A DNA stretch of 64,000 nucleotides from the NCBI RefSeq assembly GCF_900143005.1, contig NZ_FRCS01000002.1:1-64000 (forward strand). Reading direction: 5' to 3'. Position 1 is the stretch's first letter, and each line of letters begins with the position of its first letter. This DNA is from Cryptosporangium aurantiacum. Its GTDB lineage: Bacteria; Actinomycetota; Actinomycetes; Mycobacteriales; Cryptosporangiaceae. The notes below the pieces were generated by a model, which saw only the letters and a program-made list of their open reading frames with translations, did no database searches and was not told the DNA's origin. This document shows positions 1-64,000 of the stretch, in pieces. The position numbers were made by a program, and so were the translations under genes.

Positions 1-2
1 GG

Positions 3-65
3 CGGAACGACTTCAGCAATCGCCCGTCCTACCAGGGGCTCCTTCGCGTCATCCCACCGCCCTGA
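3..65 (+). CDS. C-terminal end of an unidentified gene (partial)
   Basis: The window opens inside a reading frame that ends at a TGA after about 20 codons (tail reads NDFSNRPSYQGLLRVIPPP). Its third codon positions are mostly G or C, as in the real genes here, whereas the other two frames over the same bases lack that bias. Too little remains to assign a family. It lies on the upstream side of the tRNA half-site, so if that site is an attachment remnant this would be the last gene of the integrated element. A chance open frame is possible. Confidence 0.3.
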   Translation, partial: RNDFSNRPSYQGLLRVIPPP

Positions 66-428
66 CCTCAGTGGACAGAGGTTGAAAAAGGCTCAGTGCG
101 TGGCGCGACCGATTTCCCGCCTGCTCTGACCGTACCGGCGCAGCAGCCGTAGAGGGCGACCAACGAGGGCTGTACGTGCGATACACGTGCAAGTTGACCT
201 GTGACACCTTCTGCAGTACGGCAAAGAGCAGGTCAGCGGCCCTTTCGTGCGAGGAAGCGACGTCCGCTCCTAAAGCGGGTGTCGGCAGTTCGAATCTGCC
301 CGAGGGCACAACTTCTCGCGAGGCCCCGTGCGCCCCACCCACGGCGAGGTCCAGCATCCGACGGCGGGTGAGGTATCAACCGGCGCTCCGCGTGCTCTGT
401 CCCGGTAGCAACCCACCAGGGGACGGAC
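66..428. other. Gene-free stretch carrying a tRNA-Arg half-site
   Basis: About 360 bases without a convincing gene. Frames that stay open here lack codon bias, and some encode the GRFELPT-like peptide that arises whenever the T-arm of a tRNA is translated backwards. The only recognisable element is the tRNA 3' half described separately. A short direct repeat ACGTGC (174-179 and 185-190) lies in the upstream part. I see no integrase gene. Confidence 0.5.
267..308 (+). repeat. 3' half of tRNA-Arg(CCT), probable attachment-site remnant
   Basis: Bases 267-308 fit positions 32-73 of a tRNA exactly. They form an anticodon loop CTCCTAA (anticodon CCT at 269-271), the 3' anticodon strand AGCGG, a five-base variable region, a T-stem GGCAG/CTGCC around loop TTCGAAT, the 3' acceptor strand CGAGGGC and discriminator A. 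The 5' half is absent: bases 239-266 form no canonical D-arm, and the 5' anticodon strand does not pair in register. Homology beginning at the anticodon loop is the usual footprint of tyrosine-integrase elements that insert in tRNA 3' ends. By that logic the element lies to the left of the window and the native chromosome resumes at the right. A decayed tRNA gene is the alternative. Confidence 0.6.
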
Positions 429-662
429 ATGGACTACGCGCTGACTCTCGAGGTCGTCAGGATCGCCGAGCAGTTCCACGAGGAGTGGAACAGGGCCACC
501 GAAGGCACACAGCTCACGATCCTGGCCGCGGCCCGCAACCAGACCTGCGAGGACCTGCCGGCCGAGGCCGAGCTTCTGCTCCGGCAGCTGACCAGCATCC
601 AGTGCCTGCGCGGCCGGCCGGACCTCGCCGAGCACTTCCTGGACGGCGACTTATCCGAGTAG
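429..662 (+). CDS. Small hypothetical protein (77 aa)
   Basis: A short acidic, probably helical protein starting MDYALTLEVVRIAEQFHEEW. It has a purine-rich ribosome site (AGGGGACGG) just before the ATG and strong G/C third-position bias, which support a real gene. I recognise no domain. Codon 75 is TTA, the rare leucine codon that depends on the bldA tRNA in streptomycetes. The last 12 bases overlap the 3' end of the convergent small gene downstream. It is the first gene after the tRNA half-site. Confidence 0.6.
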   Translation: MDYALTLEVVRIAEQFHEEWNRATEGTQLTILAAARNQTCEDLPAEAELLLRQLTSIQCLRGRPDLAEHFLDGDLSE

Positions 663-812
663 GGGCTTCTCGCGGGGGAGGTCGCTTCCCATCCACTCGT
701 AGAAGTCTCGCAGGCGTTGCTCCACGTCGACCGCAGCGCTCAGCGTCACGTCCGCGGACGCTGCTGCTCGTTGCAACGACGCACTCAGAGTCGAGTCCTC
801 GTCAGGGACCAT
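651..812 (-). CDS. Small protein co-translated with ECF sigma factor (53 aa)
   Basis: Starts MVPDEDSTLSASLQRAAASA and ends PREKPLLG. Its ATG overlaps the last codons of the sigma factor gene in another frame, and a GAGGAGG ribosome site lies inside the sigma gene, so translation is very likely coupled. The position is that often held by an anti-sigma factor, but the protein is too short for a zinc-binding anti-sigma domain and has no membrane segment. It may be a cofactor of the sigma factor or a remnant of a longer gene. No known family recognised. Confidence 0.55.
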   Translation of the reverse strand: MVPDEDSTLSASLQRAAASADVTLSAAVDVEQRLRDFYEWMGSDLPREKPLLG

Positions 813-1347
813 CGTGCGCCTCCTCTCGTATGACACGGTCATAACCACGGCCGAGCTGGCGGCGGAGCGCCTTGCGCGCGTGGCGGAGATTCGAGCGAAC
901 GGTGGCAGCCGGTTGCGCCAGGATGCCGGCTATCTCGGCCGGGCTGTAGCCGTCGATGGTCAGCGCGATCGCGTGGCGCTGCGCGGCGGGGAGCGCGGCG
1001 AGCGCCCTCCGCACCGTCTCCACCTCGGCGCGGAACTCGAAGTGCGGCGTCGCGTAGAGCTCGCTGACGTGCGCGGCGGCGTCCTGCGCGCGTTGTGCGC
1101 GGGCGCGCTCCTTGCGGAAGTGGCGCAGCGCCACGGTCCGCACGAACGCCCGCGGCGCGTCGATCGCCGCCCAGCACCCGTAGGCGGCCAGCATCGCCAC
1201 CTGGATGGCATCTTGGGCCTCGGCCATGGTCGCGCCCGAGAAGATCATCCACCGGGTCAGCGGTACGAAGTCGCGACGGAAGTAGTCCTCGAAGCCAGCC
1301 TTGTTCTCAGACATCGGAGGCAGAGCCTTCCTGTGAGGGGCGGACAT
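802..1347 (-). CDS. ECF-type RNA polymerase sigma factor
   Basis: A group IV sigma factor. Region 2 spans roughly residues 20-85 (DYFRRDFVPLTRWMIFSGA through the region 2.4 helix RAFVRTVALRHFRKER). Region 4 spans about residues 115-170, with the helix-turn-helix YSPAEIAGILAQPAATVRSN. A second start, 11 codons in (MSENKAGF), has the better-placed ribosome site GGAAGG, so the mature protein may be 170 residues. It forms a two-gene unit with the small overlapping gene downstream. No classical anti-sigma factor is adjacent, so its control is unknown. Confidence 0.85.
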   Translation of the reverse strand: MSAPHRKALPPMSENKAGFEDYFRRDFVPLTRWMIFSGATMAEAQDAIQVAMLAAYGCWAAIDAPRAFVRTVALRHFRKERARAQRAQDAAAHVSELYATPHFEFRAEVETVRRALAALPAAQRHAIALTIDGYSPAEIAGILAQPAATVRSNLRHARKALRRQLGRGYDRVIREEAHDGP

Positions 1348-1387
1348 GCCAATGACGGGCGCCTCTCCGGGACTCCGCCGTCACGCA

Positions 1388-1486
1388 CTCGAGCCCCCCT
1401 CGAGCGTGGACCGCGACAGCATCGCCGCCGGAAAAGCGCCAGGCTGGTGAGCACCCCTCCGACACACCACCCGTAGCACAGCTACG
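1388..1486. promoter_or_regulatory. Upstream region of the ECF sigma gene with two palindromes
   Basis: The 150-base gap between the EVE-domain gene and the sigma gene holds a perfect 6-base inverted repeat CGTAGC-ACA-GCTACG (1472-1486) and paired CTCGAG boxes five bases apart (1388-1404). The first sits just past the EVE gene stop and could be an operator or a weak terminator. The second lies closer to the sigma start and could form a leader hairpin. No typical -35/-10 pair is clear, as expected for promoters read by ECF sigma factors. Confidence 0.35.
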
Positions 1487-1499
1487 ACTGTGAGTGTCG

Positions 1500-1946
1500 T
1501 CAGCCCCTGCGAGCGTGCAAACCCATCTGCGTCCAGTACGACAGAACGGCGTCGAACTGCTCGACGGTGAGGAACGACGGGTTGGACGCTTGCGGTTGGC
1601 GGAAGACCTCGGTGTCGGCGAGCCGCGGATCGTCCCGCAACGCCGCTCGCGGCACCCGCAGCGGCTCCGGCGCGATCGTGAGGTCCAGCGGCACGTGCAG
1701 GCCGCCGTCAACGTGAGCCTCGGCCGGACCGGTCAGTCGCCCGATGCCCCAGACGCCCGCCCGACGGCCGCTGGCCCAGAACACCACCGGCTGGCCGGCC
1801 TGCATCAGCCGAGCGCGGTAACCCGCCCGCACACACCACTGATCGACGCCGGGCGCGACCGCGAATCGGCCAGCCAGATCGACGTGGTCGGCGTTGCCCT
1901 TCAGGACCCATGCGCCGAGGTTCTCGGTGGTCACCGTGCGTCCCAC
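1500..1946 (-). CDS. EVE domain-containing protein
   Basis: The sequence (GAWVLKGNADHVDL, then ARLMQAGQPVVFWASGR and GVWGIGRLTGPAE) matches the EVE family, a PUA-like fold thought to bind modified bases in nucleic acids. At 148 residues it is a stand-alone EVE protein without a nuclease partner. The start is uncertain: GTG at 1946, or GTG four codons later giving MTTENLGAW. It is divergent from the flavoprotein gene with only about 23 bases between starts, so both promoters must overlap. EVE proteins are often linked to restriction of modified DNA, but no restriction gene is adjacent. Confidence 0.75.
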   Translation of the reverse strand: MGRTVTTENLGAWVLKGNADHVDLAGRFAVAPGVDQWCVRAGYRARLMQAGQPVVFWASGRRAGVWGIGRLTGPAEAHVDGGLHVPLDLTIAPEPLRVPRAALRDDPRLADTEVFRQPQASNPSFLTVEQFDAVLSYWTQMGLHARRG

Positions 1947-1969
1947 CGCCGAACCGTACCCTTCGATCC

Positions 1970-2518
1970 GTGAGTGACTACCTTGCGCTGGTCGCCTGCG
2001 GTGCTCCGCTGGCCGCGCGCGTCCACGACGTGGCAGCAGCGGCAGCCGAACTGCACTGGCGCGTCCGCGTCGTCGCCACCGCCTCGGCGATGAACTGGGT
2101 GGACGCCGCCGCGGTCGAGCGGGTCACCGGGTTCGCGCCGCTGGTCGAGCAGCGGCGTCCGGGCGAGCCGAAGCGGTTTCCCACGCCGGGGCGCGTCGTC
2201 GTCTGCCCGGGGACGTTCAACTCGATCAACAAGCTGGCCACCGGAATCATGGACAACTATGCCGCCGGCCTGGTCTGCGAGGCGCTGGCGAGCGGTACCC
2301 CGCTGACGATCGTCCCGATGGTGAGCGACGCGCTCTGGGGTCACCCGGCCTGGGCCGGGCACCTGGCGACGCTGAGCTCCGCCGGGGTGACGTTCGTCGA
2401 CGTCCGCACCGGACGGACCGGCGACCCGCAGCCGGTCGACGCGGGCACCGGCGACGACAACGCCCGGACGTTCGACCCGGCGTGGCTGTTCACGGATACC
2501 GCAGCGCGTACCGGGTAG
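1970..2518 (+). CDS. DFP-type flavoprotein
   Basis: A 182-residue protein of the flavoprotein superfamily that includes phosphopantothenoylcysteine decarboxylase and peptide-cysteine decarboxylases such as EpiD. Visible signatures are the N-terminal strand ALVACGAPLAARVHD and the conserved FMN-contact stretch CPGTFNSINKLATGIMDNY, followed by IVPMVSDALWGHPA. It lacks the synthetase half of Dfp, so it is not a full CoA biosynthesis enzyme, and its substrate is unknown. The GTG start lies seven bases after a TACCCT box (1957-1962), which suggests leaderless transcription. Its end overlaps the convergent AraC gene by 29 bases. Confidence 0.75.
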   Translation: MSDYLALVACGAPLAARVHDVAAAAAELHWRVRVVATASAMNWVDAAAVERVTGFAPLVEQRRPGEPKRFPTPGRVVVCPGTFNSINKLATGIMDNYAAGLVCEALASGTPLTIVPMVSDALWGHPAWAGHLATLSSAGVTFVDVRTGRTGDPQPVDAGTGDDNARTFDPAWLFTDTAARTG

Positions 2519-3248
2519 GTGGTTCGCCGAGGATCGCGGTGAAGTCCCGGCTGAAGTGCGCCTGATCGGCGTAGCCCAGCTCGGCGGCGAGGCTCGCCCA
2601 GTCGACGACCGCCCCGGCGGCCAGGCGGGCGGTCACCTCGGCGATCCGGTACCGGCGGATGCACCACTTCGGCCCCACCCCGACGTACTCCACGAACAAT
2701 CGCTGCAGCTGGCGGACGCCGACCCCGAGCCGGTCGGCCAGCTGGTCCACGCGAGTGACGGCCGGTTCCGCCGCGATCAACGCGACCGCGTCCGCTGCCG
2801 AGTCGGCGGCCGGATCGACGGGCGGCAGGTCGGCGCGGAGGAAGCTCTCCACGGCGTCCACCAGGGCAGTTTCGTCAGTAAGTGACAGGTCGCGGCCGAA
2901 GACCGACCGCGCGGGAACCGCGCGATCGACCAGGTCGGAGACCGGGTGGCCGAGGAAAGGGCGGAAGCACCCGGGCCGGAACGCCACCCCGAGCACTCGG
3001 CCCGCGCCCTCCAGGGTGCGATGCGAGAACGAGCGCATCGGCCCACGGACGGTACCCGGCTGGTCGTCGACGAACGACAGGTGGACGTTGACGCCCGGCG
3101 GCAGCAGTTGCCGGAACGGCTCCTGGCCGCGGAGGTCCCAATGCACGACCCAGTAGTGCTGGACGAACGGCGCGAGATCCGCCGATGGCTGCCCGTACCA
3201 GTGGCGCTGGAAGTCCGCCCAGCCGCCGCGGAGCCCACGGGTGTCCAC
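2490..3248 (-). CDS. AraC family transcriptional regulator
   Basis: 252 residues, GTG start. The N-terminal part (about 15-115: LAPFVQHYWVVHWDLRG through GVAFRPGCFRPFLG) resembles the DUF6597-type sensor domain. The C-terminal 100 residues contain two helix-turn-helix motifs (VDQLADRLGVGVRQLQRLF and WASLAAELGYADQAHFSRDF) typical of AraC/XylS. It is divergent from the TIGR03086-type gene, with about 60 bases between starts, so it may control that gene and itself. The ligand is unknown. Confidence 0.85.
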   Translation of the reverse strand: MDTRGLRGGWADFQRHWYGQPSADLAPFVQHYWVVHWDLRGQEPFRQLLPPGVNVHLSFVDDQPGTVRGPMRSFSHRTLEGAGRVLGVAFRPGCFRPFLGHPVSDLVDRAVPARSVFGRDLSLTDETALVDAVESFLRADLPPVDPAADSAADAVALIAAEPAVTRVDQLADRLGVGVRQLQRLFVEYVGVGPKWCIRRYRIAEVTARLAAGAVVDWASLAAELGYADQAHFSRDFTAILGEPPTRYALRYP

Positions 3249-3308
3249 GCACGAATGCTAGTCGCGTTTCTTCAAGACACCGCTGACCAGCGACCCTAGC
3301 GTCGAGGC

Positions 3309-3884
3309 ATGCACACGATCGTCGCGACGACCGCTCAGCCCACCATCGACGTCATCCGCGGGATCCGGCCGGATCAGCTCGGCGCCGCGACGCCGTGCAG
3401 CGAATACGACGTCCGGGCGCTCGTCAACCACCTGCTGTTCTGGGGGCCGTCGCTGGTCGGCGCGGCGCGCAAGGAGTCCGTCCCGCCGCCGGCGCCCAGC
3501 GAGCAGGACGCCGACCTGACCGCCGGAGACTGGGCCAAGTCACTGGAGGCCCATCTCGACGAGCTCGTGACGGCCTGGAGCACGCCGGACGCCTGGGAAG
3601 GCGTGACGCAGATGGGCGGCCCGATGAAGCTGCCCGCGCCGATGATCGGCGGGATGACGCTGGGCGAGCTGGTCGTGCACGGATGGGACCTCGGCCGCGC
3701 CACCGGGCAGTCACCGCGCTGGGACGACGACGTGCTGCGCGCCATCCACGACGGCGCGGCCGCGACCGCCGAGCAGGGCAGGCAGATGGGCATCTACGGA
3801 CCGGAGGTGCCGGTGCCGGCCGACGCGCCGTGGCTCGACCGTCTCCTCGGCCTCACCGGCCGCGACCCGGCCTGGAAGCCCTGA
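3309..3884 (+). CDS. TIGR03086 family metal-binding protein (DinB/mycothiol-isomerase-like)
   Basis: 191 residues, four-helix bundle type. The opening, PTIDVIRGIRPDQLGAATPC, followed by YDVRALVNHLLFWG and the later ELVVHGWDLGRATGQ, is characteristic of TIGR03086, a branch of the DinB/maleylpyruvate-isomerase superfamily common in actinobacteria. The histidines in VNHL and VHGWD are the likely metal ligands. Members may act as thiol-S-transferases using mycothiol, but no reaction is proven for this branch. Likely regulated by the divergent AraC protein. Confidence 0.8.
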   Translation: MHTIVATTAQPTIDVIRGIRPDQLGAATPCSEYDVRALVNHLLFWGPSLVGAARKESVPPPAPSEQDADLTAGDWAKSLEAHLDELVTAWSTPDAWEGVTQMGGPMKLPAPMIGGMTLGELVVHGWDLGRATGQSPRWDDDVLRAIHDGAAATAEQGRQMGIYGPEVPVPADAPWLDRLLGLTGRDPAWKP

Positions 3885-3965
3885 CCGTCGGCGCCCCTCC
3901 CCGCAAGGCCTGACGCGACCGCGGCCGAAAGGCCGGAAAGGCTCGGCCGAACCGTCGATCGCTGC

Positions 3966-4006
3966 GGGGAAAGACACTCCTCACCTACAGTGGAAGTCCT
4001 TTCCCC
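3966..4006 (+). promoter_or_regulatory. Promoter and inverted repeat upstream of the STAND gene
   Basis: An 8-base inverted repeat, GGGGAAAG (3966-3973) and CTTTCCCC (3999-4006), flanks a possible -10 box TACAGT (3986-3991). The right arm falls in the predicted 5' untranslated region, 16 bases before the ATG at 4023, where no good ribosome site is visible. It could be an operator, or a leader hairpin that limits translation of a potentially toxic protein. Confidence 0.4.
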
Positions 4007-4022
4007 ACTGCGGCAGTGAGCG

Positions 4023-7000
4023 ATGATCGACGACGCGAATCAAGCGCCCCTTCACTACCGGGGCGTGATGGTGTCCAGCACCTTCGACGATTTGACGGAA
4101 CATCGCGAAGCTCTGATGAGGGCCATTCAGGGGCAGGGCATGTTCCCGGTGGCCATGGAGAACGACGCAGCGCTGCCGGCCGGAACCGTTATTGACTCGT
4201 CGCTACGGAAAGTGCGCGAGGCCGCGGCCTATGCGGCGATCATCAGCCATCGATACGGGACCATTCCGGACACTTCCGCCAATCCGGATCGCCTTTCGTT
4301 GACCGAACTCGAGTTTCGCGAAGCCCGGCGACTCGGCCGACCGATTTTGCTCTTTGTCATGACCGACGACCACCGCGTTACGCGCGGCGCAGTGGAGACC
4401 GATCCTGAAAAGATGCTCAAACTCGCCGCGTTCCGCGCGGACGCCAAGCGTGCGAGCGACGGATCGGCCGAGCGGGTCTACGCGACGTTCAGCAGCGTTG
4501 AGGAGTTCGAAACGCGAGCCGTCCAGTCCGCCGCGACGCTGCATCGCCTGCTTCACCCGACGACCGGCGTGGAGGAAGCCCCGGCGAATACGGACGACCG
4601 AATTCCGCGCCCGCCCGACCTTTATGCCGAGCCCCGTTACATCGGCTCGCACGACTTCGTCGGACGAAACGCGCAGCTGACCACGCTCAACGACTGGGCG
4701 TCCGCATCACATCCGCACCCGGTGCTGCTGTTCGAGGCGATCGGTGGCGCGGGCAAGAGCATGCTGACCTGGGAATGGACGACGCGGCACGCGAGCGCTG
4801 CCCGGGACGATTGGGCCGGGCGCTTCTGGTACTCCTTCTACGAGAAGGGTGCCGTGATGTCCGACTTCTGCCGGCGAGCGCTCGCGTACATGACCGGCCA
4901 GCCGGTGGACGCGTTCCGCAAGAAGCGGCAGCGGGAGTTGAGCGAGCTGCTCCGGCACCACCTCCAGGCGCGCCCGTGGCTGCTGGTCCTGGACGGGTTG
5001 GAACGGGTGCTGGTCGCCTACCACCGGTACGACGCGGCGCAGATCGCCGACGAGGACGCCGGGTCCAGCGACGAGATCGCGGAGCGGGATCCGTGCGCGG
5101 CCATCCGCACCGAGGACGACGACCTGCTGCGCTACCTGGCCGGCGCCGCACCGTCGAAGATCCTGATCACGTCCCGGCTGCTGCCGCGCGTCCTGCTCAA
5201 CCCGTCGGGGCAGCCGATCCCGGGTGTGCTGCACGAACGTCTTCCGGGCCTGCGTCCGCCCGACGCCGAGCAGCTGCTGCGCGCCTGCGGGGTTCGCGGC
5301 GACTCGCACGGCATCCGCACCTATTTGCAGCGGCACTGCGACTGTCATCCGCTGGTGACCGGCATCATCGGCGGGCTGGTCATCAACGATTACCTGCCCG
5401 ACCGCGGAAATTTCGACGCGTGGGCCGAAGATCCCGGCTACGGCGGACGGCTGGATCTCGCCGATCTGGACCTCATTCAGAAGCGCAACCACATTCTCGA
5501 ATCGGCACTGAACACCCTGCCCGAGAAGAGTCGCCAGCTACTCGCGGTTCTCGCGCTTCTCCCGGAGTCGGTGGACTACGAGACCTTGCTGGCGCTCAAC
5601 CCGCACGCTCCGTGGGCGCCGTACGATTTCCTGGTCACTGAGCCGGATGTCTCCGCGGCGCCGAGTCGGCTCGCCGAAACGGTGCGGGATCTCGAGCGGC
5701 GGGGTTTGCTGCAGTACGACCGGCAGGTCAAACGCTACGACCTGCATCCGGTGGTTCGCGGCGTCACGATCGGCAGCCTCCGCGCCGACGACCGCGATGA
5801 GCTCGGCCAGCGAGTCGTCGACCATTTCTCACAGCGCAGCCAGGACCCGTTCGAGGAAGTCGAATCCTTGGAGGACCTGCAGGACGCGTTGATATTGATG
5901 AAGACCTTACTCCGGATGGGTCGAACCAAGGAGGCCTATCCGGCGTATCGCGACCGTCTGTCGACCGCGCTGGCGATCAATCTCGAAGCCTATGCCGAGA
6001 CGCTGGCGCTGGTCCGCCCGTTCTTCACCCACGACTGGGAACCGGTGGACATCGAAGACGCCTGGGAATCGTATCTGCTGAGCGCCGCAACGATCGCACT
6101 CAATGGACTCGGTGAGCGAAATGCCGTTTTCCGACTCTGCCAGCGAAGGCTCGAGATCAATCTCCGGCTCCGGAGCTGGCACAACCTGGCGACGGCGTTG
6201 GACGACGTCACGATCAGCCTCTGGGGTTTGGGCCGGCGTGCCGCGGCGGATCGAATCTCGGTGCTGTCGCTGTGGCTGAACGAGGCCGTCGGCGACGAAC
6301 AGGGCATCTTCATGGCGCGCTTCTACCGCTTCGAGGTCCTCGCGTGGCTCGGCAAGGTCGACGAAGCGCTGGCCGTCTGGGAGGCCCTCGCGCCGATGGG
6401 CAGGGATTGGCAGCGGAACCGCTACCGGCCGGGCTCTGCCGAGGTGCGTTACGCCCAGTTCCAGTTCGTCCGGGGACGTCTCACCGACGACCTCTTGACC
6501 CAGGCCGAGCGCCTGGCGAGGCAGGGACGCAGCCGGATCCTCGTCCGCGAACTTCATCGGCTTCGCGGCGACTGGCTGACACAACAGCAGAAATGGGCGT
6601 CGGCCGCGGACAGTTACCGCGAAGCGATCCGGCTCGCCCACGAGGCCGGTCTGTCCGATTCCACCGCAGAGCTCCGTCTCGCCCTCGCCCGCCTGCACGC
6701 GGGTGACCTCGACGACGCCGACGAGGAAGCCCGTCGGCTCGCCAAGAAGTACCCCGGCCGGTCCTTGGACCTCGCCCGGCTCTGGTGGGCCATCGGCAAT
6801 CGTGACCAGGCGACCCGCAACGCCGTGGCCGCCTACCGGTGGGCCTGGGGCGAGGGCGAACCGTTCGTCCACCGGTTCGAGCTCGACCAGGTCGGCGCGC
6901 TGCTCGACGAGCTCGGCGTCCAGCGGCCCGATCTGCCGCCCTACGACCCCACGAGAGACGAACGTTTCGACTGGGAGGACGCCGTCGTCGCCGTCTCCGA

Positions 7001-7031
7001 ACAACTCCGCGCCGAGCGGGCTGACGAGTAG
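4023..7031 (+). CDS. DUF4062-NTPase-TPR STAND protein
   Basis: 1002 residues in three parts. Residues about 12-100 are a DUF4062 domain (RGVMVSSTFDDLTEHREAL; AIISHRYGTIP; LTELEFREARRLGRPILLF), a TIR-like domain found at the N-terminus of signalling ATPases. Residues about 200-560 are an NB-ARC/NACHT-like NTPase, with P-loop IGGAGKSML (around 240-248), Walker B WLLVLDGLERV (Asp324), sensor-like LITSR, then a winged helix. The rest is TPR-like helical repeats. This is the architecture of STAND sensors that recognise a ligand through the repeats and trigger an N-terminal effector; several such proteins are antiphage. Codons 624 (ATA) and 629 (TTA) are rare for this genome, and the first third is less GC-rich, suggesting horizontal acquisition. 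It stands alone. Confidence 0.85.
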   Translation: MIDDANQAPLHYRGVMVSSTFDDLTEHREALMRAIQGQGMFPVAMENDAALPAGTVIDSSLRKVREAAAYAAIISHRYGTIPDTSANPDRLSLTELEFREARRLGRPILLFVMTDDHRVTRGAVETDPEKMLKLAAFRADAKRASDGSAERVYATFSSVEEFETRAVQSAATLHRLLHPTTGVEEAPANTDDRIPRPPDLYAEPRYIGSHDFVGRNAQLTTLNDWASASHPHPVLLFEAIGGAGKSMLTWEWTTRHASAARDDWAGRFWYSFYEKGAVMSDFCRRALAYMTGQPVDAFRKKRQRELSELLRHHLQARPWLLVLDGLERVLVAYHRYDAAQIADEDAGSSDEIAERDPCAAIRTEDDDLLRYLAGAAPSKILITSRLLPRVLLNPSGQPIPGVLHERLPGLRPPDAEQLLRACGVRGDSHGIRTYLQRHCDCHPLVTGIIGGLVINDYLPDRGNFDAWAEDPGYGGRLDLADLDLIQKRNHILESALNTLPEKSRQLLAVLALLPESVDYETLLALNPHAPWAPYDFLVTEPDVSAAPSRLAETVRDLERRGLLQYDRQVKRYDLHPVVRGVTIGSLRADDRDELGQRVVDHFSQRSQDPFEEVESLEDLQDALILMKTLLRMGRTKEAYPAYRDRLSTALAINLEAYAETLALVRPFFTHDWEPVDIEDAWESYLLSAATIALNGLGERNAVFRLCQRRLEINLRLRSWHNLATALDDVTISLWGLGRRAAADRISVLSLWLNEAVGDEQGIFMARFYRFEVLAWLGKVDEALAVWEALAPMGRDWQRNRYRPGSAEVRYAQFQFVRGRLTDDLLTQAERLARQGRSRILVRELHRLRGDWLTQQQKWASAADSYREAIRLAHEAGLSDSTAELRLALARLHAGDLDDADEEARRLAKKYPGRSLDLARLWWAIGNRDQATRNAVAAYRWAWGEGEPFVHRFELDQVGALLDELGVQRPDLPPYDPTRDERFDWEDAVVAVSEQLRAERADE

Positions 7032-7047
7032 CTGGTATGCAAGTGGC

Positions 7048-8013
7048 ATGGCAGCAAAGATCGTCGTCACCCAACCGGTTCACCCCGAAGCGCTCGACCG
7101 GCTGCGGGCCGCAGGGCACGAGGTCGTCGCGCTGGATTCGCCGCGCGGGCTCCCCGCGGACGAGGTGCGAAAAGCAACCGACGGCGCCGACGCGCTGCTG
7201 AGCCAGCTCACCGACCGGCTCACCGCCGACGTGTTCGAGAAGACGTCGCTGCGGATCGTCGCCACGATCGCCACCGGCTACGACAACATCGACGCGCGCG
7301 CGGCGTCCGAAGCAGGCGTTGTCGTGACCCACACGCCGGACGTCCTGACCGACGCGACCGCGGACCTGGCGATGACGCTGATGCTCGCGGTCGCCAGGCA
7401 CATCCCCGAGTCCGACACGACGGTCCGCTCCGGCACCACCGGGCCGTTCCGGCTGCTGCACGAACCGATGGGCATCGACATCTCCGGCGCTACGCTCGGC
7501 ATCGTCGGCCTCGGCCGGATCGGTGAGGCGGTCGCGCAACGCGCGCACTTCGGCTTCGGGATGAAGATCCTGTATACCGCCCGCTCGCAGCACTCGGCCG
7601 CCGAGGAGCGGTTCGCCGCCGAGCGGCTCCCGCTCGAACAACTACTAGCTCAGTCGGACGTCGTGAGCCTGCACGCTCCGCTGACCGACGAGACGCGGCA
7701 CCTGATCAACCGGGAGTCGCTGTCCCTCATGCGGCCGAACGCGATCCTGGTCAACACCGGCCGGGGCGGGCTGGTCAGCGAGGTCGACCTGGCGGCGGCG
7801 CTGCAGTCCGGACAGATCGCGGGCGCGGGGCTGGACGTGTTCGAGAACGAGCCTGACGTCCATCCCGATCTGCTCGCCTGCGGTCCGCGCGCAGTGCTGA
7901 CACCGCACGTGGGGAGCGCCACCGCGAAGACCCGCGCGGCGATGACCGCGCTGGCCGTCGACAACATCCTCGCCGTCCTCGCGGGAGATCCGCCGCGCAA
8001 CCCCGTACCGTGA
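7048..8013 (+). CDS. D-2-hydroxyacid dehydrogenase
   Basis: 321 residues. NAD(P)-dependent reductase of 2-keto acids, closest in style to glyoxylate/hydroxypyruvate reductases. The Rossmann motif GLGRIGEAVAQRA lies near residue 155. Catalytic residues are visible as Arg in VNTGRGGLVSE, Glu in DVFENEPDVHP and His in LTPHVGSAT. The ATG chosen (MAAKIVVTQPVHPEAL) matches the usual family N-terminus; a longer in-frame extension overlaps the STAND gene and looks non-coding. It is followed after 4 bases by the polyphosphate kinase gene, so the two are probably co-transcribed. Confidence 0.9.
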   Translation: MAAKIVVTQPVHPEALDRLRAAGHEVVALDSPRGLPADEVRKATDGADALLSQLTDRLTADVFEKTSLRIVATIATGYDNIDARAASEAGVVVTHTPDVLTDATADLAMTLMLAVARHIPESDTTVRSGTTGPFRLLHEPMGIDISGATLGIVGLGRIGEAVAQRAHFGFGMKILYTARSQHSAAEERFAAERLPLEQLLAQSDVVSLHAPLTDETRHLINRESLSLMRPNAILVNTGRGGLVSEVDLAAALQSGQIAGAGLDVFENEPDVHPDLLACGPRAVLTPHVGSATAKTRAAMTALAVDNILAVLAGDPPRNPVP

Positions 8014-8017
8014 ACGG

Positions 8018-8851
8018 ATGGCGAAGCGCAGCCCCGACATCGACGAAGCGACCCGGCCTCCGCGGATTTCGAAGAAGCCGTACGAGGCCGAGTTGCTCCG
8101 CTTGCAGACCGAGCTGGTGACCATGCAGGCCTGGCTACGCCAGTCCGGCACCCGGCTGCTCGTGATCTTCGAAGGACGCGATGCCGCGGGCAAGGGCGGC
8201 ACGATCAGCCGTGTCGGCCAGTACCTCAACCCCCGCTACGCGCGCACGGTCGCGCTGCCCGCGCCGACCGAGCGGGAAAAGGGCCAGTGGTACTTCCAGC
8301 GATACATCCAGCACCTGCCGACCGCTGGTGAGGCCGTGCTCTTCGACCGTTCCTGGTACAACCGGGCCGGCGTCGAGCGGGTGATGGGCTTCTGCACGGA
8401 GGACGAGTACCGCCGCTTCCTGCACCAGTGCCCGCTGTTCGAGCGGATGCTCGTCGAGGACGGCATCGAGCTGCGCAAGTACTGGTTCTCGGTGAGCGAC
8501 GCCGAGCAGCAGCGCCGGTTCGAGTCCCGGCTCACCGACCCGCTGCGCCGCTGGAAGCTCTCGCCGATGGACGTGCAGTCGATCGCCCGCTGGGAGGACT
8601 ACTCCCGCGCCAAGGACGAGATGTTCGTGCACACCGACATCCCCGAGGCGCCGTGGCACGTCGTGGAGAGCGACGACAAGCGCTCCGCGCGGCTGAACAT
8701 GATCGCCCACCTGCTCTCGACGGTGCCGTACGAGCAGCTCGACGAGCCGGACATCGCGCTGCCGAAGCGTCCGAGGTCGTCCGGGTACAAGCGTCCGCCG
8801 CGCGACACCCAGCGGTTCGTCCCGGACCACGCGTCGACTCTCACGAGTTAA
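8018..8851 (+). CDS. ppk2: PPK2 family polyphosphate kinase
   Basis: 277 residues, one PPK2 domain. Transfers phosphate between polyphosphate and nucleotides, in the cytoplasm. Walker A is FEGRDAAGKGG (residues 51-61) and Walker B is VLFDRSWYNR with Asp110; the lid region follows (GVERVMGFCTEDEY), then the family block KYWFSVSDAEQQRRFESR. Length and motifs fit single-domain PPK2 enzymes that phosphorylate nucleoside diphosphates or GDP. The exact nucleotide preference cannot be read from sequence. Four bases separate it from the dehydrogenase upstream. Confidence 0.93.
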   Translation: MAKRSPDIDEATRPPRISKKPYEAELLRLQTELVTMQAWLRQSGTRLLVIFEGRDAAGKGGTISRVGQYLNPRYARTVALPAPTEREKGQWYFQRYIQHLPTAGEAVLFDRSWYNRAGVERVMGFCTEDEYRRFLHQCPLFERMLVEDGIELRKYWFSVSDAEQQRRFESRLTDPLRRWKLSPMDVQSIARWEDYSRAKDEMFVHTDIPEAPWHVVESDDKRSARLNMIAHLLSTVPYEQLDEPDIALPKRPRSSGYKRPPRDTQRFVPDHASTLTS

Positions 8852-8879
8852 CGGACCCCGCCGCGGGTAGGTCGGCGTT

Positions 8880-9383
8880 ATGCCCGATTCTGCCCGTGAG
8901 ACCTTCCCGCTGACAGTCAACGGCACCACCCACCACCTGACCGTCGATCCACGCACCACCGTCCTCGACGCGCTCCGCGAACACCTGGGGCTGACCGGCG
9001 CCAAGAAGGGCTGCGACCACGGTCAGTGCGGCGCCTGCACGGTGCTGCTCGACGGCCGCCGGGTCAACAGCTGCCTGATCCTGGCGATCTCCCAGCAGGA
9101 CGCCTTGATCACGACGGTCGAAGGCCTCGGCGACGACTTGCACCCCGTGCAGCGGGAGTTCCTCGAACATGACGCCTACCAGTGCGGTTACTGCACGCCC
9201 GGCCAGGTCTGCTCGGCCGTCGGCATGCTCGACGAGGTCGCGCAGGGCTGGCCCAGCGCGGTCACCCGCACCGGCGAGCCGGCCCTCGACCGCGCGGAGG
9301 TCCGGGAGCGGATGAGCGGGAACCTCTGCCGCTGCGGCGCCTACCCGAACATCGTCGACGCGATCCTGGGGGCGGCCCGGTGA
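8880..9383 (+). CDS. Molybdenum hydroxylase [2Fe-2S] subunit
   Basis: 167 residues. Small subunit of a xanthine-oxidase-family enzyme. The N-terminal plant-type ferredoxin domain has CDHGQCGACTVLLDGRRVNSC, and the C-terminal four-helix domain binds a second cluster through CGYCTPGQ and CRCG. It passes electrons between the molybdopterin and FAD subunits. The order small-FAD-large with GTGA and ATGA overlaps matches E. coli paoABC (yagTSR). PaoA of E. coli carries a Tat signal for export; this protein starts directly at the ferredoxin domain with no signal, so the complex should be cytoplasmic. Confidence 0.93.
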   Translation: MPDSARETFPLTVNGTTHHLTVDPRTTVLDALREHLGLTGAKKGCDHGQCGACTVLLDGRRVNSCLILAISQQDALITTVEGLGDDLHPVQREFLEHDAYQCGYCTPGQVCSAVGMLDEVAQGWPSAVTRTGEPALDRAEVRERMSGNLCRCGAYPNIVDAILGAAR

Positions 9384-10357
9384 AGACGTTCGCCTACCGC
9401 TCGGCGACCGACATCGACGAAGCCATCGCCGCGAACGGCACGTTCCTGGCCGGTGGCACGAACCTCGTCGACCTGATGAAGCTCGGCGTCGAGACGCCGG
9501 ACACTCTCGTCGACATCAACCGGCTGCCGCTGCACGACGTCGTCCGCCGGCCCGACGGGGGCCTGCGGATCGGCGCCGGCGTCCGGAACAGCGAGCTCGC
9601 GGCACACCCGGTCGTGCGGCGGCACTACCCGGTGCTCGGGCAGGCGCTGCTCTCCGGCGCGTCCGGTCAGCTGCGCAACATGGCCACGACCGGCGGGAAC
9701 CTGCTCCAACGCACCCGTTGCCGGTACTTCATGGATGCGACGAAGAACTGCAACAAGCGGACGCCGGGCAGCGGCTGTCCGGCGCGCGACGGTGACCACC
9801 GCAACCTGGCGATCCTCGGCGCGTCCGAGCACTGCGTCGCCTCCCATCCGTCGGACCTCGCCGTCGCGCTGGTCGCGCTGGACGCCGTCGCCCGGATCAC
9901 CGGGCCGGACGGCGAGCGCACGGTCCCGGTCGAGCAGCTGCATCGCCTGCCCGGTGACGAGCCGCATCGCGACACCGTCCTGGGCCGCGGCGAGCTGATC
10001 ACCGCCGTGGACCTCCCACCGCTGCCCGACAACTACCCCAGCGCTTACCGCAAGGCCCGCGACCGCGCGTCCTACGCGTTCGCGGTCGGTTCGGTGGCCG
10101 CAGCCGTGAAGGTCTGGTCGGACGGCACCGTGGACGACGTCCGGCTCGCGTTCGGCGCCATCGCGCACAAGCCGTGGCGGGCCCACCGAGCCGAGGAGGA
10201 GCTGCGTGGGCGCCCGGCGACCCGGGAGGAGTTCCTGGCCGCGGCCGACGCCGAACTGGCCGCCGCGGAGCCGCTGCGCGACAACGGTTTCAAGGTGACG
10301 CTGATCCGCAACCTCGTCGCCGCGGTCCTCACCGACCTCACCGGAGGCCCGCGATGA
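9380..10357 (+). CDS. Molybdenum hydroxylase FAD-binding subunit
   Basis: 325 residues, GTG start overlapping the upstream stop by 4 bases. Middle subunit of the CO-dehydrogenase/xanthine-oxidase type; FAD-contact motifs are FLAGGTNLVDLMKLG near residue 30 and ATTGGNLLQRTRC near 110. Between them and the C-terminal domain lies an insertion with CRYFMDATKNCNKRTPGSGC and a further Cys in SEHCVAS, matching the extra [4Fe-4S] cluster site known in PaoB and 4-hydroxybenzoyl-CoA reductase. This supports a PaoABC-like aldehyde oxidoreductase rather than a plain xanthine dehydrogenase. Confidence 0.92.
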   Translation: MKTFAYRSATDIDEAIAANGTFLAGGTNLVDLMKLGVETPDTLVDINRLPLHDVVRRPDGGLRIGAGVRNSELAAHPVVRRHYPVLGQALLSGASGQLRNMATTGGNLLQRTRCRYFMDATKNCNKRTPGSGCPARDGDHRNLAILGASEHCVASHPSDLAVALVALDAVARITGPDGERTVPVEQLHRLPGDEPHRDTVLGRGELITAVDLPPLPDNYPSAYRKARDRASYAFAVGSVAAAVKVWSDGTVDDVRLAFGAIAHKPWRAHRAEEELRGRPATREEFLAAADAELAAAEPLRDNGFKVTLIRNLVAAVLTDLTGGPR

Positions 10358-12432
10358 CGACCCCCACCCGCACCGGTTCGATCGGCACGCCGGTCGCCCG
10401 GATCGAGGGCCCCCTGAAGGTCACCGGCGCCGCCCGGTACGCGGTCGAGTACCCGGTGGAGAACGTCGCCTACGCCTGGGTGGTGCAGTCGCCGGTGCCG
10501 CGCGGCACGCTCACCGGCATCGACGCCCCGGACGACGAGGACGTCCTCGCGACGCTCTGGCACGGCAACGCGCCGAAGCTGGCGAAGAGCAGAGACCCGG
10601 AACTGCTGGTACTCCAGTCGCCGCGGATCAGCTACCGGGGGCAAGTCGTCGCGCTGGTCGTCGCCCGGACGCTGGAAGCCGCACGACACGCAGCGCAGAG
10701 CGTCCGACTGAGCATTGAGGTAGAGACGCACGACGCGGAACTCGCGGCGGACCACCCGCACCTCTACACGCCGGAGAAGCTCAACACGGGTGACCCGACC
10801 GACACGTCGCAGGGCGACGTGGACGCCGCGCTCCGGGAGGCGGCGACGACCGTCGACGTCACGTACCGGACGCCCGCGCTGCACAACCAGCCGATGGAGC
10901 CACACGCGACGACCGCGTTCTGGGTCGACGACGACCTGGTGCTCTACGACTCCAACCAGGGCCCGTCGGCGATCGCCAAGCAGGTCGCGGGCGTCTTCGG
11001 TCTGGACGTCGCCCGGGTGCACGTAGTCGCCGAGCACGTCGGCGGCGGGTTCGGCTCGAAGGGCAGTGCGCGGCCGAACGCGATCCTGGCCGCGATGGCC
11101 GCGCGAGTGGTCGACATCCCGGTGCGGCTGGCGCTGCCGCGGCAGGCGCTGTTCACGATGGTCGGGCACCGGACGCCGACCATCCAGCGGGTGCGGCTCG
11201 GTGCGACCGCCGACGGGGTGCTGACCGCGATCGCCCACGACGTGGTGCAGCAGACGTCGACGCTGCACGAGTACGCCGAGGCGACGGCCGTCGTCACCCG
11301 GCACCTGTACGCGGCCCCGAACCGCCGGACGTCGCACCGGATGGCGCGGCTGGACATGCCGACGCCGCGCTGGATGCGCGCGCCCGGCGAGGCGCCGGGC
11401 ATGGTGGCGCTGGAGTGCGCGATCGACGAGCTCGCGGCGTCGCTGGCGATCGACCCGATCGAGCTGCGGATCCGCAACGAGCCGGACGTCGAGCCGGAGG
11501 ACGGTACGCCGTTCAGCAGCCGTCAGTACGTGGAGTGCCTGCGGGAGGGCGCCGCCCGCTTCGGGTGGGGGTCGCGGGATCCCCGGCCGCGGCAGAGGCG
11601 GGAGGGCAACTGGTGGATCGGCACCGGTGTCGCCGGCGCGATCTACCCGTCGATGGTGATGCCATCGACGGCGTCGGCCCGGATCGAACCGGATGGGAAC
11701 GTGGAGGTGTCGGTGGCCGCAGTGGACATCGGCACCGGGTCGCGCACCATCCTGCACCAGGTCGCGGCGGACGCACTGGGGATCCCGCTGGAGCGGGTGA
11801 CCGTGCGGATCGGCGACAGCGCGCTACCGAAGGCGTCGATCGCGGGTGGGTCGTCGGGGAGCGCGTCCTGGAGCTGGGCGGTCGACGGCGCGTGCCGCGC
11901 CCTGCGCGAACGGCTGACCGAGCCCGTTCCGCCGGAGGGGCTGACCGCCACGTTCGACGCCGGCCCCGCGGTGAAGGCACGCGAGGACGCCGGGAAGCAC
12001 GCGTTCGGGGCGCACTTCGCGGAGGTCCGGGTGGACGCGGACACCGGTGAGGTGCGGGTGTCGCGGCTGTTCGGCATGTACGCGGTCGGGCGTGTGCTCA
12101 ACCCGCGGACCGCCCGCAGCCAGTTCATCGGCGGCATGACGATGGGGATGGGCATGGCGCTGCACGAGGAGAGCGTGCTGGACGCCACCACCGGCGACTG
12201 GGTCAACCACGACCTGGCCGAGTACCACGTGCCCGCGCACGCCGACGTCGAGTCGATCGAGGCGGCGTGGCTCGACGAGGACGATCCGACGGTGAACCCG
12301 CTCGGGGTGAAGGGGATCGGCGAGATCGGCATCGTCGGGTCACCGGCCGCGATCGTCAACGCGATCTGGCACGCGACCGGCGTCCGCGTCCGCGATCTCC
12401 CGGTGCGCCTCGACAAACTCCTGGGGTGCTAG
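10354..12432 (+). CDS. Molybdopterin-binding aldehyde oxidoreductase large subunit
   Basis: 692 residues, start ATGA-coupled to the FAD subunit. The catalytic subunit, predicted to hydroxylate aldehydes (or N-heterocycles) at a molybdopterin-cytosine-dinucleotide centre. Family blocks seen include VARIEGPLKVTGAARYAVEY at the N-terminus, HVGGGFGSKG, the MRAPGEAPG stretch and, near the C-terminus, GVKGIGEIGIVGSPAAIVNA, which holds the catalytic Glu (GVKGIGE). Length fits PaoC/YagR (about 730). No molybdenum cofactor insertion chaperone of the XdhC/PaoD type is encoded next to it in this window. Confidence 0.93.
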   Translation: MTTPTRTGSIGTPVARIEGPLKVTGAARYAVEYPVENVAYAWVVQSPVPRGTLTGIDAPDDEDVLATLWHGNAPKLAKSRDPELLVLQSPRISYRGQVVALVVARTLEAARHAAQSVRLSIEVETHDAELAADHPHLYTPEKLNTGDPTDTSQGDVDAALREAATTVDVTYRTPALHNQPMEPHATTAFWVDDDLVLYDSNQGPSAIAKQVAGVFGLDVARVHVVAEHVGGGFGSKGSARPNAILAAMAARVVDIPVRLALPRQALFTMVGHRTPTIQRVRLGATADGVLTAIAHDVVQQTSTLHEYAEATAVVTRHLYAAPNRRTSHRMARLDMPTPRWMRAPGEAPGMVALECAIDELAASLAIDPIELRIRNEPDVEPEDGTPFSSRQYVECLREGAARFGWGSRDPRPRQRREGNWWIGTGVAGAIYPSMVMPSTASARIEPDGNVEVSVAAVDIGTGSRTILHQVAADALGIPLERVTVRIGDSALPKASIAGGSSGSASWSWAVDGACRALRERLTEPVPPEGLTATFDAGPAVKAREDAGKHAFGAHFAEVRVDADTGEVRVSRLFGMYAVGRVLNPRTARSQFIGGMTMGMGMALHEESVLDATTGDWVNHDLAEYHVPAHADVESIEAAWLDEDDPTVNPLGVKGIGEIGIVGSPAAIVNAIWHATGVRVRDLPVRLDKLLGC

Positions 12433-12776
12433 AGCCCCGACGAAGCCACCAGTCGCTTCGGGGCGATGCGGCGCCAGGCGTCGACGAGATGTTCGCGCAG
12501 GACGTCGGCGCCGACCGCGCCGAGCCGCACCTGCACCCACCCGTGCTTTCCGACGTACGCGGGGACGCTGTACGCGTCGGGCTCGGACGCGATCAGCTCC
12601 GCCTGCTCCTCCAGCGTCGCCTTGAACGACGCGGTGGGGTCGGGGGTGTCGTCCGACGCGCAGGTGGCGAACATCTTGTTGCGCACCCGGAACGTCGGGT
12701 GCCCCCATGCCTCGACCTCGGTCGCCTCAGGCAACCCCAGTGCCAGCGCGCGCATCTCCGCCACGGTCACTCCCAT
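12429..12776 (-). CDS. MmcQ/YjbR family protein
   Basis: 115 residues, the usual length of the YjbR fold, a small alpha/beta protein with a possible DNA-binding surface. Recognisable pieces are LALGLPEATEVEAWGHPTFRVRNKMF at the start and YVGKHGWVQVRLGAV later. The biological role of the family is not settled. It overlaps the preceding rhomboid gene by 50 bases on the same strand and converges with the molybdenum hydroxylase operon, with stop codons overlapping. Confidence 0.85.
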   Translation of the reverse strand: MGVTVAEMRALALGLPEATEVEAWGHPTFRVRNKMFATCASDDTPDPTASFKATLEEQAELIASEPDAYSVPAYVGKHGWVQVRLGAVGADVLREHLVDAWRRIAPKRLVASSGL

Positions 12777-13290
12777 GGGGAAACCTAATCATGACCCCAC
12801 CCACCACCGCACCGGCCAGCAGCGGCGCGCCATGGTTGTCGCCGCTCACCGCCAGCGCGAACGCCCCCACCAACAACGCACCGGCCCCGGCGCGCATCGC
12901 GGACGGCGTCCCCGGCCGCCCGACCAAAAGCCACGCCGCGACTCCCCCGAGCAGCCCGGCGACCGCCACCGACGAGCCCGCGTTGTAGTACTCGCTCGCG
13001 TAGCTGTAGACCTCGCCGACGACGCCGCCCGTCAGGTACAGCACGAGCCAGCGCGCCCGACCGTAGACCTGCTCGACGAGCGCCCCGAAGATCAGCAACC
13101 CGATGCCGTTGTTGAAGATCTGGCCCCAGCCCTGCGGGTTCACCAGGATCGGCGTCACCAGTCGCCAGACCTCACCGTCGAAGAACCCCGGATCCCTGGC
13201 CAGCGCGTCGACGACGGCGGGAACGGCGTACCCCAGTGCGGTGGTCACTGTTGTGACGGCGAACACCACCCACGTGAGCCACGTTTTCAC
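12727..13290 (-). CDS. Rhomboid family intramembrane serine protease
   Basis: 187 residues, several hydrophobic segments. The catalytic serine is likely in AGSSVAVAGLLGG (family GxSG position, here GSS), and the catalytic histidine in NHGAPLLAGAVVGG in the last membrane helix. The N-terminal part has the loop-1 region FFDGEVWRLVTPILVNPQGW and the NNGIGLLIFGALVEQVYG helix common in rhomboids. GTG start overlapping the stop of the AraC gene (GTGA). The replacement of the usual GxSG by GSSV needs care; activity is likely but not certain. Confidence 0.75.
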   Translation of the reverse strand: MKTWLTWVVFAVTTVTTALGYAVPAVVDALARDPGFFDGEVWRLVTPILVNPQGWGQIFNNGIGLLIFGALVEQVYGRARWLVLYLTGGVVGEVYSYASEYYNAGSSVAVAGLLGGVAAWLLVGRPGTPSAMRAGAGALLVGAFALAVSGDNHGAPLLAGAVVGGVMIRFPHGSDRGGDARAGTGVA

Positions 13291-14219
13291 ACCCGCAACT
13301 CTCGCGCAGTGCAGCCGTACCGCTGTCGAAAAGCGCGACTGAAGTGCGAAGCATCAACAAATCCCCAGCCGAACGCCAGGTCGCTGATCGTGCGGTGGCG
13401 CTGCGCCGGGTCGAGCAGCTCGGCGCGGACCCGCTCCAGACGCTGAACCCAGATCCACTCCGCGATCGAATACGACTCGCCCGCGAACGCCCGGTGCAGC
13501 GTGCTCACCGAGGTGTGCAGCTCGGCGGCGATCGACGCGACCGTGAGGCCCGGATCGCGCAGCCGCGCCCGGGCGCAGGCCATGACCTGCTCGCGACGCG
13601 TGGCCGCCGACGGTTCCGGCCGCGCGTCGCCGGCCAGTGCGCTCAGCCCGGCGACGACCAGGTGCTCGACGCCGCGGGCCACCGCGACGGCGGCGGCCGG
13701 TTCGAGCACGGTGATGTCGGCGGCGAGCGTCCGGATCATCTCGATCAGCAGATGGCCGGCCCCCTGCGCACCGCGCACGCCCCGAGCCGTGCGGCGGGTC
13801 GGGTCGCCGAGCTGTGACCGCAGCGCGGGGCCGGGCAGCATCAACACGTACTGCTGGAACGCGCCGGGAAACCCGAGCTCGTAGGGCCGCGTCGAGTCGT
13901 AGAGCGCGAAGTCGCCGGGTCGTAACTCGACGGTGCGACCGTCCTGACTGACCAGGCCGGTGCCCTCGGTCTGGATGTTGACCAGGAAGTAGTCCTCGGC
14001 GGAGCGGGCGATCAGCGACGGGGAGCGCACGACGTTCTGCGGTGTGGACGTCACCAGCGACAGCTCCAGCGTGGCGAGTGAGTCGACGCGGATCGAGCCG
14101 GTCACGTTGTTGTCCGGCGTTCGGCACCGCAGCGGCACATACGCGTCCGACACAACCGCATTCCAGTACTCCAGCCGCTCGCGCGCGGCCACCGCGTCGG
14201 TAGTGAAAACGCGCGCCAT
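13287..14219 (-). CDS. AraC family regulator, NitR/FeaR-like
   Basis: 310 residues. The N-terminal half (RLEYWNAVVSDAYVPLRC; GDFALYDSTRPYELGFPG) is the AraC-binding-like domain of NitR, FeaR and related regulators, and the C-terminal half has the double helix-turn-helix (VASIAAELHTSVSTLHRAF; ISDLAFGWGFVDASHFSRAFRQRYG). It faces the aldoxime dehydratase gene across about 110 bases. In nitrile-degrading Rhodococcus this regulator type controls nitrile and aldoxime genes, so control of the neighbour is a good inference. The ATG at 14219 is preferred over an upstream in-frame TTG. Repeats CATCAG at 14261 and 14295 (34 bases apart) could be half-sites. Confidence 0.85.
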   Translation of the reverse strand: MARVFTTDAVAARERLEYWNAVVSDAYVPLRCRTPDNNVTGSIRVDSLATLELSLVTSTPQNVVRSPSLIARSAEDYFLVNIQTEGTGLVSQDGRTVELRPGDFALYDSTRPYELGFPGAFQQYVLMLPGPALRSQLGDPTRRTARGVRGAQGAGHLLIEMIRTLAADITVLEPAAAVAVARGVEHLVVAGLSALAGDARPEPSAATRREQVMACARARLRDPGLTVASIAAELHTSVSTLHRAFAGESYSIAEWIWVQRLERVRAELLDPAQRHRTISDLAFGWGFVDASHFSRAFRQRYGCTARELRV

Positions 14220-14329
14220 GACTTCGACGGTAGGAACGGAACCCAGCGCGCTCAAGACTGCATCAGAGAGTCAACAAAGATGACACACAGGGACCATCAG
14301 GCATTCATCCGCCGCCGCACGCTGTGCCC

Positions 14330-15313
14330 ATGAGCATCGAGTCGGCGATCCCTCCCCACCTGACCACCGACCGCACCCGGACTCGTCGCATCCCCGACGA
14401 CTACGCACCGCCGTACCCGTCGTTCGTCGCCCGGCCGGCGCCTTCGGTCAAGCAGGTGGTGATGGCCTACTTCGGGGTGCAGGGCGCGGCGGAGCCGGCC
14501 ACGTTCCCCGGCCCGGACGGCCCGGGTCACGTCGAATACGCCCGCGGCGAAGACCTCATCGCCACGGCATATTGGGACGATCCGGCAGCCTTCGACCGCT
14601 GGTTCGCCGCCCACCGCGCGGAGTGGCTGGGAGACGCCGTCCGCGAGCCCGGCGTCGGGCGCTGGGTCGAGATCCTGCGCCCCACCGTCGAGGCACACGA
14701 GACGCTGTTCTCCTCGCTCGGCCGGCCGGAAGGCGTCGCGGTGCTCGCCGACGAGTTCTCCGGCCCGGTGCAGGAGCACGCGTACTGGGGCGGCATGCGG
14801 GATCGGATCCCGCTCTCCCAGACCGATCCGATGGCAGCCGCGGGTGGCCTGGCCCTCGAGCACGACGGCGGCCGGGTGCGGGTCCGGCCACAGCACGGGC
14901 TGTGCCTGATCCGCTCCGGTCAGGACTGGGCCGACACCGACGGCGAGGAGCGCGAGCTGTACCTGCGGGACGTCGAGCCGGTCCTGCGGGCGGGTATGGA
15001 CTACCTCCGCGACGAGGGCAGTGCGATCGGCTGCTACAGCAACCGGTACGTCACCGTGCTGGAGGACGGGGCACCGGTCGACCGCAGCTACGGGCTGAGC
15101 TGGTGGCGCAGCCTGGATGCGCTGGAGCGCTGGGCCGAATCGCACCCGACCCACGTCGCGATCTTCGGCGCCGCGATGAAGTACCTGACCACCGTCGGCC
15201 CGGCCGCGCGCGTGCGCCTCTACCACGAGGTCTCGGTGGCGACCGCCGACGAGCAGTACTTCGAGTACGTGGACTGCCGTCCGGGAACGGGCCTGCTCGC
15301 CGCCTTCGAATGA
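14330..15313 (+). CDS. oxd: Aldoxime dehydratase (haem lyase)
   Basis: 327 residues. Dehydrates aldoximes to nitriles at a haem b whose iron binds the substrate nitrogen. The start ESAIPPHLTTDRTRTRRIPDDY and YPSFVARPAPS are hallmark sequences of phenylacetaldoxime dehydratases. The proximal haem histidine is expected in THVAIFGAAMKYL, and the distal catalytic histidine in LYHEVSV near the C-terminus. Length matches OxdRE/OxdB (about 350). The gene is divergent from a NitR-like regulator. In known clusters nitrile hydratase, amidase or nitrilase follow; none is present here, so nitrile turnover must rely on genes elsewhere. Confidence 0.92.
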   Translation: MSIESAIPPHLTTDRTRTRRIPDDYAPPYPSFVARPAPSVKQVVMAYFGVQGAAEPATFPGPDGPGHVEYARGEDLIATAYWDDPAAFDRWFAAHRAEWLGDAVREPGVGRWVEILRPTVEAHETLFSSLGRPEGVAVLADEFSGPVQEHAYWGGMRDRIPLSQTDPMAAAGGLALEHDGGRVRVRPQHGLCLIRSGQDWADTDGEERELYLRDVEPVLRAGMDYLRDEGSAIGCYSNRYVTVLEDGAPVDRSYGLSWWRSLDALERWAESHPTHVAIFGAAMKYLTTVGPAARVRLYHEVSVATADEQYFEYVDCRPGTGLLAAFE

Positions 15314-15359
15314 CGCTCTGCAGACTGAGCGCCGTCCGCAGGGGTCGGTCGAAAAGAAT

Positions 15360-16079
15360 TCAATTCATCGCCACCGTCGCGTAGATGTCGGTGGGCTGGG
15401 CGGCGCCCCCCTCGTTCTCGACGCTCACCGCCAGCTGATCGACCGGATCCAGGCCGTCCACCACCCGCGATCCGCCCCGCGCGCTCGGGGGCAACACCTC
15501 GAGCGACCGTGGGGCGCCGTCGATGATCTCCCAGAGCTGGTACGTCTTGCCCGCGGGCGGATCGGCGAGGCCGTCGTAGGACAGCACCGCGGCTCCCTCG
15601 ACCGCCGAGTACACGGCGGTGAACCGGCCGGCCCTGGCATCGGTGGACACCTTGAGCTTCGCGTCCGGCGCCGCCAGCACCGATCGCGTCCGCTCGGCCT
15701 CCTGCCGCGCCGCCACGACCCGGGCACGCTCGTCGCTGACCCGGTTCTCCTGCACCCACCACGTCGTTCCGACGGTTCCGGCCAGCACCGCGACCGCCGC
15801 GGCTGCCACCACCAACCGGCGTGGCCGGGCCGGCGGCCGGAGCGCCGGGGCAGCGCTCTGCCGGGTGGCTCTGGCCCGCGCCAGCACCCGCCCGCGCAGG
15901 TCGGGCGGTGGCGCCACGGCCTCCGCCACGCCGAGCCGGGCCGCGGCTTCGCGGAATTCGGCCACCTCGATCGCGCACGGCTCGCAGCCGCGCAGGTGCC
16001 GCTCGACGGCGGCTCGCTCGACGTCGTCCACCGCATCGAGCACATACGCGCCGTTCAGCAGTTCCAGGTGCTCGCTCAT
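15360..16079 (-). CDS. rskA: Anti-sigma K factor RskA-like
   Basis: 239 residues. The N-terminal zinc-binding anti-sigma domain has HLRGCEPC (HxxxCxxC). A single membrane helix follows near residues 90-110 (RRLVVAAAAVAVLAGTVG). The extracytoplasmic part is the RskA C-terminal domain (YSAVEGAAVLSYDGLADPP; KTYQLWEI). It holds SigK at the membrane until regulated proteolysis. The ATG overlaps the sigma factor stop (ATGA), so the pair is translationally coupled. Confidence 0.92.
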   Translation of the reverse strand: MSEHLELLNGAYVLDAVDDVERAAVERHLRGCEPCAIEVAEFREAAARLGVAEAVAPPPDLRGRVLARARATRQSAAPALRPPARPRRLVVAAAAVAVLAGTVGTTWWVQENRVSDERARVVAARQEAERTRSVLAAPDAKLKVSTDARAGRFTAVYSAVEGAAVLSYDGLADPPAGKTYQLWEIIDGAPRSLEVLPPSARGGSRVVDGLDPVDQLAVSVENEGGAAQPTDIYATVAMN

Positions 16080-16681
16080 CGGCCCACTCCCAGGCAGTCG
16101 CGCAGCCGGATCAGGCCGTCCCGCATGCGGGTCTTCACGGTCGGCAGCGCGAGGTCGAGCGTCGCCGCCACCTCGCGGTACGTCCGGCCCCCGTAGTAGG
16201 CCAGCGTGATCGCCTCCCGCTGCACGTCGGTCAGCCCGCGTAAACAGCGCCGCACCTGCTGCTGCTCCAGGCGCCCGGCGACCTCGTCGGCCACCACGTC
16301 GTAGGCCGGTGCCTCCGGCACCGACGTCCGTCGCTCCCGGTCGGTCGCCGCTTGCGCGGCCCGTACCCGGTCGACCGCCCGCCGGTGCGCCAACGTCAAA
16401 ATCCATCCGGACGCCGTCCCGCGCGCCGAATCGAACCGGGTGGCCGTGCGCCAGACCTCGACGAGCACCTCCTGGGTCACCTCTTCGGCCTGGGAAGGAT
16501 CCCGGACCACCCGCAGGACCAGCCCGTAGACGCGCGGCGAGACCTCGTCGTACAGCCGGGCGAACGCCTCGTCGTCGCCACGGCCCACCTCGGTCAGGAG
16601 CAGCCCCAGCGTGTCGGCGTTCCCGGTCTCGTCACCCGCGGGCGGCTGCGCGGGGGCGCGACTGCGTTTCCAGCGATCCAT
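16076..16681 (-). CDS. sigK: ECF sigma factor SigK
   Basis: 201 residues. Region 2 is about 30-100 (DEAFARLYDEVSPRVYGLVLRVV; RDPSQAEEVTQEVLVEVW), and region 4 about 135-195 (LTDVQREAITLAYYGGRTYREVAATL). The ATG at 16681 (MDRWKRSRAP) has a GAGGAGG site 11 bases upstream, while earlier in-frame ATGs have none. Paired with the RskA-like anti-sigma factor and divergent from an XRE-type regulator. Mycobacterial SigK responds to redox state; no matching cysteine pair was checked here. Confidence 0.92.
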   Translation of the reverse strand: MDRWKRSRAPAQPPAGDETGNADTLGLLLTEVGRGDDEAFARLYDEVSPRVYGLVLRVVRDPSQAEEVTQEVLVEVWRTATRFDSARGTASGWILTLAHRRAVDRVRAAQAATDRERRTSVPEAPAYDVVADEVAGRLEQQQVRRCLRGLTDVQREAITLAYYGGRTYREVAATLDLALPTVKTRMRDGLIRLRDCLGVGR

Positions 16682-16863
16682 GACGTGCGATGCCTCCTCG
16701 GTGACCGGGATCCCGAAGGACATTCGCAGCCGACGGCCGATCGGATGGGTCCCAACCGAGGACTGGGGCTCAGCCAGGGACAAATAATCCCCGGATCAAC
16801 GCGTCCTACCTGTTCCACGGTCGCGGGGTCATGCTGGGAACCGACGACGGAAGGAGGACCACG

Positions 16864-17703
16864 ATGGCGGACCGGGCCCAGCTCGCGGAGTTCCTCCGCT
16901 CGCGGCGCCAGGCTCTCCAGCCGGAGGACGTCGGGCTCCCCCGCGGACCGCGGCGCCGCACCGGCGGGCTCCGCCGCGAGGAGGTCGCCACGCTGTGCGG
17001 CATGTCGGCCGACTACTACACCCGGATCGAGCAGCAGCGCGGCCCGAACCCGTCGGAGCAGATGCTCGCGGCGATCGCCCGCGGACTGCACCTCTCGCTC
17101 GACGAGCGGGACCACCTGTTCCGCATCGCCGGGTACTCCGCTCCGCAGCGCGCCCTGCGCACCGACCACCTCAACCCGGGGATGATGCGGATCCTCGACC
17201 GGCTCGACGACACCCCGGCGCAGGTCATCACCCGCCTCGGCGAGACGCTGCGCCAGACCCGGATGGCGAAGGCGCTGCTCGGTGACCAGACACGGTTCAC
17301 CGGCATGGCCCGCAGCACGGTCTACCGCTGGTACACCGACCCGGCGTCGCGGGCCGTCTACCCGGCCGAGGACCACCCGATCCACGGTCGCGCGTTCACC
17401 GCGAAGCTGCGGGAGGCCTACCTGCTCGAGGGCAAGGGCTCCCGGTCCGCGGCGATCGTGAATGCGCTGCTGACCGCCAGCCCCGAGTTCGCCGAGGTCT
17501 GGGCCGAGCACGACATCAGCGCCGCCCACCCCGAGTACAAGCGCATCAGCCACCCCGAGCTGGGCGTCCTCGAACTGCACTGCCAGACGCTCGTCGACCC
17601 GGACCAGTCGCAGACCCTCCTGGTGTTCACCGCACCGCCGGGCACCGAGAGCTACGAGAAATTGCAGCTCCTCTCGGTCCTCGGCGACCGCGTCGACGTC
17701 TGA
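16864..17703 (+). CDS. XRE/MmyB-type helix-turn-helix regulator
   Basis: 279 residues. An N-terminal XRE helix-turn-helix (about 8-85: LAEFLRSRRQAL, RTGGLRREEVATLCGMSADYYTRIEQ) is followed by the MmyB-like ligand-binding domain (YRWYTDPASRAVYP; GSRSAAIVNALLTASPEFAEVWAEHD), which is PAS-like and may bind fatty acids. The start with AAGGAGG nine bases upstream is convincing. In actinobacteria such regulators often control an adjacent SDR gene, and here an SDR follows after 35 bases on the same strand. Confidence 0.9.
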   Translation: MADRAQLAEFLRSRRQALQPEDVGLPRGPRRRTGGLRREEVATLCGMSADYYTRIEQQRGPNPSEQMLAAIARGLHLSLDERDHLFRIAGYSAPQRALRTDHLNPGMMRILDRLDDTPAQVITRLGETLRQTRMAKALLGDQTRFTGMARSTVYRWYTDPASRAVYPAEDHPIHGRAFTAKLREAYLLEGKGSRSAAIVNALLTASPEFAEVWAEHDISAAHPEYKRISHPELGVLELHCQTLVDPDQSQTLLVFTAPPGTESYEKLQLLSVLGDRVDV

Positions 17704-17738
17704 AGTTTTCCCTTTTCGCACCGTGAATGGAGACAGCC

Positions 17739-18494
17739 ATGTCCAAAATCGCCCTCGTGACCGGCGCGAACCGTGGCCTCGGCCGCAACACCGCACTCCG
17801 CCTCGCCGAAGACGGCGTCGACCTGATCCTCACGTACCGCACCAACGCCCAGGAGGCGCAGGACGTCGTCGACGAGGTGACGAAGCTCGGCCGCACCGCG
17901 GTCGCGCTCCGGCTCGACGTCGGTGTGCTCGCCGACCACGCCGCCTTCGTCGCTCAGGTCCGGACGGCGCTGGCCGAGCAGTGGGGCCGGGACACGTTCG
18001 ACTACCTGGTCAACAACGCCGGCGTCGGGCTCGCCGGCTCGTTCGCCGAGACCACGGTCGAGGTCTTCGACGAGCTGCTGAACGTCCACTTCCGAGGGTT
18101 GTTCTTCCTCACCCAGCAGTTGCTGCCGGTGCTCGCCGACGGCGGCCGGATCGTCAACATCTCGACCGGCCTGACGCGCTTCACCCGCCCGGGGTACGCC
18201 GCGTACGCGGCGATGAAGGGCGCGGTCGAGGTGCTGACGCACTACCTCGCGAAGGAGCTCGGGCCGCGCGGGATCACCGCGAACGTCGTCGCGCCGGGAG
18301 TGACCGCGACCGACTTCGGCGGCGGAGTGGTCCGGGACACCCCGGGGCTGCGGGAGCACCTCGGCAGCGAGAACGCGCTCGGCCGGATCGGCGAGCCGGA
18401 CGACGTCGGCGGCGTCATCGCGTCGCTGCTCGGCGACCGCAACGCGTTCGTCACGAACCAGCGCCTGGAGGTCTCCGGCGGCACGTTGATCTGA
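17739..18494 (+). CDS. SDR family oxidoreductase
   Basis: 251 residues, classical short-chain dehydrogenase. Cofactor motif TGANRGLGRNTALRLAE, NNAGV motif DYLVNNAGVG, catalytic Ser in NISTGLTRFT and the YxxxK motif in YAAYAAMKG. The ATG at 17739 (MSKIALVTGA) has GGAG six bases ahead; an upstream in-frame ATG adds only four residues. Probably expressed with and controlled by the MmyB-type regulator upstream. Substrate unknown. The 3' end abuts the convergent MarR gene. Confidence 0.92.
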   Translation: MSKIALVTGANRGLGRNTALRLAEDGVDLILTYRTNAQEAQDVVDEVTKLGRTAVALRLDVGVLADHAAFVAQVRTALAEQWGRDTFDYLVNNAGVGLAGSFAETTVEVFDELLNVHFRGLFFLTQQLLPVLADGGRIVNISTGLTRFTRPGYAAYAAMKGAVEVLTHYLAKELGPRGITANVVAPGVTATDFGGGVVRDTPGLREHLGSENALGRIGEPDDVGGVIASLLGDRNAFVTNQRLEVSGGTLI

Positions 18495-18992
18495 TCAGGG
18501 CGTATCGCCGAGCGCGATCAGCAGGGCCCGCAGCGCCCGGATCGCCTCGGCGGTGGTCTCCGCGGGCACCGAGCGCAGCAGCGCGGCCTGGGCCTTCGAC
18601 GCCGCCCGCACCGCCTCCTCCGCGGTCTTCACGCCGTGCGGGGTCAGCGCGACCCACGAGCTGCGGGCGTCGTCCGGGTCGGGGTCGCGGTCGACCAGCT
18701 CGGCGGCGGTGAGCCGCCGCAGCAGGTTGCTGGTGCCCCCGGACGACAGCATCAGACGCTTGGCCAGGTCGGACGGGCGCAGCCGGTACGGTTCGCCCGC
18801 CGACCGGAGCACCGCGAGGATCTCGTACTCCGCCTTGGTGAGACCCATCCGCGCGAGTTCGGCGTCCACCCGCTCGGCGAGCAGGCCCGACACCCGGGAG
18901 GCGCGTTTCGCCAGCGCCAGCTCGTCGCCGACGACGCCGGGCAGCTCCTGCGCCCAGGTCTCGACGACGAGGTCGGCGAAGTCCTTGCTCAC
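18495..18992 (-). CDS. MarR family regulator
   Basis: 165 residues from a GTG (SKDFADLVVETW). The winged helix spans about residues 50-130 (LTKAEYEILAVLRSAG; PSDLAKRLMLSSGGTSNLLRRL; RDPDPDDARSSWVALTPHG). Divergent from the amidohydrolase gene with a 69-base gap holding a striking AGCTTT repeat array, so it most likely represses itself and the amidohydrolase. Ligand unknown. Confidence 0.9.
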   Translation of the reverse strand: MSKDFADLVVETWAQELPGVVGDELALAKRASRVSGLLAERVDAELARMGLTKAEYEILAVLRSAGEPYRLRPSDLAKRLMLSSGGTSNLLRRLTAAELVDRDPDPDDARSSWVALTPHGVKTAEEAVRAASKAQAALLRSVPAETTAEAIRALRALLIALGDTP

Positions 18993-19014
18993 CCGCTCAT
19001 CGTACTTGCGCCCA

Positions 19015-19049
19015 AAAAGCTTTCTCGATAGCTTTGTGAAAAGCTTTCT
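19015..19049. promoter_or_regulatory. Probable MarR operator: three AGCTTT boxes
   Basis: Between the divergent MarR and amidohydrolase genes, AGCTTT occurs at 19018, 19030 and 19042, exactly 12 bases apart. The outer two lie inside the identical 11-mer AAAAGCTTTCT, and AAAGCTTT is itself a palindrome. The array covers the likely promoters of both genes. MarR dimers bind palindromes of this size, so two dimers could bind side by side. Confidence 0.55.
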
Positions 19050-19061
19050 AGGGAGGCATCT

Positions 19062-20285
19062 GTGCGCACCGCGATTCTCAACGCCCACGTCGTCCCCGGC
19101 GACGACAGCCTCGAACTGCCCTCGGCGACCGTGCTGATCGAGGACGGTGTGATCACCGCGCGCGGTCCCGGGATCGAAGCGCCGTCCGACGCGGACGTGA
19201 TCGACGCGGACGGCCTGGTCGCGATACCGGGCCTGGTCGACGGCCACCGGCACGTCTGGCAGGCACCGCTCCGCGGCATCGGCGCCGACATGGCGCTGAC
19301 CGAGTACCTCCGCGTGGTGCAGGGCCGCGTGCTCTCCGCCTACGGCCCCGAGGACGCGCGCGCGGCGGCGCTGCTCGGGGCGGTGGAAGCACTCGACGCC
19401 GGGATCACGTCGCTGTTCGACTGGAGCAACACGACGGTGTCCGCCGAGCACACCGACGCGGTCGTCGACGCGTACACGGCCGCCGGTGTCCGCGCGGTCG
19501 TCGCGTCCGGCTCGCCCGACCGCACGGACGACGTCCGGCGGCTGGCGAAGCTCACGGGGCGGGTCACCGGAGGGCTGGCGATCCTGGGACCGGAGTACGA
19601 CGACTGGGACGCGGTGGTCCGCCACCTGGAGCTGGGACGCGAGCTGGACCTCACCGTGTCGTTTCACGCCGCGGGTGGTCCCGGCGGTGCCGTCGACCTG
19701 CTGGAGGCCGCCGGGTTACTCGGCCCCGACCTGCACCTCGTCCACCTGAACGCGATGACCGACGCGGACGCCGCCCGGCTGGTCGCGGCCGGAGCGGGCG
19801 TGACGATCACGCCGGTCGTGGAGGCCACTATGGGGCACGGCGGGTCGCCGTACGGACGGTTCCGCGACGCCGGCGGCCGGGCCGGGCTCGGCGTCGACGT
19901 CGTCGTGAACGCCGCACCCGACCTGTTCGAGCCGCTCCGCGACACGCTGCGCACCGAGCGGCTGCGCACCGGCACGCTCGTGCCTGCGGCGCGCTTCCTC
20001 CCGGCGGTCACCAGCGACAGCGCACGGGCGATCGGGCTCGGCGAGCAGGTCGGCACGCTCACGGTCGGCCGCCGGGCGGACGTCGTCCTGCTCGACGGTC
20101 TGGCCCACCTGACCGGGAGCGGCAGCGTCGCTGGAGCGGTCGTCACCGCGCTCGGGCCGGCGAACGTCCGGACGGTGCTGGTCGACGGCCGGGTCGTGAA
20201 GCGGGACGGCCACCTGGTCGACCACGACCTGGCGGCCCTGCGCGCGGCCGGCGACGCGCTGGCCCGCCGCGCGCTGCACGGCTGA
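19062..20285 (+). CDS. Amidohydrolase family protein
   Basis: 407 residues, GTG start with GGGAGG six bases upstream. Metal-dependent hydrolase of the chlorohydrolase/cytosine-deaminase-like group. The HxH metal motif is in GLVDGHRHVWQ, further ligands are likely in SFHAAGG and VHLNAMTD, and a possible Asp in GVDVVVNAAPD. The C-terminus has the usual LTVGRRADVVLLD composite-domain strand. Substrate unknown: deamination or hydrolysis of a ring or amide is the family range. Contains one TTA codon (19716-19718). Controlled, by position, by the divergent MarR protein. Confidence 0.88.
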   Translation: MRTAILNAHVVPGDDSLELPSATVLIEDGVITARGPGIEAPSDADVIDADGLVAIPGLVDGHRHVWQAPLRGIGADMALTEYLRVVQGRVLSAYGPEDARAAALLGAVEALDAGITSLFDWSNTTVSAEHTDAVVDAYTAAGVRAVVASGSPDRTDDVRRLAKLTGRVTGGLAILGPEYDDWDAVVRHLELGRELDLTVSFHAAGGPGGAVDLLEAAGLLGPDLHLVHLNAMTDADAARLVAAGAGVTITPVVEATMGHGGSPYGRFRDAGGRAGLGVDVVVNAAPDLFEPLRDTLRTERLRTGTLVPAARFLPAVTSDSARAIGLGEQVGTLTVGRRADVVLLDGLAHLTGSGSVAGAVVTALGPANVRTVLVDGRVVKRDGHLVDHDLAALRAAGDALARRALHG

Positions 20286-20287
20286 GA

Positions 20288-21127
20288 TCAGAGGATCGGG
20301 CGTCCGCCGGTCACGGCGACGCGGGCGCCGGAGATGTAGCTGCCCTCGTCGGAGGCGAGCAGCACGTAGACCGGCGCCAGCTCGACCGGCTGACCCGCCC
20401 GCCCGAGCGGCGTGTTCTCGCCGAACTTCTCCACCTTCTCGGGCGGCATCGTGGCCGGGATCAGCGGCGTCCAGATCGGTCCCGGCGCGACGCTGTTCAC
20501 CCGGATCCCCTTCTCGCCGAGCATCTGCGCCAGGCTCGCGCAGAAGTTCGCGATCGCGGCCTTGGTCGCCGCGTACGGGGCCAGCGTCGGGTTCGGCATG
20601 TCCGAGTTCACCGACGAGCTGCCGATGATCGACGATCCCGGCTTCATGTGCGGGACCGCGGCCTTGGCCAGGTGGAAGAACGCCGAGAGGTTCGTCGCGA
20701 GCGTGTAGTCCCACTCGTCGTCCGGGATCTCCTCCAGCGACTCGTGCGTCATCTGGAACGCGGCGTTGTTCACCAGGATGTCGACCTTGCCGAACTCCTC
20801 GACGGCCCGGGCGACGATGTCCCGGCAGTGCTGCGGCTTCGACACGTCGCCGGACACCAGCACGGCCTTGCGGCCGGCGTCCTCGACGTACTTCGCGGTC
20901 TCCTCCGCGTCGCTGTGCTCGTTCAAGTACGAGATGAGGACGTCGGCCCCCTCGCGTGCGTACGCGATCGCGGCGGCTCGTCCGATGCCGCTGTCGCCGC
21001 CGGTGATGATCGCGGCCTTGCCGACGAGGCGGCCCGAGCCCTGGTAACTGGTCTCGCCGCAGTCCGGGCGGGGTGTCATCGCCGACTGGATGCCGGGAAC
21101 GTCCTGCTGCTGCGCGGGCTGGCTCAT
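20288..21127 (-). CDS. SDR family oxidoreductase (YghA/YhdF-like)
   Basis: 279 residues. The long N-terminal tail before the cofactor motif (MTPRPDCGETSYQGSGRLVGKAAIITGGDSGIGRA) is typical of the YghA/YhdF stress-associated group. NNAA motif in ILVNNAAFQM; catalytic Ser in GSSSVNSD and YxxxK in YAATKAA; C-terminus ends SGARVAVTGGRPIL, as in the group. The ATG at 21127 has AGGAG six bases upstream. Divergent from a MarR gene, which may repress it. Substrate unknown. Confidence 0.92.
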   Translation of the reverse strand: MSQPAQQQDVPGIQSAMTPRPDCGETSYQGSGRLVGKAAIITGGDSGIGRAAAIAYAREGADVLISYLNEHSDAEETAKYVEDAGRKAVLVSGDVSKPQHCRDIVARAVEEFGKVDILVNNAAFQMTHESLEEIPDDEWDYTLATNLSAFFHLAKAAVPHMKPGSSIIGSSSVNSDMPNPTLAPYAATKAAIANFCASLAQMLGEKGIRVNSVAPGPIWTPLIPATMPPEKVEKFGENTPLGRAGQPVELAPVYVLLASDEGSYISGARVAVTGGRPIL

Positions 21128-21194
21128 TTCCGCTCCTGGGTCGAGTACCGGATGTTGCTCTCGGCTTCCCGGCCCGCGCGGCGGTAAACACTCT

Positions 21195-21225
21195 GTGAAG
21201 TTCGGTAATAATGAAGTACATTCAC
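21195..21225. promoter_or_regulatory. Promoter and probable operator between SDR and MarR genes
   Basis: An AT-rich -10-like box TAATAAT lies in the centre of an inverted pair GTGAA (21195-21199) and TTCAC (21221-21225), and TGAAGT occurs twice 16 bases apart (21196, 21212). The local drop in GC content and the symmetry fit a promoter covered by the MarR repressor. Confidence 0.4.
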
Positions 21226-21228
21226 TAT

Positions 21229-21720
21229 ATGACCACCCCCGCCGACCCTGCCGCCCCTGCCGACTCCTCGCCCGCCATCGCCGCATTCGACCTCGTGCTG
21301 CAGTTCACGGTCCTCATGAGCGAGGATCTGACGCAGGGCCTCGCGCGCCACAACCTCAGCGAGTCGCGCGTCCACCTGATGTGGGTTCTCGCCGCGCAGG
21401 GGCCGAGCACCCAGAAGAGCCTGGCCGAGGCGATGCACGTCAGCGCCCGGAACATCACCGGGCTGGTGGACGGGCTGGTGGCGACCGGCTTCGTGACGCG
21501 CGAGCCGCACCCGGGCGACCGGCGCGCGACGCTCGTCACGATGACCGAGCACGGCACCGAGACGGTCAAATCGCTCCAGGACGGTCAGCGAGATGCCGCC
21601 GAGCAGCTCTTCGGCCCGATGCCGCCGGACGAGCTGACGAACTTCCTGAAAAGCATGTCCGGAGTGCTCGACCGGCTCCGCGCAGCACTAGCCGCCGCCG
21701 AAGAAGGAGGCAACCCATGA
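21229..21720 (+). CDS. MarR family regulator
   Basis: 163 residues from the ATG giving MTTPADPAAP; an upstream ATG six codons earlier lies inside the predicted operator and is less likely. Winged helix at about 50-120: SESRVHLMWVLAAQGPS, QKSLAEAMHVSARNITGLVDGLV, REPHPGDRRATLVTMTEHG. Its end overlaps the next gene (ATGA), so the pair is an operon. It is divergent from the YghA-like SDR gene. Confidence 0.9.
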   Translation: MTTPADPAAPADSSPAIAAFDLVLQFTVLMSEDLTQGLARHNLSESRVHLMWVLAAQGPSTQKSLAEAMHVSARNITGLVDGLVATGFVTREPHPGDRRATLVTMTEHGTETVKSLQDGQRDAAEQLFGPMPPDELTNFLKSMSGVLDRLRAALAAAEEGGNP

Positions 21721-22328
21721 TCTGGTCACTGGCCCGCCGAGCGGTGCTGTTCGAGCTGCGGATCTACCGGAGCCTGCTGCGGTGGATCTTCCGTCGGCCG
21801 GACGTCCGCGGAGACGGCGTCGAGCCGTTCGGATACGCGCAACTGGTCACGCCGGTGCTGTGCCTGTGGATCTTCGGGTCGGCGACCGAGACCGTGGTCC
21901 TGCACTTCCTGCTGCCGTGGGAGGGCATCCGGCTGGTCGCCGACATCCTCGGCATCTGGGGCCTGCTCTGGATGCTCGGGTTCCTCGCCGGGATGCGGGC
22001 CTACCCGCACCTGCTGACGCCCCCGGCGCTGCGCGTTCGGCACGGCGGCAACGTCGATCTGGTGCTGCCCTGGGACGCCGTCGAGAGCGTCACCGCGGTA
22101 CGGAAGGAGCTCCCGTCGTCGCTCAAGACGCTTCGGGAGACCGACGACGAGCTGCACGTCGCGGTGAACAACGAGACGAACGTGCGGGTCGCACTCCGGC
22201 GCCCGACCGTCGTCCGCACGCCGAAGGGCGAGCGGGAGGTCGTCGCGGTCAGCTTCTTCGCCGACGACCCCCGCGCCCTCGTGGCTCGCGCGAAAGAGCA
22301 CCTCGCCGCCGCGGCACCTACTGCTTGA
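21717..22328 (+). CDS. Membrane protein of unknown function
   Basis: 203 residues. Two or more hydrophobic segments (YAQLVTPVLCLWIFG; VADILGIWGLLWMLGFLAG near residues 70-95), followed by a soluble beta-rich part (ALRVRHGGNVDLVLPWDAVESV) that resembles the PH-like domain of bacterial membrane proteins. No family assigned with confidence. A strong AAGGAGG site and ATGA overlap show coupling to the MarR gene, so its expression probably follows the regulator's ligand. The 3' end overlaps the convergent betaine-binding gene. Confidence 0.75.
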   Translation: MIWSLARRAVLFELRIYRSLLRWIFRRPDVRGDGVEPFGYAQLVTPVLCLWIFGSATETVVLHFLLPWEGIRLVADILGIWGLLWMLGFLAGMRAYPHLLTPPALRVRHGGNVDLVLPWDAVESVTAVRKELPSSLKTLRETDDELHVAVNNETNVRVALRRPTVVRTPKGEREVVAVSFFADDPRALVARAKEHLAAAAPTA

Positions 22329-23289
22329 GCCAGGCGTCGACCTTGTCCTTGTTCGCCTCCACCCACTTCTTCGCCGCGTCCTCGGCCGACAGCTTGTCGA
22401 CGGCGATCGACTTCGCGACCTCGTTCTGGTCCTCGTTGGTCCAGGTGAAGTTCTTCACCAGCGTCCACGCCGGACTCTTGGAGTCCGCGAACTTCTTGCT
22501 GACGATCTTGTTCAGGTCGTAGGACGGGTAGTCACACGCCACCTTCTTCGGGTCGGCGTCGCACCCTTCCGTGTACGGGGGCAGCTTCACCTTCACCGCG
22601 GGAACCTCGTTGAGGAACCACTGCGGCGAGTAGAAGTACGTGAGCAGCCACTTCTTCTGCTGCTCGGCTTGCCGCAGTGCGGTGATCAGCGCGGTCTCCG
22701 ACCCCGAGTAGACCACCTTGAAGTTCAGCTTGAGGTTCTGCACGAGTGCCGCGTCGTTCGTGACGTACGACGGGTCGCCGTCGAGCAGCTGGCCCTTGTC
22801 ACCGGACTCCGACGTCTTGAACTGCGCCGCGTACTTGTTGAGGTTCTTCCAGTCCAGGACGTCGGGGTGCTCCTTGGCCAGCCACGGCGGCACGTACCAG
22901 CCGATCTCGCCCTTGTTGCCGGTCGGGCCGGCGTCGACCGCGACCTGCTCGTCGGTGATGTACTTCTTGACCAGATCGGCGTGGCCCCAGTTCTCGATGA
23001 TCACGTCGACGACACCGGTCGAGAAGCCCTGCCAGGAGACCTGCTCCAGCAGGTTCTTCTTGACGACCTTGCAGCCGAGTTCGGTCTCCGCGACGTACGC
23101 GACGACCGCCGCGTTCGCCTCGTAGCCGACCCACGGGTTGATCGCGAGGTTCACGGTTCCGCAGTTGCCGCCGGCCACGGCGTCGCTACCGGAATCCTCA
23201 CCGACCTTCTCACCACCGCACGCCGCCGCCAGCACCAGCAACGCGGCGAGCGGAGCGAGGAGTTTGAGCCTGCTGGACGTTCTGGCCAC
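22318..23289 (-). CDS. Glycine betaine-type ABC substrate-binding lipoprotein
   Basis: 323 residues, GTG start with AGGAG six bases ahead. Signal peptide with lipobox LLVLAAACGG, so it is anchored outside the membrane. The OpuAC-type domain follows (NLAINPWVGYEANAAVVAYV; VDVIIENWGHADLVKKY; aromatic-rich GEIGWYVPPWLAKEHP), consistent with a cation-pi cage for trimethylammonium. Last gene of a three-gene importer operon, 8 bases after the permease. Substrate: glycine betaine, proline betaine or a relative; the exact one is not visible. Confidence 0.92.
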   Translation of the reverse strand: MARTSSRLKLLAPLAALLVLAAACGGEKVGEDSGSDAVAGGNCGTVNLAINPWVGYEANAAVVAYVAETELGCKVVKKNLLEQVSWQGFSTGVVDVIIENWGHADLVKKYITDEQVAVDAGPTGNKGEIGWYVPPWLAKEHPDVLDWKNLNKYAAQFKTSESGDKGQLLDGDPSYVTNDAALVQNLKLNFKVVYSGSETALITALRQAEQQKKWLLTYFYSPQWFLNEVPAVKVKLPPYTEGCDADPKKVACDYPSYDLNKIVSKKFADSKSPAWTLVKNFTWTNEDQNEVAKSIAVDKLSAEDAAKKWVEANKDKVDAWLKQ

Positions 23290-23297
23290 TGCTGCTC

Positions 23298-25262
23298 CTA
23301 GGGGGTTGGGAACGAGCGTTCGTGTGCCGCGGCGCGGGTGATCCGGTCGAGCAGGATGCCGAGCAGAACGATCGCCGCGCCCGCGGCCAGGCCCTTGCCG
23401 AACAGGCTGACCTGGACGAACCCGGCGACGACGTCGTAGCCCAGCGCCCCCGCGCCGACCAGCCCGCCCACGACGACCATCGCCAGCACGTAGATCAGGC
23501 CCTGGTTCACCGCCAGCGTGATCCCGTGCCGCGCCATCGGAACCTGGACCTTGGTGATCACCTGCCACGTGCTCGACCCGACCGACGTCGCCGCTTCGAC
23601 CGTGGTGGGCGAGACGGCCCGGATGCTGTCCGCGACGATCTTGATCGTCACCGGCGCCGCGTAGACGACCGCGGCCACGATCGCGGTGAAGCGGCTCGGG
23701 GCGAACAGCGCGAGGAACGGCACCAGGTAGACGAACGGGGGCATGGTCTGGGCGGCGTCGAGCACCGGCCGGATCACCGCGTCGATCCGATCGCTGCGCC
23801 CCATCCAGACGCCGAATGCCAGGCCGAGCAGCGTCACGAAGACGGTGGCGACCAGCGTCGCGGCGAGCGTCACCATGGCGTCCGACCAGACGCCGGTACC
23901 GATCAGAAGGGCCAGCAGGACCAGCGACAGCACCGCCGTCCGCCAGGTGCCGAGCACGTACGCGAGCGCGGTGACCACCGCGACCACCAGCCACCACGGC
24001 GACTCGCTGAGCAGCGCCTCCAGCGGGTCGATCACCCCGGCCGTAAAGCCGTCCTTGAGGCCGCCGGTGAGGCCTGCGAGGTGCAGCTGGCACCAGTCGC
24101 TCACCGCGGTGGCGGCGCGGCTGATCGGGCCGCCGAAGTCCGGGCTCGACGGGAACTCCGCCGCCCACAGGTAGGTGTACGAGAGGTAGGCGCACACCGC
24201 GGCGGCTACGCCGCCTCCGATCAGCCCGTAGCGGCGCGTCCTCGCGCCGAAGCCCGGTTCGTCCTTCACCCGGACGCTCGCCGCCGTCGTGACCCGGTCC
24301 AGAACCACAGCCAGGACGACGATCGACAAGCCGGCGTTGAACGCGGTGCCGACGTCGAGGGTCTGCAGCGCGCGCACCACGACCTGCCCGAGCCCTGGCG
24401 CGTCGATGAGCGCCGCGATCGTCACCATCGACAGCGCGGCCATGATCGTCTGGTTGATGCCGATCACGATCGTGGGTTTGGCCATCGGGAGCAGGACCTT
24501 GCGCAGCAGCTGTCCGCCCGTGGATCCGAGCGATTCACCGGCCTCGACGCTGTCCCTGGGCACCTCGCGGATGCCGTGGGCGGTCAGCCGGATCACCGGT
24601 GGCACCGCGTAGATCAGCGTCGCGATCGTGGCGGCGGCCGGGCCGATTAGGAAGAGCAGGGTCAGCGGCGCCAGGTAGACGAACGTCGGCATCGTCTGCA
24701 TCAGGTCGAGCACCGGGGTGACGACGGTGTTGAACCGGTCGGACAGGCCGGCCCAGATGCCGAGCGGTATGCCGACGAGCAGCGAGAGCAGCACCGCGGT
24801 GATGGTCAGCGCGAGCGTGTCCATGCTCTCCTGCCAGAGCCCCTGCGCCCCGAGGAACAGCAGCCCGGCGAGCGTCAGCAGCGCCACGCGCCAGTTGCCG
24901 AACGCCCACGCCGCGTACGTCCCGAGGGCGACGACGCCGAGCCACCCGAGGTAGGGCAGCGGCCGGTCGCCGACCGGCTGGGAGATCAGGCCCTGCAGGA
25001 ACACGACGACCTCGTCGATCGCGACCTTGATCTCGTTGAAGAAGTAGAGGAACAGCGGGTTGGAGTTCCGGTCGGCGCCGATCGAGTCGTTGAACTCGTT
25101 GAGCCGGGCCTGGAAGCCGGTGATGTCGGCCGGTGCCAGCGCGAGCGTCTGCTTGCCGTGGAAGAGTCCGAAGCCGACCAGCCAGACCACGAGGATGCCG
25201 ACGACGGCCCAGCCCCGGTTCAGCCTCACCGCCAACCGCGCTCGGGGTACCGCGATGCTCAT
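23298..25262 (-). CDS. Tandem-fused betaine ABC permease
   Basis: 654 residues, about double a normal ProW/OpuAB permease. Two complete BPD_transp_1 domains are visible, each with its own EAA-type loop: [21 protein letters not shown] in the first half, [21 protein letters not shown] in the second. Each half has its own core motif [15 protein letters not shown] or [15 protein letters not shown]. The fusion probably gives both transmembrane halves of the importer from one chain. ATGA overlap with the ATPase gene. Confidence 0.92.
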
Positions 25263-26335
25263 GACTGGGCCACCACGCCGAGCACCTCGTGGTCGCCGAC
25301 CACACCGATCAGCTCGCCGTTCTCCACCACCTTCACCGGGGCTGACGCCTCCAGCACCGCGCGGACCGCGTCCTTGACCAGGACGTCGGGGCCGAGCTCG
25401 TGGCCGTCGAGCGGCTCGTCGGGCCGGTGCGGCCGCATGATCCAGCGCAGCGTCAGGACGTTGGCCTTCGGCACTTCCCGGACGAAGTCGCGGACGTAGT
25501 CGTCGGCGGGCTTCCCCACCAGCTCCGCGCCGGTGCCGACCTGGACCTGGCGGCCGTCGCGCATGATCAGGATCCGGTCGCCCAGCTTCAGCGCCTCGGA
25601 CAGGTCGTGGGTGATGAAGACCATCGTCTTGCCGACCTCGCGGTGCAGGCGGATGACCTCGTTCTGCATGTCGCGGCGGATCAGCGGGTCGAGCGCCGAG
25701 AACGGCTCGTCGAACAGCAGCACACCCGGATCACCGGCCAGCGCGCGTGCCAGCCCGACCCGCTGCTGCATGCCGCCGGAGAGCTGACTGGGCAGCGACT
25801 TCTCGAAGCCGCTCAGCCCGACCAGATCGATGACGTCCTGCGCTCTGGCGAGCCGATCGGCCTTCTTCTCACCGCGAATCTCCAGTCCGTAGGCGACGTT
25901 GTCGATAACGCGCCGGTGCGGCAGCAATCCGAAGTGCTGGAACACCATCGCGACACGGTGCCGACGCAATTCGCGCAGCGCTTTGTCGTCGGCGTCGCGG
26001 ATGTTCTGCCCCTGGATCAACAGGTCGCCGGCGGTCGGCTCGATCAGCCGGGTGAGGCAGCGGACGAGCGTCGACTTACCGGACCCGGACAGTCCCATCA
26101 CGACGAACACCTGGCCGGGCTCGACGTCGAAGCTCAGGTCGCACACCGCGGCCAGGCAGCCGGTCTTCTCCTTGAGCGCGGCGCGCGGCAGCGCCGCCAG
26201 TTCCGGGTCGGCGGGGATCCGCTCGGCCCTGGGCCCGAAGACCTTCCAGAGGTGCCGGACGCTGATGTCGGCATCGGTGCGGGCGTCGTCGGTGGCGCGC
26301 GCGGGTGGGGATGCTTCTGCAGTGGATGCCGTCAC
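25259..26335 (-). CDS. Glycine betaine-type ABC ATP-binding protein
   Basis: 358 residues, GTG start. Walker [15 protein letters not shown]-loop [11 protein letters not shown], signature [15 protein letters not shown], Walker [14 protein letters not shown] and H-loop FITHDLSEA. The N-terminus has the ProV/OpuAA-type leader helix region, and the last 70 residues resemble CBS-like sequence ([31 protein letters not shown]), which in OpuA senses ionic strength. First gene of the operon; the upstream gap carries a long inverted repeat. Confidence 0.93.
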
Positions 26336-26360
26336 GTCGCTGGCTCCTCACGCCCCGCTC

Positions 26361-26396
26361 GTTGCGCATCATGCAATAAATCGCACGGAGTGCAAC
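26361..26396. promoter_or_regulatory. Long inverted repeat upstream of the betaine importer
   Basis: GTTGCGC (26361-26367) and GTGCAAC (26390-26396) form an imperfect inverted repeat around an AT-rich centre containing TGCAATAAATCGCA. It lies just upstream of the ATPase start and probably overlaps the operon promoter. It is the best candidate operator here. The regulator is not encoded next to it. Confidence 0.4.
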
Positions 26397-26445
26397 ACAG
26401 GTTCTTGCGCGGCAGTAGCGAGTGTCAAGGCCTACTCGATAACCG

Positions 26446-27567
26446 TTACGGCTCGCCGAGGTACTTCAGCGCCACCATCCGGATGAATTGGTGGACGCCG
26501 TCCTCGTCGGGTGCCAGCGGGCCGGGCTGGTACCGCGCCGCTGCGATTCCCCGCTGGACCGACTCGCAGGCAGCCCAGTCCTGGCGGTTCGTGAGGTCCC
26601 AGAAATCGACGGCGTACGCGGGATCAAAGCCCGGACGAGATGCGACCTCGGCGGGGAACAGCCAGGCGCACTCCACGCGCGTCCGGCCGGGCGCCAGCGG
26701 CGTCAGCCGGTGCGTCATCACGTAGTCGGGATGCAGGCTGATCAGCAGGTTCGGGAACATCGCCGCGTACATCACGGTGCGCAGCCGGTGCTCGTCGAGC
26801 CCGGGGATCGGGCTGCCGCCGCTGCGCCCGTCCAGCGACATCGTGGCCGCGCCGTCGCGGAGGTCCATCCAGCCGCCGACCCAGTCGCCGGGCAGGTCCA
26901 GGTTCTCGCCGCTCTCGGGCGGGCTGACCTGGCACAGCTCGGGATGGATCAGCGCGCAGTGATAACACTCCTGATAGTTCTCGACGATCGTCTTCCAGTT
27001 CGCCGCGACGACGTACTCGTGGCTGGTGACCGTGGTCAGCTCGGCAGGCGAGTAGGGGGCGACGGTGTCCTCGAGCGCGCCGACGTGCTCGGCGAACGGC
27101 GGCGGGTCGGCGTCCAGGGCGACGAACACCCAGCCGTGCCACTCCGCGCTCGGCAGCTCGATCAGCCCGAAGCCGGACTTGTCGAGGTCGCGGAATCCGG
27201 GTGCGGCCCGGAGCGCACCGTCCACGTCGTACGTCCACGCGTGGTACGGGCAGGTGAGCACCCGTTTCACCGCCGAACCACCGCACGGCAGCAGTTCGTG
27301 GCCGCGATGACGGCAGGCGTTGACGAACGCGCGTAACCGTCCGTCCCGCGCCCTCGTGAGCAGCACACCCTCGGTCGGGCCGACCGCGACCGCGCGGTGC
27401 GCACCGGGTTCGGCCAGGTCCTCGGCGCGGCCGGCGCACGTCCAGCCGCCGAAGAAGTGCCGCTGTTCCCAGGCCAGCACGTCGTCGTCCAGATAGGCCG
27501 CGCGGGGCAGCATCCGGGCCTGCCCCAGCTCGGCCAGGCTCGCCGCGAGATGTTCTTGATTGAACAT
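26446..27567 (-). CDS. Rieske non-haem iron oxygenase, quaternary-ammonium type
   Basis: 373 residues. Rieske centre ligands Cys85-x-His87 in NACRHRGHELLP and Cys106-xx-His109 in TCPYHAWTY. The catalytic iron region is VENYQECYHCALIHPEL, the ECYHC form typical of GbcA, CntA and stachydrine demethylase rather than of ring dioxygenases. By family these enzymes demethylate or cleave quaternary ammonium compounds. The gene follows the PotC-like permease by 18 bases and is the last gene of that operon; no reductase partner is adjacent. Codon 78 is TTA. A ring-hydroxylating role is less likely. Confidence 0.85.
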   Translation of the reverse strand: MFNQEHLAASLAELGQARMLPRAAYLDDDVLAWEQRHFFGGWTCAGRAEDLAEPGAHRAVAVGPTEGVLLTRARDGRLRAFVNACRHRGHELLPCGGSAVKRVLTCPYHAWTYDVDGALRAAPGFRDLDKSGFGLIELPSAEWHGWVFVALDADPPPFAEHVGALEDTVAPYSPAELTTVTSHEYVVAANWKTIVENYQECYHCALIHPELCQVSPPESGENLDLPGDWVGGWMDLRDGAATMSLDGRSGGSPIPGLDEHRLRTVMYAAMFPNLLISLHPDYVMTHRLTPLAPGRTRVECAWLFPAEVASRPGFDPAYAVDFWDLTNRQDWAACESVQRGIAAARYQPGPLAPDEDGVHQFIRMVALKYLGEP

Positions 27568-27585
27568 GCAGTCAACGGTAGGTGC

Positions 27586-28431
27586 TCAGGTCTCCCCCGT
27601 GAAGGCCCCGATCGTGGGCTGGGATTTCTTCTCCCCCCTGGTGAGACGGCGGTACGCGACGACGCCGACGACCACCGCCACGAGCGACGCGGCCAGCATC
27701 AGCGTCGCCAGCGCGTTCAGCGCCGGGGTCGGTGCCGCCCGCGCGGTGTTGTAGATCTTCACCGCGGTCGGTTCGCTCGACGCGCTGCCCGACAGGTAGC
27801 GCACGATCACGAAGTCGTCGATGACGTCCGCGAACACCAGCACCGCGCTGGCGAACACCGCCGGGGCGAGCAGCGGCAGCAGCACCCGGCGCAGCGCCCC
27901 GAACGACGACGCGCCCAGGTCCTGCGCGGCCTCCTCGTACTGTTTGCCGATCGTCGCCAGCCGAGCTCTGACGATGATCACCGGGTAGGACACCTGGAAC
28001 GTCACCAGCCCGGCCACCTGCGCCGACGTCCCGAGCGTCAGCGGCGTCGCGACCTGCGTGACGAGGAAGAGCAGCGCGACCGCGAGCAGCGTCTCGGGCA
28101 GCACGAACGAGAGCAGCATCAGGAAGCTCGCGCCGGCGGGCAGCCGTCCCCGCCACCGGTCGACGCCGAGCGCGAACGCGACGCCGAGCGGAACCGTGAT
28201 CAGCGTCGTCAGCAGGCCCAGCCACAGCGTGTGCGTCAGCGCGGTGTGCAGCGAGTCGTCGTGCCACACCGAGCGGGTCGGATCGCCGTAGTACCAGCGC
28301 GTCGAGAAGCCCTGCCAGTTCGTCCGCGACCGGCCGGCGTTGAACGAGAACAACACCGCGATCGCCACCGGCAGGAGCGACCAGACCAGGTAGACCGCGG
28401 TGACCGTGCCCAGCACGTACGGCCGCCTCAC
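27586..28431 (-). CDS. PotC-like ABC permease
   Basis: 281 residues, about six membrane helices. The EAA-type loop is YEEAAQDLGASSFGALRRVLLP, characteristic of the second permease of polyamine-type importers. ATGA overlap with the PotB-like gene upstream and an 18-base gap to the Rieske gene downstream. Together with the other pot-like genes it forms one importer for a cationic small molecule. Confidence 0.9.
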   Translation of the reverse strand: MRRPYVLGTVTAVYLVWSLLPVAIAVLFSFNAGRSRTNWQGFSTRWYYGDPTRSVWHDDSLHTALTHTLWLGLLTTLITVPLGVAFALGVDRWRGRLPAGASFLMLLSFVLPETLLAVALLFLVTQVATPLTLGTSAQVAGLVTFQVSYPVIIVRARLATIGKQYEEAAQDLGASSFGALRRVLLPLLAPAVFASAVLVFADVIDDFVIVRYLSGSASSEPTAVKIYNTARAAPTPALNALATLMLAASLVAVVVGVVAYRRLTRGEKKSQPTIGAFTGET

Positions 28432-29285
28432 GACCGGGTCCCCTCGGTGTCGCGGGTCGACCGCACGTACAGCAGCATCGGGACGATCGAGACCAGCAGT
28501 ACCAGCAGGACGAACGCGGCGGCTTGCCCGGTCTGGCCCGGCGCGAGCACCGCGTTGTTGATCAGGTTGCCGACCATCGAGGTCTGCGGCGACGCGGAGA
28601 GCAGGTCGTTGGTGAAGTAGTCACCGAGCATCGGGAGCGTCGTCAGCAGCCCGCCTGCCAGCAGCGCGGGCCTGCTGAGCGGCAGCGTCACCCGCCAGAA
28701 CGTCTGCACCCGGCCGGCGCCGAGGTCGCGGGCGGCCTCGATCGCGTGCGCCGGTAGCCGGTCGAGACCGACGTAGAGCGGCAGGATCGCGTACGGCACG
28801 TACCCGTAGACGAGGCCGAGCACGACCACGTAGCCGTTGCCCGACAACCACGTGACCTGCGTACCGAGCGCCCGGTTGACCAGCCCGTCGTTCTGCAGCA
28901 GGTTCACCCAGGCCAGCATCCGCATCATGTAGCTGATCCAGAACGGTGCGATCAGCAGCGCGAGCAGGACACCGCGCCACCGGCCGGCCAGCCGCGCGGT
29001 GAAGTACGCCACCGGGTACGCGATCACCAGGCAGAGCGCGCTGGCCAGCAGCGTGTATCCGAACGTCCGCAGGATCGCGGGGCCGTAGAGCGCCAGGTTG
29101 TCGAACACGTACACGAACTGCTCGCCGTTCCAGTAGGCCGGGTTCCACTCCGGGATCGGCGTCCGGAAGATCGGGTCGACGGTGCCGAACGCGATCGCCA
29201 GGACGACGTAGAGCGGAACCAGGAACAGCGCGACCAACCAAATGATCCCGGGAAGCGCCAGCGTCGGCCAGAGCCACCTACGCAC
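28428..29285 (-). CDS. PotB-like ABC permease
   Basis: 285 residues, first permease of the polyamine-type importer. Hydrophobic start LWPTLALPGIIWLVALFLVPLY; EAA-type loop at HAIEAARDLGAGRVQTFWRVTLPLS. Its start overlaps the end of the substrate-binding gene by 8 bases, and its stop overlaps the PotC-like start, so the operon is tightly coupled. Confidence 0.9.
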   Translation of the reverse strand: MRRWLWPTLALPGIIWLVALFLVPLYVVLAIAFGTVDPIFRTPIPEWNPAYWNGEQFVYVFDNLALYGPAILRTFGYTLLASALCLVIAYPVAYFTARLAGRWRGVLLALLIAPFWISYMMRMLAWVNLLQNDGLVNRALGTQVTWLSGNGYVVVLGLVYGYVPYAILPLYVGLDRLPAHAIEAARDLGAGRVQTFWRVTLPLSRPALLAGGLLTTLPMLGDYFTNDLLSASPQTSMVGNLINNAVLAPGQTGQAAAFVLLVLLVSIVPMLLYVRSTRDTEGTRS

Positions 29286-30537
29286 CGGCTTTGAACTCCT
29301 GCCAGACCGTGTGCCACTTCGCGTCCACGTCGGTGGGCAGCTCGAGCAGCCGGTATCCGACGTCGAAGTACTTCGGTAACACGGTCGCGGACGCCAGGTT
29401 CGACGGCAGGTACTCGTCCTGCACCAGCGTCGTCGGCTCGATCGAGGTCTGCGGCGGCTGGTAACCGATGAACGAGAAGTTCGCCAGCGCGGTCGCGTTG
29501 TCGAGCATGTGGTTGACGAACAGGTGCGCGAGCACCGGGTTCTTGCCGCCGCGCAGCACGACCATCAGGTCGTTGTCGACCGAGCCCTTGCCGTCGGACG
29601 GGAACCAGTACCGCAGAATCTCCGGCCCCACGCCGCTGGGCAGGTAGGACACCGCGTTGACGACGTCACCCGACCACATCTGCGCGACGCCGAGCTGCCC
29701 GGCGGGCAGGTCGTTGTACATCGTGATCGTGACCTTGGGTTTGGTCGCCTTCTGAAGTGCGGTGAGCTGCGCGGCGATCTCGTCCAGCACCTTCTGGTCG
29801 CCCGAGTTGATCTCCGAGCTGCCCGAGCGCAGCAGCGCCATCGCCATGCAGGTGTGCCAGTCGTCGAGCACCGCGGTCCGGCCCCGGTACTTGGGGTCCC
29901 AGAGGACGTCGTACGGGTTGGCGCGCGCCGCGACGTCCTCGCGGACCTGATCGGTGCGCCAGCCGATGCCGGTCGTGTAGACCGTGTACGGCACCGTGTA
30001 CTGCCAGCCCTGGTCGTACCAGGGGTCGGTGAACTGCGGCCAGACGTTCTTGATGTTCGGCACGTAGTCATGCGTCAGCGGCCGGATCAGCTTGGCCGTG
30101 ACCAGCCGGGAGAGCTGGTCGTAACTGGGGAAGAAGAGGTCGAACGGCGTCCCACCGGCGCGGATCTTGGTCAGTGCCTCGTCGGTGTCATTGAACGTCG
30201 AGAGCGCGACCTTGACGCCGAACGCGGCGTACTTCTTCTCGAACGACTTGATCGCGGCCGGATCCATGTAGTCGGCGTAGTTGTAGAGCTGCAGCGTCGC
30301 GTTCCGCTCGGGTTCCCGCCCGGCCGGGATCGGCGCGTTGTCCTCGGTGATCGGCCACTTCACCGGGTTGTCCGGGGTCGCGATCGTCAGTTGTGCGGTC
30401 GACGAGTTGCTCTCGTCCCGGGAGCACGCGATCAGGAACTGCGGCGCCGCGACACCGAGCCCGCCGACCAGCGCCGCGCGACGGAGGAACGAGCGGCGGT
30501 CGATCGGGAACCGTCGACGGTGCGGGGTTTCGGGCAT
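29278..30537 (-). CDS. PotD-like substrate-binding lipoprotein with Tat signal
   Basis: 419 residues. The N-terminus has a twin-arginine motif (DRRSFLRRAALVGG) and a lipobox ending in FLIACS, so it is probably exported folded by Tat and lipid-anchored. The mature part is a PotD/PotF-type binding protein (LQLYNYADYMDP; TPFDLFFPSYDQLSRL; VPYTVYTTGIGWRTD; AQMWSGDVVNAV). The ATG at 30537 has GGGAGGA just ahead. First gene of the operon that ends with the Rieske oxygenase; its promoter region holds a GACTGA-N4-TCAGTC palindrome. Codon 387 is TTA. Confidence 0.9.
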   Translation of the reverse strand: MPETPHRRRFPIDRRSFLRRAALVGGLGVAAPQFLIACSRDESNSSTAQLTIATPDNPVKWPITEDNAPIPAGREPERNATLQLYNYADYMDPAAIKSFEKKYAAFGVKVALSTFNDTDEALTKIRAGGTPFDLFFPSYDQLSRLVTAKLIRPLTHDYVPNIKNVWPQFTDPWYDQGWQYTVPYTVYTTGIGWRTDQVREDVAARANPYDVLWDPKYRGRTAVLDDWHTCMAMALLRSGSSEINSGDQKVLDEIAAQLTALQKATKPKVTITMYNDLPAGQLGVAQMWSGDVVNAVSYLPSGVGPEILRYWFPSDGKGSVDNDLMVVLRGGKNPVLAHLFVNHMLDNATALANFSFIGYQPPQTSIEPTTLVQDEYLPSNLASATVLPKYFDVGYRLLELPTDVDAKWHTVWQEFKAGA

Positions 30538-30634
30538 GTGTCCTCCCGCCGTGGCCGGAACATCGGCTCTCACCTGCGAGGACGTGCGGCCGGGAGGCCG
30601 AGGCGACCTTGCCGGTGCTGAGCACCGTGGCATA

Positions 30635-30650
30635 GACTGAACGCTCAGTC
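30635..30650. promoter_or_regulatory. TetR-type operator, site 1
   Basis: GACTGA-ACGC-TCAGTC, perfect 6-base arms around a 4-base spacer, in the gap between the divergent PotD-like and aminotransferase genes. The same palindrome recurs at 33843 next to the TetR gene and at 40301, so it most likely controls both flanking operons. Confidence 0.7.
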
Positions 30651-30675
30651 AATGCTGCCGCTGAAGGATTCAGCA

Positions 30676-32034
30676 ATGAGCGTTGCGGTCACTCCCGTCA
30701 CCACACTTATCGCCGCGCAGGAAAAAGCATTCCTGGTACGACAGCCCCGGAGCCGGGCTCTGCACGAGCGCGCCCGGCAGCGGCTCGCCGGTGGAGCCAC
30801 GTCCAGCTGGCAGATCGCCGCACCGCAGCCGGTCTGGCTCAGCCACGGCGTCGGCGCGCACGTCTACGACGTCGACGGCACCGAGTACGTCGATATGCAC
30901 GGCGGCTACGGCGTCTCGGTCGTCGGGCACGCCCACCCGGCGGTGGCCGCCGCGATCCGCGAGCGCGCCGGCCGCGGCACGCACTTCGCCCAGCCCACCG
31001 AGGACGCGATCGTGGTCGCCGAGGAGCTGGCCCGCCGGTTCGGGCAGCCACTGTGGCGGTTCGCGAACTCCGGTACCGAGGCCACGATGGACGCCGTCCA
31101 CCTGATGCGCGCGGTGACCGGACGCGACCTGATCCTCAAGGTCGAGGGCTGTTACCACGGCCACCACGACTCGGTGCAGGTCTCGGTGTTACCCGACGCC
31201 GACGAGGTGGGCCCGGCCGGCCGTCCGGCGGCGAGCGCGTCGAACAGCGGCATCCCGCAGGCGATCCGCGACCTGGTGATCGTCGTCGGCTTCAACGACC
31301 TGGACGCCGTGCACCGCGCGCTGGTCGAGCACCCGGGCCGGGTCGCCGGGATGATCCTGGAGCCGGTGATGATGAACGCGGGCATCATCCCGCCGCTGCC
31401 CGGTTACCTCGCCGGCCTCGCCGACCTGCTGCACGCCCACGGCGCGCTGCTCGCGTTCGACGAGGTGAAGACCGGACTGACGGTGGCCGCCGGCGGCGCG
31501 ACCGAGCGTTACGGCGTGACCCCGGACCTGATCTGCCTCGCCAAGGCCCTCGGCGGTGGCGTGCCGACCGCGGCGATCGGTGGCAGCGACGCCGTGATGG
31601 GCGCGATCGCCGACGGCCGGTACGACCAGGTGGGGACGTTCAACGGAAACCCGCTGGCGATGGCCGCGGCCCGTGCCACGCTGACCGACGTGCTGACGCC
31701 CGCCGCCTACACCCGGTTGGACGCTCTGAGCGCGCGGCTGGCGGCCGGCATCCGGACGAAGATCGCCGGGCAACCGTGGCAGGTGGTGGTGGTCGGCGCC
31801 AAGGGCTGCCTGACGTTCGCACCCGAGACGCCGCGCGACTACCGCGACTTCCTCCGCGTCGACGGAGCGCTGTCCCACGCGCACTGGCTGGTCCAGCACA
31901 ACAACGGCGTCTTCCTGCCGCCCTGGGGGAAGTCGGAACAGTGGCTGATCTCGGTGCAGCACGACGAGGCGGACGTCGACCGGTTCGTGGACAACGTCGG
32001 TTTGTTCGTGGCCGCGCTGGACGCTGCCCGGTGA
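30676..32034 (+). CDS. Class III PLP-dependent aminotransferase (GSA-aminomutase-like)
   Basis: 452 residues. Fold type I class III enzyme close to glutamate-1-semialdehyde aminomutase and beta-amino-acid aminotransferases. Seen: DGTEYVDMHGGYGVSVVGHAHP, RFANSGTEATMDAVHLMRA (phosphate/PLP contact), EGCYHGHHDS, LLAFDEVKTG (Asp to pyridine nitrogen) and Schiff-base lysine in ICLAKALGGGVP. It is not the haem-pathway HemL, because it sits in a transport/catabolic operon and is coupled (GTGA) to the importer ATPase. It probably moves the amino group of the imported compound. Codon 172 is TTA. Confidence 0.88.
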   Translation: MSVAVTPVTTLIAAQEKAFLVRQPRSRALHERARQRLAGGATSSWQIAAPQPVWLSHGVGAHVYDVDGTEYVDMHGGYGVSVVGHAHPAVAAAIRERAGRGTHFAQPTEDAIVVAEELARRFGQPLWRFANSGTEATMDAVHLMRAVTGRDLILKVEGCYHGHHDSVQVSVLPDADEVGPAGRPAASASNSGIPQAIRDLVIVVGFNDLDAVHRALVEHPGRVAGMILEPVMMNAGIIPPLPGYLAGLADLLHAHGALLAFDEVKTGLTVAAGGATERYGVTPDLICLAKALGGGVPTAAIGGSDAVMGAIADGRYDQVGTFNGNPLAMAAARATLTDVLTPAAYTRLDALSARLAAGIRTKIAGQPWQVVVVGAKGCLTFAPETPRDYRDFLRVDGALSHAHWLVQHNNGVFLPPWGKSEQWLISVQHDEADVDRFVDNVGLFVAALDAAR

Positions 32035-33113
32035 ATAGCGGGCTCCGGCTCACCGAGCTGCACAAGTCGTTCGGCGGGCTGCCCGCGGTGCGCGGCATCA
32101 ACCTCGACATCGACGCCGGGGAGTTCTTCTCGCTGCTCGGCCCGTCCGGCTGCGGCAAGACCACGACGCTGCGGATGATCGCCGGGTTCGAGCAGCCCGA
32201 CCGCGGCGCGATCACCCTGGACGACGTCGACCTGGTGGCGATGCCGCCGCACCGCAGGCCGGTCAACACGGTCTTCCAGAACTACGCGCTGTTCCCGTTC
32301 CTCGACGTCCGGCGCAACGTCGCGTTCGGGCTGAAGTACTTGAAGCTGGGCAAGGCGGAGACCGCTCGGCGGGTCGACGAGGCGCTCGCGCTGGTGCGGA
32401 TGTCGTCGTTCGCGAGCCGCCGCCCGGCGCAGCTGTCCGGTGGGCAACAGCAGCGGGTCGCGCTGGCCAGGGCGCTGGTGCTGCGCCCGTCGGTGCTGCT
32501 GCTGGACGAGCCGCTCGGTGCGCTCGACGCGAAGCTGCGCAAGGAGCTCCAGGGCGAGCTGCGGGCGGTGCAGCGGGAGGTCGGGATCACGTTCGTCTAC
32601 GTCACGCACGACCAGGAGGAAGCGCTGACGATGTCGGACCGGATCGCGGTGCTCGCCGACGGGTTGATCGAGCAGGTCGGCACGCCGGAACAGGTCTACT
32701 CCGAACCGGCCAGCGCGTATGTGGCCGGATTCCTCGGTTCGGCCAACGTCGTCGACGTGGAGGTCGTGGCTGTCGAGGAGACGGCCACCTGCCGGCTCGG
32801 CCCGCACGTGCTGCAGGCCGTGCCGACGGCGGAGGCACCGGAGGGCGCCGGGAAGCTGGTGATCCGGCCGGAGCGGGTGACGCTCGGGCCGACCGGCGCC
32901 GAGCCGCGCCACGGTGCGGCGGCGCTCAACGGGCTGGTCGACCGGGTCGTCTACACCGGACCGACCACGCAGGTGCTGGTGCGGCTCGCCGACGGACAGA
33001 CGCTGCTGGCCGCGGTTCCGAACCAGGCGGGTCCGGCGTCGGTGAAGTACGCGGCGGGTGATCCGGTCACGGCCTTCGTCGCCCCGGACGCCGCGCGGCT
33101 GTTAGCGCCCTAG
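32031..33113 (+). CDS. PotA-like ABC ATP-binding protein
   Basis: 360 residues, GTG start overlapping the aminotransferase stop. Walker A GPSGCGKTTTLRM, Q-loop FQNYALFPF, signature LSGGQQQRVALARAL, Walker B VLLLDEPLGALD, H-loop VTHDQEEALTM. The C-terminal TOBE-like domain runs from about residue 240. It energises the PotB/C-like permeases encoded divergently on the other side of operator site 1. Codon 358, three codons before the stop, is TTA. The stop overlaps the convergent TetR stop. Confidence 0.92.
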   Translation: MNSGLRLTELHKSFGGLPAVRGINLDIDAGEFFSLLGPSGCGKTTTLRMIAGFEQPDRGAITLDDVDLVAMPPHRRPVNTVFQNYALFPFLDVRRNVAFGLKYLKLGKAETARRVDEALALVRMSSFASRRPAQLSGGQQQRVALARALVLRPSVLLLDEPLGALDAKLRKELQGELRAVQREVGITFVYVTHDQEEALTMSDRIAVLADGLIEQVGTPEQVYSEPASAYVAGFLGSANVVDVEVVAVEETATCRLGPHVLQAVPTAEAPEGAGKLVIRPERVTLGPTGAEPRHGAAALNGLVDRVVYTGPTTQVLVRLADGQTLLAAVPNQAGPASVKYAAGDPVTAFVAPDAARLLAP

Positions 33114-33826
33114 CGGCGGCGTTTGGCCGCGTAGCGTCCGCGGCGGGTCGGGGCGGCCCACTCGAAGCCCAGCGCGTCCGACGCGAACCGCATCGCGATC
33201 GCGGTCGCCCGGTCGGAATCCACCTCGGGGTCGGAGAGCGCGACCTGGATCGACAGCCCGTCGAGCAGCGCGGAGAACGTGACCGCGAACTCGAGGACGT
33301 CGAGCTCGGCGAACTCACCGGTGCGCTGACCGTCCCGGACGACCCGGGCGATCGTGTCGCGCCACCGCTGGTCGGACTCCACCCGGTCGCGCGCCACCTC
33401 GGGGTGCCGGAACGCCTGCGCCCACAGGTCGAACCAGAGCCCCCACGCCCCCGGGTCCTCACCGGCGCCCTCCCGGACGCAGGTGAGCCGCACCAGCGTC
33501 TCCAGCCGCGCGGCGGCGGTGCCCAGCTGCTCCAGCACGTCGGCGGTGCGGGAGTAGAACTGGTCCTCGGAGTACCGGAACGCGGCGGTGAGCAGGCCGT
33601 CCTTGGTGCCGAAGTAGTAGATGACCAGCGCGGGGCTCGCGCCGGTGCGCTTCGCGACGTCGGCGATGCGGGTGTCGGAGAAACCCCGTTCGCAGATCAC
33701 CTCGACGGCCGCCTGCAGCATCTGCTCCCGGCGCTGGTCGGGAACCGGCACGTCAGAGCTTTGTTTCGGGCTGGCCATCGGCGCGGGCGACCTCGTCGTC
33801 GGAGAAGCAGGGGCTCTTGTCCGCAT
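33110..33826 (-). CDS. TetR family regulator of the catabolic cluster
   Basis: 238 residues. N-terminal helix-turn-helix: RREQMLQAAVEVICERGFSDTRIADVAKRTGASPALVIYYFGTKDGLL in sequence order, the standard TetR pattern. The rest is an all-helical ligand domain. The ATG at 33826 has AGGTGG seven bases ahead; a GTG four codons earlier is also possible and would nearly touch the operator. Operator site 2 lies between this gene and the divergent FAD oxidoreductase gene, so autoregulation is likely. Ligand presumably the imported compound or its CoA derivative. Confidence 0.9.
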   Translation of the reverse strand: MRTRAPASPTTRSPAPMASPKQSSDVPVPDQRREQMLQAAVEVICERGFSDTRIADVAKRTGASPALVIYYFGTKDGLLTAAFRYSEDQFYSRTADVLEQLGTAAARLETLVRLTCVREGAGEDPGAWGLWFDLWAQAFRHPEVARDRVESDQRWRDTIARVVRDGQRTGEFAELDVLEFAVTFSALLDGLSIQVALSDPEVDSDRATAIAMRFASDALGFEWAAPTRRGRYAAKRRR

Positions 33827-33842
33827 CCTATCAGCCACCTAA

Positions 33843-33856
33843 ACTGAACGTTCAGT
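33843..33856. promoter_or_regulatory. TetR-type operator, site 2
   Basis: ACTGAACGTTCAGT is a perfect 14-base palindrome and continues the consensus seen at 30635 and 40301 (core CTGA-N4-TCAG). It lies between the TetR gene and the divergent oxidoreductase, and overlaps a TTGACT -35-like box reading toward the TetR gene. Confidence 0.75.
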
Positions 33857-33886
33857 CAACACGAACCCGCTGGTCGGAGCCGTGCC

Positions 33887-35530
33887 ATGACAAATCAGTA
33901 TGACGCGATCGTCGTCGGTGGCGGCCACAACGGCCTGGTGGCCGCGGCCTACCTCGCCCGCGCGGGCGCCCGCACGATCGTCCTCGAGGCCCGCCGCACC
34001 ACCGGTGGTGCCGCGACCACCGAGACGCCCTGGCCGGACGCGCCCGACCTCAAGGTCACCCGGCTCTCCTACGTGATGAGCCTGATGCCGCCGACGATCG
34101 TCCGTGACCTGCGGCTGGCGGAGCACGGGTATCACGTCACCCCGATGGGGCCGTACTACCAGGCGTTTCCCGACGGTGGTTCGCTCCTGATCCACGAGGA
34201 CGACCCGAAGCGTACGTACGACGAGTTCGCGAAGTGGTCCCGCCACGACGCGGACGCGATCGGCGACTGGAACGCCTGGATCGGTGGACTGGCCGACGTC
34301 CTCGGGCCGCTGCTGACCACGGTGCCCCCACACCTGGGCGCGAAGCGTCCGCGTGACCTCGCCGAGTTGCTCCGCCTCGCCTGGAACCACCGCGGCCTCA
34401 CCGTCCGCACGGTCGCCGACGTCACCCGGCTGATGGCGATGAGCATCGGTGACCTGCTCGACGACTGGTTCGAGTCCCCGCAGATCAAGGGCGCGCTCGC
34501 GGTCAACGGCGTGATCGGCACCTGGGCCGGGCCGTACGAGCCGGGCACCGCGTACGTGATGGCCCACCACTCGATCGGCGACGTCGGCGACGGGAACCTC
34601 GGGAGCTGGGGGTACCCGCGCGGCGGAATGGGCGCGGTGAGCGACGCGATCCGGCGTTCGGCGGAGTCGTTCGGCGCGGTCGTCCGCACGGAGGCCCGGG
34701 TCTGCCGGTTACTGGTGCGATCAGGCCACGTCCAGGGGGCGGTACTCGCGGACGGCACCGAACTGCGCGCGCCGCTCGTCGTCACCAGCTTGCACCCGAA
34801 GACCGCGTTCCTCGACCATGTCCCGCGCGGTGAGCTGCCCGCCGAGTTCGTCACCGACATCGAGCGGTGGAGGTCCCGCAGCGGCGTCGTGAAGATCAAC
34901 CTCGCGCTGGCCGAGCTGCCGGACTTCACCGCCGATCCGGGCACCGGCATCCACGAGCACCACACCGGGTCGGTGGAGATGGCACCGACGATGGACTTCA
35001 TCGAGCGCGCGTTCCAGGACGCCCGCACCGGACGGCCGGCCGCGCAGCCGTTCAGCGACGGTGTCATCCCCAGCACGCTCGACCCGACGCTGGCGCCGGA
35101 CGGCGTCCACCTCATGTCGCTGTTCACCCAGTGGGTGCCGGCCGATTGGAGCACCACGCCGCACACCGAAGAGCTGGCGGCCTACGCCGACCGGGTCGTC
35201 GACCTCTACGACGCGGTCGCGCCGAACTTCAAGGCGTCGATCCTGCACCGGGACGTCGTCGGGCCGTACCAGATGGAGCGCGAGTACGGGCTGATCGGCG
35301 GCAACATCTTCCACGGCGAGCTGTCGCTGGACCAGCTGTTCCACCTGCGCCCCGCGCCGGGATACGCCGACTACCGCACTCCGATCCGCGGGCTCTACAA
35401 CGCGAGTTCGGCCACCCACGGCGGCGGCGGGGTCTGCGGTATCCCCGGCTGGCAGGCCGCGCGCGCCGCGATCGCCGACCGCCGCGAGGCCGCGCGCCGG
35501 TCCCGGCTCCGCCGGACGTTCCGCCGGTGA
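33887..35530 (+). CDS. FAD-dependent oxidoreductase, phytoene-desaturase fold (PYROXD2-like)
   Basis: 547 residues. Dinucleotide-binding motif VVGGGHNGLVAAAYLARAGARTIVLEAR at the N-terminus, GGAATTE next, and the C-terminal FAD-contact region GLYNASSATHGGGGVCGIPG. Related to PYROXD2 and carotenoid desaturases, which oxidise C-C or C-N bonds using FAD. Here a role in oxidising the imported amine or an intermediate is inferred from context. First gene of an operon with the CoA synthetase (GTGA overlap) and acyl-CoA dehydrogenase. Codon 275 is TTA. Confidence 0.88.
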   Translation: MTNQYDAIVVGGGHNGLVAAAYLARAGARTIVLEARRTTGGAATTETPWPDAPDLKVTRLSYVMSLMPPTIVRDLRLAEHGYHVTPMGPYYQAFPDGGSLLIHEDDPKRTYDEFAKWSRHDADAIGDWNAWIGGLADVLGPLLTTVPPHLGAKRPRDLAELLRLAWNHRGLTVRTVADVTRLMAMSIGDLLDDWFESPQIKGALAVNGVIGTWAGPYEPGTAYVMAHHSIGDVGDGNLGSWGYPRGGMGAVSDAIRRSAESFGAVVRTEARVCRLLVRSGHVQGAVLADGTELRAPLVVTSLHPKTAFLDHVPRGELPAEFVTDIERWRSRSGVVKINLALAELPDFTADPGTGIHEHHTGSVEMAPTMDFIERAFQDARTGRPAAQPFSDGVIPSTLDPTLAPDGVHLMSLFTQWVPADWSTTPHTEELAAYADRVVDLYDAVAPNFKASILHRDVVGPYQMEREYGLIGGNIFHGELSLDQLFHLRPAPGYADYRTPIRGLYNASSATHGGGGVCGIPGWQAARAAIADRREAARRSRLRRTFRR

Positions 35531-37575
35531 CCGACGCGCTGTGGGCGATGCTGCATGCCCGGTCGGTGGCGGTGGTCGGCGCGAGCCCGAACGCGGACAG
35601 CTTCGGCGGACGGATGCTCACCGAGCTGGCCCGCAGCCCCGCTCGCCTCCGCACGTACCTGGTCAACCCCCGGTACGACCGGATCGGCGAGCAGCGCTGC
35701 CACCCGAGCCTGGACGACGTCCCCGGCGCCGTCGACCTGGTGCTGCTGGGCGTGCCGGACCGCGCGCTGGAGTCCCAGGTCGACGCAGTGGTTCGCCGGG
35801 GTGATCGGGGCGCCGTGATCTTCGGGAGCGCATCGCAGCCGGGCCTCCGGGAGCGGATCGTCGCCCGCGCCGCCGACACCGCACTCTGCGGAGCCGGATG
35901 CATGGGGTTCGTCAACGTGCCGTACGGGCTGCGGGCCCTGGGGTACCTGGAGCCCGATCCGCTGCCGGCCGGCCCGGTCGCGCTGGTCACCCACTCCGGC
36001 TCGGCGTTCTCGGCGCTGCTGCGGACCCGGCGCGGACTCGGCTTCACGCTGGCGGTCTCCTCCGGCCAGGAACTCGTCACGACCACGGCCGACTACCTCG
36101 GCGCCGCGCTCGAGATGCCCGGTACCCGGGTAATCGCGCTGCTGCTCGAGACGCTGCGGGACGCCGAGCGATTCCGCTCCGCGCTGGCGATCGCGGCCGT
36201 GCGGGACGTGCCGGTGGTGGCGCTCACCGTCGGCACCTCGTCGGCCGGCCGCGCGATGGTCGCCGCTCACTCCGGAGCGCTCGCCGGCGCCGACGGGGCG
36301 TGGGAGGCGCTGTTCGACGCGTACGGCGTCCACCGCGTCGACGACCTGGACGAGCTCGTCGACACGCTGGAACTGTTCGCGGCCGGACGCCGTGCGGGCC
36401 GCGGTGCGCTGGCGACCGTGCACGACTCCGGCGCCGAGCGCGCGCTCACGGTCGACGTCGCGGCCCGGCTGGGCGTGCCGTTCGCAGCCCTGACGGACGG
36501 CACCCGGCAACGGCTCGAGCCCCTGCTGGATGCCGGGCTGCGCCCGGAGAACCCGTTGGACGTCTGGGGCACCGGCGCCGACACCCGGGGGCTGTTCGGG
36601 GCCTGCCTGCGCGCGCTGCACGACGATCCGGGGGTGGCGGCGGTCGCGCTCGCGGTCGATCTGGTGCCGGAGTTCGACGGCGATGAGTCGTACGTGGACG
36701 CCGCTCTCGACACGGCCGCGGCGACGAGCAAGCCGTTCGCGGTGCTGTCGTCGGTGGCGTCGGCGATCGACCCCCGGGCGGCGTTCAGTCTGCGGGCGGC
36801 GGGCATCCCGGTACTGGAGGGGCTCCCTACCGGGCTGCGGGCGCTGGGTCACCTGCTGGCCGATCGCGACTACCGGGCTCGGCCCCCGATCACCGAGACG
36901 GACGTGGACCACGAGCGGCGCGACCGCTGGGCGGCCCGGTTCCCGCTGCGCCCGGCCGACGCGTTCGCGCTGCTCCGCGACTACGGCATCTCGACGCCGG
37001 ACGTGCGCGCCGCCGACGACCTGGGAACCGTGCTGCGCGCCGCCGCGGAGGTCGGGTGGCCGGTCGTGCTCAAAACCGCCGCGCCGGACGTCGTCCACAA
37101 AACGGATGTGGGTGGGGTACGGCTGGGCCTGCACACGGCCGAGGCCGTCACCTCCGCCTACCTGGACCTCGCGGCCCGGCTCGGGCCGCAGGTGCTGGTC
37201 AGCGGCGCTGCCCCGGACGGTGTGGAGATCGCGCTCGGGCTGGTGCGGGATCCGCAGCTCGGGCCGCTGGTGGTCGTCGGGGCGGGCGGGGTGCTGGTCG
37301 AGCTCCTGCACGACCGGGCGGTCGCGCTGCCCCCGCTCGACCGCGGGCGGGCCCACGCGCTGCTCGACCGGCTCACGATCCGTCCCCTGCTGGACGGCGT
37401 CCGCGGTCGCCCCGCCGCCGACCGGGACGCACTCGCCACGGCGATCGTCCGGCTCGGTCAGCTCGCGCTGGAGCTCGGCGATCACCTCACCGCCCTGGAC
37501 GTCAACCCGATCCTCGCCGGGCCGCACGGCGCGGTCGCGGTCGACGTCCACCTGGAGCGCAGACAGGAGCAGTGA
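35527..37575 (+). CDS. ADP-forming acyl-CoA synthetase (acetate-CoA ligase family)
   Basis: 682 residues, GTG start. N-terminal CoA-binding domain (ARSVAVVGASPNADSFGGRML), then succinyl-CoA-ligase-like domains (VALVTHSGSAFSALL; AAHSGALAGADGAWEALF), then an ATP-grasp domain (about 450-680: ADAFALLRDYGISTPD; GWPVVLKTAAPDVVHKTDVGGVRLGL). It makes an acyl-CoA from a carboxylic acid with ATP, releasing ADP. In this operon it would activate the carbon skeleton left after nitrogen removal for the acyl-CoA dehydrogenase encoded next. Specific acid unknown. Confidence 0.9.
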   Translation: MTDALWAMLHARSVAVVGASPNADSFGGRMLTELARSPARLRTYLVNPRYDRIGEQRCHPSLDDVPGAVDLVLLGVPDRALESQVDAVVRRGDRGAVIFGSASQPGLRERIVARAADTALCGAGCMGFVNVPYGLRALGYLEPDPLPAGPVALVTHSGSAFSALLRTRRGLGFTLAVSSGQELVTTTADYLGAALEMPGTRVIALLLETLRDAERFRSALAIAAVRDVPVVALTVGTSSAGRAMVAAHSGALAGADGAWEALFDAYGVHRVDDLDELVDTLELFAAGRRAGRGALATVHDSGAERALTVDVAARLGVPFAALTDGTRQRLEPLLDAGLRPENPLDVWGTGADTRGLFGACLRALHDDPGVAAVALAVDLVPEFDGDESYVDAALDTAAATSKPFAVLSSVASAIDPRAAFSLRAAGIPVLEGLPTGLRALGHLLADRDYRARPPITETDVDHERRDRWAARFPLRPADAFALLRDYGISTPDVRAADDLGTVLRAAAEVGWPVVLKTAAPDVVHKTDVGGVRLGLHTAEAVTSAYLDLAARLGPQVLVSGAAPDGVEIALGLVRDPQLGPLVVVGAGGVLVELLHDRAVALPPLDRGRAHALLDRLTIRPLLDGVRGRPAADRDALATAIVRLGQLALELGDHLTALDVNPILAGPHGAVAVDVHLERRQEQ

Positions 37576-38723
37576 TGTACGGCCTCTCCCCCACCGACCT
37601 GGAGATCCGCGCCAGGGCTCGCGCGTTCGCCGACGAGCTGATCCCGTACGAGGTCGAAGCCGAACTCGCCGGAGGTCAGCTCGAACCGAAGGTCGCCGAA
37701 TCGCACCACCGCCGGGCGCTGGAACTCGGCCTGTACGCGACGAACATGCCCACCGACCTGGGCGGCGGCGGGTACACGCTGCTCCAGCAGGTGCTCGTGC
37801 AGGAACAGGTCGGCCGGGTGACGAACGGGCTGGGCTGGGTCATGCACACGCCGGCCGCGTGGTTCGCCGAGGTGGCCACGCCGTACCAGCGGGAGCGCTG
37901 GCTGCTGCCGACCGTCCGCGGCGAGATGCAGGAGTGTTACGCGATCACCGAGGAGGGCGCCGGGTCCGACGTGGACGCGATCACCGCGACCGCCCGGCGG
38001 GACGGCGACGCGTATCTGATCGACGGCGTGAAGTGGCACGTCACCTCCTACGACCACGCCGCCTACGCGTTCGTGCAGGCCAAGCTGGAGTCCCGGGAGC
38101 ACGCGCTGTTCGTGGTCGACCTGCCGTCGCCGGGCGTGCGGGTGGTGCGGACGCCGGAGTACACGCACACGCTCACGCATCGGCATCCGATCGTGGCGTT
38201 CGAGGGAGTACGGGTGCCGGTCAGCCACCTGGTCGGGGCCGAGGGGGACGGGATGGCCTTCTCCTACGCCTGGTTCCGGTTCGAGCGGCTGATGGTGGCG
38301 GCCCGCTGCCTCGGTGCCGCGGAACGGCTGATCGACGAGGCGGACGCGTTCGCCGCGACCCGGATCGTCGGCGGCGAACCGCTGCGGGACCGGCAGCTGG
38401 TCGCGGCGATGCTCGCGGACAGCGTGACCGAGCTGTTCGCGGCCAGGGCGATGGTGTACGAGACCGCGCGAGAGATCGACACCGATCTCAAGCTGGCCCA
38501 CGCCCGCTGCTCGATGGTGAAGCTGTTCGCCTCGGAGATGGCGAACCGGGTCGCCGACCGGGCGGTGCAGATCTTCGGCGGACGGGGTTACATGCGGGAG
38601 AACGTGGCCGAGCGGTTGTTCCGGGAGCTGCGGGTGGAGCGGATCTGGGAGGGCGCCTCCGAGGTACAGCGGCTCATCGTCGCCGATCAGCTCGCCAAAC
38701 GCGGGGTCACCGGGCTCGTCTGA
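37575..38723 (+). CDS. Acyl-CoA dehydrogenase
   Basis: 382 residues. Flavoenzyme introducing a 2,3-double bond into an acyl-CoA. FAD/substrate motif CYAITEEGAGSDVDAITATA; C-terminal RAVQIFGGRGYMRENVAERLFRELR; the likely catalytic Glu is in RIWEGASEVQRLI. Start overlaps the synthetase stop by one base (TGATG). It follows directly on the acyl-CoA synthetase, the expected order of a beta-oxidation-like route. Converges with the second FAD oxidoreductase with a 17-base overlap. Confidence 0.92.
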   Translation: MYGLSPTDLEIRARARAFADELIPYEVEAELAGGQLEPKVAESHHRRALELGLYATNMPTDLGGGGYTLLQQVLVQEQVGRVTNGLGWVMHTPAAWFAEVATPYQRERWLLPTVRGEMQECYAITEEGAGSDVDAITATARRDGDAYLIDGVKWHVTSYDHAAYAFVQAKLESREHALFVVDLPSPGVRVVRTPEYTHTLTHRHPIVAFEGVRVPVSHLVGAEGDGMAFSYAWFRFERLMVAARCLGAAERLIDEADAFAATRIVGGEPLRDRQLVAAMLADSVTELFAARAMVYETAREIDTDLKLAHARCSMVKLFASEMANRVADRAVQIFGGRGYMRENVAERLFRELRVERIWEGASEVQRLIVADQLAKRGVTGLV

Positions 38724-40305
38724 GGTCGTCGAGCACGGCGTGCGCGGCGTTGCGGCCGTTCAGCGCGATGACGCTGCCCGCTGGGTGGGTCGCCGCGCCG
38801 CAGAGGTAAACGCCGGGCACCTCGGTCCGCGGGGTCAGCCGGTGCTCCCACATCTGGCTCGGCCGAACCTCACCCTGGAAGATGTGCCCGCCGGTCAGGC
38901 CCACCTTCGCCTCGATGTCGGGCGGCCCCAGCACCTCGTACGCCTCCAGGCAGTCCTCGAAGTCCGGCGCGAACCGCCCGATCAGGTCGATGAACTGCCG
39001 CGCGACCTCGTCGCGCCGGGTGTCCCAGCCGCCGCCGACCAGCGTGTACGGCGCGTACTGCCCGAAGACGCTCAACAGGTGCCGTCCGGGCGGCGCCGGC
39101 GACGGGTCGTGCAGCGTCTGGACGTAGATCTCACCGAAGCCGACCGCGGGGTGCCCGGTCTCGCACGCGGCGAACGCCTCCTGAGCCGCGGCGAGGCCGG
39201 TCGTGACGTCGACGGTGCCGAGCGCCATGAACGTCTCGCCGGGCGCGGCGGTCCAGGACGGCAGCCGCCGCAGCGCCGCGTTGAACTTCACAACCGGGCT
39301 GCGGATGTCCCAGTCCTCCAGCCGCCGCCGGTAGCCGACCGGAACCGCCTCGACCGGCAGGAGGTTCAGCAGCCGCTTGGGGTCGGCGTTGCTGACCACG
39401 GTCGTCGCCCGGATGAACGTCCCGTCCTCCAGCTCGACGCCCTCCCCCGGGCGCACGGCTCCAACCGGCACGCCCGCCGCCAGCACCGCGCCGGCGTCGC
39501 GCGCTGCCTCGGCGATCGCGAAGCTGATCATGCCCATACCGCCCTTGACGTAGCCCCAGATCGGGCCGTGTCCGAGCAGGTCACCCTGGAAGTGCATGAG
39601 CTTCACCGACGCCGTCCCCGGGTCGTTCGGCCCGGCGTACGTGCCGATCACACCCTGGCCGAACAGCGCGTCCTTGAGCCGCTGGTCGGTGACGAACTCG
39701 TCGAGCACGTCGGCGATCGAGGCCTCGAACAGCGCGTCGATCATCAGCCGGTCGTGGCCGAGCAGCTCCTCCAACTCCGCGCGGGACGGGCTGGCGCCGA
39801 TCCAGGTGTCCCGCGGCCCGGTGCGCAGCCGCTTGCGCATGTCGTCGAAGAAGTGCTCGTAGGCCCAGTAGCCGTCGATGTCCTTCGCCGACAGCCTCAA
39901 GGCTTCCAGGCCGGCCTGGGTGCGCGCGTCGTCCATCCACTGCCCGAACGCGGTGCCGTCGTCGAACGGCACCCACAGCTGCGGGTCGGCGACGAAGACC
40001 TCCAGCCCCCGGCGGGCCAGCTCCAGCTCCCGGATCACGACGTCGTCCAGCAGCCCGACGACGTACGCGCAGGGGCTGATCACGAAGCGGTCGTCCGGGA
40101 ACGGCTGTTCCAGCGTCGCGGCCCCGCCGAGCCGCTCGCGTGCCTCCAGGACCAGCACGTCCTGGCCCGCGCGGGCCAGGTAGGCGGCGCAGGTCAGCCC
40201 GTTGTGCCCGCCGCCGACCACGACGACGTCCCAGTGCCGGGCGGCGAGTTCGGCGATCGGCGCCGGTAACCCCACCCGCCCGAGCACGTCGGCGACCGAG
40301 TTCAT
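38707..40305 (-). CDS. FAD-dependent oxidoreductase, phytoene-desaturase fold (second copy)
   Basis: 532 residues, paralogous in fold to the oxidoreductase at 33887 but clearly diverged. FAD motif VVVVGGGHNGLTCAAYLARAGQDVLVLEARERLGG in order; C-terminal YLCGAATHPAGSVIALNGRNAA. The start codon lies inside the left arm of a 32-base perfect palindrome (operator site 3), so the transcript must be leaderless or nearly so, and repressor binding would block it directly. Codon 13 is TTA. Probably catalyses a related oxidation step in the same pathway. Confidence 0.88.
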   Translation of the reverse strand: MNSVADVLGRVGLPAPIAELAARHWDVVVVGGGHNGLTCAAYLARAGQDVLVLEARERLGGAATLEQPFPDDRFVISPCAYVVGLLDDVVIRELELARRGLEVFVADPQLWVPFDDGTAFGQWMDDARTQAGLEALRLSAKDIDGYWAYEHFFDDMRKRLRTGPRDTWIGASPSRAELEELLGHDRLMIDALFEASIADVLDEFVTDQRLKDALFGQGVIGTYAGPNDPGTASVKLMHFQGDLLGHGPIWGYVKGGMGMISFAIAEAARDAGAVLAAGVPVGAVRPGEGVELEDGTFIRATTVVSNADPKRLLNLLPVEAVPVGYRRRLEDWDIRSPVVKFNAALRRLPSWTAAPGETFMALGTVDVTTGLAAAQEAFAACETGHPAVGFGEIYVQTLHDPSPAPPGRHLLSVFGQYAPYTLVGGGWDTRRDEVARQFIDLIGRFAPDFEDCLEAYEVLGPPDIEAKVGLTGGHIFQGEVRPSQMWEHRLTPRTEVPGVYLCGAATHPAGSVIALNGRNAAHAVLDDLRRAR

Positions 40306-40332
40306 GCTGACTGATTATTCAGTCAGCATGAA
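40301..40332. promoter_or_regulatory. TetR-type operator, site 3, covering a start codon
   Basis: Two 14-base perfect arms, TTCATGCTGACTGA and TCAGTCAGCATGAA, flank TTAT. The core GACTGA-N4-TCAGTC matches sites 1 and 2, but the symmetry extends four or more bases further on each side. The left arm contains the reverse-strand ATG of the FAD oxidoreductase gene. Confidence 0.75.
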
Positions 40333-40346
40333 CCCGGTGTCCAGGC

Positions 40347-41651
40347 CTACAACGAGCCGGGCAGCCGCACGTACAGCAGCTTGGTCTCGATGCCGCTGTC
40401 CACCAGCTGGCCGTTCGCGTCGAACGCCGCGGCGCCGTCGGTCATCCCGAAGTCGTTGTCGTTGATGATCGCGATCGTCTTCCGGTCGACGACCGCGATG
40501 CCCTCGATCTTCTTCGGGACGCCTGCGGTGGCGCCGAGGTCGATCACGAGCTTCTTGGTCGGCAGCGTCACGCCGGTGGCGGACTGCTCCAGCGTGGGCG
40601 CCGTCGCCGGGTCGTCCCACTTGGTGCCGAGGATGTTCGTCGCCCGCTTGAAGTCGACCCGGTACACGCGGGCCGCGACGTCGGTGCGCTCCTCCACCAG
40701 GATCGTGTTCCGGCCGATACCGATCACGGCGGAGGACTTCATCTCGTTCTGGTCGTCCTCGGACGGGTCGACGGTCGAGACCGCGTCGAAGCCGTACGCG
40801 TACTCCGCGACGACCCTCTTCTTCCGCGGGGAGAACCGCACCAGGCGGGTGGTGCGAGACGCCTCGCCGGTCGCCGCGTCCGGGTTGGACAGCGGGCTCT
40901 GCAGGACGAGGACCAGGTCACCGCCGGGCAGCAGGCCGAGCCCTTCGAAACCCCGGTTGACCTTCCGCTTCGCGAAGATCGCCGGGAGCACCTCGATCAC
41001 CGGGTAGTCCGTCCCGGTCAGGTTCAAGCCCTTCGGGACGTAACGGGCCAGCACCCGGCCGCTCGACGAGACGTGGACCAGCGACGGCCCGTACTCATCC
41101 GCCAGCCAGAACGAGCCGTCCTCCGCCCGCACCAGACCTTCGGTGTCCAGGCCCTCCGGGTTGTAGGCCAGCGGGGTCTGCGCGCGGTAGTCGTACGGCG
41201 CCTCGTCGTGCGTCGCCTGGTTCGACAGCCCGGTCACGCCCCGGCCGCTCCGGTTCGTGATCGGGATGGCCTTCAGGACCTCGATCTTCGAGCCCGTGAC
41301 CTTGATCTTGACGATCGCGGGGTCGAACCCGGGCACCGGGAACGTGCGGCGGTTCTTGCCGTCGACCTTGATCTGACCGTTCGGCCCGCGGTCGGTGACC
41401 GTCCAGAACTCCCCCGGCACGCCGGTCGGGTACAGGTCACTGCCGATGCCGCCGAGGTCGACGCCCCGGTCCGACGCCACGCTGCCGGGCAGCAGCGCGT
41501 TGCTGAACTGCGCGAGCGGGATGTCCGGCAGGGTCGCCGTCTTCAGCACGGTGCCGCCGCCGGTCGCGGCCTGGGTCGGCGTCCCGGCCGTCGCGAGCGC
41601 GAGCGCCACGGCGCCGGCGACTGCTGCGGAAACCACTCGGATCGGTCTCAT
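40347..41651 (-). CDS. Secreted esterase-like phytase family protein
   Basis: 434 residues. Sec signal peptide (MRPIRVVSAAVAGAVALALATA, cleavage near TQAA). The mature part belongs to the esterase-like phytase family (PF13449-type): GSDLYPTGVPGEFWTVTDRGPNG, PEGLDTEGLVRAEDGSFWLADEYGPS and the closing KKIEGIAVVDRKTIAIINDNDFG fit the beta-propeller pattern. Role: probable extracellular phosphoester or ester hydrolase, not proven. RBS GAGGTGGG directly before ATG. It lies just outside the TetR-controlled block and has no palindrome before its start. Confidence 0.85.
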   Translation of the reverse strand: MRPIRVVSAAVAGAVALALATAGTPTQAATGGGTVLKTATLPDIPLAQFSNALLPGSVASDRGVDLGGIGSDLYPTGVPGEFWTVTDRGPNGQIKVDGKNRRTFPVPGFDPAIVKIKVTGSKIEVLKAIPITNRSGRGVTGLSNQATHDEAPYDYRAQTPLAYNPEGLDTEGLVRAEDGSFWLADEYGPSLVHVSSSGRVLARYVPKGLNLTGTDYPVIEVLPAIFAKRKVNRGFEGLGLLPGGDLVLVLQSPLSNPDAATGEASRTTRLVRFSPRKKRVVAEYAYGFDAVSTVDPSEDDQNEMKSSAVIGIGRNTILVEERTDVAARVYRVDFKRATNILGTKWDDPATAPTLEQSATGVTLPTKKLVIDLGATAGVPKKIEGIAVVDRKTIAIINDNDFGMTDGAAAFDANGQLVDSGIETKLLYVRLPGSL

Positions 41652-41848
41652 TCCCACCTCGGTTCGTCGCGTGCGAGCTGCCCTTCCGCGGACCGCCCAC
41701 CTCGGCTCGCAGCGTCCGGCGGCCACTCGGCAAGCGCGCCGAGCTTGCGCGAACCCGCGATGGCGGGCTCGTGAACAAGACCGGATTAGCTCGGCCGCAA
41801 CGTCGCCTTAAGCGCGAATGAACGAGGCTCGCGGGACCGCTGTGACCG

Positions 41849-42631
41849 GTGAGGCTGTACGACGTGCGCCGTCGTCGAGCTCCCATCTCCCGTACCAAGC
41901 TCTGGATCGGTGGGGTCGCGATCCTTGCCGCGACGGCCACGGCGGGCGTCGCCGCGGCAGGAATGGCGGCGGACGGCTCGGCCGGGGACAGCGCCGCGAT
42001 CCAGGCCGCGGAGACGTTCGAGCCCCCCGCGGATCCGACGCCGTCGGCCGAGCCCTCGACGTCCGCGCCCGCGCCGCCGACAGCGACCGCCCGGCCCCGC
42101 TTACCCGGCGGCGCCCCACAGGCGGCCGGCGGTCAGCAGCCCAGCCCGAAGCCGAGCAGCGCCTCGCCGTCGCCGCGCCGGAAGACGAGCGCGCCGAGCA
42201 GCGGAACCGGCGACGCCGAGCAGCAGGTCCTGGCCCGGATCAACGCCGCCCGCGCCGACGCGGGGCTCGGGCCGGTGACGATGAGCGCACCGCTGGTGGC
42301 CGCCGCCCACGCGCACAACCTCGAGATGGCAGGCGGGTGCGGGCTCTCGCACCAGTGCGGCGGGGAGGCCGGGCTCGGCGACCGGATCAGCGCGCAGGGT
42401 ACGAGCTGGTCGAGGGTGGCCGAGAACGTCGGCACCGGCGGTCCGGTCGACAACTCCGAGAGCGCCCAGGCGGACATGGCGGTCGGGTTGACCAACAGCA
42501 TGCTGGCCGAGGTCCCGCCGGACGACGGCCACCGGAAGAACATCTTGAATCCCGAGTTGTCCCGAATCGGCATCGACGTGATCCGCGAAGCCGACGGCAC
42601 CGTGTGGCTCACCCACGACTTCGCGAACTGA
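41849..42631 (+). CDS. CAP/SCP-domain exported protein
   Basis: 260 residues. Positively charged N-terminus, one membrane/signal helix (KLWIGGVAILAATATAGVAAAG), a long Pro/Ser/Thr/Ala-rich linker (about 55-120), then a CAP domain: QQVLARINAARADAGLGPV, AAAHAHNLEMAGGCGLSHQ and DGHRKNILNPELSRIGIDV. CAP domains of bacteria are extracellular, with uncertain function. The GTG at 41849 is used; a GTG five codons later (RRRRAPISRTK) is better spaced from GAGG and may be the true start. Confidence 0.88.
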   Translation: MRLYDVRRRRAPISRTKLWIGGVAILAATATAGVAAAGMAADGSAGDSAAIQAAETFEPPADPTPSAEPSTSAPAPPTATARPRLPGGAPQAAGGQQPSPKPSSASPSPRRKTSAPSSGTGDAEQQVLARINAARADAGLGPVTMSAPLVAAAHAHNLEMAGGCGLSHQCGGEAGLGDRISAQGTSWSRVAENVGTGGPVDNSESAQADMAVGLTNSMLAEVPPDDGHRKNILNPELSRIGIDVIREADGTVWLTHDFAN

Positions 42632-42716
42632 ACCTGTCTGGTGCGCGACATGTGCTCATAGAACCCCCGGTCCCGGGGAAGGTTGCTCGCGACAACCACA
42701 CGAAGGGACGTCGGTC

Positions 42717-43508
42717 ATGGGGTTCGCACGTCGCTGGTCCTGGGTGGCCGTTCTGGCCATCGGGCTGGCGCTCTTCTACGCCGTTCGCAGGGCCACTCTC
42801 GACACCGGTAACCCGAACCTGATCCCGTCCCTGATCCTGCTCGGCGCCGCGGTCGTCCCGATGACGTTCGTCGCGTTCCTGGCCGGCCGGCGGATCGTCT
42901 ACGCCGTCACCGGGGGCACGCTCGCGCTGACCGCACTGATCGGCGGCGTCATCGGTGTCGTCACGGCCGGGGTGCTGGAGTACGACACGCTGCACGACCT
43001 CGGCGTGCTCCCGATGGTCGCGGTGGGTCTGATCGAGGAGAGCGCGAAGCTCCTGGTGCCGCTCCTGCTGGTGTTCCTGCTGAAGCCGCGGCGACCCGCG
43101 GACGGGCTGCTGATCGGCGTCGCGTCCGGTGCGGGGTTCGCGACGCTGGAGACGATGGGGTACGCGTTCGTCGAGCTGATCCGCAGCAACGGCAACATCG
43201 GCGCGGTGGACGACGTCCTGTTCCTGCGCGGCGTGCTGAGCCCGGCCGCGCACATGGCGTGGACCGGCCTGACCGCCGCCGCACTCTGGTACGCCGCCGA
43301 GCACCGCTGGCACGCGGCTGCCCTCGCGCGGTTCGCCGGGGTGTTCGCGGTGGCGGTCGGACTGCACGCGACCTGGGATTCGATCGGCAGCACGGTCGGC
43401 TACGCGGTGCTGGCGCTCGTGAGCCTCGGGCTGCTGGCCGCGACCACCCACCGGGCGTCGGTGGCGTCCCGGCCCGCGTTCCGCCTCCGCGCGCATCCCG
43501 CGGTGTAA
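42717..43508 (+). CDS. prsW: PrsW family glutamic-type intramembrane protease
   Basis: 263 residues, about eight membrane segments. The family motifs are present in order: EEsaK in GLIEESAKLLVPLL, the FATLETMGYA helix, RGVLSPAAHMAWTG and GLHATWDS. PrsW proteases cut anti-sigma factors or other membrane proteins. Two membrane-anchored sigma partners are encoded in this window (15360 and 48329), but linkage to them is only conjecture. Confidence 0.9.
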   Translation: MGFARRWSWVAVLAIGLALFYAVRRATLDTGNPNLIPSLILLGAAVVPMTFVAFLAGRRIVYAVTGGTLALTALIGGVIGVVTAGVLEYDTLHDLGVLPMVAVGLIEESAKLLVPLLLVFLLKPRRPADGLLIGVASGAGFATLETMGYAFVELIRSNGNIGAVDDVLFLRGVLSPAAHMAWTGLTAAALWYAAEHRWHAAALARFAGVFAVAVGLHATWDSIGSTVGYAVLALVSLGLLAATTHRASVASRPAFRLRAHPAV

Positions 43509-43653
43509 CCCAGCCGGGCGGCGGCGGGTCGTCGACCCGTCCGCGGGTCCCGTGGTCGGAATTCGGGCAATCGCCCGGTCGATCGACGTATAGGTCACCG
43601 GTTCCCCGGGCACCGCCGGGGGAGCACCCGCGGTCGTCGAGGAGGTAGCACTG

Positions 43654-44466
43654 ATGACGACAGCCCCCAGCGGTACTCCGTTCGCGGTGGTGACCGGCGC
43701 ATCGAGCGGGATCGGCTACGAGCTGGCCCGGCAATTCGCGGCACACGGGTTCGACCTGCTGATCGCCGCCGAGGACGAGGACATCACCGTCGCAGCGATC
43801 GACCTGCGGCGGGATGCCCACCACAGGGTCGAGGCGGTCCAGGTCGACCTCGCCACGTCGGCCGGCGTCGAGCAGCTGTACCGGGCGATCGAGGCGGTCG
43901 GACGGCCGGTGGACGCCATCGCGCTGAACGCCGGACGCGGCGCGGGCGGTGACTTCGCCAGGGAGACCGACCTCCAGGACGAACTAGAGGTCATCGACGT
44001 CAACGTCCGCTCGACCGTGCACCTGGCCAAGCGGGTTCTGCCCGACATGGTCCGGCGGAACGCGGGACGGGTTCTGTTCACGTCGTCGATCGCGTCGACG
44101 ATGCCGGGCACCTACCAGGCCGTCTACAACGCCTCGAAGTCGTTCGTGCAGTCGTTCGCCGAGGCGCTGCAGGCCGAGCTGAACGACAGCGGTGTGACCG
44201 TCACGTCGCTGATGCCCGGCCCCACCGACACGAAGTTCTTCGAACGCGCCGACATGCAGGACACCAGGGTCGGTGCCAGCGACAGCAAGGACGACCCGGC
44301 CGACGTCGCGCGGCAGGGGTTCGAGGCGCTGATGAAGGGCGAGCCGCGCGTCGTCGCGGCGTCGTTCTCCACCAAGGCGCAGGAGGCGGCGGCGAAGCTG
44401 ATGCCGGACCGTCTCAAGGCCGAGATGCACCGGCGGATGGCCGAGCCCGGCTCCGCGGACGACTGA
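43654..44466 (+). CDS. SDR family oxidoreductase
   Basis: 270 residues. Cofactor motif VVTGASSGIGYELARQFA, NAG motif ALNAGRGAGG, catalytic Ser in VLFTSSIASTMPG and YxxxK in YNASKSFVQSF. Strong GAGGAGG ribosome site. The C-terminal part (GFEALMKGEPRVVAASFSTKAQEAAAKLMPD in order) is typical of the DltE-like/short-chain group in actinobacteria. Ends at a clear bidirectional terminator. Substrate unknown. Confidence 0.92.
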   Translation: MTTAPSGTPFAVVTGASSGIGYELARQFAAHGFDLLIAAEDEDITVAAIDLRRDAHHRVEAVQVDLATSAGVEQLYRAIEAVGRPVDAIALNAGRGAGGDFARETDLQDELEVIDVNVRSTVHLAKRVLPDMVRRNAGRVLFTSSIASTMPGTYQAVYNASKSFVQSFAEALQAELNDSGVTVTSLMPGPTDTKFFERADMQDTRVGASDSKDDPADVARQGFEALMKGEPRVVAASFSTKAQEAAAKLMPDRLKAEMHRRMAEPGSADD

Positions 44467-44473
44467 AGCGACG

Positions 44474-44496
44474 GCCCGGCCCCGGTGGGGCCGGGC
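44474..44496. terminator. Bidirectional terminator hairpin
   Basis: GCCCGGCCCC and GGGGCCGGGC form a 10-base perfect GC stem with a 3-base loop between the convergent SDR and alcohol dehydrogenase genes. Confidence 0.8.
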
Positions 44497-44519
44497 TCGT
44501 CCGCTCAGGGGCCATCCGC

Positions 44520-45704
44520 TCAGGGCTTGAGGACGACCTTCACGCAGCCGTCCTTCTTCTCCTTGAACATCTCGTAGGCCTGCGGCGCCTGCTCCAGCGG
44601 AAGCGCGTGCGTGCGCAGGTCCTCGGTGCCCAGCGGGTCGCCGTCGCCGGTCAGCGCGGGCATGATCTCGTCGATCCAGCGCTTGACGTGCGCCTGCCCC
44701 ATCCGGAGCGTCACGCCCTTGTCGAACAGGTCCATCATCGGGAACGGGTCGGCCTGGCCGCCGTAGACGCCGATGATCGAGACGGTCCCGGCGCGCCGGA
44801 CGCTCGCGAACGCGGTTCGCAGCGCCGCCATCCGGTCCACGCCGATCTTGTCGATCGCGACCTTCGCGAGCGCGTCCGGGAGTTTGCCCGCCGCCCTCTG
44901 CGCGAACTCCTGGAACGGTGTCCCGTGTGCCTCCATGCCGACCGCCTCGATGACGCCGTCCGCCCCGCGTCCGTCGGTGAGGTCGGCGATCGCGCCAGGC
45001 ACGTCGTCGCAGTCGCGGGTGTCGATCACCTCGATGCCGTGGCGGCGGGCCATCTCCAGGCGCTCCGGGACGCTGTCGACCGCGATCACCTGCTCCGCCC
45101 CGAGGTACCGCGCCACTCGAGACGACATCTGCCCGATCGGCCCGAGCCCGATGACCGCGACCGTGTCGCCGGGTGCCGTGTCGGCGTACCGCACCGCCTG
45201 CCAGGACGTCGTCAGCACGTCGGAGAGGTAGAGGAACCGCTCGTCGGGGTGCTCCTCGGGCACCTTGATCGGCCCGAACTGGGCCTGCGGCACCCGGAGG
45301 AGCTCGGCCTGCGCGCCGGGCACCTGCCCGTAGAGCTTGGTGTAGCCGAACAGCGAGGCGCCCTTACCCTGCTCGGTGTTCTGCGTGGTCTCGCACTGGG
45401 CGTAGTAGCCGCGGCTACACATCCAGCAGTGGCCGCAGGAGATGTTGAACGGGATCACGACCCGGTCGCCGGCCTTGATGTGGGTGACCTCGGGCCCCAC
45501 TTCTTCGACGATGCCCATCGGCTCGTGTCCGAGGATGTCGCCGGCGTCGATGAACATCCCCAGGACGTCATAGAGGTGCAGGTCGGAGCCGCAGATCGCG
45601 GTGGACGTCATCCGGACGATCGCGTCCGTCGGCTCCCGGATCTCCGGGTCCGGGACCGTCTCCACCGATACCTTCTCGGTCCCCTGCCAGGTCAATGCGC
45701 GCAT
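44520..45704 (-). CDS. Zinc-dependent alcohol dehydrogenase (FDH-like)
   Basis: 394 residues, medium-chain dehydrogenase. Catalytic zinc ligands in TAICGSDLHLY and GHEPMGIVEEVG; structural zinc cysteines in CGHCWMCSRGYYAQC; Rossmann motif VIGLGPIGQMSSRVA. The long insertion (QNTEQGKGASLFGYTKLYGQVPG) is typical of the glutathione-independent formaldehyde dehydrogenase-like group. RBS GGAAGGGG before the ATG at 45704. Substrate could be aldehydes or polyols. Confidence 0.92.
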   Translation of the reverse strand: MRALTWQGTEKVSVETVPDPEIREPTDAIVRMTSTAICGSDLHLYDVLGMFIDAGDILGHEPMGIVEEVGPEVTHIKAGDRVVIPFNISCGHCWMCSRGYYAQCETTQNTEQGKGASLFGYTKLYGQVPGAQAELLRVPQAQFGPIKVPEEHPDERFLYLSDVLTTSWQAVRYADTAPGDTVAVIGLGPIGQMSSRVARYLGAEQVIAVDSVPERLEMARRHGIEVIDTRDCDDVPGAIADLTDGRGADGVIEAVGMEAHGTPFQEFAQRAAGKLPDALAKVAIDKIGVDRMAALRTAFASVRRAGTVSIIGVYGGQADPFPMMDLFDKGVTLRMGQAHVKRWIDEIMPALTGDGDPLGTEDLRTHALPLEQAPQAYEMFKEKKDGCVKVVLKP

Positions 45705-45873
45705 TGCTGCCCCTTCCGCGGTGCCGTCGTATCGTCGGACCCGGACGGTGGTGCCCGGAACGGTGCCGCTTATGCCCGCGCGCTCTGGCCGAGCAGAAGC
45801 CGTTGGGTGCTCAGCAGGCCCGGTCGGATGCCGATCAGGGTGAAACGGGATCCGGCTCGCGGAGGAGAGCGGC

Positions 45874-47757
45874 ATGCAGCGTCATGCGTTGCTCAGGGCC
45901 GCACTCACCGACCGCGGGCTGCTCGCCCTCGGGTGCGGGTATCTGCTGGTCTCCGCGTGGCTGCTCTTCGGCACCACCCCGGAGCCGGGCCGCACGACCG
46001 TGTTCTGGGCCGTGCAGTTCCCCGGTGACCTGCTGTTCTTCGTCAGCGCGCTGTACCTCACCCGGCACTTCCGCGGCGATCGGCGTCCGCATCGGTTCTG
46101 GCGCCTGTTCACGCTGGCCGCGGCCGCGTTCATGACCGCCGACCTCCTCCGCACGGTGGAGGGCCTGCTCGGCCTGGAGACGACCGAGCCGGGGCCGGTC
46201 CAGCTCACGTGTTTTGCGATCGGCCAGACCGCGATCGTCGTGGCGCTGGCCGGCTTCCCGATGCTGATCGGCGCGGGCGCCGCCCGGCACCGGTTCCTGC
46301 TCGACGCCGCGATCGTGTTCGCCGGTGCCGGTGCGATCGTCTGGTTCCTCGTCACCGACCCGCGGGCGGCGTCCGCGAGCAGCAGCGGCGTGGTCAGCGG
46401 CCTGGTGATCGGCGCGGGCGTCATGCTGGTCGGGTTTCTCTCGGTCAAGCTGGTGCTCAGCGGCCACAGTCCGGTCGCGCGTCCGGCCGCGGTCACGATG
46501 ATCACCGCGGGCATCGTGCAGGTCGCGCAGACCGCGGTGCTGCCGATCTACGCGGTGCCGCTGAGCGACGGCGCCTCGCTCGCCGTCCAGCTGCTGCCGA
46601 CCGTGCTGATCGCCGCCGGACCGCGGATGGAGGTACTGCGCGTCCGCCTCGACCCGACGTCCCGGCCGGGCCTCCGGCGCCGCCCGTACAGCCTGCTGCC
46701 GTACGCGGTCGTCGGCATCGTCCAGCTGCTGCTGTTCACCGCGCTTCTGGTCGACCCGGAACTCAACCTACGGTTCCACGGGATGCTGGTCGCGATGGCG
46801 CTGACCACCGCGCTGGTCGTCGTCCGCCAGCTGTTGTCGGTCAGCGAGAACGCACGGCTGATCGACGAGCTCGACCGGAGCCTGCTGGAGCAGCGCGCGC
46901 AGAAGGAGTGGTTCAGCTCGCTGGTGGCTCACTCGTCGGACCTGACGCTCGTGCTCGACGAGCAGAACGTCATCACGTACGCCTCTCCGGCGGCCGAACG
47001 GGTCCTCGGCCTGCGTCCGGAGCAGCTCGTCGGCGTGCGCCTCCGCGATCAAATGCACGTCGACGACCTGGAGCGACTCGGCCAGGGGTGGGCGACCCTG
47101 CAGGAGACGCCGGGGAAGGAGTGGACCGTCCAGGTCCGCCTGAAAACCGCAGAGCGGGGCTGGCGCTGGCTGGAGACCGTCAACACGAACCTGCTCGACG
47201 TCCCCTCGATCCGCGGCATCGTCTCGAACTGCCGGGACGTCACCGAAGCCCGCGAGCTGCAGGACCAGCTCCGCTACCAGGCCGAACACGACGTGCTGAC
47301 CCAGCTGGCGAACCGGCGGCTGTTCACCGAACGGCTCGCCGGGGCCGGTGACCGCGTGGCGCTGCTCGCGATCGACCTGGACGGGTTCAAGCCGATCAAC
47401 GACACGCACGGCCACCACGTCGGGGACGCGGTGCTGATCGCGGTGGCCGAGCGGATCCGGCGCTGCGTCCGCCCGACCGACACCGCCGCCCGGCTGGGCG
47501 GGGACGAGTTCGCGGTGCTGATGCCCGGCGCGACGCTCGACGCCGCCCAGCGGCTCGCCGCCCGGATCCGCGGTGTGCTCGCCGACCCGATCGCGATCGG
47601 GTCGCTGCTGCTCACCATCGGCGCCAGCATCGGCGCCGCCGCGGGTAGCGCCGCTGATCCGGAGGCGCTGCTCCGCCGGGCCGACGCCGAGATGTACGCG
47701 GTGAAGCGGAATTCTGATGCAACACGGTCGCGGATGCCGGCGACGGACGGGGTGTGA
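45874..47757 (+). CDS. Membrane PAS-GGDEF diguanylate cyclase
   Basis: 627 residues. About eight to ten N-terminal membrane helices (residues 15-320), a PAS domain (about 345-460: LTLVLDEQNVITYASPAAERVLG), then a GGDEF domain with intact active site RLGGDEFAVLMPG. It should make cyclic di-GMP. No EAL domain. GGAGGAGAG precedes the ATG. Its end overlaps the next gene, an ECF sigma factor, by 4 bases, which could link c-di-GMP signalling with that sigma factor's expression. Confidence 0.92.
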   Translation: MQRHALLRAALTDRGLLALGCGYLLVSAWLLFGTTPEPGRTTVFWAVQFPGDLLFFVSALYLTRHFRGDRRPHRFWRLFTLAAAAFMTADLLRTVEGLLGLETTEPGPVQLTCFAIGQTAIVVALAGFPMLIGAGAARHRFLLDAAIVFAGAGAIVWFLVTDPRAASASSSGVVSGLVIGAGVMLVGFLSVKLVLSGHSPVARPAAVTMITAGIVQVAQTAVLPIYAVPLSDGASLAVQLLPTVLIAAGPRMEVLRVRLDPTSRPGLRRRPYSLLPYAVVGIVQLLLFTALLVDPELNLRFHGMLVAMALTTALVVVRQLLSVSENARLIDELDRSLLEQRAQKEWFSSLVAHSSDLTLVLDEQNVITYASPAAERVLGLRPEQLVGVRLRDQMHVDDLERLGQGWATLQETPGKEWTVQVRLKTAERGWRWLETVNTNLLDVPSIRGIVSNCRDVTEARELQDQLRYQAEHDVLTQLANRRLFTERLAGAGDRVALLAIDLDGFKPINDTHGHHVGDAVLIAVAERIRRCVRPTDTAARLGGDEFAVLMPGATLDAAQRLAARIRGVLADPIAIGSLLLTIGASIGAAAGSAADPEALLRRADAEMYAVKRNSDATRSRMPATDGV

Positions 47758-48332
47758 CGATCTCCGACGTACGGACCGACCGCCAGTTATGGGCGGACGC
47801 GGCGCAGCGGGACGGTGAGGCCTTCGGGGCGCTGTTCCGGCGTCACTCGCGGGCGGTGTACAACCACTGCTTCCGGCTCACCGGATCGTGGACGGTGGCG
47901 GAGGACGCGACCTCGGTCACGTTCCTCACGGCCTGGCGGCGCCGTGAGGAGGTCCGGCTCGCCCGCGACTCGGCGCTGCCCTGGCTCCTGGCGGTCGCCA
48001 CCAACGTCAGCCAGCACCAGCAGCGCTCACTCCGTCGGCGGCTGGCGCTGGTCGGGCGGTTGTCGGCTGATCCACCCGAGGTCGACCACGCGGACGACGT
48101 CGCCGCGCGCCTCGACGACGAGCGTCGGATGGCCGAGGTGCTCCGGGTCGTCGGCCGGTTACCGCGGGCCGAGCGCGAAGCGCTGGCCCTCTGTCTCTGG
48201 TCCGGCGTCTCCTACGCGGACGCAGCCCTCGCGCTCGGCCTCGCGGAGAGCAGCGTCCGGGCCAGGGTGAGCCGCGCCCGCGCCCGACTCGCCGCCGAGC
48301 TGCCCAGCCCAACACTCGAGGAGCACCAATGA
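47754..48332 (+). CDS. ECF sigma factor (SigE-type)
   Basis: 192 residues, GTG start. Region 2: FGALFRRHSRAVYNHCFRLTGSWTVAEDATSVTFLTAWRRR in order; region 4: LPRAEREALALCLWSGVSYADAALALGLAESSVRARVSRARARL in order. Two TTA codons (codon 12 and one in GRLPRAE). Overlaps both the GGDEF gene and the next gene, forming a tightly coupled three-gene unit. Confidence 0.9.
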   Translation: MTISDVRTDRQLWADAAQRDGEAFGALFRRHSRAVYNHCFRLTGSWTVAEDATSVTFLTAWRRREEVRLARDSALPWLLAVATNVSQHQQRSLRRRLALVGRLSADPPEVDHADDVAARLDDERRMAEVLRVVGRLPRAEREALALCLWSGVSYADAALALGLAESSVRARVSRARARLAAELPSPTLEEHQ

Positions 48333-49240
48333 CTCTCCAGCTTCCTCCGGAGCGGGACCTGCCGCCCCACCGGGCGCGCGACATCGAGGCCGCGCTGGTC
48401 GACCAGATCGTCAACGGGCCGCGGACCGCCCGGCGACGCTGGCTGGTGCCTGCCGCCGCGGCGGCGGCCGTCGTGGTGACGCTCGGCACCGTGGTCGGTG
48501 TCCTCCGAAGCACCGACCGGGACGAGGTGACGCCGGTCGCGTCCGACCCGCCGAGCGCGTCGGTGACGCCGAGCGCCCAGGCGTCGCCGACGCCCTCGGT
48601 GGAGCAGCCGACCGGTCAGATGGAGTCGATCGTGCCGGGGTGCGTGGACTCGTACGCCTACGGCGGCCCGCCCGAGGACCGGGCACGGACGAAGGGCGCG
48701 CGGCTCTACAACCTGCTCGGGACGCCGTCCGACGGCGTCGCGCTGATCTACGCCGACTCGATGTACATCTACTGCCGGATCGGCGGCGACGTGATGGCGT
48801 ACAACGCCGGCGGCGGTGGCGTGGGGTCGCTGCACTGGCTCCCGGGCGCCTACCGGGTCGACTACCACGAGCAGAGCACCATGATCGCGGACGGGATCGC
48901 CACGACGACCGTGTTGGTCGGCGGGCGGGCGACCGACGAGGTCGCGCGGGTGACCGTGCAGGTGGCGGACGACGTCAGCGAGGCTCAGCTGCAGAACGGG
49001 ACCTTCCTCGCGACCGCAGAGACGAGCGCTGCGGCCGAGGAGACGAGCGCGCCGGGCGAGGAAGCAGGCGTGCCGCGCACGAAGCCGACGAAGGTCACGG
49101 TGCGGGCCTACGACGCCGACGGGAGACAGCTGACGACCAGCTCGGCGAAGTGCATGAAGACACCGGACGGCGAGCTGATCGACAACGACGACTTCAAGGG
49201 CGGACTCACCGACTGCATCCCGGCGGTGGCCTGGCCGTAA
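48329..49240 (+). CDS. Membrane-anchored protein downstream of ECF sigma, CU044_5270-type
   Basis: 303 residues. A cytoplasmic N-terminal 40 residues is followed by one membrane helix (RRWLVPAAAAAAVVVTLGTVVGVL), a Ser/Pro/Thr linker and an extracytoplasmic domain of no recognised family. Position (ATGA overlap with the sigma gene) and topology suggest an anti-sigma or accessory factor, but no zinc-type anti-sigma motif is present. The cysteines in VPGCVDSY, YCRIGG, KCMKT and TDCIPA could form disulfides outside the cell. Confidence 0.75.
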   Translation: MTLQLPPERDLPPHRARDIEAALVDQIVNGPRTARRRWLVPAAAAAAVVVTLGTVVGVLRSTDRDEVTPVASDPPSASVTPSAQASPTPSVEQPTGQMESIVPGCVDSYAYGGPPEDRARTKGARLYNLLGTPSDGVALIYADSMYIYCRIGGDVMAYNAGGGGVGSLHWLPGAYRVDYHEQSTMIADGIATTTVLVGGRATDEVARVTVQVADDVSEAQLQNGTFLATAETSAAAEETSAPGEEAGVPRTKPTKVTVRAYDADGRQLTTSSAKCMKTPDGELIDNDDFKGGLTDCIPAVAWP

Positions 49241-49245
49241 AGGCG

Positions 49246-49275
49246 CGGCCCGCCACCCTCGCGGGTGGCGGGCCG
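49246..49275. terminator. Bidirectional terminator hairpin
   Basis: A 13-base perfect stem (CGGCCCGCCACCC with GGGTGGCGGGCCG) and a 4-base loop between the convergent sigma operon and the ABC-2 exporter operon. Confidence 0.85.
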
Positions 49276-49288
49276 TCGTGTGCCTGGT

Positions 49289-50041
49289 TCAGGACGCGTT
49301 GCGGTTGACTGCTCGGACGCCGACCCAGAGGCCGAAGACGCCGGTCACGACCGACGCGACCAGTCCGGCCGCGACCGTGCCCGACCAGACCTCGCCGGCG
49401 AACAGCACGCGCTCGGCGTCGACCAGATAGGTCAGCGGGTTCACGTGCGAGAGCGCTTTGAGCCAGCCCGGGCCGTTGTCGATCGGGAGCAGGATGCCCG
49501 CGATCAGCAGCAGCGGGAAGAGCAGCGTCTGCTGCACCGTCCAGAAGATCCACTCTTGGCCCTCGCTGACCAGCGCCAACGCGTAGGAGAGCGCACCGAG
49601 CCCGACGCAGAACACCGACAGGATCAACAACCCGACCACGACCCCGACCGGGTGCAGCCGGAAGCCGAACGGAATCGTCGCCAGGATCAGGATCACGGTC
49701 TGCGCGAGCATCGGGACGATCTCCTTGAGCGCCCGCCCGATCAGCAGCGACGACCGGCTCAACGGCGAGACCAGCATCCGCTCGTGCGACCCGGTCTGCA
49801 TCTCCAGCTGCAGATTCGACCCGGTGATCGACGTCCCGAACAGGCACGACATCACGACGATGCCGGGCACGAACCACTGCAGCGGCGAACCTCCGCCGAC
49901 GGCGTCCGGCAGCAGCGGCGCGAACAGCGCCAGGAAGAACACCGGCTGGACCATCGTGAAGATCAGCGAGAACGGGTTGCGTAGCTGCGGACGCAGCTCG
50001 CGGCTGAAGACCACGGTGGTGTCCCGGACGAGGGTGCTCAT
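49289..50041 (-). CDS. ABC-2 type exporter permease (DrrB-like)
   Basis: 250 residues, about six helices. Opening VRDTTVVFSRELRPQLRNPFSLIFTMVQPVFFLALFAPLL is the usual ABC-2 permease N-terminus, followed by SHERMLVSPLSRSSLLIGRALKEI. Coupled to the ATPase gene by ATGA. Exporter of a drug or lipid-like compound; the substrate is not inferable. Confidence 0.9.
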   Translation of the reverse strand: MSTLVRDTTVVFSRELRPQLRNPFSLIFTMVQPVFFLALFAPLLPDAVGGGSPLQWFVPGIVVMSCLFGTSITGSNLQLEMQTGSHERMLVSPLSRSSLLIGRALKEIVPMLAQTVILILATIPFGFRLHPVGVVVGLLILSVFCVGLGALSYALALVSEGQEWIFWTVQQTLLFPLLLIAGILLPIDNGPGWLKALSHVNPLTYLVDAERVLFAGEVWSGTVAAGLVASVVTGVFGLWVGVRAVNRNAS

Positions 50042-51045
50042 GCCACGACCTCCTGCTCGGTGCTGGTGGTGTCGGTGGTGACGGTGCCCTCGCGCAGGCT
50101 CCGTCCGGTCAGTTCGAGGAAGACGTCGTCGAGCGTCGGCCGCTTGACCTCGACGCTGATCACGGTCGCGTCGGCCTCGTCCAGGCAGCGGAGCAGCTTC
50201 GGCACCAGGTGGGTGCCCTCCGGAACCCGGATCGTGAGCTCCGCGCCCTGCCGCTCGATCCGGGCGCCGGCGATCAGGTTCACGCACCGCTCGACGCCTC
50301 GCGTCGCGGAGGCCTCGGTGTCGAACGCGAGCGCGATCCGGTCACCCACGTGCTCGGACTTCAGCCGCTCCGGGCTGTCGTCGGCGATCAGCAGCCCGTG
50401 GTCGATGACCACGATCCGCTCCGCGAGCTGGTCGGCTTCCTCCAGGTAGTGCGTGGTCAGGACGATCGTCGTGCCGTGCTCGTCGTGCAGCCGCCGGATG
50501 TGCTCCTGCAGGTTCACCCGGTTCTGCGGGTCGAGGCCGGTGGACGGCTCGTCGAGGAAGAGCAGCGGCGGCGTGTGGATCAGGCCCATCGCGATGTCGA
50601 GCCGGCGCCGCTGTCCGCCGGAGAGCGAGGAGACGATCCGGTCGGCGACCGCCTCCAGCCCGAGCGACTCGATCAACTCGTTCGCGCGACGCCGCGCAGC
50701 GGCCCGGTCGAGTCCGTAGGAGCGGCCCTGGCTGATCAGCTCGTCCCGGCCGCGCTGGCTGTGCCCGGCGCCGTTGCCCTGGCCGATGTAACCGATCCGC
50801 TTCCGCACTTCCCGCTGGTCGCGCGCAACGTCGAAGCCCGCGACCGATGCGGTGCCCGAAGTCGGGCTGAGCAGCGTCGTGAGCATCCGGAGCGTGGTCG
50901 ACTTGCCGGCCCCGTTCGGGCCGAGCAGCGCGACGAGCTCGCCGGGGCGAACCTCGAGGTTCAGTCCGCGGACCGCTTCCACCGTCTTCTTCTTGACCAC
51001 GAAATTCCTGGTCAGATCGCTGGTGTGGATCATCGTCGTCGTCAT
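50038..51045 (-). CDS. ABC-2 type exporter ATP-binding protein (DrrA-like)
   Basis: 335 residues. Walker A GPNGAGKSTTLRM, signature LSGGQRRRLDIAMGL, Walker B LLFLDEPSTGLDPQN, H-loop TTHYLEEADQLAE; the DrrA-type C-terminal block VKRPTLDDVFLELTGRS is present. Divergent from a WYL regulator whose start is 62 bases away, so the exporter is probably controlled by it. Confidence 0.93.
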   Translation of the reverse strand: MTTTMIHTSDLTRNFVVKKKTVEAVRGLNLEVRPGELVALLGPNGAGKSTTLRMLTTLLSPTSGTASVAGFDVARDQREVRKRIGYIGQGNGAGHSQRGRDELISQGRSYGLDRAAARRRANELIESLGLEAVADRIVSSLSGGQRRRLDIAMGLIHTPPLLFLDEPSTGLDPQNRVNLQEHIRRLHDEHGTTIVLTTHYLEEADQLAERIVVIDHGLLIADDSPERLKSEHVGDRIALAFDTEASATRGVERCVNLIAGARIERQGAELTIRVPEGTHLVPKLLRCLDEADATVISVEVKRPTLDDVFLELTGRSLREGTVTTDTTSTEQEVVA

Positions 51046-51086
51046 GAGATCTACGGTAGAAATGATTCCGGCCAGTTTCTGACCTC

Positions 51087-51106
51087 AATTCGAGGAATCT
51101 TGAATT
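51087..51106. promoter_or_regulatory. Inverted repeat in exporter/WYL divergent promoter
   Basis: AATTC (51087-51091) and GAATT (51102-51106) separated by 10 bases, in an AT-richer 62-base gap between divergent starts. Candidate operator for the WYL protein; the spacing is about one and a half helical turns centre to centre. Confidence 0.35.
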
Positions 51107-51107
51107 C

Positions 51108-52082
51108 ATGGCGAACACAAGTGAGCGGACTCTGCGGCTGCTGTCGCTGCTGCAGACGCATCGGTACTGGCCAGGCGGCGATCTAGCCGACCGCCTGGGG
51201 GTCAGCGAGCGCACCCTGCGCCGGGACGTCGACCGGCTGCGCGAGCTGGGCTACCCGGTCGACGCGAGCCGGGGGGTGGCGGGCGGATACCAACTCCGGT
51301 CGGGGACCGTGATGCCGCCGCTGCTGCTGGACGACGAGGAAGCGGTGGCGATCGCGGTGGGGCTGCGTACCGCGGCCGGTGGTGCGGTCGAGGGGATCGA
51401 GGAGACGTCGGTCCGCGCGTTGACGAAGGTGATCCAGGTGATGCCGCCGCGGCTCCGGCGCCGGGTCGAGGCACTGCGCTCCTACACCGTGCCGGGGGTC
51501 TTCACCAGTGGACCGGTGGTGGACGCACAGGCGCTCGCGGTGATCGCCAGCGCGTGCCGGGACGACGAGCGGCTGCGGTTCGACTACACCGCGCGCGGTG
51601 CGGAGCGCACGACGCGGCTGGTGGAGCCGCACCGGCTGGTCTCGCTCGGCCGCCGCTGGTATTTGGTGGCGTGGGACACCGAGCGCGGCGACTGGCGGAC
51701 GTTCCGCGTCGACCGGCTGGTCGACCCGCGGCCGACCGGCGCCCGGTTCCGGCAGCGCGAACTGCCTGCGGACGACGCGGCCGCGTTCGTCAAGCGGCGG
51801 CTGAACGAGCGTCCGCACCGGTACACGATCGAGGTCGTCGTGAACGCGCCGGAGAACGCCGTCCGGATGGCGTTCGGACGCGAGGCCGACGTGACCGAGA
51901 CCGAACCCGGGGTCTGCCGGGTGGCCATCCGGAGCGACTACCTCGAGTGGCCGGTCGCGTCGCTGGGCTGGCTCGGGGGCGAGTTCGAGGTGATCGGTCC
52001 GCCCGAGTTCATCGAGCTGGTGCGCGCGACTGGCGAACGGTACGTCAGAGCCGTCTCACGCCAGCCCCGCGTCGTGGGCTAG
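51108..52082 (+). CDS. WYL domain transcriptional regulator (YafY type)
   Basis: 324 residues. N-terminal helix-turn-helix (ERTLRLLSLLQTHRYWPGGDLADRLGVSERTLRRDVDRL in order), a linker, then a WYL domain (about 140-215: RLRFDYTARGAERTTRLVEPHRLVSLGRRWYLVAWD, with the WYL triplet in RRWYLVAW) and a WCX-like C-terminal domain. Divergent from the ABC-2 exporter operon. The 3' end overlaps the convergent response regulator by 27 bases. Confidence 0.92.
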   Translation: MANTSERTLRLLSLLQTHRYWPGGDLADRLGVSERTLRRDVDRLRELGYPVDASRGVAGGYQLRSGTVMPPLLLDDEEAVAIAVGLRTAAGGAVEGIEETSVRALTKVIQVMPPRLRRRVEALRSYTVPGVFTSGPVVDAQALAVIASACRDDERLRFDYTARGAERTTRLVEPHRLVSLGRRWYLVAWDTERGDWRTFRVDRLVDPRPTGARFRQRELPADDAAAFVKRRLNERPHRYTIEVVVNAPENAVRMAFGREADVTETEPGVCRVAIRSDYLEWPVASLGWLGGEFEVIGPPEFIELVRATGERYVRAVSRQPRVVG

Positions 52083-52736
52083 CAGCGCGACCTGGGTCCG
52101 GTTGTCGAGCCCGAGCTTCACCATCACCCGGGTCAGGTGCGACTTCACGGTCGCCACGCTGAGAAACAGCTCGGCGGCGATCTGCGCGTTCGTCCGGCCG
52201 GTCGCCACCCCGAGCACGATGTCGCGCTCCCGGGGGCTGAGGGTCTCCAGCGCCGCCCGCGCGCGCTCGAACGCCCCGGCCTCCACCGCGACCCGGTCGA
52301 TGAGCTTGCGGGTGACCTGCGGCGAGAGGATCGGGTCGCCGGCCGCGACCCGGAGGATGGCGTCCACCAGCTGGTCGGGCGGGGTGTCCTTGAGCAGGAA
52401 GCCGCCCGCCCCGGCCCGCAACGCCTGCAGCACGTGCTCGTCGGTGTCGAACGTGGTCAGGACGATCACTTCCGGCGCCTCGGGACGACGTCGCAGCCGC
52501 CGGGTAGCGGTCACGCCGTCCACGCCCGGCATCCGGATGTCCATCAGGACGACGTCCGGGGAGTGCGCGCTCACCGCCTCCGGCACCTCGACGCCGTCGC
52601 CGACTGCCCCGACGACCGCGACCGACCGGCCGTTCTTCTCGACGCCGTCCAGCATCAGCGTCAGGCCGGCCCGCACCATCGCGTCGTCGTCGACGATGAG
52701 CACCCGGAGCGGGCGCGCAGGCGTCAGGTCGGCCAC
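52056..52736 (-). CDS. LuxR/NarL-type response regulator
   Basis: 226 residues, GTG start inside the kinase 3' end. Receiver domain with LIVDDDAMVRAG and phospho-acceptor Asp in VVLMDIRMPGVDG; C-terminal LuxR helix-turn-helix LSPRERDIVLGVATGRTNAQIAAELFLSVATVKSHL in order. Partner of the overlapping histidine kinase. Targets unknown; neighbours include the electron-transfer genes and the exporter. Confidence 0.93.
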   Translation of the reverse strand: MADLTPARPLRVLIVDDDAMVRAGLTLMLDGVEKNGRSVAVVGAVGDGVEVPEAVSAHSPDVVLMDIRMPGVDGVTATRRLRRRPEAPEVIVLTTFDTDEHVLQALRAGAGGFLLKDTPPDQLVDAILRVAAGDPILSPQVTRKLIDRVAVEAGAFERARAALETLSPRERDIVLGVATGRTNAQIAAELFLSVATVKSHLTRVMVKLGLDNRTQVALLAHDAGLA

Positions 52737-53911
52737 GGCAGCCGCACCCGCAGCCGGAAGTCGCCGCTCGGGGACAGCCCGTGCTCGATCTCTCCGCGCG
52801 CCAGGCCGACCCGCTCGGTCAGGCCGAGAAGGCCCGTACCGGCGCCCGGCACCACAGCGGCCCCCGGCACCACAGCGGCGCCCGCCGGCACCGGCACCGG
52901 GTTCCGCAGCTCGATCCGCAGCCCCTCCCCCGGCGCGCCGTCGAGCACGACCGTCACCGGCGCTCCGGGCGCGTGCTTCCGCGCGTTCGTCAGGCCCTCC
53001 TGGACGATGCGGTAGGCGGTGCGGCTCACGGCCGCCGGCGGTTCCCCGGTGCCGACGCGGTTGTCGAGAGCGACCGGAGTACCGGCGTCCCGCGACTCGC
53101 CGACCAGCCGGTCCAGGTCACCGAGGGTCGGCTGCGGACGCGTGCCCGTGTCGTCGTCCTCACGCAGCACGCTGATCACCTGACGCAACTCGTCCAGGGC
53201 TTCGTGGACCCCGGTTCGCACCACACCGGCCGCGGCCGACAGCTTCTCCGGCGCCGCGTCCGGACGATATTCGAGCGCACCGGCGTAGGTGGCCAGCAGC
53301 GACAGCCGGTGGGCGAGCACGTCGTGCATCTCGCGGGCGATCCGGGTGCGCTCGGCCAGCCGCGCCTCGGCCACCCGCCGCTCCTGGTCGGCCTCGGCGC
53401 GGCGCGCCCGCTCCCGGAGTGACGCCACCAGCTCCCGGCGGATCCGGCCCACGGTTCCCCAGCCGACCAGCGCGGCGTACGCGACCGTGATCATCACCAG
53501 CCACCACGGGTAGGACAGGCTGGCGCTCGGACGCCACGCACCCTGGACGGCGTGCGCAGCGACCCCGGCGGTACCGATCACCGCGGCCAGCCGGAACGGG
53601 CGGCACTGCGCGACCTGCAGCGCCGCGGCGGACGCGGTAGGGGTCGCGGCCGGCGAGATCACGGCGAGCACGGTCAGGACGGTCGCAGCCGGTACCGGCC
53701 AACGCACCAGAACCGGCATCAGCGCCAAGCCGAGCACGCCGACGAGGACGTCGAGAACGAGCAGGTGGCGGTGGGCTTCCTCGGGGAGGCCGTAGATCGT
53801 CGCGCCGACCAGGAGGGCCATCACGACTAGGACGATGGCCTGGACGAGCAGTCCGGAGCCGCGTCCACGACTCCGGACCTGCCCGGCGTCGGCGCAGGCT
53901 GTGGCGGTCAT
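52724..53911 (-). CDS. Two-component sensor histidine kinase (HisKA_3)
   Basis: 395 residues. Five or six N-terminal membrane segments (20-165), then the HisKA_3 dimerisation helix with phospho-His in REMHDVLAHRLSLL, then an HATPase domain (N-box-like VQEGLTNARKHAPG; GTGLLGLTERVGLA). An in-frame 18-base tandem repeat inserts GAAVVP twice just before the GTGLLG nucleotide-binding loop. No ribosome site precedes the ATG, and a TAGCCT box lies about 10 bases upstream, so the mRNA is probably leaderless. Confidence 0.92.
   Translation of the reverse strand: MTATACADAGQVRSRGRGSGLLVQAIVLVVMALLVGATIYGLPEEAHRHLLVLDVLVGVLGLALMPVLVRWPVPAATVLTVLAVISPAATPTASAAALQVAQCRPFRLAAVIGTAGVAAHAVQGAWRPSASLSYPWWLVMITVAYAALVGWGTVGRIRRELVASLRERARRAEADQERRVAEARLAERTRIAREMHDVLAHRLSLLATYAGALEYRPDAAPEKLSAAAGVVRTGVHEALDELRQVISVLREDDDTGTRPQPTLGDLDRLVGESRDAGTPVALDNRVGTGEPPAAVSRTAYRIVQEGLTNARKHAPGAPVTVVLDGAPGEGLRIELRNPVPVPAGAAVVPGAAVVPGAGTGLLGLTERVGLARGEIEHGLSPSGDFRLRVRLPWPT
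52845..52880. repeat. 18-base tandem repeat inside the kinase gene
   Basis: Two copies of an 18-base unit (shared core CCCGGCACCACAGCGG at 52845 and 52863), encoding GAAVVP twice in the ATP-lid region of the histidine kinase. Copy number could vary by slippage without breaking the frame. Confidence 0.75.
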
Positions 53912-54025
53912 GAGGTCAGGCTAGGTTCGCGATCGGCGCGGCGATACCGACCAAGGTCGAAGCCGGTTCCCACTCCCGAACGAACCGCTTTCGCCGGTTC
54001 GCCGAAGCGGCGGGGGCGCACCCGC

Positions 54026-54214
54026 ATGACCCGCCGACCGTTCCTGATCTGGGGTGTCGTCGCGGCCGTCGTGTTCCTGCTGTCGTCGGTCCCGGCAATG
54101 GCGTCCGGCGTCGCTGCCGCCGACAAGGGCGTCCTGCTCGGCTTGCACTCGGTGGTGTTCGTCGTCCTCGTCGCCGGCTTCCGGCGTACTACGTCAGCTC
54201 GCCCCAGTGGGTGA
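54026..54214 (+). pseudogene. Possible C-terminal fragment of a small membrane protein
   Basis: 62 codons: two hydrophobic segments (FLIWGVVAAVVFLLSSVPAM; GVLLGLHSVVFVVLVAGF) and an Arg-rich tail. The pattern resembles the last two helices of DUF6069-like four-helix proteins, with the first half missing. No ribosome site is clear and it overlaps the ApbE gene end by 26 bases. The rest of this 277-base gap shows nothing else. It could equally be a real small membrane protein. Confidence 0.3.
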
Positions 54215-54995
54215 AGCCCGTCGTGTGGCGGGTGCGGCCGTTCGGCAGGACAGCGAGGGCCTCGACGTCCGGGAGCTCCTCGATCCACGCGAGGCCACGG
54301 TCGGGGCCCATCGCGAATGCCGCCGTCGCGCAGGCGTCGACCCAAGCCAGTCGCGGGCCCACGACCGTCACGCTCGCCAGGGCGTCGGCGGGCGTACCCC
54401 GGTGCGGGTCGACGATGTGCCGCCCCCGCTCGGCGGTGCCCGACGTGGCCACCGCGGCGTCCCGGACGCTGACGACCGCGACCAGCCTGCGGGAACGGAG
54501 CGGGTGGGCGATTCCGACCCGCCACGGGCGCTCTGCGGCCGCCTCGCCGACCACTTGGACGTCACCGCCGCCGTTCACGACGTGGCTGGTCGATCCGGCC
54601 GCGGCGAGCAGGTCGCTGGTCCGCTCGATCGCCCAGCCCTTCACGATGCCGGTCGGGTCGAGGAAGCCGTGCGGCGCCTCGGTGAAGTAACCGTCGCTGG
54701 CCTCGGACGCCTCGCGGACCAGGCCCAGCACCTCGCGGACCTCGGCCGGGCACTCGGCGGGAGTCAGTTCGCCCCGGCTCAGCCGGGAGACGACGCTGCC
54801 CGGCTGGTACGTGGAGAACGTCGCGTCGGCCCAGTGCAACCAGCGGATCGCGGCCTGAACCGCCTCGGGTGTCACGCCGCCGCCGCGGATGTCGAGCGAG
54901 AATACGGTCCCCATGCACTCCTCGACGCGCCGCACGGGCGCCGGGACCGTCGCGATCAGCGCCGGGCTGGCGAACGTCGTCGCGGTCAGCGTCAC
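54189..54995 (-). CDS. apbE: FAD:protein FMN transferase (ApbE)
   Basis: 268 residues, GTG start overlapping the FMN-binding gene stop. Attaches FMN covalently to threonine of target proteins. Family motifs: CMGTVFSLDIRG near the start, HWADATFSTYQPGSVVSRLSRG, DPTGIVKGWAIER, VNGGGDVQV and HIVDPHRGTPA; the Mg-binding Asp is expected in AWVDACATAAFAMG. No signal peptide is evident (actinobacterial ApbE are often lipoproteins or cytoplasmic). Its target is almost certainly the adjacent FMN-binding protein. Confidence 0.92.
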   Translation of the reverse strand: MTLTATTFASPALIATVPAPVRRVEECMGTVFSLDIRGGGVTPEAVQAAIRWLHWADATFSTYQPGSVVSRLSRGELTPAECPAEVREVLGLVREASEASDGYFTEAPHGFLDPTGIVKGWAIERTSDLLAAAGSTSHVVNGGGDVQVVGEAAAERPWRVGIAHPLRSRRLVAVVSVRDAAVATSGTAERGRHIVDPHRGTPADALASVTVVGPRLAWVDACATAAFAMGPDRGLAWIEELPDVEALAVLPNGRTRHTTGFTHWGELT

Positions 54996-55480
54996 AGCCC
55001 CGCCTGGTCGAGCGCGCTTTGCAGGGACTCCTTGTAGCTCTCCGTGGTGAACGTCGCGCCCGAGACAGTGTCGACGTCGGCGCTGTTCGCGTCGAGCGTC
55101 GCCTGCTGCAGCTTGGGCAGCGCGTTGCCCGCGATCTGCTCGGACTTCTTGTCCTTGGGGTTCAGCGCGGCGATCTCGACCTTGGTGATCGAGGTGCCGG
55201 ACACCGTGACCCTGACCTGGAGCGACTCGTACGGGTTGGTCGCGACCTTGCCGGTCGCGGTCTTCGGCGCGCCGTCGGCAGGAGCGTCCCCAGCCGGAGC
55301 GTCCCCAGCCGGAGCGTCGGCCTTGGCAGACGGGTCAGCCGCCACCGGCTTCTCGGCCGCCGCAGGCGGAGGCGCCGCCGCCTCCGCGACGGCCTCCGAG
55401 GGCGCCAGGTTGGCCTTCAGGCCGATCAACCCACCGAGACCGGCAACGGTTCCGAGCAGGGCGTACAGGAATCGACGCAC
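54992..55480 (-). CDS. FMN-binding domain protein, flavinylation target
   Basis: 162 residues from a GTG with AGGAG eight bases upstream. An N-terminal membrane/signal helix (RRFLYALLGTVAGLGGLIGL), an Ala/Pro-rich linker and an FMN-binding domain whose flavinylation motif is DTVSGATFTTESYKESLQ; the Thr of SGAT is the expected attachment site. The linker contains two and a half 15-base repeats (55281-55317) coding AGDAP units. It carries electrons outside the membrane, receiving them from the ferric-reductase-like protein encoded upstream. Confidence 0.9.
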   Translation of the reverse strand: MRRFLYALLGTVAGLGGLIGLKANLAPSEAVAEAAAPPPAAAEKPVAADPSAKADAPAGDAPAGDAPADGAPKTATGKVATNPYESLQVRVTVSGTSITKVEIAALNPKDKKSEQIAGNALPKLQQATLDANSADVDTVSGATFTTESYKESLQSALDQAGL

Positions 55481-55490
55481 GAAGGTGCTC

Positions 55491-56873
55491 CTAGAACTCG
55501 AACGACTCGTGGTGAACCCGGCGGCGCGCGACACCGGCGTCGCGAAGCGCCTCCCGCGTCGCCGCGATCAGCGACTCCGGCCCGCAGAGGTAGACGTCGT
55601 GGTGCTTCAGGTTCGGCACCAGCCACTCCAGTTGCTCGGCGCCGAGGGGGTCGCCGCCGAGCTGCTCACGGGTGCCGACGAGGTAATGCACCCGGGCGCC
55701 GCGGTCGAACGCGATCTCCTCGATCTCCGCGCGCAGCACCAGGTCGGACATGTGCCGGGCCCGGTAGATCAGCGTGATGTCGCCGGGGCGGCCGGGCAGC
55801 GTCTCCAGCAGCGCCCGCAGCGGTGTGATGCCGACACCCGCCCCGATCAGCAGCACCTTCCGGCGGCGGCGGACACCGCCGGTGAACGCGCCGTACGGGC
55901 CGCTGGCCATGACCTTGGTGCCGGGCTGCAGCCGGGCGAGCTGCCGGCTGTGACCGCCGGCCTCCTTGACCGTGATCCGCAGACGCCCACCGGACACCGG
56001 CGCCGACAGCGAGTACGGGTTCGACGCCCACCAGCCCTCGGACGTCAGGAACCGCCACCGGAAGAACTGACCGGGCTCGGCCTTGAGGTCCTGCAGGTGC
56101 CGCCCGGTGAGGTACACCGAGACGACGTCCGGCCCCTCCATCCGGACGCCCTCCACCTCCAGCCGGTGCCGGAACGCCTGCCGGACCGGGGTGACCACGC
56201 GGTACCAGATGAGCAGCACGGTGACCACGCCGTACAGCGTCGACCAGGCGATCTGCGCGGGCTTGTTGCCGACGAAATCGGCGCCGGTCGAGAACTGGTG
56301 CAGGAACGAGAGCGCGATCGCCAGGTAGGTGCCGAGGTGGATCAGGTGCCAGGCCTCGTAGCTCATCCGCTTGCGGGCCGCGCGGGCCGAGACGGCGCCG
56401 ATCGTGACGAACAGCCCGGCGCCGATCGTCGCGTAGAGGACGTCCGGGTAGTCGCGCAGCAGCGAGAGGCCCTGCCCGACCACCGACGTCCGGGCCGTGA
56501 CCGCGTAGCCCCAGGTGATCAGCAGCCCGTGGGCGATCAGCATGCTGACCGTGTACCGGCCGCCCATCGCGTGCCAGCGGGTCAGGCGGTCGGTGCCGAT
56601 GCCTCGCTCCAGCGCCGGCACCCGCGCCATCAGGCCGAGCAGGATGATCGCGCCGTAGCCGGCGAGCAGGCCGGTGATCCGTCCGGCGTGGGTCAGGTAG
56701 TCCCCCAGACCGGAGATCGTGGTGGTGTTCGTCCACCAGAGTCCGAGGACGGCGACAGCACCGGCGCCGATACCCACCAGGACCGGCGTAGGTCCGACCC
56801 GTAACGCGGGAGCACGACCCGCCGGCGCTCGGACCCCGTGCGCCGGCACGTACTGGTTCAACGTGGCGGTCAT
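55491..56873 (-). CDS. Ferric reductase-like transmembrane ferredoxin-NAD(P) reductase
   Basis: 460 residues. An N-terminal ferric-reductase-like membrane domain (about 35-215) contains haem-ligand candidate histidines in RWHAMGGRYTVSMLIAHG and AWHLIHLGTYLAIALSFLHQF. The C-terminal half is a ferredoxin-reductase type FAD/NAD module (PGQFFRWRFL; SNPYSLSAP; LLIGAGVGITPLRALLE; YLCGPESL). Likely moves electrons from NAD(P)H across the membrane to the FMN-binding protein. AGGAGG precedes the ATG by 8 bases. First gene of the three-gene operon. Confidence 0.9.
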   Translation of the reverse strand: MTATLNQYVPAHGVRAPAGRAPALRVGPTPVLVGIGAGAVAVLGLWWTNTTTISGLGDYLTHAGRITGLLAGYGAIILLGLMARVPALERGIGTDRLTRWHAMGGRYTVSMLIAHGLLITWGYAVTARTSVVGQGLSLLRDYPDVLYATIGAGLFVTIGAVSARAARKRMSYEAWHLIHLGTYLAIALSFLHQFSTGADFVGNKPAQIAWSTLYGVVTVLLIWYRVVTPVRQAFRHRLEVEGVRMEGPDVVSVYLTGRHLQDLKAEPGQFFRWRFLTSEGWWASNPYSLSAPVSGGRLRITVKEAGGHSRQLARLQPGTKVMASGPYGAFTGGVRRRRKVLLIGAGVGITPLRALLETLPGRPGDITLIYRARHMSDLVLRAEIEEIAFDRGARVHYLVGTREQLGGDPLGAEQLEWLVPNLKHHDVYLCGPESLIAATREALRDAGVARRRVHHESFEF

Positions 56874-56943
56874 GGCTATGGCCTCCTGTGCCGTCTTGTA
56901 AAAAAGGCACGGGGCGCACGAGGGGGAAGTTCAGGTCGCGGCC

Positions 56944-57942
56944 TTAAGAAAACCTAGGAACGCACGATTCCCGTTCGACGAGGTGTACCGGGAGCACCGT
57001 GAGGCGCCGCAGACGTCGTCCCGGCTGGTCGATCCGGTCGAACAGCCGCGTCGCCGCGAACCGGCCCAGCGCCTCCGGGTCCTGGTCGACGACGGTCAGC
57101 GCGGGCCGCAGCGAGCCGGCCAGCGGGAAGTCGCCGAAGCTGACCAGCGCCACGTCGGTGCGGCCGAGGCGTTGCAGCGCCGGGACGATCGCGATCGAGC
57201 ACTTCGGGTTCGAGGAGAGGATCGCGGTGGGCGGGTTCGGGCCGGCCAGTACCTCGGCGGCGTCCTCCCCCGCGGCAGTGCCGCCCGCGCCGGCGAACCG
57301 CACCAGGTCCTCGTCGGGCTCGATGCCCGCCTCGCGCAGCGCCGCGTAGTACCCGTCGAGCCTGCGGCGGGTCGTCGCGATCTGCACCTCATCGCCGATG
57401 TACGCGATCCGGCGGTGGCCGTGCCCGATCAGGTGCGCGGTGGCGGCCTGTGCGCCGCCGACGTCGTCCTCGACCACGGTGTCAGCGGTCAGCTTGCGCG
57501 GCGGCCGGTCGATGAACACCAGCGACGTGCGGGCCTTCCACGGCTCCAAGTAGGACTGGTCTGCGCTGACCGGCGTCGAGATCAGGCCGGCGATCTGGCG
57601 GCCGAGCAGCGCTTCCACGCCCGCGCGCTCCAGCGTCCCGTCGGTGCCGAGGCTGGTGACGAACGTGGCGACGCCACGCCCCCGCGCCACTTGCTCCACG
57701 GTGTGCGTCACCGCGGCGAAGAACGGGTCCGAGATGTCCGGCACCGCGACGCCGATCGCCGGGTCGCGTCCGAATCGGAACGTGCGGGCCAGCAGGTTGG
57801 GCGTGTACCGCAGCTCGGCGATCGCCTCCTCGACTCGCCTGCGGACGTCGTCGGAGACGTACCGGTCGTTGTTGACCACACGGGACACCGTTTTTGCGCT
57901 GACCCCGGCGCGATCGGCGACCTGCCGCATGGTGACCAACAC
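56944..57942 (-). CDS. LacI family regulator
   Basis: 332 residues. N-terminal LacI helix-turn-helix (RQVADRAGVSAKTVSRVVNND) and hinge (YTPNLLARTF), then a periplasmic-binding-protein-like sensor domain (IGVAVPDISDPFFAAVTHTVE). Start is GTG, TTG or ATG within the first five codons. Divergent from a ribose-type ABC importer across a 124-base gap with three ACCGGT palindromes. Presumably a sugar-responsive repressor of that importer. Confidence 0.92.
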   Translation of the reverse strand: MLVTMRQVADRAGVSAKTVSRVVNNDRYVSDDVRRRVEEAIAELRYTPNLLARTFRFGRDPAIGVAVPDISDPFFAAVTHTVEQVARGRGVATFVTSLGTDGTLERAGVEALLGRQIAGLISTPVSADQSYLEPWKARTSLVFIDRPPRKLTADTVVEDDVGGAQAATAHLIGHGHRRIAYIGDEVQIATTRRRLDGYYAALREAGIEPDEDLVRFAGAGGTAAGEDAAEVLAGPNPPTAILSSNPKCSIAIVPALQRLGRTDVALVSFGDFPLAGSLRPALTVVDQDPEALGRFAATRLFDRIDQPGRRLRRLTVLPVHLVERESCVPRFS

Positions 57943-57983
57943 GTTCTCCTGCCTGGTGGGTGAGCGGATGGTACCGACTTCCT

Positions 57984-58053
57984 GACACCGGTGACATCCG
58001 TTACCGGTTCGTTACAAGTCACCGGTGACAGTGACGCAGGACACGCCTAATGT
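57984..58053 (+). promoter_or_regulatory. LacI operator array and promoter of the sugar importer
   Basis: Three ACCGGT-centred palindromes: GACACCGGTGAC at 57984, ACCGGT at 58003 and the perfect GTCACCGGTGAC at 58018-58029. The last overlaps a -35 box GTGACA (58025-58030), which is followed after 17 bases by -10 TAATGT (58048-58053). The ATG at 58067 lies close to the expected transcript start, so the leader is very short. Binding at the third site would block the promoter directly. Confidence 0.65.
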
Positions 58054-58066
58054 GCGTTAACACCGC

Positions 58067-58843
58067 ATGAACGGGGTGATCCGGTTGCCATCACCACTCC
58101 TCGAGGCACGGGGCCTCAATCGCAGCTTCGGACACGTGAGAGCCCTCCGAGACGTCGACTTCGAGGTGTACTCCGGCGAGGTCACCGCGCTGATCGGCGA
58201 CAACGGCGCCGGCAAGTCCACACTCGTCAAGGCGCTGTCGGGCAATTTGGAGCTGGACTCGGGCGAGCTGTCGTTCGAGGGAAAGCCGGTGCGGATCGAC
58301 ACGCCGCAGCAGGCGTCCGCATTAGGCATGGAGGTCGTTTACCAGGACCTCGCGCTCGCGCCCCACCTCAACCCGGTGCAGAACATGTTCCTGGGCCGGG
58401 AGGTCCCCCGCCGCGGCCTGCTCGGCCGGTTCGGCTTCCTGGACGAGAAGGCGATGCGTGCCCGGGCGGAGAAGGGCTTCGCCGAACTCGGCGGAACGGT
58501 CCGCGCCCTGGGCGCCCCGGTCGGCTCGATGTCCGGCGGGCAGCGCCAGCAGATCGCGATCGTCCGGGCGATCACCTGGGCGGCCCGGATCGTGTTCCTC
58601 GACGAGCCGACCGCCGCGCTGGGCGTCGTCCAGACCCGGAACGTGCTCGACACGATCAAACGGGTGCGGGACAAGGGCGTCGCCGTCGTCCTGATCTCGC
58701 ACTCGATGCCCGAGGTGATCGAGGTCGCCGACCGGATCCAGGTTCTCCGGCTCGGCACGCGGGTGGCGACGTATCACGCCGCCGAGACCGACGTCGACCA
58801 GCTCGTCGGCGCGATGACCGGATCCCTGGAGACGACGCGATGA
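58067..58843 (+). CDS. Sugar ABC ATP-binding protein (single-domain)
   Basis: 258 residues, about half of RbsA-type proteins, which carry two ATPase domains. Walker A GDNGAGKSTLVKAL, Q-loop VYQDLALAPHL, signature MSGGQRQQIAIVRAI, Walker B IVFLDEPTAALG, H-loop ISHSMPEV. The half-size form is common for actinobacterial carbohydrate importers of the CUT2 class, where it would act as a homodimer. Overlaps the permease gene start (ATGA). Confidence 0.92.
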   Translation: MNGVIRLPSPLLEARGLNRSFGHVRALRDVDFEVYSGEVTALIGDNGAGKSTLVKALSGNLELDSGELSFEGKPVRIDTPQQASALGMEVVYQDLALAPHLNPVQNMFLGREVPRRGLLGRFGFLDEKAMRARAEKGFAELGGTVRALGAPVGSMSGGQRQQIAIVRAITWAARIVFLDEPTAALGVVQTRNVLDTIKRVRDKGVAVVLISHSMPEVIEVADRIQVLRLGTRVATYHAAETDVDQLVGAMTGSLETTR

Positions 58844-59925
58844 GCGCGGTCGAGCCGAGCACCACGGCCGAGATCAACGGCGTGGACGAGGCCGTCGAGG
58901 AGGATCAGTCGCTCCTCCAGCGGATCGGCGCGCTGCAGTCGGTGTGGATCCTCGGCGTCCTCCTGGTGATCGTCGTGTTCTTCTCGATCACCGGCGGCGA
59001 CCGCTTCCTCTCCACCAGCAACTTCTCGCAGATCTCGCAGAACGTCGCGGTCTGGGCGGTGATCGCGGTCGGCATGACGTTCGTGATCGTCACGTCCGGC
59101 ATCGACCTCTCGGTGGGCTCGGTACTGGTCTTCTCCTCGGTCATCGCCGCGAAGACGATGGACGCCGCCGGCGGCGAGGGGTACGGGGTGGCGGCGCTCG
59201 GCATCCTGGCCGCGCTGGTGTCCGGCCTGGGCTGGGGCCTGATCAACGGCTTCCTAGTGGCGAAGGCGAAGGTCCCGCCGCTGATCGTCACGCTCGGCAC
59301 GCTGTCGGTCGCGCTGGGGCTGGCTCAGGTGATCACCGGCGGCATCGACATCCGGGCCGTGCCGGAGGTGATGACCGACTACAACACGTACATCAAGATC
59401 GCCGGCATCCCGGCGCTGCCGTTCACCGCGTTCGTCGTCGTGGTAGTCGGCGGGGTGATCCTCCACCGGACGCGGTTCGGCCGCTACACGTACGCGGTCG
59501 GGTCGAACGAGCTCGCCGCCCGGCGGGTGGGCGTCCGCGTCGACCGGCACCTGATCAAGGTCTACGCGCTGGCCGGGCTGCTGTCGGGTTTCGCGGCGGT
59601 GCTCGCGCTCGCGCAGTACGGCACGACGACGATCGCCGGTCAGTCGCTCACCAACCTCAACGTGATCGCCGCCGTGGTCATCGGCGGTACCTCGATTTTC
59701 GGCGGCGAGGGATCGATTTTCGGCACCGTGGTCGGGCTGTTCATCCCGGCCGTTCTGCAGGCGGGCTTCGTCATCATCGGCGTCGAGCCGTTCTGGCAGG
59801 GCGTCGCCGTGGGCACGGTCCTGATCGCCGCCGTCTACTTCGACCAGAGCCGCCGGGCCGCCGCTGCCCGCGGCTCCGGCGCCAAGCGCTCCTCCCTGCG
59901 GTCAGTGCTGCTTCGCAACCGGTAA
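58840..59925 (+). CDS. RbsC-type sugar ABC permease
   Basis: 361 residues, eight to ten helices. CUT2 permease signatures: FVIVTSGIDLSVGSVLVFSSV, PPLIVTLGTLSVALG and the C-terminal VIGGTSIFGGEGSIFGTVVG. An N-terminal extension of about 35 acidic residues precedes the first helix. Coupled to the ATPase gene; 30 bases before the binding-protein gene. Confidence 0.93.
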   Translation: MSAVEPSTTAEINGVDEAVEEDQSLLQRIGALQSVWILGVLLVIVVFFSITGGDRFLSTSNFSQISQNVAVWAVIAVGMTFVIVTSGIDLSVGSVLVFSSVIAAKTMDAAGGEGYGVAALGILAALVSGLGWGLINGFLVAKAKVPPLIVTLGTLSVALGLAQVITGGIDIRAVPEVMTDYNTYIKIAGIPALPFTAFVVVVVGGVILHRTRFGRYTYAVGSNELAARRVGVRVDRHLIKVYALAGLLSGFAAVLALAQYGTTTIAGQSLTNLNVIAAVVIGGTSIFGGEGSIFGTVVGLFIPAVLQAGFVIIGVEPFWQGVAVGTVLIAAVYFDQSRRAAAARGSGAKRSSLRSVLLRNR

Positions 59926-59955
59926 GCCTCCTTGATCGGAATGGGAAGGTCTGCA

Positions 59956-60975
59956 ATGAAGCGAACCCCCCTCGCCGTCCTCTGTGTTCTCGCCCTGGCG
60001 TTGGCCGGGTGCTCGTCGTCGAAGCCGGACGAGGAGACCGGGCCAGGCGCGGACGATGCGACCGCCGCGTCCTCGCAGGCCGCGGTCGACAAGGCCAGCA
60101 AGAACTACAACATCCAGTTCGTCCAAGGCGTCCAGGGCGACGAGTTCTACATCACGATGCAGTGCGGGATCGAGGAGGAGGCGAAGCGGCTCGGCGTCAC
60201 GGTGAAGACGCAGGGGCCGACGAAGTTCGACCCGACGCTGCAGAAGCCGATCGTCGACTCGGTGGTCAGCGCCAAGCCGGACGCGCTGCTGGTGGCTCCG
60301 ACCGACGTCACCGCGATGCAGTCGCCGCTGAACCAGGCGAAGGCCGCCGGCATCAAGGTCGTGCTCGTGGACACCACGGTCAACGACCCGTCGGTGGCCG
60401 TGTCGGCGATCGCGTCCGACAACGTCGGCGGCGGAAAGGCCGCGTTCGAGGCGATCCAGAAGCTGGCGCCGCAGGGCGGCAAGGTGCTGGTCATGTCCAC
60501 CGACCCCGGCATCTCGACGATCGACCAGCGGGCCAAGGGCTTCGAGGACGCGGTGAAGACCGACTCGAAGTACCAGTACGTGGGCGTGCAGTACTCGCAC
60601 AACGACCCGGCCACCGCGGCCAACCTGATCAGCGCGGCCCTGCAGAAGGACCCGGACATCGTCGGCGTCTTCGCCCTCAACCTGTTCTCCGCGGAGGGCA
60701 CCGCCACCGGAATCCGGCAGGCGGGCAAGTCGGGCAAGATCCAGGTCGTCGGGTTCGACGCCGGGCCGAACCAGGTCGCGGCGCTGCGGGCGGGCACGGT
60801 TCAGGCGCTGATCGCGCAGCAGCCGGCCGAGATCGGCAAGTTCGGTCTCGACGCGGCGGTCGCGGCGCTGGACGGTGGCAAGGTGACGCCGAAGGTCCAG
60901 ACCGGGTTCACGATCCTGACGAAGGACAACATCGACGGTGACGGCGCGAAGGCCGTCTACAAGTCGAACTGCTGA
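59956..60975 (+). CDS. RbsB-type sugar-binding lipoprotein
   Basis: 339 residues. Signal peptide with lipobox LALALAGCSSS. The mature part is a type I periplasmic-binding protein (YNIQFVQGVQGDEFYITMQCG; PDALLVAPTDVTAM; VVLVDTTVNDPS; VVGFDAGPNQVAALRAG), class of ribose/xylose/inositol binders. GGGAAGG before the ATG. The sugar cannot be named from sequence. Ends at a strong terminator. Confidence 0.92.
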   Translation: MKRTPLAVLCVLALALAGCSSSKPDEETGPGADDATAASSQAAVDKASKNYNIQFVQGVQGDEFYITMQCGIEEEAKRLGVTVKTQGPTKFDPTLQKPIVDSVVSAKPDALLVAPTDVTAMQSPLNQAKAAGIKVVLVDTTVNDPSVAVSAIASDNVGGGKAAFEAIQKLAPQGGKVLVMSTDPGISTIDQRAKGFEDAVKTDSKYQYVGVQYSHNDPATAANLISAALQKDPDIVGVFALNLFSAEGTATGIRQAGKSGKIQVVGFDAGPNQVAALRAGTVQALIAQQPAEIGKFGLDAAVAALDGGKVTPKVQTGFTILTKDNIDGDGAKAVYKSNC

Positions 60976-60985
60976 GTTCACGGTG

Positions 60986-61013
60986 CCTGGTCCCCGCCGC
61001 GGCGGGGATCAGG
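60986..61013. terminator. Bidirectional terminator hairpin
   Basis: CCTG and an inner TCCCCGCC pair with GGCGGGGA and CAGG around a 2-base loop, between the convergent sugar importer and SARP genes. The right arm overlaps the SARP stop codon. Confidence 0.75.
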
Positions 61014-63849
61014 CCTCCAGCTCTTTGCGGACGTCGTCCGCGCGCGACGAGCCGATCTCCGTGTAGAGCGCGAGCGCCTGTTCGAGGTGGCTCCGTGCGG
61101 CCTCCGTCGTACGCGCCAGCCCGACGTGAGCCCGTGCCTGCTCGGCGCGCTCGCCGATCGTCGTCGCCAGCGTGAGCGCGGCGGTGAACCGGTCGGCGGC
61201 CTCCGGATCTCCCTGCCCCTGGAGGGCCTCGGCCAGGCCGTTCAGCGCGCACGTCTCGCCGTACCGCTCTCCGATCGTGCCGAACAGCGCCACGGCCTGC
61301 CGGAGATATCCGGCGGCCTCGCCCGGCCGGTTCAGGCTCAGGTGCACCTCGCCGAGGTTGGTGAGCGCGGTCGCCTCCCCGCCGTGGTGCCCCAGCTCCC
61401 GGAACTGCTCCAGCGCCTCGGAGAGCAGCCCGATCGCCTCCTCGTCCCGGCCGAGCCGCATCAGGATGTCGCCGAGGTTGGTCTCCGTGTTCGCCTGGCC
61501 CACCCGGTCGCCGAGCTTCCGGAACAGCGCGAGGGCCGCGGTGTGGTGCCGCTCGGCGTCGGCGTAGGAGCCGGTCTGCTGGTAGATCACGCCGAGGTTG
61601 CCGACCGTCCGCGCCTCACCGACCCGGTCGCCGAGCTCGCGGAACAGCGCCAGCGCCCGCTCCAGATGGTCGATTCCGTCCGGGTACCTGCCGAGCTGCC
61701 AGAACACGACGCCGAGCTGGGCCAGCGCGGCCGCGGCGCCCGCGCGGTCGCCGGTGCGCTCGGCGGCGTCCAGCGCGCACCGGTGGACGGTCAGCGCGTC
61801 CGCCGAGTGCCCGCCGTTGTCGAGGTAGACGTAGAGCGTCGACGCGAGCAGCCCGGTCACCGTGGTCGGGCCGTGCGCGCCGGTGTGCTGGCAGACCTCG
61901 ATCAGCACCGGCCGGTGCGAATCGAGCCAGGCTCTGGCGTCGTCCGGACCGGCGAACGCCGGCAGCGGCGTGCCGATCGGGCCGACGGCAGGGCGCCGGT
62001 GCCGTTCGGCCGGGTACAGCGCGTCCATCGCCGCGGACGCTGCCGCGACGTAGTAGTCGAGCAGCCGCGCCCGGGCCGCCCGCTGTTTCCCGGCGCCGTC
62101 CTCGGCGTCGGACTGCGCCCGCGCGTACGCCCGCAGCAGGTCGTGGACGCCGTACCGATCGCCGGCCGTCGGCCGGATCAGGTGTGCCCTGGCCAGCGCC
62201 GCCAGCGCGTCCCGGGCGTCGTCGAGGTTCTCGTCGGCGAGCGCGGCGGCGGCGTACGCGTCGAACTCCGCGCCGGGATGCAGCCCGAGCAAGCGGAACG
62301 TCCGTGCGACCGTCGCGGCGAGCCGCTGGTAGGACCAGGAGAACACGGCTCGGACGTCCGCCCGCGGGTCGCCACCGACGTCCAGCAGGTCCATCCGGGC
62401 TCGGTGGTCGGCCAGTTCGGCGACGAGGTCGGCCAGCGAGCTGCCCGGTCGCGCTCCGGCGAGCTCCGCGGCCACCCGCAGGGCCAGCGGGAGCCGGCCG
62501 CACTGCTCGGCCAGCGCCGCGGCGGCGTCCGGCTCGTCGTCGACCCGGCGGCCGATCAGCGACCGGAGCAGCGCGGTCGACTCATCGGGTTCCAGCAGGT
62601 CGAGGAGGAGCCGCTGGGCGCCGTCCACGGCGACCAGCCCGCCGAGGGTGTCCCGGCTGGTCACCAGCGTGGCGCAGGTCGGTGACCCGGGCAGCAGCGG
62701 CCGCACCTGCTCGACCGAGGACGCGTTGTCGAGCACGACGAGCAGCCGCCGGCCGGACAGCTCGGTGCGGTAGCGCGCGGCTCGCTCGTCCGGGTCGAGC
62801 GGAACGTCCCTGGCGGAGACACCGAGCGCGGTGAGGAAGCCGGCCAGGGCAGTGGCCGGCGGCACCGGCGGCTCGGTCCCGTACCCGCGGAGATCGACGT
62901 AGAGCTGCCCGTCCGGGAACCGGCTGCGGGCGGCGTGCGCCCAGCGGACGGCCAGCGCGGTCTTCCCGACCCCGGCGGTGCCGGAGACCGCGGAGACGAC
63001 GACGGCGTTCGTCGTGGTGCGCAGCCGCGCGGTGAGCTCGGCGAGCGCGGCTTCGCGTCCGGTGAACGCGGGCACGTCCGCGGGTAGTTGCGCGGGAACC
63101 GGACGGCGCACGGGGTCCTTGGCCGTCTCGCGCAGGACGGCCTCGTGGGCCGCTCGCAGGTCCGGCCCCGGTTCGCATCCCAGCTCGGCGACGATCCGGG
63201 CGCGCGCTCGCGCGTAGGTGTCGAGCGCTTCGGTGGTGCGACCGGTCAAGTGCAGTCCCCGGACCAGCTCCACCAGCAACGGCTCGGCCAGCGGGGCAGC
63301 GGCGACCAGTTCGTGCAGGACGTCGACCACCGCAGCCGGGCGGCCGAGCGTGGTCTCGGTGCGCGCCCAGAGCGCCACCGCACTCCGACGTTGCTGTTCC
63401 AGCCCTTCTCGGACGGTGTCGGCCCAGGCGCCCGGCACGTCCGCCAGCGGGGGCGCTTGCCACAGCTCGAGCGCGGCCCGTAACCGGTCCGCGCGGCGCT
63501 CGTCCGGGCAGTCGTCCGCTCTGGCGTCGGCAATCAGCCGCCGGAACCGGTGCAGGTCGACGTCGTCGGGATCGGCTTGTAACGCATATCCGCCGGAACG
63601 GCGTTCGACCGCGGCGCCCAGCCCGGTGAGCGCCCGGCGGATGCGGGCGATGTGGGCGTAGAGGTTGTCCCGTGCCTTCGCCGGCGGGTCCTCACCCCAG
63701 ACGCGGTCCACCAGCGTCTCCACCTGCACCGGACGACCGACGTCGACGAGCAGCGCAGCCAGTACCGTCCGGCGCTTCACCGGCCCCAGATCCACTGCAC
63801 GGCCCTCGGCCGTCACCTCCAGCGGTCCGAGCAGCCGGAATCGGGGCAC
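61009..63849 (-). CDS. AfsR/SARP family regulator with NB-ARC and TPR domains
   Basis: 946 residues from a GTG with GAGGAG five bases ahead (an upstream frame extension looks non-coding). Order: OmpR-type winged helix (about 1-95: RFRLLGPLEVTAEGRAVDLG; KRRTVLAALLVDVGRPV), bacterial transcriptional activation domain (to about 250), NB-ARC ATPase with P-loop SGTAGVGKTALAVRW and LLVVLDNASSVEQV, then TPR repeats with regular units such as LNRPGEAAGYLRQAVALF. AfsR of Streptomyces is 993 residues with this layout. Codons 90 and 123 are TTA, in line with bldA-type control of such regulators. No biosynthetic cluster is visible in the window. Confidence 0.92.
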   Translation of the reverse strand: MPRFRLLGPLEVTAEGRAVDLGPVKRRTVLAALLVDVGRPVQVETLVDRVWGEDPPAKARDNLYAHIARIRRALTGLGAAVERRSGGYALQADPDDVDLHRFRRLIADARADDCPDERRADRLRAALELWQAPPLADVPGAWADTVREGLEQQRRSAVALWARTETTLGRPAAVVDVLHELVAAAPLAEPLLVELVRGLHLTGRTTEALDTYARARARIVAELGCEPGPDLRAAHEAVLRETAKDPVRRPVPAQLPADVPAFTGREAALAELTARLRTTTNAVVVSAVSGTAGVGKTALAVRWAHAARSRFPDGQLYVDLRGYGTEPPVPPATALAGFLTALGVSARDVPLDPDERAARYRTELSGRRLLVVLDNASSVEQVRPLLPGSPTCATLVTSRDTLGGLVAVDGAQRLLLDLLEPDESTALLRSLIGRRVDDEPDAAAALAEQCGRLPLALRVAAELAGARPGSSLADLVAELADHRARMDLLDVGGDPRADVRAVFSWSYQRLAATVARTFRLLGLHPGAEFDAYAAAALADENLDDARDALAALARAHLIRPTAGDRYGVHDLLRAYARAQSDAEDGAGKQRAARARLLDYYVAAASAAMDALYPAERHRRPAVGPIGTPLPAFAGPDDARAWLDSHRPVLIEVCQHTGAHGPTTVTGLLASTLYVYLDNGGHSADALTVHRCALDAAERTGDRAGAAAALAQLGVVFWQLGRYPDGIDHLERALALFRELGDRVGEARTVGNLGVIYQQTGSYADAERHHTAALALFRKLGDRVGQANTETNLGDILMRLGRDEEAIGLLSEALEQFRELGHHGGEATALTNLGEVHLSLNRPGEAAGYLRQAVALFGTIGERYGETCALNGLAEALQGQGDPEAADRFTAALTLATTIGERAEQARAHVGLARTTEAARSHLEQALALYTEIGSSRADDVRKELEA

Positions 63850-64000
63850 GTGTCTCCTCTCGGATGCGGACCGCGGCCCGACCCGAGCCGCGACGCTCTT
63901 CAGTAAACAGGTATGAACCCACCAGACAAGATTTGCGCAAGGTTTTTCGTGCATCGTTCGGTCGACAGGGCGGGTTCTCGGTTCCGTGCCGGCACGGGGC
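63850..64000 (-). promoter_or_regulatory. Upstream region of the SARP gene
   Basis: Read toward the SARP gene, a weak promoter is possible: -35 TTGTCT (63924-63929 on the complementary strand) and -10 TTTACT (63902-63907), 16 bases apart, plus a small palindrome TTGCGCAA (63933-63940). Nothing else is recognisable up to the window end. Confidence 0.3.

Follow-up and report, generated by a model that had tools for sequence, protein, structure and literature searches.

A predicted TetR-repressed regulon for uptake and oxidation of an N-methylated or quaternary amino compound in Cryptosporangium aurantiacum and other actinobacteria

Gene content and layout

What substrate could require, within 14 kb of the Cryptosporangium aurantiacum genome, a polyamine-type importer, a Rieske oxygenase, an aminotransferase, two flavoproteins and two acyl-CoA enzymes, and are these genes controlled together? 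The window analyzed here comprises positions 1 to 64,000 of contig NZ_FRCS01000002.1. ORF and profile searches found all 11 predicted ORFs of the cluster, in families that match the labels proposed in a preliminary description (Table 1). By orientation, they form five transcription units: potDBC-Rieske, AT3-potA, tetR, FAD1-ACS-ACAD, and FAD2. Genes for a Rieske reductase, an aldehyde dehydrogenase, an enoyl-CoA hydratase and a thiolase are missing from the 11, so that the catabolic route is incomplete on paper. The earlier term “self-contained” is too strong, because the Rieske enzyme needs an electron donor from outside the cluster, and the earlier proposal that the pathway ends in beta-oxidation lacks both the hydratase and the thiolase. 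The adjacent ProXWV-like transporter is a possible partner of the cluster; no ProV/W/X match was found in any of the 82 stretches from relatives that were searched.

Table 1. Features of the cluster and its surroundings (window coordinates)
Feature	Positions	Strand	Remarks
ProXWV-like betaine/choline ABC transporter	22318..26335	-	directly downstream of Rieske gene
Rieske non-haem iron oxygenase, group V (quaternary ammonium) type	26446..27567	-	PF00355 + PF00848
Candidate operator 4, GACTGCATGTTCAATC	27558..27573	-	at Rieske start codon; weak, 2 mismatches
PotC-like ABC permease	27586..28431	-	profile match
PotB-like ABC permease	28428..29285	-	profile and domain match
PotD/PotF-like substrate-binding protein	29278..30537	-	profile match; Tat-type signal by eye
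AT3-potA promoter-like boxes, TTGCCG-18-TAGACT	30609..30638	+	read from sequence; family logo
Operator 1 (putative), GACTGAACGCTCAGTC	30635..30650		between potD and AT3
Class III aminotransferase AT3, HemL-like	30676..32034	+	PF00202; alternative start 30652
PotA-like ABC ATPase	32031..33113	+	TIGR01187, 375 bits
TetR regulator, BetI-type C-terminal domain	33110..33826	-	PF00440 + PF13977; start may be 33838
FAD1-operon promoter-like boxes, TTGTCC-17-TAAACT	33817..33845	+	read from sequence; family logo
Operator 2 (putative), AACTGAACGTTCAGTC	33842..33857		between tetR and FAD1
FAD1, CrtO-like flavoprotein, carotenoid-desaturase/amine-oxidase fold	33887..35530	+	profile and fold match
ACS, ADP-forming acyl-CoA synthetase	35527..37575	+	PF13380 + PF13607 + PF13549
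ACAD, acyl-CoA dehydrogenase	37575..38723	+	domain and profile match
FAD2, second CrtO/CrtI-like flavoprotein	38707..40305	-	DAO/sarcosine-oxidase-like gene in this place in relatives
Operator 3 (putative), GACTGATTATTCAGTC	40309..40324		adjoins FAD2 start; within longer-armed inverted repeat
FAD2 promoter-like boxes, TGGACA-18-AATAAT	40314..40343	-	-10 inside operator 3

A conserved palindromic operator

The palindrome RACTGAN4TCAGTY has three perfect matches in the cluster. All three had been recognized previously, with site 2 placed at 33843 instead of 33842 and site 3 at 40301, 8 bp away from its actual start at 40309; taken as the full set, they leave out the weaker candidate at the Rieske start codon. 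The same 16 bases are found near the Rieske start in one relative (L060), and versions with one mismatch precede the Rieske gene in six further loci (L031, L058, L107, L111, L117, and L122). With two mismatches allowed, the window contains 7 matches versus 4.1 expected, and because this count is close to expectation, only perfect matches are informative alone. The genome-wide search suggested earlier found the core, ACTGAN4TCAGT, at 5 sites in the 9.58-Mb genome, 3 of them in the cluster, and the reversed core pattern at none. Among the 20 genomes searched for the R/Y-flanked palindrome, this one has 4 sites (3 in the cluster) and each of the 6 other cluster genomes has 2 to 4; ten of the remaining 13 have none, G007 has 2, and G053 and G086 have one each. 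The reversed R/Y-flanked control is absent from the C. aurantiacum genome and occurs 1 to 3 times in five others (G001, G003, G070, G058, and G216).

In a comparison set of 82 distinct loci, selected by FAD1, the core palindrome is present at 141 sites in 75 loci; 59 control palindromes with permuted arms average 0.34 sites in the same loci, with a maximum of 4. Sites with at most one mismatch were then scored within 400 bp before each gene, where the counts are not all independent because divergent gene pairs have one site in common. Such sites are found upstream of AT3 (57/58), TetR (79/82), FAD1 (79/83), ACAD (46/49), and PotD (48/58), in 5 of 43 cases upstream of Rieske and 1 of 72 upstream of PotA, and never upstream of ACS (0/83), PotB (0/56), or PotC (0/60). 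A scrambled control palindrome scored zero upstream of every gene. In the seven loci where TetR is only 34 to 41% identical (L037, L038, L042, L044, L045, L046, and L049), none of the stretches has a site with up to one mismatch. This co-conservation of operator and gene set over 82 distinct loci argues for a single TetR regulon, as originally proposed.

The FAD2 boxes are the sole sigma-70-like match in a scan over positions 26250 to 41000, and in the aligned promoters the operator starts at the G of a TAGACT box. The palindrome overlaps -10-like boxes, so that TetR very likely acts as a repressor. Against the BetI model (TIGR03384), TetR scores 95.6 bits, below the cut-off of 201.3, and the shared domain is PF13977 only.

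Phyletic distribution

The cluster with its operator recurs in many other actinobacteria of varied taxa, including many Mycolicibacterium genomes, and the gene neighborhood is retained at about 39 to 80% identity across several families. The case that homologues are unlinked everywhere in relatives, named earlier as contrary evidence, clearly fails. All ten shared genes are seen in 32 of the 82 stretches, Rieske in 46 and ACAD in 49, a shortfall due in part to the ends of contigs or flanks. We also looked at six stretches of alphaproteobacterial plasmids, each surrounding a FAD1 relative. Four of them (from Fuscovulum, Shinella zoogloeoides, Rhizobium SL42, and Parasedimentitalea) carry a related cluster with TetR, two FAD1-like genes, an annotated aminomethyltransferase, an aminotransferase, and ABC-transporter and Rieske-like genes. 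The Sphingobium stretch has none of this gene set, and in that of Shinella sumterensis neither a Rieske nor a TetR nor an aminotransferase gene is in view. Identity to the plasmid proteins is low (25 to 32% for the aminotransferase, 26% or undetected for TetR) and amounts to 38 to 42% for the first FAD1-like protein. The complete group V motif is missing from most of the plasmid Rieske-like genes, and an operator-like site with one mismatch is found in one of the four related stretches (L147).

Predicted functions of the encoded proteins

The Rieske cluster (C85/H87/C106/H109), the iron site (H203/H208, D324/D330), the bridging Glu E200, C201/C204 (ECYHC), and Y198 are invariant in 27 aligned rows. 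These include the core features of group V, namely, CxH...CxxH, His-His-Asp, and the bridging carboxylate, and place at C201/C204 the Cys-X-X-Cys that has been ascribed, next to the iron site, to some group V members (PMC10952381). The structure model (pLDDT 93.7) has as its best 18 structural matches 3n0q, stachydrine demethylase, 3vca (entry title, quaternary ammonium oxidative demethylation), and CntA, with TM scores of 0.86 to 0.87 for the stachydrine demethylase Stc2 versus 0.76 to 0.80 for CntA. By its residues and modeled fold, this enzyme is of the group V, quaternary-ammonium type, with oxidation as the predicted activity. Its best NCBIfam match, GbcA (NF058607), scores 178.7 bits, below the cut-off of 670. 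In the Rieske tree, it falls in its own clade of 26 rows (100/99), which appears separate from CntA/YeaW, with weak deep forks.

A Tyr at the position of CntA residue 203 was found by pattern in 62 of 63 Rieske sequences (the 63rd, L044:11506, reads ENYNECYHC), replacing the Asn marker of group Vb (Stc2, GbcA). According to PMC7948474, an aromatic residue here marks group Va, which includes carnitine, choline, and benzalkonium oxygenases, and Asn marks the betaine N-demethylases of group Vb. With a Tyr as in group Va, N-demethylation is likely but not the sole conceivable reaction. The residue is not decisive, because a Priestia Rieske protein from a betaine-demethylation-like neighborhood is likewise aromatic there.

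Against the CrtO beta-carotene ketolase model (cut-off 1000 bits), FAD1 scores 244.9 and FAD2 165.3; fold matches of FAD1 include putrescine oxidase and monoamine oxidases. FAD2 alternates with DAO: of 9 cluster genomes, 5 have DAO without a FAD2 orthologue and 4 have FAD2 without DAO. In G216 and G279, FAD2 lies outside the cluster with no operator nearby. The DAO proteins of relatives score highest against sarcosine oxidase beta and ThiO models, below the cut-offs.

The PotA-like ATPase exceeds the TIGR01187 subfamily cut-off of 355.6 bits, and the other components score below the PotB, PotC, and PotF equivalog cut-offs (143.8/348, 141.6/326, and 85/636 bits, respectively). In the binding protein, equivalents of PotF W244/D247/D278 are present in 56 of 56 sequences and that of E185 is lost in 45. 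With the first three retained, this is a polyamine-type binding protein, for which a simple di- or polyamine might be just as fitting a ligand. AT3 scores 335.9 bits against glutamate-1-semialdehyde aminomutase HemL (cut-off 527.3) and 303.5 of 525 against a GntE-like model. ACS has the CoA-binding, succinyl-CoA-ligase-like, and ATP-grasp domains of an ADP-forming acyl-CoA synthetase. ACAD scores 144.3 bits against crotonobetainyl-CoA dehydrogenase (cut-off 540) and higher, 171.4, against acryloyl-CoA reductase.

Proposed mechanism and alternatives

The gene set, the operators and their -10-like overlap, their conservation, the Rieske type, and the FAD2/DAO alternation in nine genomes are results of computation. 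We consider it probable (roughly 0.6) that the cluster is a TetR-repressed regulon for uptake and oxidation of an N-methylated or quaternary amino compound. In favor of such a substrate, as first suggested, are the group V residues and fold, the sarcosine-oxidase-like partner in relatives, and the aminomethyltransferases in related clusters, and uptake together with oxidation is likewise supported. Without substrate, the BetI-type TetR would occupy the palindromes over the -10 boxes and silence the AT3-potA, FAD1-ACS-ACAD, potDBC-Rieske, and FAD2 units together with its own gene, until a ligand or an intermediate from the imported compound frees it. PotABCD would take up the cationic compound, and the Rieske enzyme would attack the quaternary or methylated nitrogen, either removing a methyl group or hydroxylating adjacent to N. 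FAD2 (the DAO-type oxidase in relatives) and FAD1 might then oxidize the secondary or tertiary amine that is left, AT3 might take off or transfer the amino group, and ACS and ACAD might activate and then desaturate the carboxylic skeleton. We infer the repression, the ligand and the substrate, as well as each individual reaction and the order of steps.

An unlikely alternative is a carnitine- or gamma-butyrobetaine-like route, with CntA-like C-N cleavage freeing trimethylamine or dimethylamine and ACS/ACAD processing the betaine or remainder as CoA esters. It would account for the group Va Tyr (a marker according to PMC7948474) and for the relationship of ACAD to crotonobetainyl-CoA dehydrogenase; however, the Priestia protein shares the aromatic residue, the fold is slightly closer to Stc2, the clade appears separate from CntA/YeaW, there is no CntB-like reductase or semialdehyde dehydrogenase, and the aminotransferase and the sarcosine-oxidase-like partner would be superfluous. 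The importer type, the retained cation-binding residues, the class III aminotransferase, and the amine-oxidase matches of FAD1 would suit a putrescine/spermidine-type catabolic regulon, with the flavoproteins as amine oxidases and Rieske as a side activity. This we regard as improbable, given a quaternary-ammonium-type Rieske in 46 of 82 stretches, the frequent loss of the E185 equivalent, and the sarcosine-oxidase-type DAO and aminomethyltransferases of relatives.

A biosynthetic cluster for an N-containing natural product, in which GntE-like aminotransferases and CrtO-like proteins can occur, is very improbable: a dedicated importer shares the operator, ADP-forming ACS is joined by ACAD, the taxa are varied, and the 11 genes include no assembly-line, ligase or export gene. 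A chance neighborhood, with a palindrome that is random or belongs to another regulator, could draw on the two genomic core sites elsewhere, the R/Y-flanked sites in 3 of 13 cluster-free genomes, and the chance-level 2-mismatch count. This view has a negligible likelihood and is already contradicted by operator conservation across loci, with core sites at homologous places and none before operon-internal genes, and by the preserved neighborhood.

Beyond the TetR-repressed regulon for an N-methylated or quaternary compound, we tentatively suggest a hitherto undescribed aerobic route for an N-methylated amino compound that is common in nature; actinobacteria would have this route, and alphaproteobacterial plasmids would carry a reshuffled form. 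Within it, CrtO/CrtI-like flavoproteins, usually regarded as carotenoid enzymes, may serve as amine N-demethylases or oxidases, with FAD2 able to replace the sarcosine-oxidase-type DAO, all under one dedicated BetI-like repressor. In agreement with the preliminary description, we found no account of this regulon in the literature searched. The proposal would give a coherent function to genes modeled in many actinobacteria as phytoene desaturase-like, spermidine/putrescine transporter, and HemL-like. Recurrence with a conserved DNA switch makes the substrate findable, operator and regulator offering a ready reporter for its discovery, and the FAD2/DAO alternation poses a concrete test: does a carotenoid-desaturase-like flavoprotein oxidize N-methyl amines? 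Should the substrate prove to be a widespread betaine or N-methyl amino acid, the cluster would mark an unrecorded step in organic-nitrogen and one-carbon turnover.

Comparison with known systems

The glycine betaine monooxygenase (GbcA) pathway runs with sarcosine and dimethylglycine oxidases and shares the logic of a Rieske enzyme plus a DAO-type oxidase, whereas the present cluster adds the aminotransferase, ACS, ACAD, and CrtO-like flavoproteins. Stc2, which demethylates stachydrine (proline betaine) in Sinorhizobium meliloti, is also a group V enzyme, aligns over both domains, and provides structural matches 2 to 4 (4quq/4qup/4qur), behind the uncharacterized 3n0q; nevertheless, identity is ~26%, Tyr stands for its Asn, and the partners and transporter differ. 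Carnitine monooxygenase CntA/YeaW has group V membership, Tyr203, the bridging Glu, and the CxxC motif in common with the Rieske enzyme, but appears to belong to a separate clade and, by sequence, aligns well in the first part only; the cluster has no gene for a CntB-like reductase. The importer resembles PotABCD in its PotA-subfamily ATPase and a binding protein that aligns with PotF/PotD, and departs from it in permeases and binding protein far below the equivalog cut-offs and in the mostly absent E185 equivalent. With the BetI regulon of choline catabolism, the cluster shares a TetR with a BetI-type C-terminal domain and a palindromic box at promoters, although gene set and operator both differ (the Ruegeria BetI1 box is ATTGACG-CGTCAAT, as given in PMC12442346). 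The plasmid clusters add the aminomethyltransferase and are without ACS/ACAD, but resemble the actinobacterial one in TetR, the FAD1-like pair, the aminotransferase, the Rieske-like genes and, in three of them, a polyamine-type ABC transporter.

Gene content of the cluster

The family searches assigned all eleven genes of the cluster, and the labels given in the preliminary description were borne out. The Rieske protein matches PF00355/PF00848, the potA product scores above the PotA subfamily cut-off, and the regulator combines TetR_N with a BetI-type domain (PF13977). AT3 is a HemL-like class III aminotransferase, FAD1 and FAD2 are two CrtO/CrtI-like flavoproteins, and the three-domain ADP-forming acyl-CoA synthetase (ACS) and the acyl-CoA dehydrogenase (ACAD) are typical representatives of their superfamilies. 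HemL haem biosynthesis (AT3) and carotenoid biosynthesis (FAD1 and FAD2) are ruled out by score and context, and a BetI/choline regulon proper by score and gene content.

Genes and operator sites of the cluster in the window
Feature	Position	Strand	Basis
Rieske, potC, potB, potD	within 26446-40305	minus	ORF reading
AT3, potA	within 26446-40305	plus	ORF reading
tetR	within 26446-40305	minus	ORF reading
FAD1, ACS, ACAD	within 26446-40305	plus	ORF reading
FAD2	within 26446-40305	minus	ORF reading
Operator 1	30635-30650		palindrome match
Operator 2	33842-33857		palindrome match
Operator 3	40309-40324		palindrome match

The cluster is bordered by a gene for a phytase-like esterase-domain protein (PF13449; 40347-41726), which shows no sign of membership. 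A ProXWV-like betaine/choline transporter is encoded at 22318-26335, 110 bp downstream of the Rieske gene. A scan detected no terminator-like site between the Rieske gene and proV, there is no perfect operator near the ProXWV genes, and no ProV, ProW, or ProX match was found in 82 stretches from relatives, which extend no further than 10 kb to either side of FAD1. In this genome, the ProXWV genes could share the Rieske transcript.

Operators and promoters in the genome

The three palindromes (RACTGAN4TCAGTY) noticed earlier before AT3, FAD1, and FAD2 held up in the genome-wide search, which found the core ACTGAN4TCAGT at 5 sites in 9.58 Mb, 3 of them in the cluster, and none for the same pattern read backwards. 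When 20 genomes were searched with the R/Y-flanked form, each of the seven that carry the cluster had 2 to 4 sites; of the 13 cluster-free genomes, 10 had none and 3 had 1 or 2, with different inner bases.

As read from the intergenic DNA, sites 1 and 2 begin within a -10-like box, the promoter-like boxes being TTGCCG-18-TAGACT for AT3 and TTGTCC-17-TAAACT for FAD1. The FAD2 boxes (TGGACA-18-AATAAT, minus strand), with the -10 inside site 3, are the sole sigma-70-like match in a scan of 26250-41000 (1 found versus 0.4 expected). Site 3 lies within a larger inverted repeat, the arms of which continue perfectly past the operator. Because an operator over the -10 box is in the usual position for a repressor, we infer that TetR would repress the cluster promoters.

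Tandem palindromes, GACTGACGCGTCAGTC and ACTGACGAGTCAGT, are found on contig 3 of the same genome (263866-263915; L004 1500-1549), directly before an ORF that by eye resembles an amidohydrolase gene. As additional targets of the regulator they were rejected for their different core and this downstream ORF, and they probably belong to another TetR-type regulator. Their core resembles that of the BetI1 box given in PMC12442346.

Conservation of the cluster and its operator

No FAD1 homologue was found at E ≤ 1e-60 in three genomes of the same genus and one of the same family; at E ≤ 1e-150, homologues are present in 22 of the 394 genomes searched within the class, including this one. An alignment scan of named genomes confirmed 118 instances, of which the best 80 were retained. 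Carriers among these best 80 of 118 include many Mycolicibacterium and Mycobacterium, Nocardioides, and Trebonia kvetii, as well as metagenome-assembled genomes of Streptosporangiaceae, Acidimicrobiaceae, Frankiaceae, and Nanopelagicales. Together with L031 and L033, they form a set of 82 distinct loci selected by FAD1 similarity; the set leaves out four duplicate records (L032=L070, L034=L067, L035=L071, and L036=L126) among 86 loci. The comparison of synteny in other actinobacteria, suggested in the preliminary description, showed that the gene neighbourhood recurs: the neighbours of FAD1 are the genes of the window, with 39 to 80% identity, and all ten shared genes are visible in 32 of the 82 stretches.

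Core sites number 141, in 75 of the 82 distinct loci (1.42 Mb), against a mean of 0.34 and a maximum of 4 for 59 permuted-arm palindromes in the same loci. With at most one mismatch allowed in 400 bp of upstream DNA, the operator precedes AT3 in 57/58 cases, TetR in 79/82, FAD1 in 79/83, ACAD in 46/49, and PotD in 48/58, counts that are not all independent because divergent neighbours have one site in common. The same count gave 5/43 for Rieske and 1/72 for PotA, and no site upstream of ACS (0/83), PotB (0/56), or PotC (0/60); a scrambled pattern was found upstream of none of the genes in the 82 loci. The genomic counts and those over the loci of relatives rule out chance palindromes, and we consider the regulon to be real and conserved with a probability of about 0.95.

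The aligned AT3 promoters display TTGTCG-N17-TAGACTGAACGCTCAGTCAA, with TTGTCG moderately strong, and the FAD1 promoters of the family are similar, with a spacer of 17 in both. In the ACAD promoters, ATAGACTGAACGCTCAGTCAA is shared and TTGTCG is absent; GATTGAACAGTCAGTC is found between tetR and FAD1 in most Mycobacteriaceae stretches. The regulator and the operator seem to travel together, since none of the seven stretches with a distant TetR (34 to 41% identity; L037, L038, L042, L044, L045, L046, and L049) contains the operator. In the FAD1 tree, the window falls in no small group with good support, and the row nearest to it, L031, comes from another family; this position and the absence from genus-mates suggest that the cluster may have been inherited patchily or transferred.

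Some stretches depart from the common arrangement. Overlapping operator-like palindromes (1 mismatch) are located before a lone FAD1 homologue (58%) at L039:14920-14939 and L040:9705-9724, where neither TetR nor any other cluster gene was matched. In L100, no Pot gene was matched and a solute-binding-protein-like ORF (by eye; 1833-3686) is found between AT3 and TetR; the enzymes may work there with a different importer.

FAD2 and the sarcosine-oxidase-like flavoenzyme

A DAO-family flavoenzyme gene is present in 48 of 85 loci (47/83 after removal of the duplicates L032 and L036), often between ACS and ACAD, divergent from ACAD and with an operator between them. DAO belongs to PF01266, its best scores being to the sarcosine oxidase beta family and the glycine oxidase ThiO, both below cut-off. 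In the genome of the window, the best DAO match reaches a mere 29% identity, not a good copy, and FAD2 with its own operator occupies that place. FAD2 orthologues (E ≤ 1e-140) were detected in 4 of the 394 class genomes, including this one, all 4 of which have FAD1, and within none of the 82 loci. DAO and FAD2 were compared in the nine of the 22 FAD1 genomes where FAD1 is at least 63% identical: five carry DAO (E ≤ 1e-60), their FAD2 paralogues all being distant (≤40%), and the other four carry FAD2 at 68 to 100% and no DAO. Ignoring kinship, such a perfect split has odds of 1 in 126, and the alternation is suggestive only. In G011, FAD2, ACAD, ACS, AT3, and Rieske share a contig, and an operator with 1 mismatch separates the ACAD match from that of ACS; in G216 and G279, FAD2 is located outside the cluster and has no nearby operator, which disfavours strict linkage. 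A second FAD1 paralogue (54%) adjoins the DAO gene inside the cluster at L107:12066-13691.

Related clusters elsewhere

FAD1 relatives were found in 26 plasmid records, six of which were opened, and Rieske relatives in 525, of which two more were opened. Four of the six FAD1 stretches (Fuscovulum, Shinella zoogloeoides, Rhizobium SL42, and Parasedimentitalea) encode a TetR, an aminotransferase, an annotated aminomethyltransferase, Rieske-like proteins, and two FAD1-like flavoproteins each, the first 38 to 42% identical. A polyamine-type ABC transporter is present in the first three, and Parasedimentitalea has a solute-binding gene at the edge. The one aminomethyltransferase tested is folate-binding (PF01571), and the group V motif is incomplete in most of the Rieske-like genes. 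Shinella sumterensis combines a FAD1-like gene with ADP-forming ACS, enoyl-CoA hydratase, and GcvT, with no Rieske gene in view; the Sphingobium herbicidovorans stretch has none of this gene set. On the Fuscovulum ytuae plasmid, GATTGACAACTCAGTC (L147:8743-8758), 1 mismatch from the operator, is located between TetR and the aminotransferase; it may be a chance match, and the other seven plasmid stretches have no operator-like site. The same plasmid encodes a DMSP-lyase-family protein (PF16867; L147:20808-21659), and the cluster in question also includes two Rieske genes and a gene for a PotF-like binding protein.

A second cluster type (L044, L045, L046, L049, and also L041) combines a FAD1-like gene (52 to 59%) with Rieske and TetR. 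Some stretches also encode a solute-binding protein of the oligopeptide type (tested in L046), a sarcosine/N-methyltryptophan-oxidase-like protein (tested in L049), and a prolyl-oligopeptidase (tested in L049) or CocE-like protein (by eye). The substrate of this type may be a methylated compound in peptide or ester linkage.

Enzymes, binding protein, and substrate

The solute-binding protein retains equivalents of PotF W244, D247, and D278 in 56/56 sequences and lacks that of E185 in 45/56; given the roles of these residues in PotF, this fits a cationic amine other than plain putrescine. A fold comparison of the FAD1 model (pLDDT 85.8) puts carotenoid desaturases first; the next matches are mostly nicotine oxidoreductase, monoamine oxidases, putrescine oxidase, and cyclohexylamine oxidase, together with a number of Rab-GDI chains. 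Given this mixture, FAD1 could oxidise either an amine or a C-C bond. Folate-binding aminomethyltransferases are the usual acceptors of one-carbon units from N-methyl oxidation, and for this reason we lean towards an N-methyl substrate. Overall, an N-methylated or quaternary amino compound is the likely substrate. In one actinobacterial cluster, a DMSP-demethylase-like GCV_T folate protein is encoded divergently from the Rieske gene (L117:18164-19426).

The Rieske protein has kept its Rieske ligands, His-His-Asp site, and bridging Glu, together with a Cys-X-X-Cys pair as in group V, the quaternary-ammonium oxygenases; PMC10952381 describes this pair for some group V members. PMC7948474 splits the group into Va and Vb at one position, where the cluster enzyme has Tyr, like Va, and not Asn as in Vb. 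The group V pattern with Tyr is found in 62 of 63 homologues, and the alignment shows ENYNECYHC for the 63rd as well. A Priestia plasmid encodes a Rieske protein with Phe at this position, a warning against over-reading the Tyr; the neighbours of its gene are solA, glycine-cleavage genes, and genes for a large FAD enzyme and a BCCT transporter. The 18 best fold matches (model pLDDT 93.7) are 3n0q, stachydrine demethylase, 3vca, and CntA, with aromatic-ring enzymes appearing only after these. A tree built on the Rieske-domain region places the cluster enzymes in a separate clade (26 rows, 100/99) that includes neither CntA/YeaW nor Stc2; the deep forks of this tree are weak. Judged from motif, fold, and tree, the predicted enzyme represents a separate type within group V, with demethylation or C-N cleavage as candidate reactions. 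Literature searches, covering titles and abstract openings, returned no published account of this cluster, every part of which is a member of a known family.
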